From Amycolatopsis sp. NBC_01480 (GTDB taxonomy: Bacteria > Actinomycetota > Actinomycetes > Mycobacteriales > Pseudonocardiaceae): a stretch of DNA of 64,000 bases. The notes under the pieces were generated by a model. That model was not told where the DNA came from. It did not search any database and worked only from the letters and a program-made list of their open reading frames with translations. Positions within the stretch are counted from its first letter, which is position 1; each line of letters starts with the position of its first letter. Made by a program: the position numbers and the translations under genes. The DNA is taken from positions 1,922,001 to 1,986,000 of the forward strand of contig NZ_CP109442.1 of NCBI RefSeq assembly GCF_036227205.1, read 5' to 3'. Positions 1-64,000 of this stretch are shown piece by piece.

Positions 1-120
1 AGCGGTGACGGCTTCAAGTACTACAACCAGCTCTCGCCGGACGAGATCAAGGCGTTCGCCTCGGCGGTCGACGCGCTGAGCGAGCCGCTGAGCAAGGTCG
101 CGGAGGTCGTGTCCAAGTGA
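1..120 (+). CDS. efeO: EfeO-type iron uptake lipoprotein, C-terminal fragment
   Basis: Only the last 39 codons are inside the window, so the gene is cut by the window edge. The readable tail contains YYNQLSPDEIKAF and ends ALSEPLSKVAEVVSK, which resembles the C-terminal helix of the EfeO (M75 peptidase-like) periplasmic component of EfeUOB ferrous iron uptake. The stop codon overlaps the GTG start of the next gene, an EfeB-type peroxidase, which is the usual efeO-efeB order and the main support for the call. EfeO is an extracytoplasmic iron-binding partner of the EfeU permease; EfeU would lie upstream, outside the window. Confidence 0.75.
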   Translation, partial: SGDGFKYYNQLSPDEIKAFASAVDALSEPLSKVAEVVSK

Positions 121-1376
121 GTGACGAGGGAACCCGCGTCTCCCGCCGGAAGTTGTTCGGGCTGGCGGGGGCGGGGGTCGCGCTGGCCGGCGCGGGGGCG
201 GCCGCCGGAGTGGGCTTCGACCGCCTCGGCGACGGCGCCACGGCGCAGGCTTCGACGTCCACTGTGGACTTCCACGGCGAGCACCAGGCCGGCATCGTCA
301 CCTCGACCCAGCAGAACCTGCACTTCGCGGCACTGGACGTGACCACGACGGACGTCGGCGAGCTGCGGCAGCTGCTGCGCACGTGGACCGCCGCGGCGCG
401 CCGGATGACCACGGGCCAGGAGGTCGTGCCGGACGGCGCGGTCGGCGGCGCGGCCGAGGCACCGCCCGGCGACACGGGCGAGGCGCTGGACCTGCCCGCC
501 TCCGAGCTGACGCTGACGATCGGCTTCGGGCCCTCGCTGTTCGACGGCCGGTTCGGCCTCGCGGCGAAGCGCCCGCCGCAGCTGGTGGACCTGCCCGCGT
601 TCCCGAAGGACAAGCTCGACCCGACGCGCAGCGGCGGCGACCTGTGCATCCAGGCCTGCGCGAACGACCCGCAGGTCGCCGTGCACGCGGTGCGCAACCT
701 GGTGCGCCTCGGCTTCGGCGTCACTGAGGTGCGCTGGTCGCAGCTCGGGTTCGGGCGCAGCTCGTCGACCTCGCGGGCGCAGGCCACGCCGCGGAACCTG
801 TTCGGCTTCAAGGACGGCACGAACAACATCAAGTCCGAGGACACCGACATCCTGCGCGACCAGGTGTGGGCGCAGGCCGCCGACGGACAGGCCTGGATGG
901 CCGGCGGCACGTACCTGGTGGCGCGCCGGATCCGGATGCACATCGAGACCTGGGACCGCGAGACGCTCGACGGCCAGGAGCAGATCATCGGGCGCACCAA
1001 GGGTTCCGGCGCGGCGCTCGGGCAGACCAGCGAGTTCGACACGGTCGACCTGAACGTCGGCGGCGCCGGCGGCGTCCCGCTGATCGCCGACGACGCGCAC
1101 ATCCGCCTGGCCTCGCACGAAACGCTGAAGGGCGCCCGGATCCTCCGCCGCGGCTACAACTTCGTCGACGGCTCCGACGGCGTCGGCCACCTGGAGGCGG
1201 GCCTGTTCTTCCTGGCCTTCAACCGTGACACGCGCACGCAGTACGTCCCCATGCAGCAGGCGTTGTCCGCGAAGGACGCGATGATGGAGTACGTGCAGCA
1301 CACCGGTTCGGCCCACTTCGCCGTGCCGCCCGGCCTCACCCCGACGTCCAGCTGGGGCGACGGATTGTTCGCCTGA
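117..1376 (+). CDS. efeB: EfeB, Tat-exported Dyp-type heme peroxidase (deferrochelatase)
   Basis: 419 aa, the normal length for EfeB. The N-terminus has a twin-arginine signal (SRRKLFGLAG followed by an Ala/Gly-rich hydrophobic stretch), so the enzyme is exported folded with its heme. Dyp-family hallmarks are visible: the distal FGFKDGTNN motif, with its catalytic Asp, at about residues 229-237, and the proximal heme-ligand region DDAHIRLASHE. A later GLFFLAFNRD segment is also typical. EfeB oxidises ferrous iron or takes iron from heme for the EfeUO importer. The GTG start at 117 overlaps the efeO stop (GTGA), showing translational coupling. No Fur-type site is visible because the operon promoter lies outside the window. 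Confidence 0.93.
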   Translation: MSDEGTRVSRRKLFGLAGAGVALAGAGAAAGVGFDRLGDGATAQASTSTVDFHGEHQAGIVTSTQQNLHFAALDVTTTDVGELRQLLRTWTAAARRMTTGQEVVPDGAVGGAAEAPPGDTGEALDLPASELTLTIGFGPSLFDGRFGLAAKRPPQLVDLPAFPKDKLDPTRSGGDLCIQACANDPQVAVHAVRNLVRLGFGVTEVRWSQLGFGRSSSTSRAQATPRNLFGFKDGTNNIKSEDTDILRDQVWAQAADGQAWMAGGTYLVARRIRMHIETWDRETLDGQEQIIGRTKGSGAALGQTSEFDTVDLNVGGAGGVPLIADDAHIRLASHETLKGARILRRGYNFVDGSDGVGHLEAGLFFLAFNRDTRTQYVPMQQALSAKDAMMEYVQHTGSAHFAVPPGLTPTSSWGDGLFA

Positions 1377-1465
1377 ACCAGCGGGCCGCCCCACTTTGTG
1401 GGACCGATTGCCGCGGAGGCGGGCCCGACCCACGCTGACGGTCTCCGAGGCAAGGGAGTCCTGTC

Positions 1466-2530
1466 GTGGCCGGTGTGGCGCATCCGCGGTTCGGTGTCTG
1501 GGCCGTCGTCTACGGCTCGTGGGGGCCGTTCGACCATCCGGACGACCCGGTCGACGCGAGCTGGGAGCGGAACAAACGGCTGATCCTCGAGGCCGACCGG
1601 CTCGGGTTCGACTCCACGCTGATCGCCCAGCACCTGGTGAACCCGTTCGGCGACGAGCTGGACCAGCTGGAGACCTGGACGTCGGCGGCGGCGCTCGCGG
1701 CGCTGACCGAGCGGATCGAGATCATCGCCGCGATCAAGCCGTACCTGGTGCATCCCGTGGTGCTGGCGAAGCAGGCGCTGCAGATCGAACAGATCAGCGG
1801 CGGCCGCTTCGGGCTGAACCTGGTCAACGCCTGGTTCAAGCCCGAGCTGCAGCGCGCCGGCATCCCGTTCGCCGAGCACGACGAGCGGTACGCCTACGGC
1901 CGCGAGTGGATCACCGTCGTGCGCGGGCTGCTGAACGGCGAGCGCGTTTCCTTCCAGGGCAAGTACTTCCAGGTCGAGGACTACCAGCTGCGCCCGATCG
2001 ACGCGACACGCACGCGTCCCACGGTGTACGTCGGCGGCGAGTCGGACCCGGCCCGCGCGCTGGTCGCGGACAAGGCCGACGTGTGGTTCATCAACGGCCA
2101 GCCCCGCGCCGAGGTCGAGCGGCTGATCGCGGACGTGGCCGCGCGGCCGAGGGAGGGCGACCCGGTCCGGTTCGGGCTGTCCGCGTTTGTCGTCGCGCGC
2201 GAGACGGACGCCGAGGCCGAGGCGGAATTGGCCGCGCTGTGGGAACTCGCGGAAGCCGGCAAGGCCCGGTGGGAGGCCCTGGTCGCCGACGCCGACCCGA
2301 AAGCGGTGATGTTCCAGACCTTCGCGAAGTACCCGCACATCGGCACCAACGGCGGCACCGCGGCCGGCCTGGTCGGCAGCTACGACACGGTCGCGCGCCG
2401 CATCCGCGAGTGGGCCGACCTCGGCATCGAGACGTTCATGCTCCAGTTCCAGCCGTTCGAGGCGGAGATGCGCCGGTTCGCCGAGCACGTCGTCCCGCGG
2501 GTGCGGGAACTCGCCCCGAACATCAGTTGA
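1466..2530 (+). CDS. LLM-class flavin-dependent monooxygenase, SsuD/SfnG-like
   Basis: 354 aa luciferase-like TIM-barrel oxidoreductase. The start is GTG at 1466, preceded by an AAGGGAG ribosome binding site. The segment LNLVNAWFKPELQ together with QISGGRFG and a later YVGGESDPARAL is typical of the FMNH2-dependent alkanesulfonate/dimethylsulfone monooxygenase branch (SsuD, SfnG, RutA-like), as opposed to the F420 branch. Such enzymes cleave C-S or C-N bonds using reduced flavin from a separate reductase. No reductase or sulfonate transporter is adjacent, so the substrate is unknown. It sits 89 bp after efeB on the same strand; that gap shows no obvious terminator. Confidence 0.8.
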   Translation: MAGVAHPRFGVWAVVYGSWGPFDHPDDPVDASWERNKRLILEADRLGFDSTLIAQHLVNPFGDELDQLETWTSAAALAALTERIEIIAAIKPYLVHPVVLAKQALQIEQISGGRFGLNLVNAWFKPELQRAGIPFAEHDERYAYGREWITVVRGLLNGERVSFQGKYFQVEDYQLRPIDATRTRPTVYVGGESDPARALVADKADVWFINGQPRAEVERLIADVAARPREGDPVRFGLSAFVVARETDAEAEAELAALWELAEAGKARWEALVADADPKAVMFQTFAKYPHIGTNGGTAAGLVGSYDTVARRIREWADLGIETFMLQFQPFEAEMRRFAEHVVPRVRELAPNIS

Positions 2531-2557
2531 CTTCAAGTGCCCTTGAACTTGCAAGCT
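2527..2557 (+). promoter_or_regulatory. MerR-type promoter with embedded inverted-repeat operator
   Basis: A -35-like TTGACT (2527-2532) and a weak -10 CAAGCT (2552-2557) are separated by 19 bp, the over-long spacing used by MerR-family activators. Between them lies the inverted repeat ACTTCAAG/CTTGAACT (one mismatch, 4-nt centre at 2538-2541). The expected transcription start is at or within one base of the ATG at 2565, implying a leaderless mRNA. No merR-like gene is in the window. Confidence 0.5.
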
Positions 2558-2564
2558 GGGTGAC

Positions 2565-2975
2565 ATGTTCACCGAAGCCGAAATCGCCTACCTGGCCGAG
2601 CAGGGCCTTGGCCGGATCGCCACCCAGCAGCCCGGCGGGACCCTGCAGGTCAGCCCGGTCGCGTTCACTTACAACGCGGAAGCCGAGGCCATCGACGTCA
2701 CCGGCTACAACCTCACGCGCAGCCGCAAGTACCGCAATGTCGCGGACAACGGACGGGTCGCGTTCGTCGTCGACGACCGGCCGTCGCTGGAGCCGATGCG
2801 CATCCGCTGCCTGGAGATCCGCGGTCACGCCGAGGTGGTCACCGACGTCTTCGAGACCGACGGCCACCTCGACGGCGCCGTGATCCGCATCCACCCGGAG
2901 CGGATCATCAGCATGGGCATCGACGATCCGGACCACTCGCCCCTCGAGCTGAAGCCGAACAACCGCAACGTCTGA
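2565..2975 (+). CDS. PPOX-class F420-dependent oxidoreductase family protein
   Basis: 136 aa, the normal size of the small split-beta-barrel pyridoxamine-oxidase-like proteins. The sequence runs GRIATQQPGGTLQVSPVAF, then SRKYRNVADNGRVAFVVDD and IRGHAEVV, matching the actinobacterial F420-dependent PPOX subfamily, whose members reduce small substrates using F420H2. It has no Shine-Dalgarno sequence and starts where the predicted MerR-type promoter would begin transcription, so it is probably translated from a leaderless mRNA. It is monocistronic, followed by a strong hairpin and a convergent gene. The substrate cannot be read from the sequence. Confidence 0.8.
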   Translation: MFTEAEIAYLAEQGLGRIATQQPGGTLQVSPVAFTYNAEAEAIDVTGYNLTRSRKYRNVADNGRVAFVVDDRPSLEPMRIRCLEIRGHAEVVTDVFETDGHLDGAVIRIHPERIISMGIDDPDHSPLELKPNNRNV

Positions 2976-2981
2976 CGCGCT

Positions 2982-3018
2982 CGGCCGCCGTACCGGCCCG
3001 GGGGCGGTACGGCGGCCG
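2982..3018. terminator. Bidirectional hairpin between convergent genes
   Basis: A 14-bp perfect inverted repeat (CGGCCGCCGTACCG at 2982-2995 with its complement at 3005-3018) lies in the 53-bp gap between the PPOX gene and the convergent ABC permease. There is no T-tract, as is common for actinobacterial terminators. Confidence 0.65.
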
Positions 3019-3028
3019 GGGCGTCCCC

Positions 3029-3595
3029 TCACCGGCGGGCGCCCACCAGCGTGTAAGCCGAAGTGCCGACGCCGAACAGGATCCCCGCCATCCACCAGCT
3101 CATCGGGGCTTCCGGCGGGAGCAATGGCCAAGCGACCGCGCCCGAAACCTTTGTCGGGTCGGGGCTCGGCACGAACAGCGCGACCACGGTCCACAGGAGC
3201 GGGAGCGTCCAGCCGAACTGGCCGCCGAGCAGGGTCGCGGCCAGGCCGGCCAGACCGAGCAGGCCCGCGCCGTCCCGCAGCACGACCGACGTGGCCACCT
3301 GCGTGCCGCCCGGCGCCTGCACCAGCAGCAGCACCCCGCCCGCGAGCACCCCGATCAGCAGCATGTGCCCGAGCCGCCGGGGCAGCCAGTTGAACGCGGC
3401 GGTCCGGTCGAGCTCGATGTCCTGGCCGCTGAGCCCGGTGGCCGCCACCGCGACGGCCGCGGCGAGGGTGAGCGTGACGAAGAAGGGCGACCACTGGGTC
3501 CCGGCCGCCAGCCGGATCCCGATCGTGCAGATCACCAGGGCCAGCAGCGACGCGGGCACCTGCCGCGACCGCGCGTACAGCGTCATCCACCTCAT
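3029..3595 (-). CDS. ABC transporter-associated membrane protein
   Basis: 188 aa with about six hydrophobic segments (LLALVICTIGIRLAAG, TLAAAVAVAATGLSG, HMLLIGVLAGGVLLLV and later ones). The chosen ATG at 3595 overlaps the stop of the upstream permease gene (ATGA); a longer open frame upstream would run through that gene. It is the last gene of a sigma / anti-sigma / ATPase / permease operon and is most likely a second membrane subunit of the ABC-2 exporter. No family motif is distinctive enough to name a substrate. Translation of MRWMTLYARSRQ at the N-terminus gives a short positively charged cytoplasmic start. Confidence 0.7.
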   Translation of the reverse strand: MRWMTLYARSRQVPASLLALVICTIGIRLAAGTQWSPFFVTLTLAAAVAVAATGLSGQDIELDRTAAFNWLPRRLGHMLLIGVLAGGVLLLVQAPGGTQVATSVVLRDGAGLLGLAGLAATLLGGQFGWTLPLLWTVVALFVPSPDPTKVSGAVAWPLLPPEAPMSWWMAGILFGVGTSAYTLVGARR

Positions 3596-4971
3596 CGCTC
3601 GGCCCCCTGCGTGAGCGCGGTGAGCGCGTCGCCCTGGCAGCTCAGCTCGGCCTGCCGGGAGGCGGCGACTCGGGCCAGCTGTTCCTGCGGCGGCAATGCC
3701 TGCAGGCCCGCCCACGCCTGGTTCGCCAGGTCCGCCAAGCCGTTGTAGTAGCGGGCCGACGAGGGCAGCTTCAGCTCACCGCCCAGCCATCCGGAGACCA
3801 CCGAGCGCGCGGCCAGCTCCCGGGTTTCCCGGTCGCCGCCGTAGCTCGGGCCGCCACAGGCCTGGGTCCCGCCACCGGCCGTGAGCTGGTAAACGAGGTC
3901 CTCGCCGTGCTTGCCGAAGTACGCCCAGTCGTCGAGGTGCACGACGATCTTCGACGGGTCCTGCGGGCCGGCCAGCCGGGCGGTCGTCCGGGCCGCGTCG
4001 GTCGCCTCCACCAGGCCGGTCGGCGCGCTGGGGAGCTTCGCCAGCTGCCGCAAGGCTTCCTTGCCCGGTCCGGCCAAAGTGGACAGTTGATCCGCGTGCA
4101 TCTTCGTGACGCACACCGGGCCGTCGCAGACCGGGGCGGCGGCCGTCTGGTCGACGGTCAGGTTGCCGGCCGGCGACGACGGGAACAGCGGAAGAGCGAT
4201 CGCGAGGCCGGCCGCCACCGGCAGCAGCGCGAGCAGCCGTCGTCGCACCGTGGGCGCGGCGAGCAGCAGGAACCCCGTGGCGGCCAGGCCGGCCAGCCAG
4301 CACAGCTGCCCGACGCTGACGCCCACCGTCGGCACGAGGAACGGGCTGCGCGGCTCCGGCGGCGCGATCCCCAGCTGCGACAGCCGGTTCGGCAGCAGTC
4401 CGGTCGCGACATTGGCCTGATCGTTCGAGAGCTGCAACAGCACGCAGGCCACCAGCGCCAGCACGGCGGCCGCGGGAGCGGTGACCGGGTTCGGCAGCAT
4501 CCGCCCGACGCCGAGGCCCAGCCCGACCCCGGCGACCACCGCCACCAGCCCGACCAGCGCGGGCAGCACCCAGCTGAAGGTGAACAGCCCGTCGTGCGCC
4601 ACCACCTGCGCCAGCCCGGTCAGCAGGATGACGAGGTACGCCACCACGGCCGCGATGCCCAGCGCGAGGCTCAGCTTCGTCATGCGGTGCCAGGCGGGGC
4701 GCGGCATCGTGCTGAGCAGCTCCGTGGTGCCGGAGCGGCTGTCACGCATGCCCTGGATCGCCGAGGCGCCGACGATGATCGGCCACAGCAGTATCAGCAG
4801 GTAGCGCGTCCACTGCACGGACGACGTCCACTGCCCGTCCCAAGCCGCCGGCTCCTTGAACCACGGGCCGTTGTTGAGGAAGCCGAAGAAGAACCCGAGC
4901 CCGACGACCAGGACCGCCAGGGTCAGCCACGGCGCGATCGTGCGCCGCAGCTCGGTCCGCAGGACGTTCAC
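3592..4971 (-). CDS. ABC-2 type permease with large extracytoplasmic C-terminal domain
   Basis: 459 aa. The N-terminal half has about six to eight membrane segments (for example TLAVLVVGLGFFFGFL and LLILLWPIIVGASAIQG), with the cytoplasmic motif MRDSRSGTTELLSTMPRP typical of ABC-2 permeases. After the last membrane segment at about residue 270 there is a soluble region of about 190 aa with four cysteines (VCDGPVC, QACGG, LSCQG), probably outside the cell. The GTG start at 4971 overlaps the ATPase stop (GTGA); GTG at 4974 is an alternative. It partners the ATPase at 4968-5777. The soluble tail is unusual for a simple ABC-2 permease and may contact a ligand. The substrate is unknown. Confidence 0.75.
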   Translation of the reverse strand: MNVLRTELRRTIAPWLTLAVLVVGLGFFFGFLNNGPWFKEPAAWDGQWTSSVQWTRYLLILLWPIIVGASAIQGMRDSRSGTTELLSTMPRPAWHRMTKLSLALGIAAVVAYLVILLTGLAQVVAHDGLFTFSWVLPALVGLVAVVAGVGLGLGVGRMLPNPVTAPAAAVLALVACVLLQLSNDQANVATGLLPNRLSQLGIAPPEPRSPFLVPTVGVSVGQLCWLAGLAATGFLLLAAPTVRRRLLALLPVAAGLAIALPLFPSSPAGNLTVDQTAAAPVCDGPVCVTKMHADQLSTLAGPGKEALRQLAKLPSAPTGLVEATDAARTTARLAGPQDPSKIVVHLDDWAYFGKHGEDLVYQLTAGGGTQACGGPSYGGDRETRELAARSVVSGWLGGELKLPSSARYYNGLADLANQAWAGLQALPPQEQLARVAASRQAELSCQGDALTALTQGAER

Positions 4972-5777
4972 CACGCCTCCCGGCCGCGCTCGTGGTTCAG
5001 CAGCGCGGAGTAGCCGCGCTCGATCGGACTGTCGCCGACGTGCTCCGGCCCGCCCGCCGCGGCCAGCTGGTCCGGCGTGCCCTGGAAGACCAGCCGGCCC
5101 TCGGCGAACAGGACCACATCGCTGCAGGCCGCGGCCACGTCCTCGACCAGGTGCGTCGAGACGACCACACACGCGTCCTGGCCGATCTGCTGCAGCAGCT
5201 CGCGGAACCGCACGCGCTGCGCCGGGTCGAGCCCGGCGGTGGGCTCGTCGAGCAGCAGGATCTGCGGGTCGTTGACGATCGCCTGGGCGATCCCGACCCG
5301 GCGGACCATGCCGCCCGAAAGCGTCTTGAGCTTGTCGTCGGCGCGGTCGGCCAGCCCGACGCGCTCGATCGCCCGCTGCACCGCCCCCGGGATGTCCTCT
5401 TTGGACATCTCCTTGAGCCAGGCCAGGTACTCGACGAACTCGCGCACGGTGAAGCGCTTGTAGTAGCCGAACGTCTGCGGCAGGTACCCGATCCGGCGGC
5501 GCAGGCCGCGCTGGTCGATGCGTCCCCCGACGGACTCACCGAGCAGCGTCAGGCTGCCTTCGGTCGGCCGGAGCACCGTCGCCAGCGTCCGGATCAGCGT
5601 GGTCTTGCCGGCCCCGTTGGGCCCGAGCAGCCCGTGCACTCCCGTTCCCAGCGAGAGATCGAGGCCGTTGACGGCCATCTTCTGCCGTCCGACCCGTACT
5701 TTCAGCCCCTCGGCCCGGATTTCCCAGGCGTAGGTCGACGGAGCGACCTCTGCGGCTTCGACTGCCCGCATGTCCAT
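4968..5777 (-). CDS. ABC transporter ATP-binding protein
   Basis: 269 aa nucleotide-binding domain: Walker A GPNGAGKTT, Q-loop YLPQTFG, signature LSGGMVRR, Walker B ILLLDEPTAGLD and H-loop STHLVED. The ATG at 5777 is preceded by GAGGGG. The sequence matches the DrrA/NatA-like class that drives ABC-2 permeases, and the two following overlapping genes supply those permeases. The gene begins 14 bp after the anti-sigma gene, so the five genes form one operon. The layout of ECF sigma, anti-sigma and ABC exporter recalls the sigY (yxlCDEFG) operon of Bacillus, where the transporter belongs to the sigma factor's own regulon; a similar envelope or antimicrobial role here is an inference. Confidence 0.9.
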   Translation of the reverse strand: MDMRAVEAAEVAPSTYAWEIRAEGLKVRVGRQKMAVNGLDLSLGTGVHGLLGPNGAGKTTLIRTLATVLRPTEGSLTLLGESVGGRIDQRGLRRRIGYLPQTFGYYKRFTVREFVEYLAWLKEMSKEDIPGAVQRAIERVGLADRADDKLKTLSGGMVRRVGIAQAIVNDPQILLLDEPTAGLDPAQRVRFRELLQQIGQDACVVVSTHLVEDVAAACSDVVLFAEGRLVFQGTPDQLAAAGGPEHVGDSPIERGYSALLNHERGREAW

Positions 5778-5791
5778 TGTCCCCTCATTCC

Positions 5792-6583
5792 CTATCGATG
5801 AGCGATGAGCCGCGTGAAGGCGCTCCGGCGGAGCACCATCACCACCACGGTCAGCGCGAAGATTCCGGCCCAGACGGGCGTGGCCCCGGCCTGCATGGCG
5901 AACGAGGCGCCGGTGGCGAGCGTCGGCGCCGCGAGCACGGCCAGCCACACCACCACCAGTGCGATGGCCGCGCGCTGCACCCCGATCAGCAGCCCGAGCG
6001 CGAGCGTCGCCGTCGTGAACGCCAGGCTCGGCAGCAGCCACAGCCCCACCGAAGACCCGGTGAGCCAGCCCGCGAGCAGCAGCACCGGCAGCACCGCCAC
6101 CAGCACCGCGGTGGTCCGGCGCAACACCAGGTCCAGCCCGGCCCGCGGGCTCGCCGTGACCAGCTCGTGGGCCGGGTCCAGCCCGCCCGACCACGAGGCG
6201 GCCACGCCCAGCACCGGCAGCACCGGCGCGAACAGCTGCACGAACGACCCGTGCTGCCAGACCTGCGTCCAGTCCAGCCACACCGAGACGAGCGAGACCA
6301 GCAGCACCATCAGGAGCCACGGCAGCATCACCGGCGTCGTCCACTGGTCCAGCAGGGTCCGGAACCGGCTGGTGGCCGGCCGCGGACGCGTGCCGAGCTT
6401 CGGCTCGAGGCCCGCCCAGACGCCGTCCAGCAGCGCCGAAACGTCCGGTGTGGACAGTGCGGCGAGCCGGCCCCGGCAGACCGCGCACAGCTCCAGGTGG
6501 GCTTCGACCGCCCAGGCCTGGTCGGCGGGCAGGTCTTGCCCGTCGAGGTAGCCGGTGAGCAGCCGATCGGCGACGTGGTTCAT
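5792..6583 (-). CDS. Zinc-binding (zf-HC2) membrane anti-sigma factor
   Basis: 263 aa. The N-terminal about 60 residues hold the anti-sigma zinc motif HLELCAVC (HxxxCxxC) in a helical domain expected to clamp the sigma factor. About six membrane segments follow (PWLLMVLLVSLVSVWL, LFAPVLPVLGVAASW, LVAVLPVLLLAGWL and others). The ATG at 6583 overlaps the sigma gene stop (ATGA), the usual coupling of a sigma factor with its cognate anti-sigma. A multi-pass protein is less common than single-pass anti-sigmas and suggests it senses a membrane-located signal, possibly through the ABC system encoded just downstream. Confidence 0.87.
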   Translation of the reverse strand: MNHVADRLLTGYLDGQDLPADQAWAVEAHLELCAVCRGRLAALSTPDVSALLDGVWAGLEPKLGTRPRPATSRFRTLLDQWTTPVMLPWLLMVLLVSLVSVWLDWTQVWQHGSFVQLFAPVLPVLGVAASWSGGLDPAHELVTASPRAGLDLVLRRTTAVLVAVLPVLLLAGWLTGSSVGLWLLPSLAFTTATLALGLLIGVQRAAIALVVVWLAVLAAPTLATGASFAMQAGATPVWAGIFALTVVVMVLRRSAFTRLIAHR

Positions 6584-7158
6584 GACAGTGCCTCTCGCAT
6601 GGCGATCCGCGCGCGGCGCGCCCGTGTTTTCACAGTTCCTTCCGGGAGCCCGAGCAGGACGGCCGTCTCCCGGACGGACAGCCCGTCGAGCACCATCGCC
6701 TGCAGGATCTGGCGCAGTTCGGGCGCCAAGGCCCGCAGTGCGTCGCCGACGTAGTCGCCGACCGTCGCGGCCAGCGCCTCCTCCTCGGCGGCGGGTGCCA
6801 CCACCGCGACCTGGACGGCCGGCGGCGGCTGCGCGTGGTGCGCTCGCCGCCGGAACGCGTCGACGAGCCGGCGCGCGGCGATCGTCCACACCCACCCGAC
6901 GGCCGTCCCGCCGGCCGCGGCGCCCGAGAACGAGCCGGCGGCCCGCCAGACGGCCAGGTAGGTCTCCTGCATGACCTCCGCGACGACCTGTTCGTCGGCG
7001 CAACGGCGGCGCAGGCGCACGGCGAGCCAGGGCGACGTGCGGCGGTAGAACTCTTCGAACGCCGCCCGGTCACCCCGCGCCGTCCGGCGGACGAGTTGCT
7101 CCTCGTCGGCCTCCGCTGGTGGCTTGTGCTTCACACCAGGCAAGACGCCACCGGCCAT
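6580..7158 (-). CDS. ECF-family RNA polymerase sigma factor
   Basis: 192 aa. Region 2 reads EVMQETYLAVWR and VGWVWTIAARRLVDAFRRRA; region 4 reads LRQILQAMVLDGLSVRETA followed by LLGLPEGTVKTRARRAR, a helix-turn-helix for the -35 element. The family is ECF sigma-70. The ATG at 7158 directly abuts a GGAGG sequence, so the true start may lie a few codons downstream, for example GTG at codon 9. It is the first gene of the five-gene operon and is probably autoregulated and held inactive by the adjacent anti-sigma. Confidence 0.9.
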   Translation of the reverse strand: MAGGVLPGVKHKPPAEADEEQLVRRTARGDRAAFEEFYRRTSPWLAVRLRRRCADEQVVAEVMQETYLAVWRAAGSFSGAAAGGTAVGWVWTIAARRLVDAFRRRAHHAQPPPAVQVAVVAPAAEEEALAATVGDYVGDALRALAPELRQILQAMVLDGLSVRETAVLLGLPEGTVKTRARRARIAMREALS

Positions 7159-7514
7159 CCTCCGGTTCTCGGATCACTGTGTCGTACGTCACACATTACC
7201 GGGACGAGAACTACGCCAATAGGATATTTCGGCGACCCGACCCGCCCTGGGCGAATACAAGTTGATGCCCCCTTAAGGTTGCCGCCAGCCATCAGGGTGA
7301 TCGTCCCACCTGGTGCCATCACGGCCGGTGGACAACTTTCGGGCATTATGAAATTCTCGTCCCCGAAAGCATCACATGAACGCAATGGGGGCGTTGTGAT
7401 CAGCCACTCGACGGTGAGCAGCATTCACTCTGGTCCAGGTTGAATTCCGCCCGGGAAATTCGCGAAATTCCTTCAGATATGGCGTTGTGCGAAGCAGGGA
7501 ACCTGGGGGACAGG
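7159..7514. other. Divergent intergenic region between sigma operon and LuxR gene
   Basis: This 356-bp non-coding stretch carries the promoters of the leftward sigma operon and of the rightward LuxR-type gene. It is clearly lower in GC than the genes beside it, for example around GGGCATTATGAAATTCTCG. I see one near-perfect inverted repeat at 7178-7193 (listed separately) and no confident sigma-70 boxes. Confidence 0.6.
7178..7193. promoter_or_regulatory. Inverted repeat upstream of ECF sigma operon
   Basis: TGTGTCGTACGTCACA is a 16-bp dyad with a single mismatched pair, centred 28 bp upstream of the sigma ATG, within the expected core promoter. It could be an operator or part of an autoregulated ECF promoter. 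No cognate regulator can be assigned. Confidence 0.35.
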
Positions 7515-8183
7515 TTGAAGATCAAGGTATTCATCTCTTGTGCCGACCCACTCACGCGAGCCGGGCTCTCGGCGCTGCTGACCGGTCAGGACGACCTCGA
7601 GGTCATCGGCCAGTGCGGCCGGGTGTGCGAAGCGCTCGCCCAGCTGCCGGGCCTGGACGAGGTGGTGGCGGTGGTGCCCGACCCGGGCGACGACTTCACC
7701 GCGTTCCGCCGGCTGGGCGCCACGGCCAAGGTGATCACGTTCGCCGAACTCGGGGACGCCTTCCGGCCGGTGGACCTGATCACGCTGAACGCGCGGGCGG
7801 TCTTGTCGCCGGCCACGACCCCGGACGAGCTGATGCTCGCGATCCGGGTGGTGGCGGCGGGCGACACCGTGCTGATGCCGGTCGAGGTGCACCGCCAGGT
7901 GTCGTCCCTGATGCAGGACTCGGACACCACCCGCCGCGGTGGCGCGGACCTGCAGCTGACCAGCCGGGAACGCGACGTGCTGGAGCTGCTCGCCTATGGA
8001 CTGTCCAACGCGGACATCGCGCTCCGGCTGTCGGTCTCGGCGGCGACGGTGCGCTCGCACGTCCACCACATCCTGCAGAAGTTCGCCGTGCCCAGCCGGG
8101 CCCAGGCGGTGATCGCGGCGTACGGGGCCGGGCTGGTCGCGCTCGCGGCGAGCGAGGACAGGAGGCTGCCGGAACTCGCCTGA
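7515..8183 (+). CDS. Orphan LuxR-family regulator with degenerate receiver domain
   Basis: 222 aa. The C-terminus has a complete NarL/LuxR helix-turn-helix (LTSRERDVLELLAYGLSNADIA, then SAATVRSHVHHILQKF). The N-terminal domain has receiver-like secondary structure (KIKVFISCADPLTRAGLSALL) but the usual phosphoacceptor strand reads VVAVVPDPGDD, and the conserved Lys near the end is replaced (AVLSPATTPDELM), so phosphorylation is doubtful. The start chosen is TTG at 7515 with GGGGGA just upstream; ATG at 7479 is in frame but has no ribosome binding site. It has no adjacent kinase and points toward the RiPP cluster end, making it a candidate pathway-specific regulator. That role is inferred from position. 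Confidence 0.78.
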   Translation: MKIKVFISCADPLTRAGLSALLTGQDDLEVIGQCGRVCEALAQLPGLDEVVAVVPDPGDDFTAFRRLGATAKVITFAELGDAFRPVDLITLNARAVLSPATTPDELMLAIRVVAAGDTVLMPVEVHRQVSSLMQDSDTTRRGGADLQLTSRERDVLELLAYGLSNADIALRLSVSAATVRSHVHHILQKFAVPSRAQAVIAAYGAGLVALAASEDRRLPELA

Positions 8184-8267
8184 CGAACCCGGGCCGGGTG
8201 AGCGGCGCGAGGGGAAGGACCGGCGCCACCCGCCCGCGACGTCGGCTTCATCAAGACAGGCCGCACG

Positions 8268-8313
8268 GCCGAAGGGACCTCCCGCACCGGCTGGCGCGGA
8301 AAGCCCCTTCGGC
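8268..8313. terminator. Hairpin between convergent LuxR gene and 48-aa peptide gene
   Basis: GCCGAAGGG (8268-8276) pairs with CCCTTCGGC (8305-8313). The loop contains an inner CCGC/GCGG stem, giving a long two-part hairpin between convergent genes. This is a probable bidirectional terminator. Confidence 0.5.
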
Positions 8314-8332
8314 GTTGAGCCGTGACGGCAGG

Positions 8333-8479
8333 TCAGTAGCTGCCGTTGTACTTCTTTTTGTCGTCCTTCTTGTCTTTCTTGTCCTTCTTGCCGAACCAGC
8401 CGCCCTTGCCCTTGGAACCGATGACATTCGCCAGCGGCGGTTTGCGGTCGCCGTCGTCCTTTTTGCCGAAACTACCCAT
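8333..8479 (-). CDS. 48-aa Lys/Asp-rich peptide of unknown function
   Basis: A short gene with a clear Shine-Dalgarno sequence (GGGAGTAAGGAA directly before ATG at 8479) and a TGA stop. The product begins MGSFGKKDDGDRKPPLANVI and ends in a run of Lys/Asp followed by YNGSY. The motif FGKKD occurs twice (residues 4-8 and 29-33), and the middle is Gly/Lys-rich (GSKGKGGW). There is no Cys, no signal peptide and no membrane segment; the protein is extremely charged and probably disordered. It lies 41 bp after the response-regulator gene on the same strand, so it is the last gene of that operon and, by extension, of the RiPP cluster. I do not recognise a family. An immunity or regulatory peptide, or a third precursor-like product, are all possible. 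Confidence 0.6.
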   Translation of the reverse strand: MGSFGKKDDGDRKPPLANVIGSKGKGGWFGKKDKKDKKDDKKKYNGSY

Positions 8480-8520
8480 TTCCTTACTCCCTTCCCGGAA
8501 AAAGCGGGAGCCGGCCGGGA

Positions 8521-9129
8521 TTACAGCCAGCCCATGTTCCTGGCGTGCCGGACCGCGCTCATGCGGTTGTCGACACCCAGCTTGGTGATCGCCGCGGACA
8601 TGTAGTTGCGCACGGTGCCCTCCTGCAGCGAAAGCGTCTTCGCGATGCCCGACAGCGGACGCCCGTCCTCGGCCAGCCGGAGGATCTCCAGCTCACGCGC
8701 GGCGAGCGGGCACTCCCCGGCGAACATCGCGTCGGCGACCAGGTCGGGGTCGAGGTAGCGGCCGCCGGCGTGCACCTCGCGGATGACCTTGGCCAGCTCC
8801 GTGCCCGACACGTTCTTGGTCACGAACCCGCGCGCGCCCGCCTGCACGGCCCGCTTCAGGTAGCCGGGACGGCCGTGGCTGGTCAGCATCACCAGCGCCA
8901 GGCCGGGATGCCCGGCGGCGAGCTGCTCGGCGGCCGAGAGCCCGTCCAGCACCGGCATGTCGATGTCCAGCACCACCAGGTCGAGCTCGGTGCCGGCGGC
9001 GATCGCCACCGCCTCGGCCCCGTCCTCGGCCTGGGCCACGACGTCGATGTCCGGCTCCAGCCCGACCAGGGTGACCAGCGCGGTGCGGATCAGCTCCTGG
9101 TCCTCGGCGATCAGTACGCGGATGGTCAC
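8521..9129 (-). CDS. NarL/DesR-type response regulator
   Basis: 202 aa. The receiver domain has the acidic pocket (IAEDQELI), phosphoacceptor Asp in LDLVVLDIDMPVLDGL, and conserved Lys in GFVTKNVSG. The C-terminal helix-turn-helix reads LAARELEILRLAEDGRPLSG followed by SLQEGTVRNYMSAAITKLG, the DesR-like variant. The GTG start at 9129 overlaps the kinase stop (GTGA), making the pair certain. It follows an ABC-2 exporter operon immediately after the RiPP modification genes, so it probably adjusts expression of that exporter in response to the product or to envelope stress. Confidence 0.93.
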   Translation of the reverse strand: MTIRVLIAEDQELIRTALVTLVGLEPDIDVVAQAEDGAEAVAIAAGTELDLVVLDIDMPVLDGLSAAEQLAAGHPGLALVMLTSHGRPGYLKRAVQAGARGFVTKNVSGTELAKVIREVHAGGRYLDPDLVADAMFAGECPLAARELEILRLAEDGRPLSGIAKTLSLQEGTVRNYMSAAITKLGVDNRMSAVRHARNMGWL

Positions 9130-10346
9130 TTCTCCTCCAGCGGGGCCGAAGCGGTGAGCCGGAAGCCGCCGCCGGGCTCCGGTCCGCTCTCCAGCGTGCC
9201 GCCGACGGCGCCGAGCCGCTCGGCCAGCCCGGCCAGGCCGTTGCCCAGCCCGTCGGCCGGGCTCTCGCGGACGCCGTTGTTGGTCACCACCAGGCTGATC
9301 CGCCCGCCCGTCTGCTGGAAGCCGATGTCGCACCGGGTGGCCTCGCTGTGGCGCAGGATGTTCGTGACGGCCTCGCGCACCACCCAGCCGAACACCGGCT
9401 CGACCCGGTCCGGCAGGCCCGCGGGCACCTCGTCCACCCGGCACTCGACCCCGGCCGCGGTCAGCACACTCACCCCGCCCTCGACCTCGGCCTTCAGCGA
9501 CTGCCGGCGGTAACCCCGCACCAGCGTGCGCACCTCGTCCACGGACCGGCGGGCGAGATCGACGACCGCGTCCATCTCAGCCGCGCCGCGCTCCGGATCA
9601 CGGGCGGTGAGCCGGGCCGCGACCTCGCCCTTCAACGCGATCACGGACAGGCTGTGGCCCAGCAGGTCGTGCACGTCGCGGGCGAAGCGCAGCCGCTCCT
9701 CCAGCACCGCGACCCGCGCGAGCTCGCCGCGGCTGCGCTCGACCTCGCCGTTGAGCAGGATCACCGTGCCCACCACGGCGACCACCACCATCACCACGAG
9801 CCCGCGGCCGATCAGGTCGACGATCTCCCCGGCCGGCAGCGCCGAGCGCGCGAGCAGCAGCCAGGAGCCGCCGACCACGATCACGACCAGTGCGGCGGCG
9901 CGCACCCGGCTGAGCGTGAAGACCGCGGCGCCGCAGAAGATCGCCGGCAGCGCCACCAGGGCCGGACCGAAGCGCAGGTACATGCCCACGGCGAGGATCC
10001 CGGCCACGACCAGCGACCAGGGTTTTCCGCCGGCCACCAGCTGGGTGCCGCTCCAGATCACGTGGGCGAGCACAGCGCTGAAGGCGGCCAGGCCCAGCAG
10101 CGTGGCCCAGAGAGCGCCGGTCCGCGGTGCGCCGGAGGAGAACAGCGGCTCGACGCCGTACGCGACGCAGAGCACGATCAGCAGGATCGTCGCCGTCCGG
10201 GCCACCGCGGTCCGCGAGCGTCGCGCCATGGCCCGTGTTTCCTCCCCGTTCCCCCGGACGAGCGGAGCGCGGAGCGCGACGGCGCCGAAGGTCTCCATCA
10301 CGACCACCTGTTCGCTCATTGGATCACAGCTCACCGGCGCGGACAT
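9126..10346 (-). CDS. Sensor histidine kinase (DesK/NarX-like, HisKA_3)
   Basis: 406 aa. The N-terminal half has about six membrane segments (ATILLIVLCVAYG, LLGLAAFSAVLAHVIW, VVIVVGGSWLLLA, LVVMVVVAVVGTVILL), with no large sensor loop. The phosphorylation motif is ARDVHDLLGHSLSVIALKGE, followed by the HATPase N-box REAVTNILRHS and G-box GLGNGLAGLAERL. Such intramembrane-type kinases usually detect membrane disturbance. The ATG at 10346 is 1 bp after the permease stop; internal ATGs (10319, 10229) are alternatives because the first about 40 residues are charged and non-conserved. It is co-transcribed with an ABC-2 exporter and its response regulator. Confidence 0.9.
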   Translation of the reverse strand: MSAPVSCDPMSEQVVVMETFGAVALRAPLVRGNGEETRAMARRSRTAVARTATILLIVLCVAYGVEPLFSSGAPRTGALWATLLGLAAFSAVLAHVIWSGTQLVAGGKPWSLVVAGILAVGMYLRFGPALVALPAIFCGAAVFTLSRVRAAALVVIVVGGSWLLLARSALPAGEIVDLIGRGLVVMVVVAVVGTVILLNGEVERSRGELARVAVLEERLRFARDVHDLLGHSLSVIALKGEVAARLTARDPERGAAEMDAVVDLARRSVDEVRTLVRGYRRQSLKAEVEGGVSVLTAAGVECRVDEVPAGLPDRVEPVFGWVVREAVTNILRHSEATRCDIGFQQTGGRISLVVTNNGVRESPADGLGNGLAGLAERLGAVGGTLESGPEPGGGFRLTASAPLEEK

Positions 10347-10347
10347 C

Positions 10348-11175
10348 TCAGCGACCGGACCGCTTGGGGTCCCAGCGGAAGAACTTGCGGGCCAGCGACA
10401 GCCCGATCACGGCCCAGGCCACGGTCACGCACAGCGGGCCGATGCAGGCCTGGAACTGGCCGAGGAAGCCCAGCGGGGCCCCGGCGCCGGACAGGCCCAT
10501 GATCGCGTTGTGGCCGGCGAAGTCCGCGCCGAGGTAGGCCGTGCGCACGATGCTGACCACCGGCGCCATCGGCAGGTAGACCGCGGCGTCCGCGAGCGGG
10601 CCGGGCAGCGACGAGAGCGGTGCGTAGATCCCGGAGCAGAACATGAACAGCACCATCACCGGCGTGACGATCCACATCGAGGTGTCGGCGCTGGGCAGGA
10701 TCCCGGAGATCCCGACCGCGAGCAGCGCGAACATCGCCACCCCCAGCACCAGCCCGACGACCAGCAGCAACGGGTTCGCGGGCGCGCCGGCGTCCAGGGC
10801 CACCAGGCCGAAGACGATCAGCAGCACCGCCACGATCAGCCCGGGCAGCGAGGCCGCGGCCCCCTCTCCGGCGAAGATCGCGCTGTCCGGCAGCGAGGCC
10901 GCGCGCAATCGCTTGTACACCAACGCATCGCGCCGCGAGGTCACCGCGTTCACCAGCGTGTACACCGTGAAGAACAAGGCGAAGGCGAGGAATCCGGTGA
11001 GCGCGTACATCCCGGCGGGCGCGCCGTCCACGGCCGGGCCGTGGCGGAGCTGGAACGGCATGAAGCCGCCGAGCACGAGGGGCACCAGGGTGCCGGTGAG
11101 CGCGATGCCGATGCGCTTCCAGTACACCTGCTGGGACAACAGGAACTGCGCCCGCGCGTAACCGAGCCAGGTCAT
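10348..11175 (-). CDS. ABC-2 type transporter permease
   Basis: 275 aa with six membrane segments, a typical ABC-2 permease. The cytoplasmic loop SRRDALVYKRLRAASLPDSA is the conserved coupling segment of this family. The ATG at 11175 overlaps the ATPase stop (ATGA). With the ATPase at 11172-12110 it forms a DrrAB-like exporter. Its place directly downstream of the dehydratase genes and upstream of a two-component system suggests self-protection against the cluster product; this is an inference from context. Confidence 0.88.
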   Translation of the reverse strand: MTWLGYARAQFLLSQQVYWKRIGIALTGTLVPLVLGGFMPFQLRHGPAVDGAPAGMYALTGFLAFALFFTVYTLVNAVTSRRDALVYKRLRAASLPDSAIFAGEGAAASLPGLIVAVLLIVFGLVALDAGAPANPLLLVVGLVLGVAMFALLAVGISGILPSADTSMWIVTPVMVLFMFCSGIYAPLSSLPGPLADAAVYLPMAPVVSIVRTAYLGADFAGHNAIMGLSGAGAPLGFLGQFQACIGPLCVTVAWAVIGLSLARKFFRWDPKRSGR

Positions 11176-12110
11176 CGTGAGCTCCTCTCCCCGGCGGCGG
11201 CCGCCAGGAACGCGTCTTCCAGCGAGCCGGCGCTGACGTCCAGCTCGGCCAGCTCGACCCCGCGCCCGGCCGCCCAGCCGAGCAGGGTGGCCAGGGTGCG
11301 CTGTGGTTCGTGGGTGTGCACGAGGACCCGGCCTTCGTGCTCGGCCACCTCGGCGCCCTCCAGCGGCGGCAGGTCGGCGGCGCCGAGCGCGGGCGGCAGC
11401 CGGAACGAGACGGCGGTGGCCGAGCGCGCGGTGATCTCGGCGAGCGTGCCCTCCCGCACGATCCGGCCGCGGTCCATGATCGCGACCTGGTCGGCGAGCG
11501 CCTCGGCCTCTTCCATGTAGTGCGTGGTGAGCAGCACCGTCATGCCGCCGAGGATGAGCTCGCGCAGCAGCTGCCAGACGTTGCGGCGCGCCTCCGGGTC
11601 GAGCCCGGTGGTCGGCTCGTCGAGGAACAGCACGTCGGGCCCGCCGAGCAGGCCGAGGGTCAGGTCGAGGCGGCGCTTCTCGCCACCGGAGAGCTTCCCG
11701 ACCGTGACCCCGGCCCGGCCGCCGAGGTCGACCATCTCCAGCGCCTCGGCCCGCGGCCGGGCGCCCGGGGTGAACCGGCGCCAGGCGTCGACCGTCTCGG
11801 CCACCGTGAGGGTCTCGAGGAAACCGGCCTCCTGCAAGACAATGCCGACTCGCGTGGCGATCTTCCGCCGCTCGGTCAACGGGTCGGCGCCGAGCACCCG
11901 GACGGTGCCGCTGGTCGGCCGCTGGAAGCCGGTCAGCACGTCGACCGTGCTGGTCTTGCCGGCCCCGTTGGTGCCGAGCAGCGCCAGCACCTGCCCCGGG
12001 GGCACGGCCAGCGAAATGCCGTCCACCGCGGTGAAATTCCCGTAGTCCAGGTGGAGGTCGCGTATCTCGATTACCGCTTCGTCACTCACGGATTCGAATT
12101 TACCGGCCAT
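11172..12110 (-). CDS. ABC transporter ATP-binding protein (DrrA/CcmA-like)
   Basis: 312 aa. Walker A LLGTNGAGKTST, Q-loop IVLQEAG, signature LSGGEKRRLDL, Walker B VLFLDEPTTGLD and H-loop TTHYMEEAE are all canonical. A C-terminal extension of about 80 aa after the NBD resembles the regulatory tail of drug-export ATPases. The ATG at 12110 has GGAGG 7 bp upstream; a longer in-frame start at 12179 would overlap the preceding gene and is rejected. It is separated from the elimination-domain gene by only 58 bp, with no evident terminator, so it may be read from the RiPP operon. Confidence 0.92.
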   Translation of the reverse strand: MAGKFESVSDEAVIEIRDLHLDYGNFTAVDGISLAVPPGQVLALLGTNGAGKTSTVDVLTGFQRPTSGTVRVLGADPLTERRKIATRVGIVLQEAGFLETLTVAETVDAWRRFTPGARPRAEALEMVDLGGRAGVTVGKLSGGEKRRLDLTLGLLGGPDVLFLDEPTTGLDPEARRNVWQLLRELILGGMTVLLTTHYMEEAEALADQVAIMDRGRIVREGTLAEITARSATAVSFRLPPALGAADLPPLEGAEVAEHEGRVLVHTHEPQRTLATLLGWAAGRGVELAELDVSAGSLEDAFLAAAAGERSSR

Positions 12111-12168
12111 GGCCCAGCCTCCGTCAGTGGATGAGAACACGAGTATCGGATGACATTTTCCATCCGGT

Positions 12169-12954
12169 TCACGTGACAAGTGTCAGGTGGTGAAGCTGCT
12201 GGTCAACGGCCGAAAGGAAGAGCAGTCGGGCGATCACCGCCTCCGCCGCGGGGAACACCCCGAGACGATTTCCGGCCAGGTGCAGGTGATGGAAAAGCTG
12301 AAAGTAACCCGACCGCAGCGGCATCGAATCGGCCGCCGCCCAGAATTGCCGAGCGAAACCGCGGAGCAGTTCCCCGGACGGTCCGCCGAGCACGGCGTTC
12401 GCCTCGGCCAGCAGCCCGCCCGCCTTGGCGCGCACCCGCGGGTCGGCCAGCGAGGTCCACGGCGCCGCCGTCCACGGGCGCCGGGCCGGGCCGCCCGACC
12501 AGTACCAGCCGTACTGGTGCAGGAAAGCCGGGCGCTGCCGCTCGGGCAGGCCGGCGGTCATGGCCAGCATCAACGCGGCGGCGAGCCCCGAACGGCTGCC
12601 GTCGCGGTGCCGGGCCAGCAGCTCCAGCGCAGTTTCACTGCTCAGCTGGAAGAGTCGTTCGGCGACCGCCATGTCGCCGAATTTTGCGATCTCCGGCTCG
12701 TAGACGTGCTTGCTGTACGCGCCGGCCAGCGCTTCGTCGACAACCTGCTCGACGCGGTTCAACGCGGCGGGCCCGGCGCTCAGCCGCCAGCGCACGTGCA
12801 GGCCGGTGGCGTCGAGGAACCTCAGGAAGAACCAGCGCAGGTCCGGCACCTCCGCGCGCAACTGCCCGACGACGGGGGCCACCACGGTGCGCAGCAGCGG
12901 CTCGCCCGCCCCGGCCGGTTCGACCGGGACGCGGTAGTAGAGCCATTCAGCCAT
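12169..12954 (-). CDS. SpaB_C-type dehydratase elimination protein (split LanB C-domain)
   Basis: 261 aa. Segments LHVRWRLSAGPAALNRVEQV and YEPEIAKFGDMAVAERLF, followed by SSETALELL, are hallmarks of the lantibiotic dehydratase C-terminal (thiopeptide-type bacteriocin biosynthesis) family. In split systems such as TbtC and GodG this protein removes glutamate from glutamylated Ser/Thr to give dehydroamino acids. The same fold was recruited for pyridine synthases (TbtD). Because this is the only copy and the LanB partner lacks the C-domain, the elimination role is the necessary one. The ATG at 12954 overlaps the LanB stop by 8 bp. It acts in the cytoplasm on the leader-bearing precursor. Confidence 0.88.
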   Translation of the reverse strand: MAEWLYYRVPVEPAGAGEPLLRTVVAPVVGQLRAEVPDLRWFFLRFLDATGLHVRWRLSAGPAALNRVEQVVDEALAGAYSKHVYEPEIAKFGDMAVAERLFQLSSETALELLARHRDGSRSGLAAALMLAMTAGLPERQRPAFLHQYGWYWSGGPARRPWTAAPWTSLADPRVRAKAGGLLAEANAVLGGPSGELLRGFARQFWAAADSMPLRSGYFQLFHHLHLAGNRLGVFPAAEAVIARLLFLSAVDQQLHHLTLVT

Positions 12955-15325
12955 GGCGCACCAGTCCCTGGAACTCAGTCGCGACCGGTTCGCCGCCAGG
13001 CCCCGGGACCCAATGGCCACGACGGCCGGGCAGCGCCTCCGTGAAGTCCACTGTGGATACGTCCGGGTCGGGTGCGCCGAGCGCGGCCCACACCGGGAAC
13101 GGGTGGTCGAAGCCGAGCCACTGCGGCTTGCGCCGGTCGACGCGGCCGCCGGAGCGGACCACCCCGGTCACGAACACCTCGTCCGGCAGGCCGTGGGCCT
13201 CGCGCCAGGCCCGCAGCCGGGTGAAGAACTCCACCGGCGCCTCACCGCGGTCCGGCCTCGGCACCGCGTCGGCGGGGAAGCTCCAGCGCGCCCGGGCCCA
13301 GACCACCCGGCCCTGCTGCCGCCGGGGCTGGTAGCCGGGGTCCGCGTCGTCGGCCACGCGCCGGTCACGGTCGACCCGGCCGAGCGTCAGCCACGGGTTG
13401 GACAGCAGGCCGACGAGTTCGGCGACCCCGCGTTGCAGGTGCTGCGGCACCGCGCCGGTGTAGGCGAACGCCACCGGACCGTCTACATCGGACACCTGGA
13501 GGGTGTCACTGGCCGGATCGTGGGCGAGAGTCATCCCGTCCAGCCCGGCGCCGGAATCGGGGTGGCGCAGGTCGCCCGGGAGGTGCAGCACGGGCAGGCC
13601 GAGCGCCGGGCGCTGCAGTGAGGCCCAGTCGGCCTGCGGCGTGACCTGGTAGACCCGGCAGCCCGGGTGCAGGCTCCGGGCCCAGCCGGCGAGCGGCTCG
13701 TCCAGGCCGCCCGCCACCGGCGTCCACCGGCCGAGCAGGCCGAGCCCGCCGGAGTGCACCGCGTTGACCACGGTGAGGTGCGCCCCGGCGGCCACCTCGT
13801 CCGCGGAACCGGCGGCGACCTGGAAGAACACCGCGTTGCTCGCGCTCGCCAGGGTTCCGGTGCCCTGCAGGCGGGCGGCGTCCCGGGCGACGGCGAGGTC
13901 GACCTCCGGCAGCAGCGCGGCCAGCGCGACCGGATCGGACCGGCGGAGGAACGCGTAGAGGAAGTCGAGCACCGGCACGTTCGCCGCGCCCCGGCCGTGG
14001 CGAAGCACGAAGCAGCGCACCAATTCGGCGTACCGCCCGTCGCGCCAGATGTGCGGGACAAGCGTGCGGCCGATCTCCGCGAGGTCCTCGGTCACCGTCG
14101 CCGGCCGGTCCGGGCACCGCGGCGCGGCCACGGCTTCGTGGAACAGCGGCAGCTCACCGGCCCACGACGGCGCGGGCTGGTCCAGCGCCGCGAACGCGTC
14201 CACGACGGCCTGGTGCGCCGACCCGATCGCGGCGGCCCGGCGAGCCGGCTCCGATACGGCGGCGACGATCCGCTCCTGTTCGGCCAGCTCCCCCGCCGCC
14301 GTCGCGAACGGGCCGCCGATCCGCTCCGCGGCCCACGCCGCCAGCTCGGCGAAGTCCGACCGCGCCCGGATCGACCAGGGCAGCACCGGTTGCAGCAGAC
14401 CGGTTTCCGCGAGCCGGCGCGCCAGCCCGGGCTCGTCCGGGAAGCACTCGGCGAGCCGCACCGGGCCGTCGGGCAGCTCGTCGAGCAGCCAGTCGTACAG
14501 CCCGCAGCCGACCAGCTCGTCGACTCGCAGCGGCGTGCGGCGCACGACCGCGCGGCTGGGCAGGGTGGCCAGCCACCGGTCGTCGACCTTTCGCAGCCCG
14601 GATACGGCGGCGACGGTCAGCCGGTCCGCGAGCCGGCGATCCTTCAAGCAGGCCAGCAACAAGGCGAGAGCGTGGGGCCGCGACGAACTGGTGACTCGCG
14701 CGGGCTCGCCGTCCGGGATGCCGACCGTCGTCAGCGAGCTGAACGGGCTGGTCTTCAGTGCGATCCGGGTGAGGTAAGCGGTCGCGCTGCGGACCGAGCG
14801 GGCCGACGGGGCGTCGTCGAGCGGGGCGGCGAGCAGCCGTCCGGTGAACTCCGGGCTCGCCAGCGCCAGCCCGCTCGCGACTTCCGGCGCGCCGAGGTGG
14901 CCACGCATCGCCTTGGCCGCCCGCGCGGTCTCCACCGCGAAGTCCGCACCGGCCGCGGTGCGCCGGGCCTGGGCGCACCGCACCAGCTCGGCCCACCGGG
15001 TCACCTCCGCGGCAACCGCGGGCGGCAGTCCGGCGGGCACCGGCACCGGTCGTCCATTGTGGACGTCACGGCGCAGCTTCACCACGGCCCGCCGCAGCGG
15101 TTTGTCCAGCTGGGGCACCAGCTCGTAGAGCCGATCCCCGAGCGGCCCGGCCAGCGCGGCCGCCGCCCGCTCGTGCTCCGCGGCCTCACGCAGCGCGGCC
15201 ACGGTGTCGGGCGCGGCGAGGTCGTCGACCGCCGACACCGGCAGCCCGGCCACCCGGACGACGGTCACCGGGGCGACCACCGGCCGGGACGCCGCGGCGG
15301 CCAGCGTTCCGACGTCGGGGATCAC
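12947..15325 (-). CDS. LanB-type dehydratase, glutamylation domain only
   Basis: 792 aa. The motif YLTRIALKTSPFSSLTTVG at about residues 185-203 is diagnostic of lantibiotic dehydratase N-terminal domains. Such enzymes use Glu-tRNA to glutamylate Ser and Thr side chains of the precursor. The length (about 800 aa, compared with about 1000 for full LanB) and the absence of a SpaB_C domain show a split dehydratase as in thiopeptide and goadsporin clusters; the elimination half is the next gene. The GTG start at 15325 overlaps the oxidase stop (GTGA). No LanC cyclase gene is present, so dehydrated residues probably stay as Dha/Dhb and are not converted to lanthionine. Confidence 0.93.
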   Translation of the reverse strand: MIPDVGTLAAAASRPVVAPVTVVRVAGLPVSAVDDLAAPDTVAALREAAEHERAAAALAGPLGDRLYELVPQLDKPLRRAVVKLRRDVHNGRPVPVPAGLPPAVAAEVTRWAELVRCAQARRTAAGADFAVETARAAKAMRGHLGAPEVASGLALASPEFTGRLLAAPLDDAPSARSVRSATAYLTRIALKTSPFSSLTTVGIPDGEPARVTSSSRPHALALLLACLKDRRLADRLTVAAVSGLRKVDDRWLATLPSRAVVRRTPLRVDELVGCGLYDWLLDELPDGPVRLAECFPDEPGLARRLAETGLLQPVLPWSIRARSDFAELAAWAAERIGGPFATAAGELAEQERIVAAVSEPARRAAAIGSAHQAVVDAFAALDQPAPSWAGELPLFHEAVAAPRCPDRPATVTEDLAEIGRTLVPHIWRDGRYAELVRCFVLRHGRGAANVPVLDFLYAFLRRSDPVALAALLPEVDLAVARDAARLQGTGTLASASNAVFFQVAAGSADEVAAGAHLTVVNAVHSGGLGLLGRWTPVAGGLDEPLAGWARSLHPGCRVYQVTPQADWASLQRPALGLPVLHLPGDLRHPDSGAGLDGMTLAHDPASDTLQVSDVDGPVAFAYTGAVPQHLQRGVAELVGLLSNPWLTLGRVDRDRRVADDADPGYQPRRQQGRVVWARARWSFPADAVPRPDRGEAPVEFFTRLRAWREAHGLPDEVFVTGVVRSGGRVDRRKPQWLGFDHPFPVWAALGAPDPDVSTVDFTEALPGRRGHWVPGPGGEPVATEFQGLVRHG

Positions 15326-16830
15326 GACGAGGTCCAGTGCCGTTCACGCAGCAGCGAGTACGCGCTCGACGCCCACCCGGGGTCGTTCACCGCCTGCCAG
15401 CTCTCGGGCAGCGGGCGCGGCGGCGCGTCCGCGGCCGGCACCGGGCGGCTGCCGAGGATGAAGTCGCCGACGCTGGACTCGGTCAGGTAGTCGAGGCCGA
15501 ACGCGCGGGCCGCGAGGTCGGAGTCGCCGCTGCCGAGGCCGCACGGCGCCAGCCCCATCGCGGTCGCCACCAGGTACATCGTCTGGTACAGCACCCCGGC
15601 GTGCTTGAGGCTCACGGAATACGCGATGGCGCGGTACTTCCACGAGAGCCGCTGGAACCTCGACGTCATCGTCACCAGCACGTCCGGGTCGGCCTGCAGC
15701 GCGGTCGCGATCGAAGCGGTCTGGAGCAGGGCCTCCCGGTCGGCCGCCCCGTCGTTGACCAGCACCAGCCGGTGGCCCACCGGGTCGTAGTAGTAGATGC
15801 CGGGCTCGATGCCGTCGCAGCGCTGCACGGTGAGGTACAGCTCCAGCTCGTACGCCGCGCCACCGCACGGGTACGGCCGGGTGCTCGCCTCGTACGGCGC
15901 GTTGGGAGTGGGCCCGTACACCGCCCGAACCCGCGCGGTCCGGTAGAGCCATTCGCCGATCTGCCTTGCTGTCAAAGGCTTTTCCCCGTACTGGCGGACC
16001 GAGGTGCGGGCCTCCAGCACGGCGGTGAGCGACGGGTCGGTGGCGAGCACGTCGTCCAGCTCCGGCCGGTACAGCTCGATCGACGGCCCGTCCGGCACCG
16101 GCTTGATCGCCGGACGCGGCTCGATTTCGCCCAGGTACGGGAAAATCCCGCCGAACGGCTGGTCGAACCGGCCGCTGCGGGCCCGCGAGTGGCTGAGCAG
16201 GTCGTGGAAGTCCCACTGGCGCAGCACCGCTTCGGTGTCGGACGGGAAACCCGCGGCCGTGCCCCGCTCGACAAAACCCGCGCCGACGAGGTGCCCGACC
16301 AGTTCCGCCGTGGCGTCCTCGGGCAGCAGGCCGCCCAGGTCCGCGGCCGTGCCCTCGGTGCCGAGCCGCGCGACGACGGCGGTCGCGGCCGGGTCGACGA
16401 GCGTCACCCGGTGCTGGACCAAGGGGGACTCCAACACCAGCTCGTTGTCCAGAGTGCGCAGCAGGGCGAACTTCGACAGCCGCAGCCGGGCGTCCGCTGG
16501 CACGACCGCCGGCTCGTACGCGCTGACGCGACTGGTCGCCTCGATCCGGACCAGGACCCGGCCGTCGGACTCGACGAAGCGGACGAAGAGCTGCTTCGCG
16601 CGCTCCACGATCTGCCGCAGCTGGCGTGGCTCCGTTTCGGGCAGGCCGAGGTCGGCGCGCGGGGTGACCGCCAGCTCGCGCAGCGCCCGCGTCACCTCCG
16701 GGGTGGCGCCGTGCAGCGCGAACGAGCCGACCCGGCTGAGCAGCCGGAGGGTGCCGTCGTGCTCGTCGATCCGGACGTCGGAGCGCAGGCCGAGCCGGGT
16801 GGCGGGGCGGGGGTGGTCGATCGTGGTCAT
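15322..16830 (-). CDS. SagB-type FMN azoline dehydrogenase
   Basis: 502 aa. The C-terminal half is a nitroreductase-fold FMN domain with typical SagB features: TSVRQYGEKPLTARQIGEWL, RPYPCGGAAYELELYLTV, GIYYYDPVGHRL and MGLAPCGLGSGD. SagB enzymes oxidise azolines made by the YcaO cyclodehydratase to aromatic thiazoles and oxazoles. The first about 250 residues form a larger N-terminal region, as in actinobacterial thiopeptide/LAP versions, which probably helps substrate binding. The ATG at 16830 is preceded by GAGGAG and lies 11 bp after the cyclodehydratase gene, supporting one modification complex. It predicts that the mature product carries aromatic azoles. Confidence 0.93.
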   Translation of the reverse strand: MTTIDHPRPATRLGLRSDVRIDEHDGTLRLLSRVGSFALHGATPEVTRALRELAVTPRADLGLPETEPRQLRQIVERAKQLFVRFVESDGRVLVRIEATSRVSAYEPAVVPADARLRLSKFALLRTLDNELVLESPLVQHRVTLVDPAATAVVARLGTEGTAADLGGLLPEDATAELVGHLVGAGFVERGTAAGFPSDTEAVLRQWDFHDLLSHSRARSGRFDQPFGGIFPYLGEIEPRPAIKPVPDGPSIELYRPELDDVLATDPSLTAVLEARTSVRQYGEKPLTARQIGEWLYRTARVRAVYGPTPNAPYEASTRPYPCGGAAYELELYLTVQRCDGIEPGIYYYDPVGHRLVLVNDGAADREALLQTASIATALQADPDVLVTMTSRFQRLSWKYRAIAYSVSLKHAGVLYQTMYLVATAMGLAPCGLGSGDSDLAARAFGLDYLTESSVGDFILGSRPVPAADAPPRPLPESWQAVNDPGWASSAYSLLRERHWTSS

Positions 16831-16841
16831 GGCTGGGCTCC

Positions 16842-19100
16842 TCACAGGAACATCGCGGTCGGGTTGAGCGCGGCTTCGGCGGTGGGCTCGGCCAGCCAGC
16901 CCATCCGCACGGGCACGTCGTAGAGCCGGCCGGGCGCGTACCGCGTCCAGAAGTGGCGCAGGCCGGGCACCAGCACCTTCACCACGGGCAGGCCGATGTC
17001 CGGCCGGGTCTGGTCGAGCACCAGCATCTCCAACCCGGCCCGCTCGACGGTCCGCTGCGCGAGCCGGACGTCCTCGGCCAGGTCGTCGGTGCTGTGGTCG
17101 GTGTAGTCGGCGGCGGTGCGCGCCGGCCCGTCGAGCGGACGCAGGTACGGCTGGTTCGCCAGCGTCGCCGTGCGCCACCAGCGGTGCTGCTCCGGGTCGG
17201 GGAAGGCGTACTCCTCGGCTCCGTCCTTCGCGCCGATCACGGCGGGCAGGAACTGGTTCATCTCCGTCATCGCGCGGGAGATGGCGATCTTGATGTCGAA
17301 GTGCGCGCCGAACGCGATCAGCAGGTCCTCCACCGGCTTGTCGATCCGGCGGGAAACCGTGACCACGGTGGGGATGCCGAGGTCGGTGGTGAGGTCGAGC
17401 GCCCACGCCTCGCGGTTCGCCGCGCGATAGCTCCGCTGCCAGGTGTCGAAGTACGGGTCGCCGAAACTGGCCAGGTCGATCGCCGGACGGCGGAGCATGT
17501 TGTACCACCAGAGCGCGACGCTGTCGCGTTCCACCAGCTCCATGAAGCCCTGGACGATCGCGTCCTCGAGGCAGGTCCCGGCGGCGTTGCCGTTGGAATC
17601 CGCGCCGCTGTAACGGTTTCCGGCCCGCAGCGGGTAGCCGAAGAACAGGCTGGCGGTGGGGAAGTACTTGGTGCGCTCGTGCGTCAGCGACCACACCGGC
17701 GTCCAGTCGATCTTCTCCGCCGGGTCGAACGGATCGCAGACCCGCTGGAAGTGCGAATCGCGTGCGTTCCACTCGGCCCGGTCGCGGAACTGGGCGTCGC
17801 TGAACAAGTGCAGCTCGTTCGGCTGGAACGCCTGCTCCGGGCCGAGCTCTTGGTAGGTGGCGGAAATCCGGCCCTCGTCACCGCGGTAGAGCCCGCTGTA
17901 CCGCTCGACGGCCTCGCCGATCGCCGACGCCCGGGCCTGCACGTCGGTCATGCCCTTGCCGGACGCGGCGCTGCGCAGGCCGGCCCGCAGGTCCGACACG
18001 TGCCCCATCGGCACGGCGAAGTTCTGCCCCGCCTGGTAGGTGTGCAGACCCTCCACATCGGACGGCAGCTTGACGAGCTGCTTCACCGGGCCGGTGATCG
18101 GGCTGACCAGCGGCTCGAACTCGGCGAGCAGCTTCTCCGGCGACTTCGCGCGGTGCCCGCCGTCGGTGATCTTCGCCTTGGGCCGGCTGGTCAGCCGCAC
18201 CGGCGCCTGGTGCAGCCGGCTCTGCAGCTCGCGGTCGCCGCAGGCGGCGCACTGCGGGCGGCGGGTGAGGCGGTGGTGCCGGCTGTCCATGGTCACGGTG
18301 TCGAAGGTGACGACCTCGGTGTGGTGCTCATTCGGACGATGCTCGCCCGTGGCCAGCCATGCTGCTGTCTGCACCGCGGTGAGCCTCAGGCCGAGCTGCC
18401 GGGTGGTCTCGAGATCGGCGAGCGAGGTCACCGGCGGGGCGATGAGACCGTTGCGCTGCTTGACGTAGTTCAGCACCATCTGGTTCGAAGACAGCCGCGC
18501 GGCCAGGCACCACCAGCAGGCCGTGGTGCCCGGTTCGAACACCGGTCCGGTCCACAGCAGACCGCCGGTGGGCTTGGCGAGCAGCCAGGGGCGGCCGTCG
18601 GCGAGTCGGTCGAGGTTGAAGTCCGCGATGCCGGGGTTGAGGTAGTCGTCGACGAGCACGACGGTGAGGGCGGACGGGCCGGAACCGAGGGTGAGCCCGG
18701 CCTGCTCGGCCGCCTCGGCGAACCCCTCGTCGGAGACATCGCCGAACCGCACCACGTCGATCGGCGTCGCCGCGACCCGGGCCAGCGCCGCGTCACCGTC
18801 GAGGGAATGCAGCTCCCAGAACCCGCCGGCGCGCTGGTCGGCCCCGGCGTCGACCTCCGCGACGTGCCCCGCGGCGACGAGCTTGTCCAGCACCGCCTCG
18901 ACCCGCGCGGCCGGGAACTCCCCCGCCAGCGCGTCGACGACCTCGGCGCGCGTGTGCTTGCCCGCGAGCAACGGCGTCGCCCGCTCCATCAGCCCGCCCG
19001 CCAGCCGAACATGCCCGAACCGCTCGGCGATCAGGTACACCCCATCGCCCTCGACGACCTCGGCACGCAGGTACCGCTTGAACCGGATGACTTTGTTCAT
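16842..19100 (-). CDS. Fused E1-like/YcaO cyclodehydratase (TOMM)
   Basis: 752 aa. Residues 1-80 look like a leader-binding winged-helix (RRE) segment, and residues to about 300 an E1/ThiF-like partner domain with paired cysteines ACWWC (195/198) and CAAC (284/287) that should bind zinc. From about residue 330 is the YcaO domain: RASAIGEAVERYSG and GTCLEDAIVQGFMELVERD carry the acidic residues of the ATP/Mg site. YcaO enzymes phosphorylate the amide and cyclise Cys, Ser or Thr to azolines. Fusion of both domains in one chain resembles the goadsporin GodD type, in contrast to the split TbtF/TbtG of thiomuracin. The C-terminus is NPTAMFL, not the PxPxP ending of some YcaOs. Confidence 0.93.
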   Translation of the reverse strand: MNKVIRFKRYLRAEVVEGDGVYLIAERFGHVRLAGGLMERATPLLAGKHTRAEVVDALAGEFPAARVEAVLDKLVAAGHVAEVDAGADQRAGGFWELHSLDGDAALARVAATPIDVVRFGDVSDEGFAEAAEQAGLTLGSGPSALTVVLVDDYLNPGIADFNLDRLADGRPWLLAKPTGGLLWTGPVFEPGTTACWWCLAARLSSNQMVLNYVKQRNGLIAPPVTSLADLETTRQLGLRLTAVQTAAWLATGEHRPNEHHTEVVTFDTVTMDSRHHRLTRRPQCAACGDRELQSRLHQAPVRLTSRPKAKITDGGHRAKSPEKLLAEFEPLVSPITGPVKQLVKLPSDVEGLHTYQAGQNFAVPMGHVSDLRAGLRSAASGKGMTDVQARASAIGEAVERYSGLYRGDEGRISATYQELGPEQAFQPNELHLFSDAQFRDRAEWNARDSHFQRVCDPFDPAEKIDWTPVWSLTHERTKYFPTASLFFGYPLRAGNRYSGADSNGNAAGTCLEDAIVQGFMELVERDSVALWWYNMLRRPAIDLASFGDPYFDTWQRSYRAANREAWALDLTTDLGIPTVVTVSRRIDKPVEDLLIAFGAHFDIKIAISRAMTEMNQFLPAVIGAKDGAEEYAFPDPEQHRWWRTATLANQPYLRPLDGPARTAADYTDHSTDDLAEDVRLAQRTVERAGLEMLVLDQTRPDIGLPVVKVLVPGLRHFWTRYAPGRLYDVPVRMGWLAEPTAEAALNPTAMFL

Positions 19101-20779
19101 GAACTCCCCCAGCGGGTTTCGGTGTTCGTTGGCACGTCGTTGGGTGGCGCGCTGTTTGGTGGCGCGCTGTGGCCGAGCACGAGCACCCGGTCGGCGACGT
19201 CGAGGAACAGGGAGGACCGGCTGACGACGACCCTGGTCACGCCCTCCAGCCTGCGCAGTGCGTCGGCGACCACGTCCGGTGGCTCGTCGAGCAGCAGCAC
19301 CCGCGGCCGGCGCGCGAACGCCCGGGCGAGTTGCAGGAGCTTGAGCTGGCTCGCGGAGAACCCGCCGGCGCCGCCACTGACCACAGTGGACAGACCCATG
19401 GGAAGGTCGCGGAGCACGTCGGCCAGGCCGGCTTTCCGGAGCGCGTCCCAGGCTTGCTCGTCGGTGGCTGCGGAACGGCCGAGCACCACGGTGCGGACGG
19501 TGCCGCGCGGGAGGTCGGCGTCCTGCCGGAGGTAACCGGTCCCGTCGCGGTCGGCTGCGCTGAGCCGGTCGAGGAGAGTGGTCTTGCCGGAACCGGAGGG
19601 GCCGGTGATGACGACGAACTCACCCGGGACCAGCTCCGCGGCGGGTGTATTGGTCGCTGTGCCGGACCCGAGCGGGACCAAATCGGGTTCCTCAGTGGTC
19701 TTCGCCGCGGTCAGCAAGGCGCGGATGCCCCGGACGGCTTCCCCGCCGACGGCGAACACCGAGCGGACCGTGTTGTCCGAGCGGCCCAGCACCAGCACGA
19801 GCTGGGCCAGGACCGCGCACGCGGCCAGGAGGTCATCCGCGTGCGCGGTCCCGAGAACGGTGGCGAGCAAGAGCAAGGGGATCGCCGCCGCGAGCGCGGC
19901 CGACCGCGGTTCGGGCCTGGCGGCGGTGCGTTCCGGGAGGAGCCGGGCGAGCATCCGGCGTTCGGCGGCGTAGAGGTGGATCTCGTCGATTCCGGTGAGG
20001 AGCCGGTCGAGCCCGTCCCCGGTCAGGTCCGCGGCCGGGCCCCGAGCCGACCGGGCCAGCACCACAAGCCCGGCGACGGCGACCGCGAGCACCGCCCAAG
20101 CCGTCCCGGCACCGATGGTCAGCAACGCGAAGAAGGCCGCTGCGACCATGGCCGTCACGAGCAGCGCGTCGAGCGCCGCGGCGGCTACGAGCGTGCGCAG
20201 CCGGGAAACCACGGTGGTCCCGGCCGCGCGCAGTTCTGGCTCCGTGGCACGCAATCCGGTCCGGGCCGGGTCGAGCAGCAGACCCCAGAGCGAGGGTTCC
20301 AGCGTCGCCTGCAGCCGATGCTGGGCGTCGGTGGCGAGCCGGTCACGCAGGCCCAGCAGCAGAATGATCGGCACCACGGCCAACGCGGGCGCCAGCCAGC
20401 CGTACCGCACCGCCAGCACCGAGGAGCCACAGCTGATCAGCGCGGCCAGCAACCCGGTAACCACCACCGCGACCGGAACGCGGGGCCTGCCGACATCCTT
20501 CGCGGACAGGTGCCAGACCGCCCGGACGTCCGCCGGCTCCGGATGCCGGCCGGACCGCAGCAGGACGGCCCGGCCGGCAGCATCGAGCACCAACGCGGTC
20601 CCGGCCACGGTGCTGCCGGGCGCAACCCGCACCGCCCGCCAGCCGACCGCCTCGGCCGCCACCTTCACCGGATCGGGACCGCTCGGCACGTCTGCCACCT
20701 CGCCGAACAACGGCCGCAGCGCCTCACGGCAAGCGGGCCACGAGTCCGTGGCAGTCGGTTCACGGTCCACGGTGGTCAT
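19097..20779 (-). CDS. ABC exporter half-transporter, partner of the C39 exporter
   Basis: 560 aa. The N-terminal about 100 residues are soluble, followed by a membrane domain (VVVTGLLAALISCG, LAVVPIILLLGL, TAMVAAAFFALLTIG) and a nucleotide-binding domain. Walker A is canonical (ITGPSGSGKTT) and Walker B is VLLLDEPPD, but the signature reads FSASQLKLL where LSGGQ is expected, and the switch His is missing (RVVVSRSS). This is the pattern of the asymmetric half of a heterodimeric exporter. The ATG at 20779 overlaps the stop of the C39 transporter gene (ATGA), so the two are made together. No peptidase domain is present. It probably exports the processed peptide with its partner. Confidence 0.82.
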   Translation of the reverse strand: MTTVDREPTATDSWPACREALRPLFGEVADVPSGPDPVKVAAEAVGWRAVRVAPGSTVAGTALVLDAAGRAVLLRSGRHPEPADVRAVWHLSAKDVGRPRVPVAVVVTGLLAALISCGSSVLAVRYGWLAPALAVVPIILLLGLRDRLATDAQHRLQATLEPSLWGLLLDPARTGLRATEPELRAAGTTVVSRLRTLVAAAALDALLVTAMVAAAFFALLTIGAGTAWAVLAVAVAGLVVLARSARGPAADLTGDGLDRLLTGIDEIHLYAAERRMLARLLPERTAARPEPRSAALAAAIPLLLLATVLGTAHADDLLAACAVLAQLVLVLGRSDNTVRSVFAVGGEAVRGIRALLTAAKTTEEPDLVPLGSGTATNTPAAELVPGEFVVITGPSGSGKTTLLDRLSAADRDGTGYLRQDADLPRGTVRTVVLGRSAATDEQAWDALRKAGLADVLRDLPMGLSTVVSGGAGGFSASQLKLLQLARAFARRPRVLLLDEPPDVVADALRRLEGVTRVVVSRSSLFLDVADRVLVLGHSAPPNSAPPNDVPTNTETRWGSS

Positions 20780-22770
20780 GACGTGACCGGTCCCAGCTCC
20801 AGAACCTGCCACCGAGTGTCCAAAGCAGACGGCACAGAACCACAGGCGATCACCAAGGTCGCGCCGCGGCGAGCCAGGGAGCGCTCCAGGCGGGGGTCCC
20901 CAATGAGGTCCGGCTCGTCGAGCAGCAGGATCGACGGATCGCGGAGCAAGGCCCTTGCCAGGGCGAGACGACGGCGTTCACCGCCGCTGAAATTCCGGCC
21001 GCCCGCGGCGATCCACGCGGTGCGGGCGCCACCACGACCGGTGATCAGGTCAGCGAGACCCGCGTCGTCGAGGGCGCGGCTGACCTGGGCGTCGGTGATG
21101 TCGTCGTCGGACAGCGTGAGGTTTTCGTGCACTGTGCCGGGGAATAGCCACGGGACCTGCGGCAAGTACCCGACCCCGTCACGCAGTGTGGCCCGCGGGA
21201 TCTCGCCATGCGTACGGCCGCCGAGGCGGATCTCGCCCTCAGTGGGCTCGAGCGCGCCGGCCAGCAGCCGCAACAGGGTCGACTTGCCGGCACCGGTCAC
21301 CATCAGCCGTCCGCCGGCGGGGACGCTCACCGTGACCCCGCGCAGCACCGGGCGGCGGGGCGAGTAGCCGAAACCGACGTCGACCAGGTCGACTTGTCCG
21401 TCCATTGTGGATCCACAAGAACCGGCTTCAGCGGCGAAACGCGGATGCGGGGCGGCTTCGTCCAGGTCGTCCAGCACGTTCGTCCGGGCGATCAGTTCGG
21501 GCAGGCCGCCGAGGTGTTCCAGCACCGCACGGGCGTTGATGAGGAACGGGGCAAGCGCGACCAGAGCCGCAGCCTGACCGACCGCACCGGCGACCGCCGC
21601 GAGTTCCACGCCCGTCGCCACCGAGGTCCAGGCCCGCGCGCGGTCCGCGGCGCGGCGGCGCGCGGCCAGCTCTTCGCCCTGGATCTCGGCGAATTCCGCG
21701 AACAGGTCCGGTTCCGACTGCTCGGCGTGCACCGCGTCGAGCCGGGCGAACGCGGCGCGCGCGATCCCGTTGCGGCGGGTCAGCTCCCCGACGAACAGCC
21801 GCCGCGACACCGCCGAACGACGCTGTCCGATCGCCCGCAGCACCGCCGCGAGGCCCGCTCCGACGACGCCGATCAGCAGGGCCGGCCAGGAAAGCCACCC
21901 GAGCACCACGGCCACCGGCACCAGGAACGCCGCACTGGCCAGCAGCGGCACCACCCGGTGCGCGAGCAGGACCGCCGAGGTCTCGGCGAACCGCACCTGC
22001 GCCCCCAGCGCCGCGTTCGAACGACGGCCGAGGAACGACGCGGGCACCGTCAGCAGCTTGCCCAGCACCGCCCGCTTCCGCCGTCCGGCCACCACGTCGT
22101 GGACCTCGCCGGCCAGCCACCGCTGCCCGTACGCCAGCGCGGCGGCCGCGAGCGCCGCGACGATCAGCGCGGCCACGGCGACGCCGGAACTCAGCCGTCC
22201 GGCGACAACACCGTCGACGAGCAGGGCCGCAACACTGGTCACCAGGCCGAGGCCGAGACCGGCGGCGGCCGCCGCGGTTACGCGACCCCGGACCTCGGCG
22301 AGCCACCGCGCGCAGGTCCGCAGGGTCGACCGGCGCGGTGACGCGGCCGTCGCAGCGGGCGCGGCAGAGGTGAAAGTCAGCACGATGCCACTGAACTCGG
22401 CCCGGAACTGGGCACTGGTGCGCCGATCCCGGCCGCGGGCAGGATCGTTGACCAGGGCGCCGGCGTCAACCGTTTCGAGAACCGCAAAGTGGTTGCCGTG
22501 CAACAGAACGATGGCCGGCAGTGGCAGCGCCCGTAACGCGGGAAACGGGTCGCCCTCACGAATTCGCAGGCCGCGTCCGGTGAGCCCGTGGCCGGCCCCG
22601 ACCCGGAGCAGGTCGGCCGCCGTGGTGCCGTCGCGCGAGACGCCGCATTCCGCCCGCAGCTGCGCGGCGGGGACCGGCGTGCCGCGGTGCGCGAGCAGGA
22701 TGCCCAGGCAGGCGGGACCGCAGTCGGCCTCCTCCACCTGCCCGATGACGGGCGTCGCGCCGGACCTCAC
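20776..22770 (-). CDS. C39 peptidase-containing ABC exporter (leader-cleaving)
   Basis: 664 aa. Residues 1-130 are a C39 cysteine protease: QVEEADCGPACLGILL with Gln11 and Cys17, HGNHFAVLE with His94, and VNDP with Asp109. These proteases cut precursor leaders after a double-Gly-type site during export. A membrane domain follows, then an NBD with an intact signature (FSGGERRRLALARAL) and Walker B ILLLDEPD. The Walker A, LMVTGAGKST at about residue 489, is three residues short of the usual GxxGxGKS/T form, and the switch-His position is not His (VIACGS). The GTG start at 22770 overlaps the P450 stop. The neighbours include two precursors with GG and AA cleavage sites. Confidence 0.9.
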   Translation of the reverse strand: MRSGATPVIGQVEEADCGPACLGILLAHRGTPVPAAQLRAECGVSRDGTTAADLLRVGAGHGLTGRGLRIREGDPFPALRALPLPAIVLLHGNHFAVLETVDAGALVNDPARGRDRRTSAQFRAEFSGIVLTFTSAAPAATAASPRRSTLRTCARWLAEVRGRVTAAAAAGLGLGLVTSVAALLVDGVVAGRLSSGVAVAALIVAALAAAALAYGQRWLAGEVHDVVAGRRKRAVLGKLLTVPASFLGRRSNAALGAQVRFAETSAVLLAHRVVPLLASAAFLVPVAVVLGWLSWPALLIGVVGAGLAAVLRAIGQRRSAVSRRLFVGELTRRNGIARAAFARLDAVHAEQSEPDLFAEFAEIQGEELAARRRAADRARAWTSVATGVELAAVAGAVGQAAALVALAPFLINARAVLEHLGGLPELIARTNVLDDLDEAAPHPRFAAEAGSCGSTMDGQVDLVDVGFGYSPRRPVLRGVTVSVPAGGRLMVTGAGKSTLLRLLAGALEPTEGEIRLGGRTHGEIPRATLRDGVGYLPQVPWLFPGTVHENLTLSDDDITDAQVSRALDDAGLADLITGRGGARTAWIAAGGRNFSGGERRRLALARALLRDPSILLLDEPDLIGDPRLERSLARRGATLVIACGSVPSALDTRWQVLELGPVTS

Positions 22771-24065
22771 GAGTGGCCACCCGCCCCGAACGGGCAGGAC
22801 CCGGCCGAAGCCGCGACAGCCGGAACCCTAGGCGCCGCAACGGTCTCGGGCAGCAGCAGCCGCAGCGACGCCGGGCTGTGGAACGCCATCTCGTCACGAC
22901 GGCGGATGTCCTGGTCGGCCAGCCGGAAGTCCGGCGCGTAGGCGGCCAGCGCCGCCAGCACGGTTTCACCCTGCAGCACGGCCAGGCTGGCGCCGAGGCA
23001 GTAGTGCGGACCGTGGCCGAACGCGAGGTGCCGCGACTCCGTGCGGTCCAGGTCGAACTCCAGCGGGCGCGTGAACACCGCCGGGTCGAGGTTCGCCGCG
23101 CCGTACATCAGCAACACCGTGCTGCCGCGCGGGATGGTCACGCCGTCGAGGTCGAGGTCGTCCTCCGCGATGCGGCTCATCAGTGGCAACGGCGGGTGCA
23201 GGCGGATGCCCTCCACATATGCGGCGGCCGCCAGCGTGGGATCGGCGACCACGCGCCGCCAGGCGTCCGGGTGCTTGCGCAGCGCGAGCACGACGTTCGC
23301 GAGCGCGCTGCCCACGGTGTCGATGCCCGTCATGAAGAGCATCAGGACCATCGAGACCAGCTCGTCGTGCGTGAGCCGTCCGTCCTCTTCGGACGAAGCG
23401 CGCGCGAGCCGGGAGATCAGGTCGGTGCCGTCGCCGCGACGGGCGGCGAGGTCGTTGATGTAGCCCACCACTTCGGCGAGGCCGGTCGCGGCGGCCGAGC
23501 CCGGCTCGCCGTAGCGTCCGCCGAGCCGTCCGGTCACCTCGTTCACCACCGCGCTGTTGATCGCGCTCGCCCAGCCCAGCACCTGGTGCCGGTCGGCGGG
23601 CGGCAGCCCCAGCAACGCGGCCGTGGTGTACACCGGCAACGGGCCGCACACGTCACCGACGAACTCGCATTCGCCGTGACGCAAGGGTTCCGTGAGCAGC
23701 TCGGCGACGATCTCCTGGACCGCTCCCCGCAACCCGGCCACGGACTTGGCGCTGAACTGCCCGGCCACGAGCCGCCGCAGCCGCTGGTGGTCGGCGGGCG
23801 GCTGGATCGGCAGCAGGCCGTCGAGCACCCGGCTGGTCGCCTCGTCCAGGTGCCGCGTCGCGGACCACTCGTCCGGCATCCGCAGCGCGCCCGCGGGGTG
23901 CCGGGCGATCCGGCTCACCAGGTCGTGCCGCGAAACGATCCACACGCTGCCCGCGTGGATCACCGGCTTCTCCTGCGCCAGCCGCGCGAACAACCCGTTG
24001 TCCCCCACCGGCTGCGACTTCGGATCGCCGATGAACCGCAGCGTCGCCTTCGTCAGCTCGTCCAT
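22767..24065 (-). CDS. Cytochrome P450 of the RiPP cluster
   Basis: 432 aa. The heme-binding loop FGHGPHYCLGASLA contains the Cys ligand; the I-helix reads LFMTGIDTVGSALA and the K-helix ExxR is YVEGIRLHPPLP. These place it in the soluble bacterial P450 superfamily. A ferredoxin and a reductase are not encoded nearby. The start at ATG 24065 is preferred over ATG 24071 because the GGGGGA ribosome binding site abuts the first ATG but is 6 nt before the second. It is the first modification gene after the precursors and a large palindrome. It may hydroxylate or otherwise oxidise the peptide; P450 tailoring is not part of the core goadsporin set. Confidence 0.9.
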   Translation of the reverse strand: MDELTKATLRFIGDPKSQPVGDNGLFARLAQEKPVIHAGSVWIVSRHDLVSRIARHPAGALRMPDEWSATRHLDEATSRVLDGLLPIQPPADHQRLRRLVAGQFSAKSVAGLRGAVQEIVAELLTEPLRHGECEFVGDVCGPLPVYTTAALLGLPPADRHQVLGWASAINSAVVNEVTGRLGGRYGEPGSAAATGLAEVVGYINDLAARRGDGTDLISRLARASSEEDGRLTHDELVSMVLMLFMTGIDTVGSALANVVLALRKHPDAWRRVVADPTLAAAAYVEGIRLHPPLPLMSRIAEDDLDLDGVTIPRGSTVLLMYGAANLDPAVFTRPLEFDLDRTESRHLAFGHGPHYCLGASLAVLQGETVLAALAAYAPDFRLADQDIRRRDEMAFHSPASLRLLLPETVAAPRVPAVAASAGSCPFGAGGHS

Positions 24066-24090
24066 GTCCATTCCCCCAGCTCTCGGGCGA

Positions 24091-24126
24091 TACCGGTGTG
24101 TGCCGGCCGGCCGGCACACACCGGTA
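24091..24126. terminator. Perfect 36-bp palindrome between precursor and modification genes
   Basis: The arms are TACCGGTGTGTGCCGGCC and its exact complement, 18 bp each with no unpaired centre. The palindrome starts 36 bp downstream of the stop codon of the 50-aa precursor and lies 26 bp upstream of the P450 start. In RNA it would form a very stable hairpin; no U-tract follows. The likely role is partial termination or 3' protection, so that precursor mRNA exceeds enzyme mRNA, as in many lantibiotic operons. Confidence 0.75.
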
Positions 24127-24162
24127 GCTACCTCAGTTCTCGCGGTGCGAAGACCGTGAAAA

Positions 24163-24315
24163 TCAGCCGCCCAGGCAGGCCGCGGTGCCGACCGTGGCCG
24201 GGGTGCTGATGGTGCCGGCGGTGCTGGCGGTGGCCGCGCCACCCACCTCCGAGAGCTCTTCCACCGTCAGGTCCTCGATCGGCAGATCGGTCGTGTTCAG
24301 GTTTTCCGGAGTCAT
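24163..24315 (-). CDS. RiPP precursor peptide 1 (50 aa)
   Basis: A small gene with a strong ribosome binding site (GAGGGGAAAGAC before ATG at 24315). The acidic leader ends LPIEDLTVEELSEVGG, a double-Gly site suited to the C39 protease. The predicted core (residues 27-50) starts AATASTAGTIST and ends TVGTAACLGG; it holds six Thr, two Ser and one Cys. Leader and core are paralogous to the 46-aa peptide encoded just upstream (EDL-EEL-V block, STP, TAAC-I/L-G). The adjacent YcaO, SagB and split LanB enzymes predict azoles at Cys/Ser/Thr and Dha/Dhb at others. The low Cys count is unlike typical thiopeptide cores. The ending Leu-Gly-Gly could also be trimmed. Confidence 0.85.
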   Translation of the reverse strand: MTPENLNTTDLPIEDLTVEELSEVGGAATASTAGTISTPATVGTAACLGG

Positions 24316-24379
24316 GTCTTTCCCCTCAGAAATGTGTTTACCCGAATTACTGCGGAAAGGTAATGCAGAAAAAGCCGGA

Positions 24380-24520
24380 TCAGACGCTGGCGCAGCCGAT
24401 GCAGGCCGCGGTGCTGACCGGCGTGCTCGCGGTCGAGGCGGTGCCGGCACAGTCGGCCGCCGCCACGTCGTTGAGCTCCTCGATGGACAGGTCTTCCACG
24501 ATCGGAGCGTTCTGCTCCAT
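24380..24520 (-). CDS. RiPP precursor peptide 2 (46 aa)
   Basis: The first gene of the cluster; it is too short for standard ORF limits. ATG at 24520, TGA at 24382-24380; the ribosome binding site is weak (GGGTG). The leader is MEQNAPIVEDLSIEELNDVA; an Ala-Ala at residues 20-21 aligns with the Gly-Gly of precursor 1 and is the likely C39 cut site. The core begins ADCAGTASTASTP and ends VSTAACIGCASV, with three Cys, four Ser and four Thr. The shared STP and TAAC(I/L)G motifs show duplication from a common ancestor followed by divergence. The extra Cys residues predict more thiazoles than in peptide 1. It is separated from precursor 1 by 64 bp without a terminator, so they are co-transcribed. 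Confidence 0.82.
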   Translation of the reverse strand: MEQNAPIVEDLSIEELNDVAAADCAGTASTASTPVSTAACIGCASV

Positions 24521-24729
24521 GGTGATCACACCCAATTCGATTCTTTTCGGACAGGACATTTACCGCTCGGCGCGAATACTTCCGAGCGCCATCAGCGAGT
24601 CTGCCAGCCGGGCAGAACGAATTCGTCGGTGTTTTGATCGATTGTCACGGACGACGGAAAGCGCAGCAGATCGCGTTTCTCGATCATCCGTTGAGACGGG
24701 TGGTGGACACACCCGCGCGGACGCTCAGG
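24521..24729 (-). promoter_or_regulatory. Leader/promoter region of the RiPP operon
   Basis: This 209-bp gap between mazG and the first precursor must hold the operon promoter. It contains an inverted repeat CGCTCGG (24564-24570) with its complement CCGAGCG (24582-24588), spacer 11 nt, 44-68 bp before the precursor ATG. It may be an operator or a 5' mRNA hairpin. I cannot assign -35/-10 boxes with confidence. Confidence 0.4.
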
Positions 24730-25656
24730 TCAGGCCGACGGCCAGAACTTGCGCCAGCCATCGGCTTCGAGCGTGGCGGGCTCGACGCCCTCGGCGCGAG
24801 CGGCGTCCTCGGCGGCGCGGATGTCGCGCGCGAACTGCTTCGCGACCGCCCGCAGATCACCCTCGGGGTCGATGCCCGCGCGGCGCGCCGTGGCCGCCGT
24901 GCGGAAGAGCTGGGACGCGGCGTCGGCGCCGCCGGGGAACAGGTCCAGCGGGACGCCGGCGCGGCCGCTGCGCTGGCCGAGCTTCCCGGCGAGCGCGGCC
25001 GCGGGCTGGCCGAGCGCCACGCCGTCCACAATGGACTTACGCTGTTTCTCGGCCTGCTTGAGCTCTTCCCACTTCAGCTCCTGGTGCTCGGCCGTGGCCA
25101 CCTGGCCGGCGTCGCCGAAGACGTTGGGGTGACGGCCGACGAGCTTGGCGACGAGCTCGCCCGCCACGTCGTCGATCGTGAACGGGTCATGCGGGTCTTC
25201 GGCGGCCACCCGCGCGTGGAAGAGCACCTGCAACAGCACGTCGCCGAGTTCTTCGCGCAGGGCCGCGCGGTCGTTCTCCTCGATGGCCTCGAGCAGCTCG
25301 TAGGTCTCCTCGACCAGGTACTTGCGCATCGAATCGTGCGTCTGCACCCCGTCCCACGGGCAGCCACCGGGCGAGCGCAGCCGGTCCATCACCAGCACGG
25401 CCTCGACAAGCGGATCGGCCGGTGCCTGGAGCACTCGCGCTCCGGACTTGGTCAAAGCGACGGCCGTCGGCTCGGCGAGGGAGCCGACCACGAGCACGAT
25501 GTCGCGCAGGGACGGCGCTTCGGTGACCGGCGGCAGGCCGAACGCGGCGGCGTCCACGTCCGACCCCGCGTACACCGCCGCCGCGGTGCGCAAGAGCGGA
25601 ACCGCGGCGGCCGGGAGCGTCGCCCCTCGGGCGACTACGACAACAGAGCCGGTCAC
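24730..25656 (-). CDS. mazG: MazG nucleoside triphosphate pyrophosphohydrolase
   Basis: 308 aa. The catalytic MazG helices read KYLVEETYELLEAIEENDRA followed by LREELGDVLLQVLFHA, the ExxE...ExxD metal-binding pattern of all-alpha NTP pyrophosphatases. An upstream segment SPGGCPWDGVQTHDSMRKYL is the usual MazG N-motif. A variable region of about 85 residues precedes it, as in mycobacterial MazG. The enzyme hydrolyses (d)NTPs, including damaged ones, to the monophosphates. The GTG start at 25656 overlaps the stop of the lipoprotein gene. The order mazG-lipoprotein-mfd is conserved in actinobacteria; the RiPP cluster begins immediately downstream on the same strand. Confidence 0.95.
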   Translation of the reverse strand: MTGSVVVVARGATLPAAAVPLLRTAAAVYAGSDVDAAAFGLPPVTEAPSLRDIVLVVGSLAEPTAVALTKSGARVLQAPADPLVEAVLVMDRLRSPGGCPWDGVQTHDSMRKYLVEETYELLEAIEENDRAALREELGDVLLQVLFHARVAAEDPHDPFTIDDVAGELVAKLVGRHPNVFGDAGQVATAEHQELKWEELKQAEKQRKSIVDGVALGQPAAALAGKLGQRSGRAGVPLDLFPGGADAASQLFRTAATARRAGIDPEGDLRAVAKQFARDIRAAEDAARAEGVEPATLEADGWRKFWPSA

Positions 25657-26669
25657 TGCTTGGCCGGAGCGGCACCCTGCACCGGCAGCACGAGCCCCTT
25701 GGTGGCGTTGGCGTTCGGCGCGAGGCCCATGCCCACCGAGTCCCACACGCCGTAGCGCGGGTTGATGCGGTAGTCGACGTCGCCGACGTACGGCTGGAGC
25801 AGCCGGATGCCGATGCCGCCGAGCTGGTCCGGCGTCGGCTGCTGAGCCTGGTCGGTGGCGACGGGCTTGTCGGTGGCGCGCTGGCGCACGACCGCGACGA
25901 CCCAGGTCGGGTTGCTCGCCGCGTTGGGCTGGAACGCGATCACGGTGTTGGCGGGCACGCCGAACAGCACCGTCGTGGCGTCCTGCGGCGAGGACAGCGC
26001 GGGCACCTGCGTGCCGACGTTGCCCTCGACCCCGGCCTGCGCGCCGCTCTGGATCTCGCCCTGGACGGCCTTCGGGTCGGCAGCGAACTGCCGCGCCTTG
26101 GCGATGGCGTCGGTGCGCGCGGTGGCCGGGTCGGTCGAGGACGCCGAGCCGTCGGCGCTCGGCGCGCCGACGGTGGTGTAGTCGAAGCCGACCGTGAGCG
26201 TCGGCAGGTACTTGATCGCCAGCTTCTGCTCGAGGTACTGGTCGGTCAGCGCCTCGCGATGGTCGCGCACGCGCCAGACCAGCTGAGTGACGGCGGAGTC
26301 CTGGTTCTGCGTGGCGGCCTGCGGCAGCGGCCCGGCCAGCGGGTCCTGGAGCATGGCCGCGCCGATCGCGTCCTGGTCGGCGGTGAGCTTCTCCTTCGCC
26401 GCGGCCTTGAGGACCACCGCGTGCAGCAGCTGCTGGCGCACGATCTCCCGGCCGACGAGGTCGAGCTTGTGCTGCGCCGCGAGCTGCTTGGCGTACGGCT
26501 GCTCCTGGACCGCCTTGTCCAGCAGGCCCTGCACCTGGTCGATGGAGGTGACCTGGCCGTCGATGATCGCGGCGGCCCCCACCTGACTGGGCCCGGCACC
26601 ACATCCCGACAGCAGGAACGCACCGGCCACAACGGCGATCAGCGCGCGAGGGCGCCCCATGATCCGCAT
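25653..26669 (-). CDS. SurA N-domain-like lipoprotein
   Basis: 338 aa. A lipoprotein signal (ALIAVVAGAFLLSGC) ends in Cys at about residue 20, so the protein is anchored on the outer face of the membrane. The following region (VGAAAIIDGQVTSIDQVQGL, then QLAAQHKLDLVGREIVRQQLL) resembles the SurA/PrsA chaperone N-domain. No parvulin isomerase signature is visible, so it is probably a chaperone-like lipoprotein without isomerase activity. The start chosen is ATG 26669, with GAGAGGG upstream; ATG 26660 is also possible. It sits between mfd and mazG, and overlaps the mazG start. The client proteins are unknown. Confidence 0.78.
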   Translation of the reverse strand: MRIMGRPRALIAVVAGAFLLSGCGAGPSQVGAAAIIDGQVTSIDQVQGLLDKAVQEQPYAKQLAAQHKLDLVGREIVRQQLLHAVVLKAAAKEKLTADQDAIGAAMLQDPLAGPLPQAATQNQDSAVTQLVWRVRDHREALTDQYLEQKLAIKYLPTLTVGFDYTTVGAPSADGSASSTDPATARTDAIAKARQFAADPKAVQGEIQSGAQAGVEGNVGTQVPALSSPQDATTVLFGVPANTVIAFQPNAASNPTWVVAVVRQRATDKPVATDQAQQPTPDQLGGIGIRLLQPYVGDVDYRINPRYGVWDSVGMGLAPNANATKGLVLPVQGAAPAKQ

Positions 26670-26745
26670 CACAGGCCATACCCTCTCATACGCCCGCCCC
26701 CGAAACGCAACACCGTGTTTGTTGCCCGCGCGGTATTGTCGATAA

Positions 26746-27150
26746 ATGGACTCTTGGTTGTCGATTGAGGTCCTCGACGGCACGTTCCCGGCCCGGGCCT
26801 GGCAACGCGCACACGGCGACGACTTGACCGAAGCGGCGCTGACCAACGGCGCCGGGCAGTGGACGTGGCACGTGCACGGCTGGGGCGTGACGCTGGAGAT
26901 CGAGTTCGACAGCGAGGATCGGCGCGACCGCTTCCGAGCCCTCCCGGCGGTGACGGCCGCGCTGGACGCGGTCCCCGACCCGGACCGCGGCCTGCTCGTC
27001 TACCCGGGCCGCGGCGGCGGCTCGGGCGCCCAGGTTCCGCGCGTCCCCCGCCCGAAGCCGTTGGCCGACGCGGGCGCGCTGCCGACCCCGGAGGTGGAGC
27101 ACCTCATGCGGTTGGCCACCACCGAGCTCGTGAGTGTTCATGACGGTTAG
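26746..27150 (+). CDS. Hypothetical protein, 134 aa, ending in a palindromic repeat
   Basis: The protein starts MDSWLSIEVLDGTFPARAW and contains WTWHVHGWGVTLEIEFDSED; no catalytic motif or membrane segment is seen and I do not recognise the family. It looks like a small alpha/beta protein with a disordered Pro/Gly-rich stretch (PGRGGGSGAQVPRVPRPKP) before a C-terminal helix. It is divergent from the SurA-like lipoprotein gene (76-bp gap) and convergent with mfd. Its last eight codons (LVSVHDG and the stop) are supplied by a copy of the palindromic repeat described at 27126, which suggests that the original C-terminus was changed by repeat insertion. Confidence 0.65.
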   Translation: MDSWLSIEVLDGTFPARAWQRAHGDDLTEAALTNGAGQWTWHVHGWGVTLEIEFDSEDRRDRFRALPAVTAALDAVPDPDRGLLVYPGRGGGSGAQVPRVPRPKPLADAGALPTPEVEHLMRLATTELVSVHDG

Positions 27151-27173
27151 AACCGTCATGAACACTCACGAGC
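27126..27173. repeat. Palindromic repeat family 1, copy A
   Basis: Perfect 23-bp arms around a 2-nt AG centre; the arm begins GCTCGTGAGTGTTCATGACG and ends GTT. It sits between the convergent 134-aa gene and mfd, overlapping the end of the former. Copies at 37891 and 49259 share the core GAGTGTT(C/T)ATGACGGTT. The likely role is a bidirectional terminator. Confidence 0.85.
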
Positions 27174-27185
27174 ATTCCGCGCCCG

Positions 27186-30764
<3,579 letters not shown>

Positions 30765-30885
30765 GGTCCCAGACTACGTGCCGGCACCGACAAGATGCCG
30801 CTCCCCGCACGAGTGGGCCGCTCGCGACGCCGGCGCCCGGCCGCGTTCACGCAGCGGAACTGTCAGTGGCACGAACGCGCGACGG

Positions 30886-30943
30886 TATACAAGAGAGATC
30901 AACAACTGAAAACTATTCGCGTGTCGGAATCCGGAGGAACACG
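30886..30943 (+). promoter_or_regulatory. Probable promoter/leader of the cyclase-family gene
   Basis: TATACA at 30886-30891 is a good -10 element; a weak TGTCAG lies about 19 bp upstream. The mfd gene starts divergently at 30764. The leader ends with a strong GGAGGA ribosome binding site at 30932-30937. Confidence 0.35.
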
Positions 30944-31936
30944 ATGAAGCGCTGGAAGAACCGTCCCGCCGGCTCGAACTGGGGCGATTTCGGCGAAGAC
31001 GACCAGATCGGCCGGCTCAACCTGATCACGCCCGAGCGCCGCCGGGCCGCGGTGGCCGAAGTCCGCGAGGGCATCGCCTTCCCGCTGAGCCTGCCGCTCG
31101 ACTTCCCCAAGGGCGAGTACGCGCACGGCCCCCGCAAGCCGCCGACCCTGGCCAGCACCGCGCTCGGGCACAACAACCGCTTCCTGCCGCAGGTCACCGA
31201 CGTGGTCAACGACGACTACGCGGTCATCCACCTGCAGTACTCGACGCAGTGGGATTCGCTGGCGCACGCGGGCGCCGTGTTCGACCTCGACGGCACCGGC
31301 GAGCCGGTCATCTCCTATTACAACGGCTATCGCGCCGGAACGGACATCATCGGCGATCCGGCCGGCTCGGTGGTGCCCCGCGCCGGCGCGCTCGGCATCG
31401 AGACCATGGCCCAGACCGCAGTGCAGGGCCGCGGCGTCATGGTCGACCTGGAGCGCGCGATCGGCCGCGAGCGCGTCCTCGTCGGGTACGAAATGCTCGC
31501 GGAGATCATGGACGAGCAGGACGTCACCGTCGAGACCGGCGACATCCTGTGCCTGCACACCGGCCTGGCCGAGGTCATCCTGGAGCTCGGCGAGAACCTG
31601 ACCCAGCAGGCGATGAGCACCAGCTGCGCCGCGCTCGACGGCGGCGACGAGCGGCTGCTGCAGTGGATCACCGACAGCGGCGTGGCGGCGATCGTGGCCG
31701 ACAACGTCGCCGTCGAGTCGTTCAGCCTCGAACCGGCGGCCGGTGCGGAGCACGCCCTCCCGCTGCACCAGCACTGCCTGTTCAAACAAGGCATCCCGCT
31801 CGGGGAGATGTGGTACCTGAGCGGCCTGAACAGCTGGCTGCGGGAGCACGGGCGGTCCCGGTTCCTGATGACCGCGCCCCCGTTGCGGCTGCCCGGCGCC
31901 GTCGGCTCGCCGGCCACCGGCGTGGCGACCGTCTGA
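30944..31936 (+). CDS. Cyclase-family metal-dependent hydrolase
   Basis: 330 aa. The sequence matches the large cyclase/kynurenine-formamidase-like group: HLQYSTQWDSLAHAGAVFD stands where KynB has HxGTHxDxxxH, with Asp and His partly preserved (WDSLAH). Later segments GRGVMVDLERAIGR, ETGDILCLHTGLAEV and AAIVADNVAVESF are typical of this long subgroup. Metal-dependent amide or ester hydrolysis is expected; the substrate is unknown. ATG 30944 follows GGAGGA, so a longer in-frame start at 30749 is rejected. It is monocistronic with its own likely promoter. Confidence 0.82.
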   Translation: MKRWKNRPAGSNWGDFGEDDQIGRLNLITPERRRAAVAEVREGIAFPLSLPLDFPKGEYAHGPRKPPTLASTALGHNNRFLPQVTDVVNDDYAVIHLQYSTQWDSLAHAGAVFDLDGTGEPVISYYNGYRAGTDIIGDPAGSVVPRAGALGIETMAQTAVQGRGVMVDLERAIGRERVLVGYEMLAEIMDEQDVTVETGDILCLHTGLAEVILELGENLTQQAMSTSCAALDGGDERLLQWITDSGVAAIVADNVAVESFSLEPAAGAEHALPLHQHCLFKQGIPLGEMWYLSGLNSWLREHGRSRFLMTAPPLRLPGAVGSPATGVATV

Positions 31937-31996
31937 GCGGAAGCCGCGGCTTCACCGTCCGAATGCGACTGTCCACTTCGGCCGGTGAAGCCCGGC

Positions 31997-32503
31997 TCAC
32001 GGCGCGGCCCAGCCGGTGAGCCGGCCGACCGCCAGCTCGGTCCCGGCCCAGAGCACCGCGGCGCACAGGCTGCCGGCGAAGAACCGGCCGTACGGCAACC
32101 CCGCCGAGCCGGCCACCCGCGGCACCAGCGTCCGCACCCCGGCCAGGCACCGGCCCGCCACCACAGCCGGCACGCCGTAGCGCGCGACGACGGCCTCGGC
32201 CCGGTCCCACCGGGCCGCGCCGATCCGGCGGCCGAACCGGGAGGCGCGCAGCCGCGGCCCCCACAGCCGTCCCTCCAGGTAGGCGAGCTGGTCGCCGGCC
32301 ACCGCGGCGGTCACCGCGACGGGCAGCGCCAGCCACCACGAGAGCGAGCCGCGCTGCACGAGGAAACCCATGAGCAGCAAGGTGGACAGCGTCGGCAGCA
32401 CGATCCCCGGCAGCAGCGCCGTCTCGGCCGTGATCAGCAGCGCGCAGACCAGGTAGACCAGCGGCGCCGGCGCGTCAAGAAGCAGCCGCAGCAGGTTCGT
32501 CAC
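31997..32503 (-). CDS. DedA/VTT-family membrane protein
   Basis: 168 aa with about four membrane segments: LVYLVCALLITAETALLPGI, STLLLMGFLVQ, LALPVAVTAAVAGDQLAYL, and a C-terminal SLCAAVLWAGTELAVG. The motif AGRCLAGVRTLVPRVAGSAG is the conserved DedA/VTT segment with the functionally important Arg residues. DedA proteins are proposed lipid or undecaprenyl-phosphate flippases. GTG 32503 overlaps the methyltransferase gene by 29 bp, a longer overlap than usual, so a slightly later start is possible. The pairing with a phospholipid-type methyltransferase suggests a membrane lipid role. Confidence 0.8.
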   Translation of the reverse strand: MTNLLRLLLDAPAPLVYLVCALLITAETALLPGIVLPTLSTLLLMGFLVQRGSLSWWLALPVAVTAAVAGDQLAYLEGRLWGPRLRASRFGRRIGAARWDRAEAVVARYGVPAVVAGRCLAGVRTLVPRVAGSAGLPYGRFFAGSLCAAVLWAGTELAVGRLTGWAAP

Positions 32504-33080
32504 GGCTGATCCTTCCCGAGAACACCGGCAAGGCCACGCGGTAGACGTACGCGGGTGGCAGGTTGCGCCACACCACGGGCGTCCGCTCGACAACGGCGAA
32601 GCGATTTCGCAGCAAGCGGGCGAAGTGGCGGGCCGGGGGCGTCCACGCGGTGTGCGCGTACGCGAAGGTGGTGAAGCGACCGTGCGGCGAAAGCGCGCCG
32701 TGCACCGCGCTCAGCACCGAAAGCCGGCGGGCGGCGGACATCGCCGTCCAGGGCAGGCCCGAGACGATGACGTCGACCGGCGGCACGGCGAACGAGGCGA
32801 GGTGCTCGGCCGAACCCTCCACCACGTCCAGCGAGGGGAAGCGCGCCCGAAGCGAAGACACGAGACGCGGGTTGATCTCGACAGCCGTGAAGCGCGCGTC
32901 GGGGCGAAGCAGAGCGAGGACGGCTTCGGTGAACACGCCCGTGCCCGGCCCGAGTTCGACGACGTTCGCCGCGCGCTCGAGGCCGAGGCCGGCCGTCATG
33001 ACCTCGGCCAGCCGCGGCGAGCTGGCGGCGACCGCGCCGGTGACCATCGGACGGCGGAGGAACTCCCTGGTGATCGACAT
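32475..33080 (-). CDS. SAM-dependent methyltransferase, phospholipid N-methyltransferase-like
   Basis: 201 aa. Motif I is VVELGPGTGVFTEAVL, with FTAVEINPRLV as the ribose-binding acidic loop and VIVSGLPWTAM at motif IV (N/D-L-P-W/F type). The order resembles short PmtA/rRNA-adenine-type class I enzymes, and the N-terminus MSITREFLRRPMVTGAVAAS matches the phospholipid methyltransferase group. ATG 33080 is preceded by CGGGG. It is co-transcribed with the DedA-like gene. Phosphatidylethanolamine methylation is plausible but not proven by sequence. Confidence 0.75.
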   Translation of the reverse strand: MSITREFLRRPMVTGAVAASSPRLAEVMTAGLGLERAANVVELGPGTGVFTEAVLALLRPDARFTAVEINPRLVSSLRARFPSLDVVEGSAEHLASFAVPPVDVIVSGLPWTAMSAARRLSVLSAVHGALSPHGRFTTFAYAHTAWTPPARHFARLLRNRFAVVERTPVVWRNLPPAYVYRVALPVFSGRISRDEPAAAAS

Positions 33081-33209
33081 CCCCGAAGCTAGGAACCGCT
33101 CCCGTCGCCGCGAATCGGCCGAGCGGCCCGGCCGGATCGTCCTGTCGGACGACCCCGGCGGTACCGCGGGAGGACGCGCCGGAGGACCCCCGCGCGTTAG
33201 GTTCGGACC

Positions 33210-34355
33210 GTGGAACGGCTGGTGGTGTGGGCGCGCAAGCAGCGATGGATGGTGGATCTGCCGCTGTACGGCGTCTTCGTGCTCCTGGCGCCCAACGCCG
33301 CCTCGCACGAAAGCTGGTCGTTCCGGGCGATCCCGCTGCTGTTCCTGCTCCCGCTGCTGGCCCGCCGCCGCTTCCCGCGGACGGCGGCCGTGCTCGTCAT
33401 CGCAGGCGTGGTCGCGGTCTACACGAACGAAGTGTGGGCCTACGACCGCGGGCGCAGCGAGCTGGCCATGGCCGTCGTGCTGTTCACGCTGGTGAAGAAC
33501 GGCGACCGCCGGTTCGCCGTGGTGATCGCGGCCGGCATGGCCGGGCTCGACTGGATGTGGGGCTTCACCTGGGGCGTCGACACGCAGAACCCGACGCTGT
33601 CCATCATCGGCGTGATCCCGCTGTACATCGCGGCCTGGGCGCTCGGCGAGTTCTTCCGCGCGCGGGACCAGCTGACCCGCGAGGAGTCGCTGCGCGCCGG
33701 GCTGGCCGCTTCGGAGCAGGAGGCCCAGGCGCGCGCCGCCGTCGCCGAAGAGCGCACGCGGATCGCGCGCGAGCTGCACGACGTGCTGGCCCACAGCATG
33801 AGCGTGATCGTGCTGAACGCCGAAGGCGCGAAACTGGCCCGGCACCAGGATCCCGACGCCGTCGACCGGACGCTCGACACGATCGGGCGCACCGGCCGGG
33901 GCGCGCTCGCGGAACTGCGGCGGCTGCTGGAGGTCATGCACGCCGGCGAGCCCGTGCGCAGTCCCCAGCCGACCGTCGCGGAGCTGCAGGCCCTCGTCGA
34001 CCAGTGCGGCCGCGAAGTCACGCTCGAGGTGACCGGCGAGGCCGCCGAACTCCCCGCGAGCGCCGCGCTGCAGGCGTACCGCATCGTCCAGGAGGCATTG
34101 ACCAACATGCTCAAACACGCCCCGCCCGACGCCACCGGCCACGTCCGCGTCGCGTTCACCCGCGCCGAGATCCACGTCGAGGTCACCAACACCGGCGGCC
34201 GGGAGCCGGTGGCCGCCGGGCTGCCCTCGGCCGGGCGCGGGCTGGCCGGCATGGCGCAGCGCGTGGAGCTGTACCACGGGCGGCTGGAAACCGGCCCGCT
34301 CGCCGGCGGCGGCTACCGCGTGGGCGCGACGCTGCGGATCGGGGACGCGTCGTGA
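33210..34355 (+). CDS. NarL-type sensor histidine kinase
   Basis: 381 aa. The N-terminal part has about five membrane segments and no large extracellular domain. The HisKA_3 motif is RIARELHDVLAHSMSVIVLN, the N-box IVQEALTNMLKHA, and the G-box AGRGLAGMAQRVELY, all intact. A coiled-coil-like linker (LAASEQEAQARAAVAEERT) joins the membrane part to the kinase core. The start is GTG 33210. The stop overlaps the response regulator start (GTGA at 34352). The regulated genes cannot be read from the sequence; the nearest downstream gene is a sugar dehydrogenase lipoprotein. Confidence 0.92.
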   Translation: MERLVVWARKQRWMVDLPLYGVFVLLAPNAASHESWSFRAIPLLFLLPLLARRRFPRTAAVLVIAGVVAVYTNEVWAYDRGRSELAMAVVLFTLVKNGDRRFAVVIAAGMAGLDWMWGFTWGVDTQNPTLSIIGVIPLYIAAWALGEFFRARDQLTREESLRAGLAASEQEAQARAAVAEERTRIARELHDVLAHSMSVIVLNAEGAKLARHQDPDAVDRTLDTIGRTGRGALAELRRLLEVMHAGEPVRSPQPTVAELQALVDQCGREVTLEVTGEAAELPASAALQAYRIVQEALTNMLKHAPPDATGHVRVAFTRAEIHVEVTNTGGREPVAAGLPSAGRGLAGMAQRVELYHGRLETGPLAGGGYRVGATLRIGDAS

Positions 34356-35005
34356 CCGCCGTGCTGATCTGCGACGACCAGGAGCTGGTGCGGGTCGGGC
34401 TGCGGATGATCGTCGACAGCCAGCCGGACCTGCACGTCGCCGGCGAGGCCGCGGACGGGGCCGAAGCCGTGGCGCTGGCACGGGAGCTGCGGCCGGACCT
34501 GGTGCTGATGGACGTGCGGATGCCGGTGCTCGACGGCGTCGCGGCCACCGAGCGGATCTGCGCGGAGCTGCCCGAGGTCCGGGTGCTGGTGATCACCACG
34601 TTCGACCTCGACGAGTACGCCTATTCCGCGCTGCGCGCCGGGGCGAGCGGGTTCCTGGTGAAGGACGCGCCCGCCGAGGAGATGCTGGTGGCCGTGCGCG
34701 GGGTCCTGCGCGGCGACGCGATGGTGTCGCCGTCCGTCACGCGCCGGCTGCTCGACCGCTATCTCGCTCACGACCACGCGCACGACGGCGCCGGGAAGCT
34801 CGCCGCGCTGACCGAGCGGGAGAAGGACGTGCTCGGCCTGGTCGCGCGCGGGCTGTCGAACGGCGAGATCGCCGGCCAGCTCTTCATCGGCGAGACGACC
34901 GTGAAAACGCATGTCGGACGGGTGCTGGCCAAGCTCGGCCTGCGCGACCGGGTGCACGCCGTGGTCTTCGCCTACGAGTCCGGGCTGGTCCGTCCGGGCG
35001 GCTGA
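34352..35005 (+). CDS. NarL/FixJ-family response regulator
   Basis: 217 aa. The receiver has ICDDQELVRVGLR, phosphoacceptor Asp in PDLVLMDVRMPVLDG and Lys in GFLVKDAPAEEM. The C-terminal helix-turn-helix is LTEREKDVLGLVARGLSNGE followed by IGETTVKTHVGRVLAKLGLR. It is translationally coupled to the kinase at 33210-34355. All conserved residues are present, so a normal phosphorelay is expected. Confidence 0.94.
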   Translation: MTAVLICDDQELVRVGLRMIVDSQPDLHVAGEAADGAEAVALARELRPDLVLMDVRMPVLDGVAATERICAELPEVRVLVITTFDLDEYAYSALRAGASGFLVKDAPAEEMLVAVRGVLRGDAMVSPSVTRRLLDRYLAHDHAHDGAGKLAALTEREKDVLGLVARGLSNGEIAGQLFIGETTVKTHVGRVLAKLGLRDRVHAVVFAYESGLVRPGG

Positions 35006-35043
35006 TCCGGCGATCTTTCCGGTTTGTCCGGCATGCTGGGCCC

Positions 35044-36222
35044 ATGCGCCTCTCCGTGCCAGCCCTGTTCGCGACGTTGGTGGTGCTCACCGCGGCCTGC
35101 TCCAGCCCGCCGGGCAACGCCCAGACGCCGCCGGCCACCACCACCACGCCGGCGGCCGGCGGCTTCCACGTCGAAGAGATCGCGAGCGGGCTGGAGCACG
35201 GCTGGGACATCGGCTTCCTGCCCGGCGGCGCCATGCTCGTCACGCAACGCCCGGGCCGGCTCGCGCTGGTGCGCGACGGCCGGACGACCGAGGTGCGCGC
35301 CGACTTCTCCGACGTCCTCGTCCAGGGTGAGGGCGGGCTGATGGGCCTGGTGCTGGCGGCGGACTTCGCGTCGTCGCGCGAGTTCACCACCTGCCAGACG
35401 CACCAGGAGAACGGCAAGGCCGTCGACATCCGGCTGGTCACCTGGCGGCTGGCCGAGGACGACGCCAGCGCGGTGAAGGCGCGCGACCTGCTCACCGGCC
35501 TGCCGGTGAACCCGAGCGGGCGCCACTCCGGCTGCCGCCCGACGCTGGCCCCGGACGGCGCGCTGCTCGTCGGCACCGGCGACACCGCGACCGCGGCGGT
35601 CTCGCAGGACCGGCACCGGCTCGGCGGCAAGGTGCTGCGGATCGACGCCAAGACCGGGGAACCGTTGCCGGACAACCCGTTCTTCGCCTCGGCCGATCCG
35701 AACGAGCGGCGGATCTGGACGTACGGGCACCGCAACATCCAGGGCGTCGCCATCCGCCCCGGCACCAGGCAGGTGATCACCTCGGAGCACGGGCCGGCGT
35801 TCGACGACGAGGTCAACCTGATCCAGCGCGGCGGCAACTACGGCTGGGACCCGTCCAAGGGCGGCACCGACACCTCGTATGACGAGAGCGTGCCGATGAC
35901 GGACAAGAAGCGGTTCCCGGACGCCATCAGTCCACTGTGGACCACCGGCTCGATCACCGAGGCGACCAGCGGCGACGCGTTCCTCACCGGCGAGCAGTGG
36001 GGCGCGAACAACGGCGCGCTGGCCGTCGCGGCGCTCAAGGGCCAGAAGCTCCTGCTACTGCACCTCGACGCCGCCGCGAACGTCACGAGCGTGACCCTGC
36101 CCAAGGAGTTCGACGACAAGTTCGGCCGCCTCCGCGGCGTCCGCAGCGGCCCGGACGGCGCGCTCTACGTGACAACCTCCAACGGCGACAACGACAAACT
36201 GCTGCGCGTGACACCGTCATGA
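35044..36222 (+). CDS. PQQ-dependent sugar dehydrogenase (GSDH) lipoprotein
   Basis: 392 aa. The signal ends in the lipobox LTAAC, followed by a Thr/Pro-rich linker, so the protein is anchored outside the membrane. The rest is a six-bladed propeller of the glucose/sorbosone dehydrogenase family: GLEHGWDIGFLPGGAMLVTQ, EGGLMGLVLAADF, LAPDGALLVGTGDT, RIWTYGHRNIQGVA and EHGPAFDDEVNLI. These enzymes oxidise aldoses with PQQ; no pqq genes are visible here, so the cofactor would come from elsewhere. ATG 35044 lies 38 bp after the response-regulator stop. Confidence 0.88.
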   Translation: MRLSVPALFATLVVLTAACSSPPGNAQTPPATTTTPAAGGFHVEEIASGLEHGWDIGFLPGGAMLVTQRPGRLALVRDGRTTEVRADFSDVLVQGEGGLMGLVLAADFASSREFTTCQTHQENGKAVDIRLVTWRLAEDDASAVKARDLLTGLPVNPSGRHSGCRPTLAPDGALLVGTGDTATAAVSQDRHRLGGKVLRIDAKTGEPLPDNPFFASADPNERRIWTYGHRNIQGVAIRPGTRQVITSEHGPAFDDEVNLIQRGGNYGWDPSKGGTDTSYDESVPMTDKKRFPDAISPLWTTGSITEATSGDAFLTGEQWGANNGALAVAALKGQKLLLLHLDAAANVTSVTLPKEFDDKFGRLRGVRSGPDGALYVTTSNGDNDKLLRVTPS

Positions 36223-36271
36223 GCGGCTTCACTGACAGCAGATGTCAGGGAAGCCGCGCTAGCGTCTGCCG

Positions 36272-36610
36272 ATGGTGACCATCGACGACGTACGCCAGCT
36301 CGCACGGACCCTGCCGCGCAGCACCGAAGCGCTGGTCCGGGACCGGGTGAAGTTCCGCATCGGCCAGATCGTCTACCTGGCCTTCTCCCGCGACGAGACG
36401 ACCATGGGCTTCGCCTTCCCGCGAGAGCAGCGGGACGCGCTGGTCGCGGGCGAGCCGGAGAAGTTCCTGCCGCCCGAGCCCTCCGACGAGCGCTTCCAGT
36501 GGGTCCGCGTGCGGCTCGCCGCGCTGGAGGCCGACGAGATGGCCGAGCTGGTCCTCGACGCGTGGCGGATGTGTGTGCCGAAACGCGTCGCCTCCGCGTA
36601 TCTGGATGGT

Positions 36611-36622
<12 letters not shown>
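36272..36622 (+). CDS. MmcQ/YjbR-family protein
   Basis: 116 aa, the usual length. The pattern VTIDDVRQLARTLPRSTEAL, FRIGQIVYLAF and RFQWVRVRLAALEADEMAEL is that of the YjbR/MmcQ 'double-wing' family, thought to bind DNA. The 3' end overlaps the convergent SDR gene by 12 bp. A distinct cellular role is not known for this family. Confidence 0.85.
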
Positions 36623-37339
<717 letters not shown>

Positions 37340-37340
37340 C

Positions 37341-37354
37341 CTTTACTGTTAAAG
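37341..37354. promoter_or_regulatory. Probable MarR operator in the SDR/MarR divergon
   Basis: CTTTACTGTTAAAG is an inverted repeat with 5-bp perfect arms (CTTTA/TAAAG) that fills almost the entire 16-bp space between the divergent SDR and MarR ATG codons. Binding would block both promoters, giving autoregulation plus control of the SDR. Transcripts would be very short-leadered or leaderless. Confidence 0.5.
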
Positions 37355-37355
37355 T

Positions 37356-37901
37356 ATGTCCATGGACGACCGTACCCGCGAGCCGGAAAACGCGTCAAGC
37401 GACGAGGTCGACGAGATCCAGCGGGCGTGGCGGCGCGAGCAGCCGGGCGCGCCCGTGGCGTCGATCGGCGTCATCACGCGGATCTGGCACATCGCGAAGC
37501 TGCTGGAGGATGATCGGCGCGCGACCATGCTGCGGCTGGGCGTGGACGCGTCGACGCGGACGCTCCTGAGCACGCTGCGCCGCGCGGGGGCGCCGTACCG
37601 GCTGACGGCGGGCGAGCTGGCGAAGCGCTGCCGCGTCAGCCCCGGCGCCATTTCCCAGCAGACGGCCCGCGCCGAGCGCGAGGGGCACGTCCGCCGCGTC
37701 AAGTCCACAGAGGACCGTCGCACGGTGCACGTCGAGCTGACCGCGGCCGGGCACGAGCTGATCGAGCGCACCGTGACCGACCTGCTCGAACACGAGGAGA
37801 CGCTGGTCTCGGCCCTCACCCCGGCCCAGCGCGACCAGCTGGCCGACCTGTTGCGCCTCCTGCTCGCCGACCTCGATCGCCGGGCCGACAAGGACTCGTG
37901 A
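37356..37901 (+). CDS. MarR-family transcriptional regulator
   Basis: 181 aa. The winged helix-turn-helix reads LTAGELAKRCRVSPGAISQQ followed by the wing VRRVKSTEDRRTVHVELTAAG, a classic MarR signature. The dimerisation helices flank it. ATG 37356 (or 37362) follows the operator immediately. It probably represses itself and the divergent SDR. The stop lies within the left arm of the family 1 palindrome copy B. Confidence 0.9.
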   Translation: MSMDDRTREPENASSDEVDEIQRAWRREQPGAPVASIGVITRIWHIAKLLEDDRRATMLRLGVDASTRTLLSTLRRAGAPYRLTAGELAKRCRVSPGAISQQTARAEREGHVRRVKSTEDRRTVHVELTAAGHELIERTVTDLLEHEETLVSALTPAQRDQLADLLRLLLADLDRRADKDS

Positions 37902-37944
37902 GTGTTTATGACGGTTAGAACCGTCATAAACACTCACGAGTCCT
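37891..37944. repeat. Palindromic repeat family 1, copy B
   Basis: The longest copy: 26-bp perfect arms around an AG centre. The arm begins AGGACTCGTGAGTGTTTATG and ends ACGGTT. The C-to-T change relative to copy A is matched by a compensating change in the other arm, so pairing is preserved. It overlaps the MarR stop codon and ends next to a decayed NUDIX gene. Confidence 0.88.
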
Positions 37945-38163
37945 GGTACTTCCCCGGCCGGCGCCTGGGAAGCGCAGGCGCACGGCCGCGCGTCCGGCGT
38001 GGTGGTGCGGATGACCTGCTACACCGCCGAATCCACCGGCACCCTCACGCCGAGCAGTGAGATCGCGGAACTCGCGTGGCTCGGGTACGCCGACCGCCCA
38101 CGCGTCTCCGCCGTGGACCAGCTGATCTTCGACGACCTGCACTCGCAAGGGCTGCTGCGCTGA
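37943..38163 (+). pseudogene. NUDIX hydrolase remnant
   Basis: No start codon or intact NUDIX box is present, but the last frame encodes WEAQAHGRASGVVVRMTCYT, then EIAELAWLGYADRPRVSAVD and QLIFDDLHSQGLLR. This is the usual C-terminal half of actinobacterial NUDIX hydrolases (FEAQAHG, MTCYT). Immediately upstream in another frame, WYFPG resembles the residues just before the NUDIX signature, so the signature and about 30 or more residues around it have been deleted, with a frame change. The N-terminal part is replaced by the palindromic repeat and the MarR gene. It is not functional. Confidence 0.65.
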
Positions 38164-38187
38164 CCGGCCTCGCCTAGGCTGTTTCCC

Positions 38188-38571
38188 ATGCTGCGACTCG
38201 GTTTCCCCGTCATCGGGGTGGAAGACGTCAAGCGGGCGGCTGATTTCTGGACGGCTGCGCTGAACCTCGTCGAGACGGCGGAGTGGGAGAGCCAGACCTG
38301 GCGCACGCTCGGCCACGCCGACGGTTCCGGGCACGCGCTGGCCCTCATGCGCAGCGAGTCGCCCGCCGAGGAAAAGCCCCGCCTGCACCTCGATCTGCTG
38401 GTGGACACCGCGGCCGAACAGGAAGCCGAAATCGAGCGACTGCTGGCCCTCGGCGCGAGCCACGTCGACTGGGCGGACTACCCGCCGAAGCCGGACTTCG
38501 TGGTGCTGGCAGATCCGGACGGCAACCGGTTCTGCGTCGTCGACCTCAGCAGCGCGCCGTCCGGCGGCTGA
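38188..38571 (+). CDS. VOC (glyoxalase-fold) family protein
   Basis: 127 aa, one pair of VOC modules. FPVIGVEDVKRAADFWTAAL is the typical first beta-alpha unit, and DFVVLADPDGNRFCVVD the typical last strand with a Glu/Asp-type metal position (DPDGN). It resembles glyoxalase/bleomycin-resistance-like proteins; a metal-dependent or ligand-binding role is possible. It is convergent with the TetR gene 38578-39246. The substrate is unknown. Confidence 0.85.
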   Translation: MLRLGFPVIGVEDVKRAADFWTAALNLVETAEWESQTWRTLGHADGSGHALALMRSESPAEEKPRLHLDLLVDTAAEQEAEIERLLALGASHVDWADYPPKPDFVVLADPDGNRFCVVDLSSAPSGG

Positions 38572-38577
38572 GACCGC

Positions 38578-39246
38578 TCAACCGAGCAGTTTGGGCTTGT
38601 GCTCCAAGTGGGACAACCCGTTCCACGCCAGGTTCACCAGGTGCGCCGCCACTTCGTCGCGCTTCGGCTTGCGGGCGTCGAGCCACCACTGACCGGTCAG
38701 CGCGACCATGCCGACCAGAGCCTGGGCGTACACCGCGGAAAGCTTCTCCTCGTACCCGCGCGCGGCGAACTGCTGCGCGAGGATGTGCTCCACCTGGCTG
38801 GCGATGTCGTTCAGCACAGTGGAAAACGTGCCGGTGGAGCTGGCCACCGGGGAATCGCGGACCAGGATGCGGAAGCCGTCGTGGGAGTCCTCGACGTAGC
38901 CGAGCAACGCGCCGGCCGCCTGTTCCAGCATCACCCGCGGGTGGCCGCCGTGCAGGGTCGAGACCATGCGGTCGAGCAGGACGCGCGTCTCGCGGTCCAC
39001 GACCACCGCGTAGATGCCTTCCTTGCCACCGAAATGCTCGTACACCACCGGCTTGGAGACGTTGGCGCGAGCCGCGATCTCCTCCACCGAGGTGCCGTCG
39101 AAACCCTTCTCCGCGAACAGGGCCCGCGCCACGTTCAGCAATTGCTGCCTGCGCTCGCTGCCCGTCATGCGGACCCGGGTCACCGGAGCGGTCGGTCGCG
39201 CTCCGGTGACGGCCGCCTCTCGCTTGGCCCGTCGTCTCCCCGCCAC
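38578..39246 (-). CDS. TetR-family regulator, probably of the adjacent desaturase
   Basis: 222 aa. The N-terminal helix-turn-helix reads RRQQLLNVARALFAEKGFDG followed by VEEIAARANVSKPVVYEHFG. The C-terminal ligand domain has no named motif. It begins 27 bp downstream of the desaturase gene on the same strand, so the two form an operon. An inverted repeat upstream of the desaturase (40292-40304) is a good candidate target. The arrangement resembles DesT/FasR-type control of membrane lipid unsaturation, which is an inference. Confidence 0.85.
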   Translation of the reverse strand: MAGRRRAKREAAVTGARPTAPVTRVRMTGSERRQQLLNVARALFAEKGFDGTSVEEIAARANVSKPVVYEHFGGKEGIYAVVVDRETRVLLDRMVSTLHGGHPRVMLEQAAGALLGYVEDSHDGFRILVRDSPVASSTGTFSTVLNDIASQVEHILAQQFAARGYEEKLSAVYAQALVGMVALTGQWWLDARKPKRDEVAAHLVNLAWNGLSHLEHKPKLLG

Positions 39247-39273
39247 CGGGGCAGACTACGCCGAACCGGAGAC

Positions 39274-40239
39274 CTACTTCGCTTCGGCGGCGATCCGCGC
39301 CAGCCGCTGCGGGGTCGGCCAGCGCACGTCGTGCACCCAGCCGAACTTCTCGAAGATCCAGATCAGCCGGGCGGACATGTCGATCTGGCCGCGCTGCACG
39401 CCGTGCCGCGCGGACGTCGGGTCGGCGTGGTGCAGGTTGTGCCAGGACTCGCCGAAGGAGAAGATCGCCAGCGGCCAGAAGTTGGCCGACTTGTCCCGCG
39501 CGGCGAACGGGCGCTCGCCGATCATGTGGCAGATCGAGTTGACCGACCAGGTCACGTGGTGCAGCACGCAGATGCGCACCAGCCCGGCCCAGAAGAACGC
39601 GGTCACCGCGCCCCAGAACGACCACGAGATCAGCCCGCCCAGCAGCGCCGGCAGCAGCAGGCTGACCAGTGCCCAGAGCCAGAACAGGTCGTCGACCTTG
39701 CGGATGGCGCTGTCCTTGACCAGATCGGGCGCGAACCGCCCCTGGTTGCTGGTGTCGCGCTCGAACAGCCAGCCCATGTGCGCGTGCCAGAAGCCCTTGG
39801 CGATGGCCATCGGCGAGGTGCCGAACGCCCACGGGGAGTGCGGGTCGCCGTCGCGGTCGGAGAACGCGTGGTGCCGGCGGTGGTCCGCCACCCAGGTGAT
39901 CACCGGGCCCTGCAAGGCGATGCTGCCGGCGATGGCCAGCACCACGCGCAGCCACGTCTTGGCCTTGAACGAGCCGTGCGTGAAGTAACGGTGGTAGGCC
40001 ACGGTGATGCCGAGCCCGCTGATCCCGTAGAAGACCACGAACAGCCCGACGTCGACCCAGCTCAGGCCCCAGCCCCAGGCGAACGGGACGGCGACCAGGA
40101 GCGCCACCAGCGGCGCGATCACGCCGAAGTACACGGAGAACTGGACCCCGATCGACCGGTGCCCCTCGATGATCGGTTTGGGCCCCTTCGGGGCCGGTGG
40201 CTCTCCAGCGGGCTGGGAACGGTCAAGGGTGGCCGTCAT
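39274..40239 (-). CDS. Acyl-CoA (delta-9 type) fatty acid desaturase
   Basis: 321 aa membrane di-iron desaturase. Three histidine boxes are present: HRYFTH, HRRHHAFSD and HNLHHADP. Several membrane segments (LVALLVAVPFAWGWGLSW, GLFVVFYGISGLGITVAY) hold the active site at the cytoplasmic face. Enzymes of this type insert a double bond into saturated acyl-CoA and need an electron donor. The start used is ATG 40239; GTG 40248, closer to the AGGAAG ribosome binding site, is an alternative. The downstream TetR gene and the upstream inverted repeat suggest feedback control by acyl-CoA. Confidence 0.92.
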   Translation of the reverse strand: MTATLDRSQPAGEPPAPKGPKPIIEGHRSIGVQFSVYFGVIAPLVALLVAVPFAWGWGLSWVDVGLFVVFYGISGLGITVAYHRYFTHGSFKAKTWLRVVLAIAGSIALQGPVITWVADHRRHHAFSDRDGDPHSPWAFGTSPMAIAKGFWHAHMGWLFERDTSNQGRFAPDLVKDSAIRKVDDLFWLWALVSLLLPALLGGLISWSFWGAVTAFFWAGLVRICVLHHVTWSVNSICHMIGERPFAARDKSANFWPLAIFSFGESWHNLHHADPTSARHGVQRGQIDMSARLIWIFEKFGWVHDVRWPTPQRLARIAAEAK

Positions 40240-40291
40240 ACAGTTCACTTCTTCCTACGAGCCCTTACGAAGGGTCACCTTACCTACGATG

Positions 40292-40304
40292 CCGTAAGTT
40301 ACGG
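40292..40304. promoter_or_regulatory. Candidate TetR operator upstream of desaturase
   Basis: CCGTAAGTTACGG is a perfect 13-bp inverted repeat with a one-base centre, 53 bp upstream of the desaturase start. Further TTAC(G) half-sites occur nearby (40264-40269, 40280-40284). It is the probable target of the co-transcribed TetR protein. Confidence 0.5.
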
Positions 40305-40445
40305 TACAGGAGGTTTCACGCCCTGGGGAGGCCCGATTTGCCCGTTCCCCGGGTAGTCAACTGCTTTTACCGGGTACCCACCGCGCGCGGGCGTCACCCT
40401 CCCGCGACCGGGGTCCTCGATCATCGCTATCCTGACCAGGATCGA

Positions 40446-40517
40446 TCCGCCGTAGTGTAATCGGCAGCACTTCAGATTTTGGTTCTGACGGTTCAGGTTC
40501 GAATCCTGGCGGCGGAG
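40446..40517 (+). tRNA. tRNA-Gln (anticodon UUG)
   Basis: 72 nt cloverleaf. The acceptor stem TCCGCCG (40446-40452) pairs with CGGCGGA (40510-40516), with discriminator G at 40517. The D-arm is GTGT/GCAC, the anticodon stem TCAGA/TCTGA with loop TTTTGGT giving anticodon TTG, and the T-arm CAGG-TTCGAAT-CCTG. The 3' CCA is not encoded. Confidence 0.95.
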
Positions 40518-40556
40518 CAGCGGAACGTTCCTGGCGGCCTTGGCGATGGGGGGTGG

Positions 40557-42311
40557 GTGCGCCTGACCGACGAAGCGACCGACGACACGGGGGCCAGGCG
40601 CCCGACCCTCGCGGAGATGTCCGACGCCTGGCTGGTTGGCCGGGGCCGTGAGCTGATCGCGGCGGTCCAGCGGCAGCCGCACGAGCAGCAGCTCGAGATC
40701 GTCGCGATCATGGACGAGCTGCTCGAAGAGACCCTGCGCCGCGGCGAGCCCACACTGGTCGCGCAGCTGTTGCGCGCGTCCGCCTTCGCCCGCCTGGTCA
40801 CGCGCGGCCTGGCCGCCGAGGCCGAGCCGCGGCTCGACGAGATGCTCGCGCACACCCGGCGCCACGGCCTTTCCCTGTTGCGCGCCGACGCGCACGCCCT
40901 GCGCGGGCGCCGGCTGGTGCTGGCCGCGCAGGAGGACGCCGCGCTCACCGAGATCGCCAGGGCGCTGGCGATCCTGGACGACTCCACCATCCCGGACCGC
41001 CAGATCGGCATCCGCAACTGGAACCGGATGCTGTCCAACGCCTTGCTCGACTGCTGGATCGTGCTCAACCAGCTCGGCGTGTACGAGGCCGCCGAGGAGG
41101 TGCTCGGCCGCGCGCACCAGGCGATCCGCGACAGCGCGAGCCCGCACGAGATCACCCTGCAGCTGATGAACCGGGTGCGGCTGATGCTCGGCTGGGGCCT
41201 GCGGCTGGAGCGCGTCGAGCAGTACGACGAGGCCAGGGAGAAGTTCCGCACGGCCGCGTCGATGGCGGTCGCGGCCGAGGGCCCGTTCGCCGAGTCACTG
41301 TTCCCGCGCAAGGCCGGCGTCGCGGCCGTCGACCAGGTCGGTGTGCTCGCGTCCGCGCTCGCGCTGCACAACCCGAGTGAAGACCAGGTGGCGCGCCTGC
41401 ACGAGCTGAACAGCGGCCAGCAGTTCCCGCACGAGCAGGAGATCGTCGCCATCGCGCTGGCCCGCTGCCTGGACCGGTCCGACCGCCGCGAGGAAGCGCT
41501 GCAGGTGCTGCTCGACGTCCGCGCGGCGATGAACAGGGACCTCTCGCAGCCGTCGATGCGGCTCAACGTGGCCCGCGAGCTCGCCCGCCTGGACACCTCG
41601 AAGGACTTCCAGACCGGCGCCAGCCCTTCGATGATCGACTACGCCACCACACTCGAGGCCGAGATGTGGACGCTGCGCGAGTCGCAGATCGCCACGCTGA
41701 ACGCCCGCCGCGAGCACGAGCGCCTCTCCGCCGAACACGGCGCGATCACCCAGCAGGCCCTGCAGGACCCGCTCACCGGGCTGCCGAACCGCCGCGCGCT
41801 GGACGAGCGCCTGCGCACGCTGGCTTCGTCGGCCGACGCGCAGCCGCTGGCCGTCGGGCTGGTCGACCTCGACGGCTTCAAGGGCGTCAACGACCGGCAG
41901 TCGCACGCCGAGGGCGACAACGTGCTCCGTGTCGTCGCGAGCACGCTTCGTGACGCCTTGCGCGGCGACGACGTCGTCGCGCGGTACGGCGGCGACGAGT
42001 TCATCGTGCTGCTCCCGGGCGCGCCCGCGTCGGCGGCGAAGATGGCGCTGGGGCGCGCAGTGAAATCCGTCGCAGACCTGCCACACCACCTTTCGCACGG
42101 CGTCACGCTCTCGATCGGCCTGGTTTCACTGCGCCCGCAGGAACGGGCCGAGCAGGTGCTCGCACGCGCGGATGCCGCTATGTACCAGGCAAAACGCGGT
42201 GGCGGCAACCAGGTGGCGTCGGCCAACTCGATGGCCACCGACGCGGGCGCCGGCTGGCCCGACGGGAGCAGCCCGACCGACCCCGCGTGGGACTCCGAAG
42301 ACCCCACGTAG
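40557..42311 (+). CDS. GGDEF diguanylate cyclase with helical N-terminal domain
   Basis: 584 aa. The C-terminal about 170 residues are a GGDEF domain: [30 protein letters not shown] and the active-site loop [15 protein letters not shown], all intact. It should make cyclic di-GMP. The N-terminal about 390 residues are alpha-helical and TPR-like (repeated Leu/Ala-rich helix pairs), probably for protein contacts. No transmembrane segment is seen, so the protein is cytoplasmic. The start used is GTG 40557 behind GGGGGG; the longer open frame would begin inside the tRNA gene and is rejected. Confidence 0.87.
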
Positions 42312-42358
42312 GATCGTTGGCCGACGGAGACCACACCGGTGAATCATTGGGAGTGTCG

Positions 42359-43852
42359 TTGAGCGGCCCGCTGAGCACGCTGATCCTCGCCGCGGGTGAG
42401 GGCACCCGCATGCGTTCGTCCACCCCCAAGGTGCTGCACCCGATCGCCGGGCGCGCCTTGGTGGAGCACGCTGTCCGCGCCGCGGCCGGACTGGACCCGG
42501 AGCACCTCGTCGTGGTGATCGGCCACGGCCGTGACGCCGTCGGCGCCGAGCTGGCGCGCGTCGGCGGGGTGCTGGGCCGCGAAGTCACCACCGCCGTGCA
42601 GGCCGAGCAGAAGGGCACCGGGCACGCCGTTTCCTGCGCGCTGCGCGAGCTGCCGGACGGCCTGACCGGCACCGTGCTCGTCAGCTACGGCGACGTGCCG
42701 CTGCTGGACACCGAGACGCTGTCCGCGCTGCTGGCCGAGCACACCGGCTCGGGCAACGCGGTCACCGTGCTCACCGCTGTGGTCGCCGATCCGTCCGGCT
42801 ACGGCCGGATCGTGCGCGACGACGCGGGCGGGGTGAGCGCCATCGTCGAGCACAAGGACGCGACGCCGGCGCAGCATGAGATCCAGGAGATCAACTCCGG
42901 CGTCTACGCGTTCGACGCCGCGGTGCTGACCGACGGCCTCTCGCGCTTGTCGACCGACAACGCGCAGGGCGAGCTGTACCTCACCGACGTGCTCGGCATC
43001 GCCCGAGAGGACGGCAAGGGCGTCGGCGCGCTGGTGGTCGACGACCCGTGGGTCACCGAGGGCGTGAACGACCGCGTGCAGCTCTCGGTGCTGGGCGCTG
43101 AGTACAACCGCCGGATCGTGCGCCGCTGGCAGCGCGAGGGCGTGACCGTGACCGACCCGGCCACCACCTGGATCGGCGCGGACGTGACGCTCGCCCGCGA
43201 CGTCCTGCTGGAGCCGAACACCCAGCTCAAGGGCGCCACCTCGGTCGGCGAGGGCTCGGTGGTCGGCCCGGACACCACGCTCACCGACGTGGTCATCGGC
43301 GCGCACGCCTCGGTCGTGCGCGTGCACGGCTCCGGCTCCGAGCTGGGCGACGGCGTGAACGTCGGCCCGTACACCTACCTGCGGCCGGGCACGAAGCTCG
43401 GCGCCAAGGGCAAGCTGGGCGCGTTCGTCGAGACCAAGAACGCCGAAATCGGCACCGGCACCAAGGTGCCGCACCTGACCTACGTCGGCGACGCGAAGAT
43501 CGGCGAGCACAGCAACATCGGCTGCTCCAGCGTGTTCGTGAACTACGACGGGGTGGGCAAGCACCACACCGTCGTCGGCTCGCACGTGCGCCTCGGCGCG
43601 GACAACACGCTGGTGGCGCCGGTGCGGATCGGCGACGGCGCTTACAGTGGGGCGGGTGCGGTGATCCGCGACGACGTCCCGCCGGGTGCGCTGGCGGTGT
43701 CGGCGGGCCCGCAGCGCACCATCGAAGGCTGGGCGGGCCGGCGCAGGCCGGGCACGCCCGCGGCGGAGGCGGCTGAAGCCGCGCTCGCCGCGCAGCAGGA
43801 CACCGCCGTGTCCGTGGCAGAAGCAGGAACCGACGGGGAGTCGCCAGCATGA
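42359..43852 (+). CDS. glmU: GlmU bifunctional UDP-GlcNAc pyrophosphorylase / GlcN-1-P acetyltransferase
   Basis: 497 aa. The N-terminal uridyltransferase has [20 protein letters not shown] and YGDVPLLD. The C-terminal left-handed beta-helix acetyltransferase shows hexapeptide repeats ([28 protein letters not shown]) and the typical [19 protein letters not shown] and [11 protein letters not shown]. It makes UDP-GlcNAc for peptidoglycan. TTG 42359, 5 nt after GGGAG, is preferred over GTG 42353. The stop overlaps the prs start (ATGA), so glmU-prs are coupled, as in other actinobacteria. Confidence 0.96.
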
Positions 43853-44829
43853 GTCCGAAGTCAGGCACACCGAAGAAGAACCTGATGCTCTTCTCCGGTC
43901 GCGCGCACCGTGAGCTCGCGGAAGAGGTGGCCGAGCACCTCAATGTGACGATCACCCCGCAGACCGCGCACACGTTCGCCAACGGCGAGCTGTTCGTGCG
44001 GTTCGAGGAGTCGGTGCGCGGCACCGACGCCTTCGTGATCCAGGCGCACACCACGCCCATCAACGAGTACGTGATGGAGCAGCTGATCATGGTGGACGCG
44101 CTCAAGCGGGCGAGCGCGAAGCGGATCACCGTGGTGATGCCGTTCTACCCGTACGCGCGGCAGGACAAGAAGCACAAGGGCCGCGAGCCGATCTCGGCCC
44201 GGCTGATCGCGGACCTGTTCAAGACCGCGGGCGCCGACCGGATCATGACGGTCGACCTGCACACTGCGCAGATCCAGGGCTTCTTCGACGGCCCGGTCGA
44301 CCACCTGATGGCCCAGTCGGTCCTCGCCGACCACATCAAGGCCACCTACGGCGACGCGGACATCACCGTCGTCTCGCCGGACTCGGGCCGCGTGCGGCTG
44401 GCCGAGAAGTGGGCGCAGCAGCTGGGCGACCGGCCGATCGCGTTCATCCACAAGACGCGCGACCCGGACAAGCCCAACCAGGCCGTGGCCAATCGCGTGG
44501 TCGGCAAGGTGCAGGGCAAGCTCTGCGTGCTGATCGACGACATGATCGACACCGGCGGCACGATCGTGAAGGCCACCGAGGCGCTGATCCAGGAGGGCGC
44601 GGCGGACGTGGTCATCGCGACCACGCACGGCATCCTCTCCGACCCCGCGACCGAGCGGCTCTCGCAGTGCAAGGCCCGCGAGGTCATCGTCACCAACACG
44701 CTGCCGATCCCGGAGGAGAAGCGCTTCCCGGGGCTGACGGTGCTGTCCATCGCGCCGATGCTCGCCGAGGCCATCCAGCAGGTCTTCGAGGACGGCTCGG
44801 TCACCTCGCTGTTCGACGGCGCCGCCTGA
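43849..44829 (+). CDS. prs: Ribose-phosphate diphosphokinase (PRPP synthase)
   Basis: 326 aa. Motifs are intact: [16 protein letters not shown] in the ATP flap region, the metal/ATP segment [20 protein letters not shown], and the PRPP-binding loop [20 protein letters not shown]. The enzyme makes PRPP from ribose 5-phosphate for purine, pyrimidine, His, Trp and decaprenyl-phosphoryl-arabinose synthesis. ATG 43849 overlaps the glmU stop. A strong palindrome (44844-44894) follows and probably terminates the glmU-prs transcript. Confidence 0.97.
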
Positions 44830-44843
44830 CCGCTTTCCGAAGT

Positions 44844-44894
44844 CCGTCAAGGCCTCCTTACCCGCGTCGGACGCGGGTAAGGAGGCCTTGACGG
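44844..44894. repeat. Palindromic repeat family 2, copy A
   Basis: Perfect 25-bp arms around a single G. The arm begins CCGTCAAGGCCTCCTTACCC and ends GCGTC. It starts 15 bp after the prs stop. The second copy, 58209-58257, has the same 24-bp arm and differs only at the centre base. It is a probable rho-independent-like terminator without a T-tract. Confidence 0.87.
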
Positions 44895-44982
44895 CGTCTG
44901 ACCCGTTTCGCCGCAGGTGAACCTCGGTCCGCCGGCGGCGAAATCGTCTCCGCCCCCGCTGCCGAGGGGTTAGTTTCGCCGC

Positions 44983-45855
44983 ATGGGGAAATTCAAATTC
45001 GGCGTCAGCCTCCGCGGTGTGACGGACCGGGCCGAGTGGGTCGCCAAGTGCCGCCGGGCCGAAGAGCTGGGCTACGACGTCATCACGGTGCCCGACCATC
45101 TCGGCCCCGGCCGTCCCGCGCCGTTCCCGGCGCTGGTGGCCGCGGCCGCCGTCACCGAGCGGCCGCGAGTGGGCACGCTGGTGTCCAACGTGCCGTTCTA
45201 CAACCTGGCGCTCTTCGCGCGTGACGTCGCGACCACCGACGCGCTCACCGGCGGCCGGCTCGACCTCGGGCTCGGGTCCGGCCATATGAAGTCCGAGTTC
45301 GACGACGCCGGGCTGCCGTGGCGCAAGGCGTCCGAGCGGATCGACTACCTGGTCGAAGGCCTCGACGAGCTGAAGACCCGTCTCGCCGAGGAGGGCGGCC
45401 TGCCGCGCCTGCTGATCGCGGGCAACAGCGACGGGGTGCTGCGCCTCGCCGCGAAGCACGCCGACATCGCGGGCTTCGCTGGGCTTCGGCAGGACCGCGG
45501 GAAACCGCCGGGCACCTTCGTGCTCGACAACGCCGAGGCGATGGACGAACGCGTCCGCTACTTCCGCTCGCTCGCCGGCGACCGCGAGGTCGAGTACAAC
45601 ATGCTGGTCCAGCGCGTGGTCGTGACCGAAGACCGCCGCGCCGCGGCAGCCGAGTGGCACACGGACACCGACGAACGCTCGGCGGCGGACGTCGACGAGC
45701 TGCTGACCGCGCCACAACTGCTCCTCGGCACGGTCGACGAGATCGTCCAGCAACTCCTCGACCGACGTGAGCGCTACGGCTTCTCCTACATCACCGTCTT
45801 CGAGGCGATGCTGGAAACCTTCGCCCCGGTGCTCGCCGAGCTCCGCGGTCAGTAG
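44983..45855 (+). CDS. LLM-class F420-dependent oxidoreductase (TIGR03621-like)
   Basis: 290 aa. The segments KFGVSLRGVTDRAEWVAKCR, YDVITVPDHLGPGRPAPFPA, LTGGRLDLGLGSGHMKSEFD and PRLLIAGNSDGVLRLAAKHA match the actinobacterial F420-type luciferase-like family, a group distinct from the SsuD-like gene at 1466. The likely cofactor is F420 or FMN; the substrate is unknown. ATG 44983 starts after a 153-bp gap holding the family 2 palindrome. It is convergent with the TetR gene at 45866. Confidence 0.82.
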   Translation: MGKFKFGVSLRGVTDRAEWVAKCRRAEELGYDVITVPDHLGPGRPAPFPALVAAAAVTERPRVGTLVSNVPFYNLALFARDVATTDALTGGRLDLGLGSGHMKSEFDDAGLPWRKASERIDYLVEGLDELKTRLAEEGGLPRLLIAGNSDGVLRLAAKHADIAGFAGLRQDRGKPPGTFVLDNAEAMDERVRYFRSLAGDREVEYNMLVQRVVVTEDRRAAAAEWHTDTDERSAADVDELLTAPQLLLGTVDEIVQQLLDRRERYGFSYITVFEAMLETFAPVLAELRGQ

Positions 45856-45865
45856 CGAGTTCTCC

Positions 45866-46516
45866 TTACTCCGCAACACTTTCCGCCGCTGACCGAACCT
45901 TCGCCACCGCCTCACCGGCAATCAGCGTCAGCACCCGGCCGAGCAGGTCGTCCGGGACGGCCTCGTCGTCGATGTCCGATTCGACGGCGAGGCCGTTGCT
46001 GAGCGCCAGCAGGATCACGGCGAACTCCTGCGGCGGCAGCGGCAGGTCCAGGTCCAGCCCCTCGGACAGCCGTTCCAGCGCCCGCGCGATGGTCGTGCGG
46101 ACCTCGCGGCGGCGCAGCTTCAACGCGTCGCGCCGGTGCTCGTCGTGATGGGCCAGGGCGAAGAACTCCGCGAGCAGCCGGTGCCAGACAGCGTCCGTGC
46201 GCATCTCGTGCATCAGCACCGCCGCGACGTTCGCCAGGCCCACGCCACCGTCGCCGGCCTCCGCGAAACCGGCCAGGCTCGCCTCGAGCCGGTGCGCGGC
46301 GTGCTCCTCCATCAGCGCAAGCACCAGCTCGTCCTTCGATGCGAAGCTCGAATACACCGCGCCCTTGGTCAGTCCCGCGGCCGCGGCGACCTCGGTCAGC
46401 TTCGACGCCGCGATCCCGCGCTCGCCGAAGACGGTGAACGCCGCGTCGAGGATGCGACGGCGGGTTTCGGCCCGCGTCGGCCGCGTCCGGCCGGGTCCGG
46501 GTTCCAGCGCGGCCAT
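45866..46516 (-). CDS. TetR-family regulator of the acyl-CoA synthetase
   Basis: 216 aa. The N-terminal helix-turn-helix reads RRRILDAAFTVFGERGIAAS followed by LTEVAAAAGLTKGAVYSSFA. It is divergent from the AMP-dependent synthetase gene, with two palindromic ATAC...GTAT sites in the 82-bp gap. It is therefore a probable fatty-acid-type repressor acting on itself and on the synthetase. The C-terminal domain should bind the ligand, perhaps acyl-CoA. Confidence 0.88.
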   Translation of the reverse strand: MAALEPGPGRTRPTRAETRRRILDAAFTVFGERGIAASKLTEVAAAAGLTKGAVYSSFASKDELVLALMEEHAAHRLEASLAGFAEAGDGGVGLANVAAVLMHEMRTDAVWHRLLAEFFALAHHDEHRRDALKLRRREVRTTIARALERLSEGLDLDLPLPPQEFAVILLALSNGLAVESDIDDEAVPDDLLGRVLTLIAGEAVAKVRSAAESVAE

Positions 46517-46564
46517 CGGCCGGTCCTCCCTGATCTGGGTCTTGACTTCTGCGAGCCCAACTCC

Positions 46565-46595
46565 ATACCTTCAAGTATCCAATACCCGGAGGTAT
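46565..46595. promoter_or_regulatory. Tandem TetR operators before the acyl-CoA synthetase gene
   Basis: ATACCTTCAAGTAT (46565-46578) and ATACCCGGAGGTAT (46582-46595) are 14-bp dyads with centres 17 bp apart; the second overlaps the GGAGG ribosome binding site. The motif GTATCCAAT also occurs twice as a direct repeat (46575 and 46592). They are expected to bind the divergent TetR protein. Confidence 0.6.
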
Positions 46596-46598
46596 CCA

Positions 46599-48332
<1,734 letters not shown>

Positions 48333-48379
48333 TCCACCGGCAACGCCGCCGGTGAGCCCCTGAGGAAGGAAGCTTCTCG

Positions 48380-49246
48380 ATGAGGATGCGATTGCGGACC
48401 AAAGCGGCTGTGCTGGCCGCCGCGGCGCTCGTGACGGCGGCGTTCACCGCCGCCCCGGCGCAGGCGGCGACCGGCGGCAACAACGACCCGTCCTGCCGGC
48501 CCGGCGCCGCGCACCCCCACCCCGTGGTCTTCCTCCACGGGCTGGGCGCCACCTACTACGAGGACCTGAACTTCATGCAGGCGGCCGTCGCGGCCAAGGG
48601 CTACTGCACGTTCAGCCAGACCTACGGCGCCTACCCCGGCTTCCCGGTGGTCGGCGGGCTGCGCCCGATCGCCGACTCCGCGGCCGAGATCAAGACGTTC
48701 ATCGGCCAGGTGCTGGCCGAGACCGGTGCGTCCAAAGTGGACATCGTCGGGCACTCCGAGGGCGGCCTCCAGTCCCTCTACGTGACCAAGACCCAGGGCA
48801 TCGCCGACAAGATCGGCACCGTGGTCGCCATCGCGCCGCCCGCGCACGGCACCACCTTCGCCGGGCTGACCAAGCTCGCCTACCTGCTGGGCCAGGGCGA
48901 GCGCGACGCCGTCGGCCAGGCGCTGTCCACCCTCGGCTGCCCGGCCTGCGACAACCTGATCACCGGCGGCTCGGCCATCACCACGCTCAACAACGGCCCG
49001 ATCGCCCAGCCCGGCGTGCGCTACACGATCATCACCTCGCGCGCCGACGAGCTGGTCACGCCCACCGACACCGCGTTCGTCCGCGAGCCGGGCGTGGACA
49101 ACCAGTACGTCCAGGACACCTGCCCGTTCGACCCGGTGGGCCACATCGGCGAGGCCTACGACCTCAACGTCTGGAACCTGGTCACCAACGCGCTCGACCC
49201 GGCGCACGCCACGAAGTTCCTCTGCGTGGTGGGCTCCCCGGGCTGA
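48380..49246 (+). CDS. Secreted triacylglycerol lipase/esterase (alpha/beta hydrolase)
   Basis: 288 aa. The N-terminus is a Sec signal peptide (MRMRLRTKAAVLAAAALVTA, ending AAPAQA). The mature enzyme has the oxyanion segment VVFLHGLGATYYED, nucleophile elbow VGHSEGGLQ with the Ser, and probable Asp (RADELVTP) and His (GHIGEAYD) partners. Four to six cysteines probably form disulfides. It belongs to the lipase class 2 / EstA-LipB group. It lies 47 bp after the acyl-CoA synthetase gene on the same strand, suggesting coordinated lipid use. A family 1 palindrome follows. Confidence 0.9.
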   Translation: MRMRLRTKAAVLAAAALVTAAFTAAPAQAATGGNNDPSCRPGAAHPHPVVFLHGLGATYYEDLNFMQAAVAAKGYCTFSQTYGAYPGFPVVGGLRPIADSAAEIKTFIGQVLAETGASKVDIVGHSEGGLQSLYVTKTQGIADKIGTVVAIAPPAHGTTFAGLTKLAYLLGQGERDAVGQALSTLGCPACDNLITGGSAITTLNNGPIAQPGVRYTIITSRADELVTPTDTAFVREPGVDNQYVQDTCPFDPVGHIGEAYDLNVWNLVTNALDPAHATKFLCVVGSPG

Positions 49247-49258
49247 CCGGCTACAGGG

Positions 49259-49304
49259 CTCGTGAGTGTTCATGACGGTTCTAACCGGCATGAACACTCA
49301 CGAG
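49259..49304. repeat. Palindromic repeat family 1, copy C
   Basis: 22-bp arms with one mismatch (A/G) around a CT centre (AG on the other strand). It sits between convergent lipase and NAD(P)-binding genes, 12 bp after the lipase stop. It shares the core CTCGTGAGTGTTCATGACGG with copy A. Confidence 0.85.
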
Positions 49305-49309
49305 TCTGG

Positions 49310-49954
49310 TCAGTAGGCGACGGTGAATCGTGCGCGGGAGTGCTTCGGCTCGTCGATCTCGTCGACGAAGGCGATCGCGTAGTCCGCGCCGCTGATCCTC
49401 GAGTGGCCGTCCTCGGCCGACAGCAGGACGTCGCCGCCGAGGCGGAACTCGCCGGTGCGCTCGCCGGCGTTCCAGGCGCCGAACTCGGCGGCCGGGCTGA
49501 CGTAGAACCAGTCGTCGGTCTCGGGCAGCGCGTGCAGGGCCGCGAGGACGTCGGCGTGGCTGCCCGCCTCCGCTTTGTACTCCTCCGGGAATTCCGGGGT
49601 GTCGATCAGCCGCGGGCCGCCCTCGGCGACGTGCAGCGAGCCCGCCCCGCCGACGAACGACAGGCGCGCGCCGGCCGCGCGAGCCGCGTCCACCAGCGTC
49701 GGCACGGCGTCCAGCAGGCGACGGCCCTCGTCGTCCGCGCGGCCCGGCGTCGCGACCACGATCACGTCGGCGCCGCGGGTCACGTCCGCGACGAAACCGG
49801 CGTCGTGCATCGAGCCCGCTCGCTCCTCGACACCCTCGGGCAGGCCCTCGGCCTTACGCGCGACGCCGACCACCGAATGGCCGCGCCGCAGCGCTTCCTC
49901 CGTGATCCGGCCCCCGGCGTACCCCGTCGCGCCGAACACCACCAGCTTGCTCAT
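49310..49954 (-). CDS. NAD(P)H-binding atypical SDR protein
   Basis: 214 aa. The cofactor motif is LVVFGATGYAGGRITEEALR (GxxGxxG). The segment ARLSFVGGAGSLHVAEGG is typical of the YwnB/NmrA-like group, and no SDR catalytic YxxxK is visible, so it may be a redox sensor or a reductase. ATG 49954 has GAGGAG upstream; the longer frame at 49987 is rejected. It is convergent with the lipase gene. Confidence 0.85.
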   Translation of the reverse strand: MSKLVVFGATGYAGGRITEEALRRGHSVVGVARKAEGLPEGVEERAGSMHDAGFVADVTRGADVIVVATPGRADDEGRRLLDAVPTLVDAARAAGARLSFVGGAGSLHVAEGGPRLIDTPEFPEEYKAEAGSHADVLAALHALPETDDWFYVSPAAEFGAWNAGERTGEFRLGGDVLLSAEDGHSRISGADYAIAFVDEIDEPKHSRARFTVAY

Positions 49955-50058
49955 GACCCGCTCCTCTGCCAACGAATTCCGTCTCAACGGCGCCGATGGT
50001 AAGGACGGGTGATCGGCTACTTCAACGAAACCAACACACCCGCGGGTAGGTGTGCAGG

Positions 50059-51186
50059 TCAGCCGCCGAGCGCGGCGAAGGACGTCGCCAGCTTCTGCTT
50101 CACCGCGTTCGCGTCGAACGGCACCCGCACCTCGGCGACGGCCGTCGGCTTGGCCAGCACCTGGTAGCTGGCGGTGCGGTTCGGCAGCGAGAACTTGACC
50201 GAGCAGGACATCGTGATCGTCGCGTCCGCCGTCGCGTCGCCCTGCGTGGTGCAGGTCTGCGAGCCGAGCGTGTCGGCGCTCATCTCGACGGTCAGCGTCA
50301 CGTGCACCACGGGCTTCGGGTCCGAATCGCCGCCCACCACGCTGGTCGAGACGTCCACCGAAGTCGTGCAGGAGCCGACGAAGTCCTTGCAGTCGAGCTT
50401 GTCGTTCAGCACCGCGACACTCGCCTGCGCGAGCCCTTCGAACGGCTGGCCCAGCCCGACCACGGCGTTGTCGAAATCGTTGTGGAACTTCTTCAGCTCG
50501 TCACCGGTGATCGGGCGCACCTGGAACCCGGCGCCGAGTTTCGCCCCGCCCTGCGGGTCGATCAGCGCCGGCGCGAAGCCCACCACGCGGTTCGGCTGGG
50601 CGGTGGTCACCTGAAGCGTGCCCAGGCCACCGCCGAGCTGGTACGCCTCGGTGCCGTCGGGCTGCTTCTGGCGCACCGGCTCGGCCGTCTGGTTCAGCGT
50701 GGCCAGCGACTTGCCCAGCTCGTCCGCGAGCTTGCCCGGCGCGAGCTTGCCGCCCGGGTCCACCGGCAGCTCGGTGCCGACGGTGTGCACCCAGCCGGTG
50801 CCGAACCGGGCGCTGCTGTCCTCCAGCCCGTGCGCCTTCCAGTAGTCCGCGTTCGCGGAGACGTACAGCTCGCCGCCGACCTGCACGATCTGCACAGCCT
50901 GGCCCTCGAACGGCAGCGTGCCGATCCCGTCGCCGTCGCGCGTGACCCGGAAGGTCAGGTTCGCGGGGTTGCCGGAGGCGTCCTTCACGGTGGTGTCGTA
51001 CTGCAGCGCCGGCGCCTGGCGCAGTGCGTCCAGCGCCGCGCCGACGGCCGTCTTCTGCGCCGCGAGCCGGTCGGCCTTCTGCTGGTCGGCGGCCGAAACC
51101 CCGGCCGAACCGGACACCGCGACCTGGCAGCCCGCGAGCAGCCCGCCCACCAGCACGACCGCCACGGCAGTCCATCGAGCCCGCAT
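50059..51186 (-). CDS. Lipoprotein, LppX/LprG-like fold possible
   Basis: 375 aa. Signal and lipobox are TAVAVVLVGGLLAGC. The rest is extracytoplasmic and beta-rich: GNPANLTFRVTRDGDGIGTL, QAVQIVQVGGELYVSANADY and HVTLTVEMSADTLGSQTC resemble repeated beta-strand sections of the mycobacterial lipid-binding lipoproteins, but I cannot prove membership. Paired cysteines (LDCKDFVGSC, QTC, MSC) may form disulfides. In mycobacteria a lipoprotein (LpqT) is also encoded between prs and rplY; this one is longer. ATG 51186 has GAGGGG upstream. Confidence 0.7.
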   Translation of the reverse strand: MRARWTAVAVVLVGGLLAGCQVAVSGSAGVSAADQQKADRLAAQKTAVGAALDALRQAPALQYDTTVKDASGNPANLTFRVTRDGDGIGTLPFEGQAVQIVQVGGELYVSANADYWKAHGLEDSSARFGTGWVHTVGTELPVDPGGKLAPGKLADELGKSLATLNQTAEPVRQKQPDGTEAYQLGGGLGTLQVTTAQPNRVVGFAPALIDPQGGAKLGAGFQVRPITGDELKKFHNDFDNAVVGLGQPFEGLAQASVAVLNDKLDCKDFVGSCTTSVDVSTSVVGGDSDPKPVVHVTLTVEMSADTLGSQTCTTQGDATADATITMSCSVKFSLPNRTASYQVLAKPTAVAEVRVPFDANAVKQKLATSFAALGG

Positions 51187-51520
51187 TCCCGCCCCTCTTT
51201 CCGCCGGGATCATCTCACCCCGCGACCGGCGCCGGGAGCGGTGTTTATTGTGGCCTCACCCACCGCCCCGGCCCAAGGTCGGCGCGCTCGGGCGCCCCCG
51301 TCGTCACCGCACCGGCCCAGGCTGGTCTACACTTCTCGAGTTGTCTCGGCGAGGCGGGTGCACCATTCGGTGCCCAGCGTGATCGACGCGGCGGTTTGAG
51401 AAACCCCCGTGGGCTGATCACGCCCGGATACTCGCCGCCGTACGCAACCGCCCCGAGCAGAGATCGACGATCCCCGCCGCCACTGCTGCACCGCATCGTG
51501 ATTTGAAGGAGTGCTACACC
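51187..51520 (+). promoter_or_regulatory. Divergent region and long leader of rplY
   Basis: A 334-bp gap between the lipoprotein gene and rplY. TACACT at 51328-51333 is a good -10 for rightward transcription, which would give a leader of about 180 nt. The leader contains a local stem formed by GCACC and GGTGC around GGGTGCACCATTCGGTGCCC (51356-51375). This could be an autoregulatory ribosomal-protein leader; I do not recognise a known class. Confidence 0.35.
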
Positions 51521-52123
51521 GTGTCCGAGGTACGTCTTTCCGTCGAGCCGCGCACCGAGTTCGGCAAGGGTGCCGCGCGGCGCACCCGTCGTGCCGGCAA
51601 GATCCCCGCGGTCCTGTACGGGCACGGCTCGGACCCGCGGCACTTCGCGCTGCCGGCCCTCGAGTTCGCCCGCGTGGTCCGCGAGAACGGCAGCAACGCC
51701 GTCATCACCCTCGACCTCGAGGGCTCCGACGAGCTGGCGCTGACCAAGACCATCGTCGTGCACCCGCTGAAGAACTACATCGAGCACGTCGACCTGCTGG
51801 TCGTCAAGCGCGGCGAGAAGATCACCGTGGACGTGCCCGTGGTCGTCACCGGCACCGCCGCCCCGGGCACCCTGATCGCCCAGGACCTCGACACCATCCA
51901 GGTCGAGGTCGAGGCGCTGCACATCCCGGAGCAGGTCGAGGTCTCCGTCGAGGGGCTCGAGCCGGGCGTCCAGATCAGCGCCGGCCAGGTCACCCTGCCC
52001 GCGGGCGCGGAGCTGGTCACCGACCCCGAGGCGCTGGTCGTGGCCGTCAACGAGCAGCGTGAGTCGACCGAGGACGAGGACGCCGCCGAAGGCGAAGCCG
52101 CCACCACCGAGGCCGCCGAATAA
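51521..52123 (+). CDS. rplY: 50S ribosomal protein L25 / general stress protein Ctc
   Basis: 200 aa, the long Ctc form. The N-terminal 5S rRNA-binding domain has [20 protein letters not shown] and [19 protein letters not shown]; the C-terminal domain includes [20 protein letters not shown] and an acidic Glu-rich tail. GTG 51521 follows AAGGAG. It is directly upstream of pth, the usual actinobacterial order. Confidence 0.96.
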
Positions 52124-52133
52124 GCTCCCTTCC

Positions 52134-52727
52134 GTGAGTGAAGACCTGCCCGGGGCCGGCGAGCTGATCCTGCTCGCCGGCCTCGGCAATCCCGGGCCCC
52201 AGTACGCCGGCAACCGGCACAACGTCGGCTTCATGGTGCTCGATGAGCTGGCCGCGCGCATCGGCGGCAAGTTCAAGGCGCACAAGAGCGGCGCCGAGGT
52301 GCTCGAGGGACGGCTGTCGGACCGTCGCGTGGTGCTGGTGAAGCCCCGCTCGTTCATGAACCTCTCCGGCGGGCCCGTGGTCGGCGCCGCCCGGTTCTTC
52401 AAGGTCCCGCCGTCCGGCGTCGTCGTGGTGCACGACGAGCTGGACGTGCCGTTCGGCGCGCTGAAGCTCAAGCTCGGCGGCGGCGACAACGGCCACAACG
52501 GCCTGCGCTCCATCACGAAGTCGCTCGGCACGCGTGAGTACTACCGCGTGCGGTTCGGCATCGGCCGCCCGCCGGGCCGCCAGGACCCGGCCGACTTCGT
52601 GCTCAAGGACTTCTCGACGGTGGAGCGCAAGGAGCTCCCGTTCGAGGTCGACCGCTGCGCGGACGCCACCGAGGCGCTGATCGCCAAGGGCCTCGCGGAC
52701 GCCCAGAACGAGTTCCACGCGGGCTGA
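52134..52727 (+). CDS. pth: Peptidyl-tRNA hydrolase
   Basis: 197 aa. The motif [20 protein letters not shown] carries the catalytic His and the substrate Asn; [14 protein letters not shown] and [20 protein letters not shown] add the remaining active-site Asn and Asp. It recycles peptidyl-tRNAs released from ribosomes. GTG 52134 is 11 bp after the rplY stop, so it is co-transcribed with rplY. Confidence 0.96.
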
Positions 52728-52908
52728 CCACCCCGTTGCTCTCAGTGAGTGATGAGTGGTGACGTAACGCGATATCTCCTCACTCGATGGGCGGCTTCTC
52801 GTTCCCTGATCGAGTCGACCCGGGGTGCTTTCCCTTCCCGGTGCCCCGATGACCGGTTAGGACGGAGCACGGGAGTTCGCACACCGACCTTGAATCGGAG
52901 AATCTTTC

Positions 52909-53271
52909 ATGTCGTTCACCGCCGAGGACCTCGCCGAGGTCGCTTTCGGTAACGCCCCGATCGGCCGCCGCGGATACGCGAAGAACGAGGTCGACGAGTA
53001 CGTGCGGCGCATCGCCAAGACGATCGCCGACGAGGACGACCTGACCGCCGCGGAAGTCCACCACGTGATGTTCAACAAGCCGCTGATCGGCAAGCGCGGC
53101 TACGACGAGCATGAGGTGGACCAGTTCCTCGACGAGGTCGAGGACCAGCTGGCCGACCTCTCCGGACGGCGCGCCCCGAGCGTCCCGGGCGCCCGTGACG
53201 AGCACGAGGCCACCGCCCAGCGCGCCCCACGCCCGGCCGGGGAAGCGGCCGAACACCTCCAGGACCGGTAA
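52909..53271 (+). CDS. Small DivIVA-domain protein
   Basis: 120 aa with two DivIVA-type repeats: [20 protein letters not shown] and [20 protein letters not shown], each with the GxRGYxxxEVDxxL motif of the DivIVA N-domain that binds curved membrane. There is no long coiled coil, unlike Wag31, so it is a shortened or double-headed version. The C-terminus is disordered. The start is ATG 52909. The 181-bp upstream gap (52728-52908) holds its promoter and a small GAGTGA/TCACTC repeat; nothing else is clear there. It may bind at the poles or the division site with other DivIVA proteins. Confidence 0.82.
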
Positions 53272-53436
53272 CCCGAGGCGGTGCCGGGGGACGCCGTCCC
53301 CCGCGGTAACCCGTGCCCGTCGCGGTCCGTGAAAGCGGGCCCAGGGCGCGAGAGTCCCCTCCGGCACCCGAATCCGGCGCCGTTCCCCCGCGGCGCAGTT
53401 GTTCCCCCGCCCTCCGGACTCCCAGCCCCGACAGCG

Positions 53437-53483
53437 AAAAGCCCCCGCCCGCGACTCCATCCTCGTCGCGGGCGGGGGCTTTT
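53437..53483. terminator. Strong bidirectional rho-independent terminator
   Basis: A 19-bp perfect stem (AAAAGCCCCCGCCCGCGAC and its complement) with a 9-nt loop. T-runs follow in both directions. It separates the convergent DivIVA-like and acyl-AMP ligase genes. Confidence 0.92.
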
Positions 53484-53492
53484 CTTTATGTT

Positions 53493-55181
53493 TCAGGAAC
53501 TCGCGTTGTGCGAGATCTTCTCGGCGTACTGCACGGCCGTCGCGGCGCGCTTGACCTTGCCCGACGGCGTCTTCGGCAGGCTGCCGGCCGGCAGCACGAC
53601 CACGGAGAACGGCCGCATGTCGACCGCGTCGCGCACCCGGGCCGCGACCTCTTTGGACAGTGCCCGCTCGGCTTCCGCGTCACCGGCCAGCTTGGACTCG
53701 ACCACCACGGCGAAGCGCTCGCGACGGCTGCCGGCGTCGATGCGCACGGCCACGGCGTTGCCCGCGCGCACGCCCTCCACCGAGGTGGCCGCGCGCTCGA
53801 TGTCGGTCGGGTACAGGTTGCGGCCGCCCATGATGATGACGTCCTTGCGCCGTCCGCAGATGACGATCTGGCCGTCCACCAGGTACCCGAGGTCGCCGGT
53901 GTCGAGCCAGCCCTCGGCGTCCTGGGTGCCGACCGGCCCGTCGACGGTCAGGTAGCCCGGCGTCACGGCCTCGCCGCGCAGCCGGATCTCGCCGACCTCC
54001 CGGTCGCCGAGCCGGTGGCCCTGGTCGTCGACGATCTCCGCCTCGAGGCCGTCGAGCGGGCGGCCGAGCATGGCGAACGAGCGCACCGAGTCGGTCCCGC
54101 GCCGCGGGTCGCCCTCGGGCACCGGAACCGCGCGGTTGCCGGACTCCAGCGCTTCGGCTTCCACCACGTCGAGCGTGAGCCCGGTGAACAGCGGCGCGAA
54201 CGAGACGGCCAGCGTCGCCTCAGCCATGCCGTACGCCGGGAACACGCACTCGGCCGGCATCTTGAAGCGGGCGCCCGCCTCGACGAACGTCTGCACGGCG
54301 GTCTCGTCGATCGGCTCCGCGCCGTTGAGCGCGATGCGCAGGGTGGACAGGTCGTAGGCGCTCTCGTCGTCCACCCGCGCCATGCGGCGGCCGACGATGG
54401 CGTACGCGAAGTTCGGCGCCGCCGTGGTGGTGCCGCGGTACTTGGTGATCAGCTCCGGCCAGATCAGCGGCCCGGACAGGAACTCCACCGGCGTGATCTT
54501 GACCAGCTCGACGCCGAACGTCATCGGCACGGTCAGGAAGCCGACCATGCCCATGTCGTGGAAGGTCGGCAGCCAGGACACCATCACGTCGGTGTCGAAG
54601 TCGAACTCCGCGCGCTCCACCATCGCCTTGACGTTGGTGTAGAGGTTCCCGTACGTGATCCGCACGGCCTTCGGCTCGGCGGTCGACCCGCTGGTGAGCT
54701 GCAGCAGCGCGGTGTCGCCCTCGGCGGTGGGCACGACCTCGGCCAGCGGCTCGCCGTCGCGCAGCTCGGTGATCAGCCGGTAGTTGATGCCCTTCTCCGC
54801 GAGCACCGGCGCGAGCGCGTCGAACGGCTCGCCGAGCACGACCAGCTCCGCGCCGATCATGCCCAGCACCTTGACCGTGTCGTCCGCCCATTCGGCCAGG
54901 TCCGTGCGCTGGGTGGGCTGGTGCAGCATCGTCACGCTGCCCCCGGCGAGCCAGACGGCCTGCACGGTGGGCGCGATCAGCGACGGCGCGGCGGCCAGCA
55001 CGGCGACCGCGCTGCCCGGCGCCAGCCCGCCCGCCACCAACGCCCCGGCGACCCGCAACGCCTCGTCGTGGACCTCGCCCCACGTCTTGCGCACCGGCTC
55101 CTTGGGCTCCCCGGTGACCATGCCCCGCTGCTGACCCCGCCCCGCCGCCGTGCCGACGAGGGTGTCCACGAACCGACTCAT
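53493..55181 (-). CDS. Fatty acyl-AMP ligase-like (FAAL/FadD) protein
   Basis: 562 aa ANL-family enzyme: phosphate loop LQLTSGSTAEPKAVRITYGN, YGMAEATLAVSF, DTGDLGYLVDGQIVICGRRK and the C-terminal SLPKTPSGKVKRAA with the catalytic Lys. An early segment, GSVTMLHQPTQRTDLAEWAD, is typical of mycobacterial FAAL/Pks16-type proteins that load acyl chains for lipid synthesis. In Mycobacterium, pks16 (an AMP ligase) lies between pth and ispE, the same relative place. No polyketide synthase is adjacent. The exact substrate is unknown. Confidence 0.85.
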   Translation of the reverse strand: MSRFVDTLVGTAAGRGQQRGMVTGEPKEPVRKTWGEVHDEALRVAGALVAGGLAPGSAVAVLAAAPSLIAPTVQAVWLAGGSVTMLHQPTQRTDLAEWADDTVKVLGMIGAELVVLGEPFDALAPVLAEKGINYRLITELRDGEPLAEVVPTAEGDTALLQLTSGSTAEPKAVRITYGNLYTNVKAMVERAEFDFDTDVMVSWLPTFHDMGMVGFLTVPMTFGVELVKITPVEFLSGPLIWPELITKYRGTTTAAPNFAYAIVGRRMARVDDESAYDLSTLRIALNGAEPIDETAVQTFVEAGARFKMPAECVFPAYGMAEATLAVSFAPLFTGLTLDVVEAEALESGNRAVPVPEGDPRRGTDSVRSFAMLGRPLDGLEAEIVDDQGHRLGDREVGEIRLRGEAVTPGYLTVDGPVGTQDAEGWLDTGDLGYLVDGQIVICGRRKDVIIMGGRNLYPTDIERAATSVEGVRAGNAVAVRIDAGSRRERFAVVVESKLAGDAEAERALSKEVAARVRDAVDMRPFSVVVLPAGSLPKTPSGKVKRAATAVQYAEKISHNASS

Positions 55182-55270
55182 GGGCGTCAGATTACTGTCT
55201 GGTTGTCAACGCCCGTCGCCCGTGGCCTGAACAGCGCTGTTCGGCTCGGTGCACCCGGCTCGACGGGCCG

Positions 55271-57046
55271 CTATTCGGCCGCTTCCGAGGTCTCCAGCCA
55301 GCGCGCCTCGACGTCGTCCTTCTCCGCCTGCAGCGTCTTCAGCTCGGTGTTCAGCTCGATCAGCTTCGCCGGGTCCGTGGCCGCTTCGGCCAGCGCCACA
55401 TGGATCTTCTCCTCGCGCGAGGCGAGCTGGTCGAGCTTGCGCTCCAGCCGGCCCAGCTCCTTGCGCGCGGCCCGCACCTCCGCGGCATCGCGCTTGGCCT
55501 CGGCCTTCGCAGGGGCGGCCTCGACGGAATCACGGCGCGGGGCGGCGTCCCGGATCTTCAGGCGGCGCTTGAGGTACTCCTCGATGCCGCCGGGCAGGTC
55601 GGTCACCCCGCCGTCGCCGAACAGCGCGACCGTGGTGTCGCAGACGCGCTCGACCAGGTACCGGTCGTGCGAGACGACGACCATCGTGCCGGGCCAGCCG
55701 TCGAGCAGGTCTTCCAGCTGCTGCAGGGTGTCGATGTCCAGGTCGTTCGTCGGCTCGTCGAGCAGCAGCACGTTCGGCTCGGCCATCAGCAGCCGGCACA
55801 GCTGGAGCCGGCGCCGCTCGCCGCCGGACAGGTCGCCGACCGGCGTCCACTGGCGGGCCTGCGGGAAGCCCAGCTTCTCGCCGAGCTGGGACGCGGTCAT
55901 CTCCTGCTTGCCGAACACCACACGCCCGGCGACCTGCTCGATCGCCTGCAGCACCCGCAGGTCCTTCGGCAGGTCGTCCAGCTCCTGGCGCAGGTGCGCG
56001 AGCGCGACGGTCTTGCCCTGCTTGCGGAACCCGGTCGAGGGTTCGATCTCCCCGCCGAGCAGTTTGAGCAGCGTGGTCTTGCCGGAGCCGTTCACGCCGA
56101 CCAGGCCGATCCGGTCGCCGGGGCCGATCCGCCAGGTGACGTGGTCGAGCAGCGTGCGGCCGCCGACGCTGACCGTCACGTCTTCCAGCTCCAGCACCGT
56201 CTTGCCGAGCCGCCGCTTCGCGAACGCGTGCAGCTCGACGGTGTCGCGCAGTGGCGGCACATCGGCGATCAGCGCCTCCGCGGCCTCCACGCGGTAGCGC
56301 GGCTTCGACGAGCGCGCCTGCGGGCCGCGGCGCAGCCACGCCAGCTCCTTGCGCGCCAGGTTCTGCCGCTTCTCCTCCGCGGTCGCGGACAGCCGCGCCC
56401 GCTCGGCGCGCGCGAAGATCCAGTCCGCGTAACCGCCTTCGTACTGCTCGACGCGGCCGTTCGCGACCTCCCAGGTCACGCCCGCGACCGTGTCCAGGAA
56501 CCACCGGTCGTGGGTCACGACCACCACGGCGGTGCGGCGCGCGAGCAGGTGGTCGGCCAGCCAGCGGACGCCTTCGACGTCCAGGTGGTTGGTCGGCTCG
56601 TCGAGCACCACCAGGTCCAGTTCGCCGGTCAGCGCGGCCGCGAGCGCGACGCGACGGCGCTCACCGCCGGAAAGCGTGGCGGTCGCCTTGTCCAGCCCGA
56701 TCGCGGTGATCCCGAGGCCGTCCACAATGGACCGGACGCGGGCGTCGGCGGCCCACTCGTGCTCGGCGCCGTAGCGGGCCAGCACGACATCGCCGACCGT
56801 GCTGCCCTCGGGCAGCTCGGTGCGCTGCGTGACCACGGCCATCCGCAGCCCGCGCACGTGGCTGACGCGCCCGTCGTCCGGCTCGCTCAGTCCTGAGAGG
56901 ACCTCCAGCAAGGTGGTCTTGCCACCGCCGTTGAGGCCGACCACGCCGATGCGCTGTCCTTCGGCGACGCCGAGGGAAACCTTGTCCAGCAGCGGCTTCA
57001 CCCCGTAGGACTTGCTCACCGACTCCAGGTTGACCAGGTTGGCCAT
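55271..57046 (-). CDS. ABC-F family ATPase (Uup/EttA-like)
   Basis: 591 aa with two NBDs: Walker A GLNGGGKTTLLEVL and GVNGSGKTTLLKLL, signatures LSGGERRRVALA and LSGGERRRLQLC, Walker B VVLDEPTNHLD and LLLDEPTNDLD. No membrane segment is present. The linker between NBDs contains the charged P-site-tRNA-interaction type helices (RAERARLSATAEEKRQNLA), and the C-terminus is a coiled coil (RKELGRLERKLDQLASREEK). ABC-F proteins act on ribosomes; some give antibiotic resistance. Being in the ispE-pth region, it is probably a housekeeping factor. Confidence 0.92.
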   Translation of the reverse strand: MANLVNLESVSKSYGVKPLLDKVSLGVAEGQRIGVVGLNGGGKTTLLEVLSGLSEPDDGRVSHVRGLRMAVVTQRTELPEGSTVGDVVLARYGAEHEWAADARVRSIVDGLGITAIGLDKATATLSGGERRRVALAAALTGELDLVVLDEPTNHLDVEGVRWLADHLLARRTAVVVVTHDRWFLDTVAGVTWEVANGRVEQYEGGYADWIFARAERARLSATAEEKRQNLARKELAWLRRGPQARSSKPRYRVEAAEALIADVPPLRDTVELHAFAKRRLGKTVLELEDVTVSVGGRTLLDHVTWRIGPGDRIGLVGVNGSGKTTLLKLLGGEIEPSTGFRKQGKTVALAHLRQELDDLPKDLRVLQAIEQVAGRVVFGKQEMTASQLGEKLGFPQARQWTPVGDLSGGERRRLQLCRLLMAEPNVLLLDEPTNDLDIDTLQQLEDLLDGWPGTMVVVSHDRYLVERVCDTTVALFGDGGVTDLPGGIEEYLKRRLKIRDAAPRRDSVEAAPAKAEAKRDAAEVRAARKELGRLERKLDQLASREEKIHVALAEAATDPAKLIELNTELKTLQAEKDDVEARWLETSEAAE

Positions 57047-57081
57047 CCGATCCCTTCCACAGTGGACAGTTCAGTAAAAGC

Positions 57082-58047
57082 TCAGGCGTGCACGCGCGGC
57101 GGCGTGCTGCGCGGCGCGTCGTCGCCGCCGACCACCCGCGCGCCGGGCACCGGCCCGTGCGCGACCCGCACCGTGCGGCACACCCCGGCGCCGGACAGCT
57201 CGGCGGCCACTTCCACGGCCGCCTGCGCGTCGACGCAGAGGAAGGCGCACGTCGGGCCCGAGCCGGAAACGCAGCCGGCCAGCGCGCCCGCGTTCACGCC
57301 CGCGCGCAGCGTGCGCCGCAGGCCCGGCCGCAGCGAGACGGCCGCGGCCTGGAGGTCGTTGCCCAGCAGCAACGCGAGCTGCCGCGGGTCGCCGGAAGCG
57401 AGCGCCTCGACCACGGGCGTGTGCGAGCCGATGCGCGGCGGTTTGCCCTCCGTGCGCAGCCGGTCGAGTTCGCCGAACACCTTCGGCGTGGAGAGGCCCT
57501 TGTGGTCGAACGCGAGCACCCAGTGGAACGTGTGCCGCGAGAGCACCGGCACGAGCTGCTCGCCGCGTCCGGTCCCGAGCGCAGTGCCGCCGTACAGCGC
57601 GAAAGGCACGTCGCTGCCCAGCTTGCCCGCGATCGCGGCCAGCTCGTCGCGGGTGATGTCGAGCTTCCACAGCGAAGCCAGGCCCACCAGGGTCGCCGCC
57701 GCGTCCGCGCTGCCGCCCGCCATCCCGCCCGCGACCGGGATCCCCTTGCGCAGCACGATGCGCACCTTCGGATCTTCGTCCGGACGGCCGGCGTACGCGG
57801 CCAGCTCCTGCGCCGCGCGCCAGGCGAGGTTCGTGGCGTCGGTGGGCACCGTGCCCTCCCCCTCGCCGTAGACCTCGAGCCCGGGCTCGTCGGTGGCCGC
57901 GACGGTGACCTCGTCCGTCAGCGAAAGCGCCTGGAACACGGTGACCAGCTCATGGAAACCGTCCGCACGCGGGTCGCCGACCGCCAGGTGCAGATTGACC
58001 TTGGCCGGGACCCGGACGGTGACTGGGGGAGGAACCACTGCGAGCAC
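57082..58047 (-). CDS. ispE: IspE, 4-diphosphocytidyl-2-C-methyl-D-erythritol kinase
   Basis: 321 aa GHMP kinase: the ATP loop [21 protein letters not shown]-terminal [10 protein letters not shown] and the [12 protein letters not shown] motif 3. It phosphorylates CDP-ME in the MEP isoprenoid pathway. The start is GTG 58047; GTG 58038 is an alternative. In many actinobacteria ispE follows rsmA directly; here three inserted elements (the MetN-like gene, a small membrane gene and a TetR gene) separate them. Confidence 0.95.
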
Positions 58048-58208
58048 CCATCCAGCCTACGTGGCCGGGCCGTTCGGCTGGCCACCAGGAGAAAAGCCGG
58101 GCGGCCGCCGGACCTTCCGTACCCGGGCCGTCGCGTTCGGCAACCCGACCGGCCGGACAGCCGTCCCAAATCTCCGGACGCGTGGCCGTGTTCCCCGGAC
58201 AGAAGTGG

Positions 58209-58257
58209 CGTCAAGGCCTCCTTACCCGCGTCCGACGCGGGTAAGGAGGCCTTGACG
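58209..58257. repeat. Palindromic repeat family 2, copy B
   Basis: 24-bp perfect arms identical to copy A (44844-44894), with centre C in place of G. It lies 18 bp after the stop of the MetN-like gene and upstream of ispE. It probably terminates the MetN-like transcript. Confidence 0.87.
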
Positions 58258-58275
58258 GAGACTGCCGGAAGAGGG

Positions 58276-59289
58276 TCAGGCGGCGACGACGCTCTGCGGG
58301 CCGCGCGCGGTGTGGGTCACGTGGGCGCCGCGGTCGGCGATCCACGCCAGCGCGGCGTCGGCCCGCTCGCCGCGGACGCCGAGGCGGAAGCGGCCGATCG
58401 GGGTGTCGCCGATGCGGGTCAGGCCGCCGCCGATGGTGGCGAGCTCGACGTCGAACCGGCCGGCCGCCTCGGGCAGCAACGCGCCCACCGACGCGAAGCC
58501 GATCAGCACCACGTCGGCCGAGCGGTCGTACTTCGCGGCCTGCGCCCGGGTCGTCTCGATCGCCGGCAGCACCGCCTGCGCGGTCCAGCTGCCCGGCGAC
58601 GCGATCAGGTCGAGCACCGTGCCGCGCTCGACGATGGCGCCTTCCTCCAGCACCGCGACGTCGTCGCAGACCCGGCGGACGACGCCCGCGTCCTGCGTGG
58701 TCACCAGCACCGTGACGCCCAGCTCGGCGCGCGCCCGGTCGAGCACGGCCAGCACGGCGCCGGCCTCCTCCGGGGCGATGCCCGCGGTCGGGTCGTCGGC
58801 GAGCAGCACGGCCGGTCCGGCCGCGAGCGCCTTGGCCACGGCGACCCGGCGCAGCTGGCCGTCGGTCAGCTCACCCGGGTGCTGGGCGGCCCGCGCGGTC
58901 AGCCCGGCCAGGTCGAGCAGCGAGCCGACGCGGCTGCGGCGCTGCGGGCCGTCGACGCCCAGCTGCTCCAGCGGGGTCGCGATGTTGCCGGCCACGGTGC
59001 GCTCGGCCAGCAGCTCCGGCTTGGTGCCGACGACACCGAGCTGGCGGCGGACCTCACGCAGCCGGCGGCCGTCGAGGGTGCCGGTGTTCAGGCCGTCGAG
59101 CCGCACGACGCCGCGGTCGGGGCGCTCCTGCAGCGCGATGCAGCGGGCGAGGGTCGACTTGCCGGAGCCGGCCGGGCCGACCACGCCGAAGAGGGAGCCG
59201 GCCTGCACGTCGACGCTCACGTCACGCAGCGCGGCGACCGGATTTCCGTTGAGGGGAAAGGATTTGGACACGTTTTCGACAGTGATCAC
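58276..59289 (-). CDS. MetN-like ABC ATPase with C-terminal NIL-type domain, motif-degenerate
   Basis: 337 aa. Walker A VVGPAGSGKSTLARCI is intact, but the signature is ELTDGQLRRVAVA (LSGGQ expected), and Walker B is VLLADDPTAG with Asp where the catalytic Glu should be. The C-terminal about 80 residues (ADVVLIGFASVGALLPEA, then GGGLTRIGDTPIGRFRLGVR) match the NIL ligand-binding domain of MetN. No MetI permease or MetQ lipoprotein gene is adjacent. The start is GTG 59289 with GGAG 6 nt upstream. A SAM riboswitch lies upstream, supporting a link to methionine. The degenerate motifs suggest weak ATPase activity or a regulatory role. Confidence 0.82.
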   Translation of the reverse strand: MITVENVSKSFPLNGNPVAALRDVSVDVQAGSLFGVVGPAGSGKSTLARCIALQERPDRGVVRLDGLNTGTLDGRRLREVRRQLGVVGTKPELLAERTVAGNIATPLEQLGVDGPQRRSRVGSLLDLAGLTARAAQHPGELTDGQLRRVAVAKALAAGPAVLLADDPTAGIAPEEAGAVLAVLDRARAELGVTVLVTTQDAGVVRRVCDDVAVLEEGAIVERGTVLDLIASPGSWTAQAVLPAIETTRAQAAKYDRSADVVLIGFASVGALLPEAAGRFDVELATIGGGLTRIGDTPIGRFRLGVRGERADAALAWIADRGAHVTHTARGPQSVVAA

Positions 59290-59347
59290 AAAGGGCTCCA
59301 AGCAGGGGGCGCAGCACCGTTGAGGGCGCGCCGGGCGTCACCGATTT

Positions 59348-59366
59348 ACCGTCCGAAAGGGACGGT
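59348..59366 (-). promoter_or_regulatory. Hairpin in riboswitch expression platform
   Basis: ACCGTCC and GGACGGT form a 7-bp stem with a 5-nt loop between the SAM aptamer and the MetN-like start. It may be the terminator or an alternative pairing element; no U-tract follows. The rest of 59290-59502 shows no gene. Confidence 0.4.
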
Positions 59367-59502
59367 GCTCAAGAAGAAAGCGGAAGAGAGATCAGGCGAT
59401 GACCATGGAGCGTCGACACGCACATACCGTGCGGCGACCTTCGTCGACTACGCGCCGCTTGGTGAGCAGGAGCGGGCGGGCTACCCTCTTCATCGGAAAC
59501 AG

Positions 59503-59593
59503 CCTCCATCGGTCCTGGCGGTAGCACCTGCCCTGCGGAGGGTGGTTGCTGCGACTTCGGCGAGCCAGGTCTCTCAGTCGCTCGGGATGGACA
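59503..59593 (-). promoter_or_regulatory. SAM riboswitch (S-box type) of the MetN-like gene
   Basis: On the minus strand, TCCATC opens P1 and pairs with GATGGA about 80 nt later. Inside are GACTGAGAGACCTGGCTCG, the conserved CAGCAACC and GGTGCTACCGCCAGGACC, the usual order of S-box SAM riboswitch elements. The ATPase gene starts 214 nt downstream, so SAM abundance should lower its expression. The aptamer class (SAM-I or the related SAM-IV) needs a covariance model. Confidence 0.8.
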
Positions 59594-59782
59594 TACCGAG
59601 TAAAGCCGATCCCATTGGGTGAACGCAAGCGCGTTGGTGCAGATCACACGAGTGGTGGCGCCCGGATACCGGAACACTCCGTCCTGCATCGCGGAACGTG
59701 AGGACGGTTCACCGGTCGGGCCGCTTGACACGACCGGCCGGGTCCCGATACCCGAGCTGCCGGGCGATTCCCCTGTGGACGG

Positions 59783-60025
59783 TCAGGAATCCTTCATCGG
59801 CGGCGCTTTTTTACGCCGCTCGTCGAGCACCGCCAGCACCGCGAACGCCACGACGATCACGCCGGCGGCCACCACGTAGCACCAGGGCGTGTCCAGATAG
59901 TTCGAAAACGCCAGCCAGCTCGGCTTCCCCTCGCCGAACGCCTTCGACAGGATCGGCACGACGCCCGCGCGGACGCCCACCACGCCGACGACCACCTCCC
60001 ACAGCCGGTACCAGCCCTCGTTCAT
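59783..60025 (-). CDS. 80-aa membrane protein under TetR control
   Basis: The short gene has a strong ribosome binding site (AGGAGGGGAC before ATG 60025). The protein starts MNEGWYRLWEVVVGVVGVRA and has a long hydrophobic segment (WCYVVAAGVIVVAFAVLAVL), then a charged C-terminus DERRKKAPPMKDS. One or two membrane helices are expected. I do not recognise a family. It is divergent from a TetR gene, with an inverted repeat in the short intergenic region. It could be a small stress or multidrug-related membrane protein; the function is unknown. Confidence 0.75.
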   Translation of the reverse strand: MNEGWYRLWEVVVGVVGVRAGVVPILSKAFGEGKPSWLAFSNYLDTPWCYVVAAGVIVVAFAVLAVLDERRKKAPPMKDS

Positions 60026-60037
60026 GTCCCCTCCTGA

Positions 60038-60053
60038 TGATACAGACGTATCA
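60038..60053. promoter_or_regulatory. TetR operator between small membrane gene and TetR gene
   Basis: TGATACAGACGTATCA is a 16-bp dyad with perfect 6-bp arms (TGATAC/GTATCA) in the 60-bp divergent space. A partial second site (GATACACTCGTACC) starts at 60054. It probably controls both genes. Confidence 0.65.
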
Positions 60054-60085
60054 GATACACTCGTACCATACAACCGAGGAGCACG

Positions 60086-60679
60086 ATGGCCAAGCGGGTG
60101 GACCACGACCAGCGCCGGCGTCAGATCGCCGAAGCGGTCTGGCGGATCGCCGCCGCCCGCGGCCTCGAGTCGGTGAGCATGCGCGAGGTCGCCGCCGAGG
60201 CCGGCGTCTCGCTGCGGCTGGTGCAGTACTACTTCGAGACGAAGCACAACCTGCTCGTCCTGGCCCTGCGCTACCTCCACGAGCAGGGCGAGCAACGGGC
60301 GCAGGCCCGCATCGCGGAGCTGCCGCAGGAGAGCCCGCGCGCGGTACTGCGCTCGGTGCTCACGGAACTGCTGCCACTGGACGAGGAACGCGCGCAGTCG
60401 CTGCGCGTGCACATCGCGTATTTCAGCCGCACGCACAGCGATCCTGAGCTGGCGAAGGTTTTCCTCGGCGAGGGGACACCGATCGAGGACCTGGTGACCG
60501 GTCTGCTGCCGGCGGCTTCACTCGTGCCCGGCGCGGACCCCCGGCACGAGGCGAACCTGCTCGTCTCCGGCATCACCGGGCTGGGCCTGGACGTCCTGCA
60601 CGACCGCTACCGGCCCGACGAGGTCATCGCCACCCTCGACTACCACCTCGACCGGTTGTTCGGCACCGCCGGAGCCTGA
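60086..60679 (+). CDS. TetR/AcrR-family transcriptional regulator
   Basis: 197 aa. The helix-turn-helix is RRRQIAEAVWRIAAARGLES followed by VSMREVAAEAGVSLRLVQYY (TetR N-domain). The C-terminal domain resembles BetI/AcrR-like actinobacterial regulators. ATG 60086 is preceded by GAGGAGC. It is divergent from the 80-aa membrane protein, with a 16-bp dyad between. It is convergent with rsmA. Confidence 0.9.
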   Translation: MAKRVDHDQRRRQIAEAVWRIAAARGLESVSMREVAAEAGVSLRLVQYYFETKHNLLVLALRYLHEQGEQRAQARIAELPQESPRAVLRSVLTELLPLDEERAQSLRVHIAYFSRTHSDPELAKVFLGEGTPIEDLVTGLLPAASLVPGADPRHEANLLVSGITGLGLDVLHDRYRPDEVIATLDYHLDRLFGTAGA

Positions 60680-60691
60680 CGGCGCCGTGGT

Positions 60692-61534
60692 TCAGACCTG
60701 TGCCGCGAGCCGTGCGAAGTCCTGCACGCCCAACTGCTCACCGCGGGTACGCGGGTCGATCCCCGCCGCCGTCAGCAGCTCACCCGCACGGTCCGCCGAC
60801 CCGGCCCAACCCGCCAACGCCGCACGCAAAGTCTTGCGGCGCTGCGAAAACGCGGCGTCCACGAGATCGAACAACGTCTTGCGATCGACGTCGGTCACCG
60901 GCGTCTCGGCCCGTTCGAAGGAGACCAGCGCCGAGTCGACGTTCGGGACCGGCCAGAAGACGTTGCGGGGCACGGCGGCGACCTTGCGGGCCGGGCCGTA
61001 CCAGGCGAGCTTCACGCTCGGCACGCCGTAGATGCGGCTGCCGGGGCCCGCGGCCATCCGGTCGGCCACCTCGGTCTGGACCATCACCAGCCCCCGCCGC
61101 AGCGAGGGCAGCTCGGCCAGCAGGTGCAGCACCACGGGCACCGCGACGTTGTACGGCAGGTTCGCGACCAGCGACACGGGCGCGGCCGGCAGATCCTCGG
61201 CCCGCACGCGCAACGCGTCCGCGCCGAGCACGGAAAGGCGCTCGGCCGCCTCGGGGGCCCGCTCGGCCGCGGTCTGCGGCAGGCGCTCGGCCAGCACCGG
61301 ATCGATCTCGACGGCGACGACGTCCGCGCCCGAGGCCAGCAGCCCCAGCGTCAGCGAGCCCAGCCCGGGCCCGACTTCGAGGACGACGTCCCCCGCGCCG
61401 ACCCCGGCCAGCTCGACGATGCGGCGAACCGTGTTGGGGTCGTGCACGAAGTTCTGCCCGAGCTTCTTCGTCGGGCGGACGTCGAGCTCGGCCGCCATCG
61501 CGCGGATCTCGGCAGGCCCCAGCAGTTCAACCAC
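60692..61534 (-). CDS. rsmA: RsmA (KsgA) 16S rRNA dimethyladenosine transferase
   Basis: 280 aa. SAM motif [17 protein letters not shown], catalytic [14 protein letters not shown], and the early [19 protein letters not shown] are all typical. It dimethylates A1518/A1519 (E. coli numbering) of 16S rRNA. The GTG start is 61534. It lies 38 bp after rpfB on the same strand, the conserved actinobacterial order tatD-rpfB-rsmA-ispE. Loss of this enzyme in other bacteria gives kasugamycin resistance. Confidence 0.96.
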
Positions 61535-61572
61535 CGGCAGAGCCTACCGAGCCCTCGGTACGGGAGCGGAAC

Positions 61573-63369
<1,797 letters not shown>

Positions 63370-64000
63370 TCACGCTGGGAAACCGCCGGGGAGCCGGAAG
63401 ACCCGCTCGGCCGTGGTCCGGACCGCTTCGGCGACTTCGTGGACGCCTTCGCCCCTCAGCGCCGCGAGGTGCCGGACGGTGTAAGCCGCGCAGTACGGCT
63501 CGTTCGGCCGCCCACGGAACGGGTGGGGCGTCAGGAACGGCGCGTCCGTCTCGGCCAGGTACTGGCCCGCCGGGCAGATCCGCGCCGCCTCGTGCAGACC
63601 GCGCGCGTTCTTGAACGTGACCGTGCCGGCGAAGGACAACACGTAGCCGGCGTCGATGCAGCGGCGCGCGATGTGCTCGTCGCCGGAGAAGCAGTGGAAG
63701 ACGACGTCGTCCGGCGCGCCCTCTTCGTCCAGGATGCGCAGGACGTCCTCGTGCGCGTCGCGGTCGTGGATCATCAGCGGCTTGCCCACGCGCTTGGCGA
63801 GGTCGATGTGCCAGCGGAACGCGTCCTGCTGGGCGTCGTGCGGCGAGTAGTCCCAGTAGTAGTCGAGGCCGGTCTCGCCGACCGCGACCACTCGCTCGGC
63901 CTTCGCGAGACGCTCCACTTCGGACCGTTCCGCCTCGCCGAAGTCCTTGGTGCGCGTGGGATGCACGGCGACGGCGGCGAACACCCGGGCATCCCAGGTG
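63370..64000 (-). CDS. tatD: TatD-family DNase (partial, 5' end outside window)
   Basis: The C-terminal 209 residues are visible; the N-terminus is cut by the window edge. Motifs of the TatD amidohydrolase fold are present: VFAAVAVHPTRT, GETGLDYYWDYS, PLMIHDRDAHEDVLRIL, VVFHCFSGDEHIARRCIDAG and LAETDAPFLTPHPFRG. It should be a metal-dependent nuclease acting on DNA 3' ends. It leads the tatD-rpfB-rsmA-ispE series found in actinobacteria. The next gene, rpfB, starts after about 330 bp. Confidence 0.95.
   Translation of the reverse strand, partial: TWDARVFAAVAVHPTRTKDFGEAERSEVERLAKAERVVAVGETGLDYYWDYSPHDAQQDAFRWHIDLAKRVGKPLMIHDRDAHEDVLRILDEEGAPDDVVFHCFSGDEHIARRCIDAGYVLSFAGTVTFKNARGLHEAARICPAGQYLAETDAPFLTPHPFRGRPNEPYCAAYTVRHLAALRGEGVHEVAEAVRTTAERVFRLPGGFPA

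Follow-up and report, generated by a model that had tools for sequence, protein, structure and literature searches.

Gene Content of the Locus

The window, i.e., the whole 64,000-nt stretch of DNA that was analysed, contains a peptide-modification cluster at positions 7,440-24,520 (Table 1). Profile searches, together with a comparison to a solved goadsporin protein (9jhq) in the case of the LanB N-half, confirmed that each gene named in a preliminary description is present on the minus strand, and the stop-start overlaps between cluster genes were likewise found. That description had all genes running leftward, which is correct for those it named and fails for the LuxR-type regulator gene, since the latter lies on the plus strand within the same range. 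The starts of precursors A and B were corrected (24,315 and 24,520, respectively), and a 48-aa basic ORF absent from the original gene list was added. The two small precursors are substantiated by relatives that carry near-identical copies in the same position. Thirteen other clusters share the gene order, so chance does not explain the arrangement. Taken on its sequence, the cluster is goadsporin-like, a variant of a known family.

Table 1. Features of the cluster, with window coordinates
Feature	Position	Strand	Evidence
Precursor B, 46 aa	24380..24520	-	Same-place homologues in L012, L072, L015, L014
Precursor B core, DCA GTA STA STP V STA ACI GCA SV	24383-24454	-	
Precursor A, 50 aa	24163..24315	-	ORF and core word test; relatives' copies
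Precursor A core, ATA STA GTI STP ATV GTA ACL GG	24166-24234	-	
Cytochrome P450	22767..24071	-	PF00067
C39 peptidase-ABC exporter subunit that likely cuts the leader	20776..22770	-	PF03412, PF00005
ABC exporter partner, peptidase-free	19097..20779	-	Profile match
Fused leader-binding and YcaO cyclodehydratase, LynD/TruD type	16842..19100	-	PF02624, TIGR03882 and TIGR03604
SagB/ThcOx azoline oxidase	15322..16830	-	PF22767, PF00881, TIGR03605
LanB N-half homologous to GodF; predicted Ser glutamylation, dependent on Glu-tRNA	12947..15325	-	
LanB C-half, predicted glutamate elimination	12169..12954	-	PF14028
DrrA-like ABC ATPase, likely self-protection	11172..12110	-	Profile match
ABC-2 membrane protein, likely self-protection	10348..11175	-	Profile match
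HisKA_3 sensor kinase	9126..10346	-	Profile match
NarL-type response regulator with GerE	8521..9129	-	Profile match
Conserved 48-aa basic Lys/Gly-rich ORF, 3' end of operon	8333..8479	-	
LuxR-type regulator, convergent	7440..8183	+	Same-place homologue in L012, L072, L015, L014, L013

Modification Enzymes and the Question of a Pyridine Synthase

The YcaO protein was closest in the PDB to the cyanobactin enzymes LynD and TruD (608 and 604 bits) and the SagB oxidase to CyaGox. Unlike cyanobactin systems, however, the window encodes a C39 exporter and a LanB pair, and a scan of 20 proteins from the cluster and its flanks turned up no PatA/PatG-type protease/macrocyclase (no subtilase). The LynD/TruD-like YcaO was considered as a novelty and dropped, since a 2015 survey describes the cyclodehydratase of goadsporin (Streptomyces sp. 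TP-A0584, god cluster) as fused too (PMC4603692). The LanB N-half had no Pfam or NCBIfam match at E ≤ 0.001; it matched 9jhq at 3.1e-100 and grouped with GodF, the solved goadsporin dehydratase, with support of 99/94 in a tree in which GodF is present as fragments on a long branch. Conserved motifs are kept in both LanB halves. His225 of the C-half aligns with His961 of NisB, whose H961A mutant shows no dehydration (PMC4341554). A point against elimination is that the position of NisB R826 is occupied by Lys, though this is also the case in the thiopeptide elimination protein of the same genome. These YcaO, SagB, and split-LanB matches bear out a goadsporin-type enzyme set for azoles and dehydroamino acids.

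The cluster encodes a single PF14028 (SpaB_C) protein, to which the preliminary description had assigned elimination while excluding a pyridine synthase. The retained His and the lack of a second SpaB_C in the cluster agree with a predicted elimination role. The exclusion of a pyridine synthase stands for the cluster and not genome-wide, as the genome encodes a TclM-like (pyridine-synthase-like) protein, without the elimination His, 6.2 Mb away and beside its own Cys-rich precursor (...SSSSCTTCICTCSCSS). A thiopeptide-like macrocycle, in which the sole SpaB_C or one elsewhere in the genome joins two dehydroalanines into a pyridine, could invoke this protein as well as the predicted structure of the C-half. 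In a structure search the top hit of the latter was a [4+2] aza-cyclase variant, followed by MibB, and its TMq values were 0.60-0.69 for TbtD, PbtD, and TsrL and 0.52-0.60 for MibB, MadB, and NisB; since the pyridine synthases rank higher, the fold does not decide for elimination. An NCBIfam thiocillin-family model also matches both precursors (B, 33.9 bits; A, 28.0 bits; cut-off, 25), however, its name proves nothing here since a precursor with a 29-residue core, from a different type of cluster, scores much higher against it (72.5 bits). Moreover, genome G093 (completeness given as 100) carries the cassette and has one PF14028 match genome-wide. Thiopeptide cores start with Ser and are Cys-rich, whereas core A starts with Ala and core B with Asp, with 1 and 3 Cys, respectively. 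Because the only SpaB_C of the cluster keeps the equivalent of NisB H961 and the TclM-like protein belongs to a separate cluster, we rejected the macrocycle, which we regard as quite improbable. A linear azole/dehydroamino-acid peptide, as first proposed, is the most likely product judging from the goadsporin-type set, the elimination His of the sole SpaB_C, and the lack of a second such protein in the cluster.

Precursor Peptides Are Mostly Written in Three-Residue Words

The cores consist mostly of words of the form X-[Ser/Thr/Cys]-X, a sequence pattern missed in the preliminary description. Core A holds 7 words in 23 residues, a number reached by 0.42% of 5,000 shuffles; for the 8-word cores, found in L014, L015, and L013, the share was ≤0.06%. 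Core B needs one spacer Val, and its shuffle tests were weak (5.5% for word count, 17% for register), as were those of L013 cores 1 and 2 (10% and 16%). Across 14 cassettes we counted 51 precursors (52 scan hits minus one frame-shadow) with 25 distinct cores, each of 7-8 words and with a cover of 0.84-1.00; these counts are not independent, since the 51 precursors are related and many are identical. Every one of them has one Pro, which closes a word. A stricter word scan returned zero matches in 10 block-shuffled sets and in a 38 kb window control, and the register control is partly circular since the scan itself demanded cover from the same start.

In goadsporin, GodD/E have been shown to read X1-S/T/C-X2, and dehydroalanine formation depends on the azole that follows the Ser (PMC5303826). 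Of the 25 distinct cores, 18 parse without a spacer; in their 135 words, Ser opens 30 and closes 1, and Thr opens 4 and closes 5. It is conceivable, if unlikely, that the products are polyazoles in which dehydroamino acids are few or absent, YcaO and SagB being at work while the LanB pair acts on some precursors or on other residues. Indeed, the NCFGTAG... core of L075-L079 has no word opened by Ser or Thr, and goadsporin carries only two dehydroalanines, fewer than its non-azole Ser (PMC5303826). Against this, both window cores place Ser directly before a predicted azole, and the LanB halves have the intact motifs noted above. The LanB pair, being of class I, and the Cys of the cores might also suggest a lanthionine or other thioether peptide formed from dehydroamino acids and Cys. 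This is the least probable of the alternatives, as the scan of 20 proteins from the cluster and its flanks gave no LanC-type cyclase and all Cys residues of both window cores are central in their words, the predicted azole position.

The preliminary description could name no matching family, which is not borne out: the LanB N-half falls in the GodF clade, and NCBI precursor models already match these peptides. Besides the thiocillin-family model, RiPP_CPAC (NF033629), a model with no assigned function, gave 28.8 and 25.1 bits for the window precursors (cut-off, 60) and a full-length match of 116.4 bits for the TTCPAC precursor of the L075 cluster. Therefore, NCBI already holds a model that covers one precursor type of the P450-cassette family.

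Exporter, P450, and the Recurring Cassette

The C39-ABC subunit has a shortened Walker A, and its partner a canonical Walker A with a degenerate signature; in L014 the partner homologue is fused to the C39 subunit (1332 aa). Degenerate ABC sites occur in the window and partly in L012 and L072. Exporter asymmetry was dropped as a trait of all cassettes, since the ABC motifs of L016, L018, L106, and L075-L079 were ordinary wherever the motif patterns matched. The peptidase exporter, which the preliminary description had treated as distinguishing, was likewise rejected as a novelty: GodB of goadsporin, a putative ABC transporter, also has a peptidase domain at its N-terminus (PMC5303826), so the contrast fails.

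The seven-gene order P450-C39-ABC-YcaO-SagB-LanBn-LanBc was found in the 13 other clusters, all from actinomycetes, and five precursors per cluster occur in 7 of the 14. The P450, whose heme Cys358 is invariant in 8 aligned homologues, is an addition to the goadsporin gene list, printed as godA, B, D-H (PMC5303826). The multi-precursor relatives with cores of ~27-35 residues also have a Pro, in SCP, and tblastn found no homologue of the window P450 in their fetched stretches; Pro as the target of the P450 was therefore demoted to speculation. We recognised no description of the P450 branch in the openly accessible literature searched, which was covered mostly by title and start of abstract.

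Proposed Pathway and Product

We consider it probable that the cluster makes two linear goadsporin-like peptides with azoles at word centres, word-opening Ser likely converted to dehydroalanine, and subsequent oxidation by the P450. By homology and the goadsporin rule, the fused YcaO would bind the leader motif L[ST]hEEL through its leader-binding domain and form an azoline from the middle Thr/Cys of each word; the SagB oxidase would then aromatise these rings. The LanB pair would act on Ser directly before an azole, first by glutamylation and then by elimination, the predicted sites being S4 and S10 of A and S7, S10, and S14 of B. The P450 may oxidise the peptide, with the invariant Pro12 or its vicinity as a speculative site. 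Judging by motif and register, the C39/partner pair likely cuts six residues past the EEL Leu, after GGA or AAA, and exports the product, while the ABC-2 pair likely provides self-protection under control of the two-component system. Each of the predicted linear peptides would have 7 azoles, joined by 2 dehydroalanines in A and by 3 in B, with [M+H]+ before P450 action of 1802.770 (A) and 1949.715 (B).

A bolder and rather doubtful reading is that of a distinct, P450-tailored goadsporin-like branch with a three-letter code, in which the middle residue becomes an azole, an opening Ser becomes dehydroalanine, and the Pro word marks the oxidation site; with one enzyme set reading up to five code strings, each cluster would be a natural polyazole library. 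The natural clusters with several precursors point to a single enzyme set that may handle many different word strings, a property sought in azole-forming enzymes by peptide engineers. Should the word-based account given above hold, goadsporin would belong to a larger family whose sequence grammar can be read, and product and mass could be predicted from the gene.

Relationship to Goadsporin and Other Azole Peptides

Goadsporin, which is antibacterial, likewise has a dehydrogenase, a split LanB, and a peptidase-ABC exporter (PMC5303826), and its core, ATVSTILCSGGTLSSAGCV, can be read in the same kind of words if one spacer is allowed (ATV STI LCS G GTL SSA GCV). Compared with published descriptions of goadsporin, the window adds the P450, the exporter partner, the ABC-2 pair, and the two-component system; it has two precursors, whose cores have 7 words rather than 6 and a Pro that closes one of them, and no GodH-type (GNAT) N-terminal acetyltransferase was found in a Pfam scan of the 20 cluster and flanking proteins. 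Goadsporin immunity involves an extra SRP54 protein, GodI. No such extra gene was found here: the genome has three PF00448 matches, none near the window, of which one spans 59 model positions and two are full length, as expected of Ffh and FtsY. With a conserved P450 and no extra SRP54 gene, the possibilities of a novel modification and of another cellular target are open to direct testing.

Two other groups bear comparison. Spongiicolazolicins A and B, with 29 and 28 residues, have been described as linear azole peptides related to goadsporin (PMC10676384, PMC8838263), and by analogy of length we would guess that they are related to the multi-precursor loci with cores of ~29 residues. Dehydrazoles (carnazolamide) likewise combine azoles and dehydroalanine, with dehydration needing a neighbouring azole; they use a LanM-type dehydratase and a long NHLP leader (PMC10676384), whereas the window has a LanB pair and a short leader, and the 20 proteins scanned from the cluster and its flanks include no LanM-type DUF4135 dehydratase.

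The goadsporin core itself was absent among the precursors scanned, the LanB gene having been searched for in 295 Streptomyces genomes. Only two goadsporin clusters were counted in the 2015 survey, which includes that of 'Streptomyces sp. AA4' (PMC4603692). The AA4 cluster may be one of the Amycolatopsis cassettes of the present family. AA4 is an Amycolatopsis and is listed in the taxonomy as a Streptomyces.

Gene content and shared gene order

The window (1.92-1.99 Mb of the 10.1 Mb genome) contains a cluster that is a new form of the goadsporin type, with a P450, two precursors and a clear sequence grammar. Its gene content, order, conservation and word structure were all directly observed, and profile searches recognized each gene named in the preliminary description, which had proposed a goadsporin-like cluster with a P450 and a C39 exporter. 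These searches also placed a MazG gene next to the precursors and, past the LuxR gene, an ECF sigma factor, a zinc-finger membrane-type protein and an ABC ATPase. When the other 13 cassettes (defined below) were searched by motif, the ORF at the operon's end had a counterpart (VIGxKG) in only L012, L072, L015, L013 and L014, and none of its 8 database relatives has a domain or functional name. Elsewhere in the window, two ORFs encode near-identical peptide starts, VFMTVLTVMNTHE and VFMTVLTVINTHE, which suggests a small repeat element.

Positions of the features discussed (window coordinates unless a contig is named)
Feature	Position	Direction	Basis
Cluster	24,520 (precursors) to 8,333 (small ORF)	leftward	reading frames
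LuxR gene	7,440-8,183	convergent to cluster	Pfam/profile search
Lys/Gly-rich ORF, 48 aa, operon end	8333-8479	-	reading frame
ORFs with near-identical starts	26686-27165 and 37349-37933	-	
14 cassettes	window, L012, L072, L015, L014, L013, L016, L018, L106, L075-L079		gene order
Thiopeptide-type cluster (L085, L086)	G000 C1 ~8.107-8.130 Mb		
Second LynD-like YcaO and SagB oxidase	G000 C1 ~7.689-7.693 Mb (L087 6951-10746)		
LanB N-half relative with TAG (L060)	G102 C13:114054-116288		

A scan of genome contigs yielded 41 loci with a relative of the LanB N-half (LanBn). Gene order was mapped at these, 13 further regions, three own-genome regions and 18 more regions (one a repeat of L013, one a miss), leaving out genomes G007, G347 and G362, as well as G131, G147 and G411 (equal to L012, L015 and, very likely, L014). 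The order P450 - C39-ABC - ABC partner - YcaO - SagB - LanBn - LanBc in a single direction, here called the cassette, was found in 14 clusters. Of these, L012 (A. saalfeldensis) and L015 lie on contigs of relatives from the host's own genus, so that the host is most likely an Amycolatopsis. Since gene order was the criterion for choosing cassettes, its constancy follows from how they were defined and is no finding in itself. The ABC-2 pair and two-component system are also present in nine (all but L075-L079). The LanB gene also occurs at L017, L021, L022 and L074, where the cassette order is absent.

Whole-genome searches, in which each tally includes the genome used as centre, located LanBn relatives in 18 of 390 Pseudonocardiaceae (E <= 1e-30), 8 of 394 genomes of a class-wide sample (1e-60) and 10 of 295 Streptomyces (1e-60). 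The window's LanBn had no Pfam or NCBIfam match at E <= 0.001; among solved structures, it matched the "Goadsporin biosynthetic protein" 9jhq at 3.1e-100 and the lantibiotic dehydratase-domain protein 6ec7 at 1.3e-20. Judging from size and homology, 9jhq is probably GodF, which is homologous to the LanB N-terminal domain (PMC5303826, in excerpt). In a tree of 39 rows, the 14 cassette rows, L017, L022, L074 and GodF formed one group (99/94) with GodF outermost, its row being two fragments copied from the 9jhq match and its branch long (1.2). One relative, at L060, has one TAG within the match, which could reflect either gene decay or a mistake in the assembly.

Precursor cores and word grammar

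The core was taken to start at the predicted leader cut, six residues past the Leu in the EEL/EDL motif of the leader; C39 peptidases usually cut at this double-Gly-type position. Core A then reads ATA STA GTI STP ATV GTA ACL GG and core B DCA GTA STA STP V STA ACI GCA SV, that is, largely as X-[Ser/Thr/Cys]-X triplets (words). GodD/E were shown to install azoles at X1-S/T/C-X2, and GodF/LazF to form Dha only if an azole comes after the Ser (PMC5303826, in excerpt); by analogy, the middle residues of the words in both cores would become azoles and the opening Ser residues Dha. The seven words of core A were reached by 0.42% of 5,000 shuffles, and those of the cores with eight words (from L014, L015 and L013) by <=0.06%. 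Since shuffles reached the word count of core B in 5.5% of cases (two L013 cores: 10% and 16%), core B rests on its relatives and not on its own statistics.

Scanning the 14 cassettes gave 52 precursor candidates; one from L072 was dropped as a frame shadow (48% cover). The other 51, which represent 25 distinct cores, each contain 7 or 8 words at a cover of 0.84-1.00. Each also has exactly one Pro, always as the last residue of a word: the fourth word in 44 precursors, the fifth in the other 7. Because the parser favours a Ser or Gly opener at ties, openers and closers were recounted on spacer-free cores (18 of the 25; 135 words): Ser stands first in 30 words and last in 1, Thr in 4 and 5, and Gly in 69 and 2. 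A stricter scan of 324 kb returned 63 entries, a figure that includes overlapping regions, between-strain repeats and alternative leaders; it returned none in ten block-shuffled DNA sets or in window positions 26,001-64,000. For 20 of 31 distinct entries, the run of the first four words begins exactly at the expected cut; for 6 it begins one residue further on, and for none three residues before. This agreement is partly by construction because the scan required cover from that cut. L018, L106 and L075-L079 (with L124-L130) each have five different word-type precursors and one enzyme set.

Enzymes and exporter

Among solved structures, the YcaO protein is closest to LynD (608 bits) and TruD (604 bits), and the oxidase to CyaGox. 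The P450 is of ordinary bacterial type, its heme Cys invariant in eight homologues. The AlphaFold model of the LanB C-half (mean pLDDT 85.8) gave higher TM-scores with pyridine synthases (0.60-0.69) than with MibB, MadB and NisB (0.52-0.60); by E-value, a [4+2] cyclase variant was best and MibB second. Since elimination proteins and pyridine synthases have a common fold, the argument for elimination rests on residues. Counted along the printed alignment, two Arg align with NisB R784 and R786 and a His with H961; NisB H961A shows no dehydration and R784A only a mild effect (PMC4341554, in excerpt). The host's thiopeptide elimination protein keeps this His in the alignment and its TclM-like protein lacks it. 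The product would thus be linear, as had been proposed.

The exporter looks like a heterodimer: Walker A is shortened in the C39 subunit of the window, L012 and L072, while the window's partner has a canonical Walker A and a degenerate signature. At L014, both subunits form a single 1,332-residue reading frame.

Comparison with known systems

Goadsporin has the enzyme set in common with the cluster, including the peptidase-ABC exporter, and its core (PMC7231064, in excerpt) splits into the same word type. Because no acetyltransferase was detected among 20 cluster and flanking proteins scanned, and no more than two SRP54 proteins in the host genome are full-length, self-protection, and perhaps the target, would appear to differ from goadsporin's. 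A survey published in 2015 put the number of goadsporin clusters at two (PMC4603692, in excerpt). Dehydrazoles differ from the cluster in having a dehydratase of another kind (PMC10676384, in excerpt). We recognized no paper in the literature searched as describing the cassette family; the family is not unseen, however, because NCBI precursor models exist: RiPP_CPAC fits one of its precursor types fully (116.4 bits), and RiPP_thiocil matches the window's precursors just over cut-off.

Other clusters were also met. The host's separate thiopeptide-type cluster has LanB halves, a TclM-like protein, two P450-matching stretches and a precursor ending SSSSCTTCICTCSCSS. L087 encodes a second LynD-like YcaO, at 44% to that of the window, together with a SagB oxidase; it also has a kinase and a response regulator related to those in the window, but no PF14028 match nearby. 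L080 and L107-L121 are clusters, most of them multi-precursor, with cores of ~27-35 residues, mostly with SCP; the one precursor tested, from L110, matched NCBI's "thiocillin family RiPP" model over its full length (72.5 bits), a name that may mislead.
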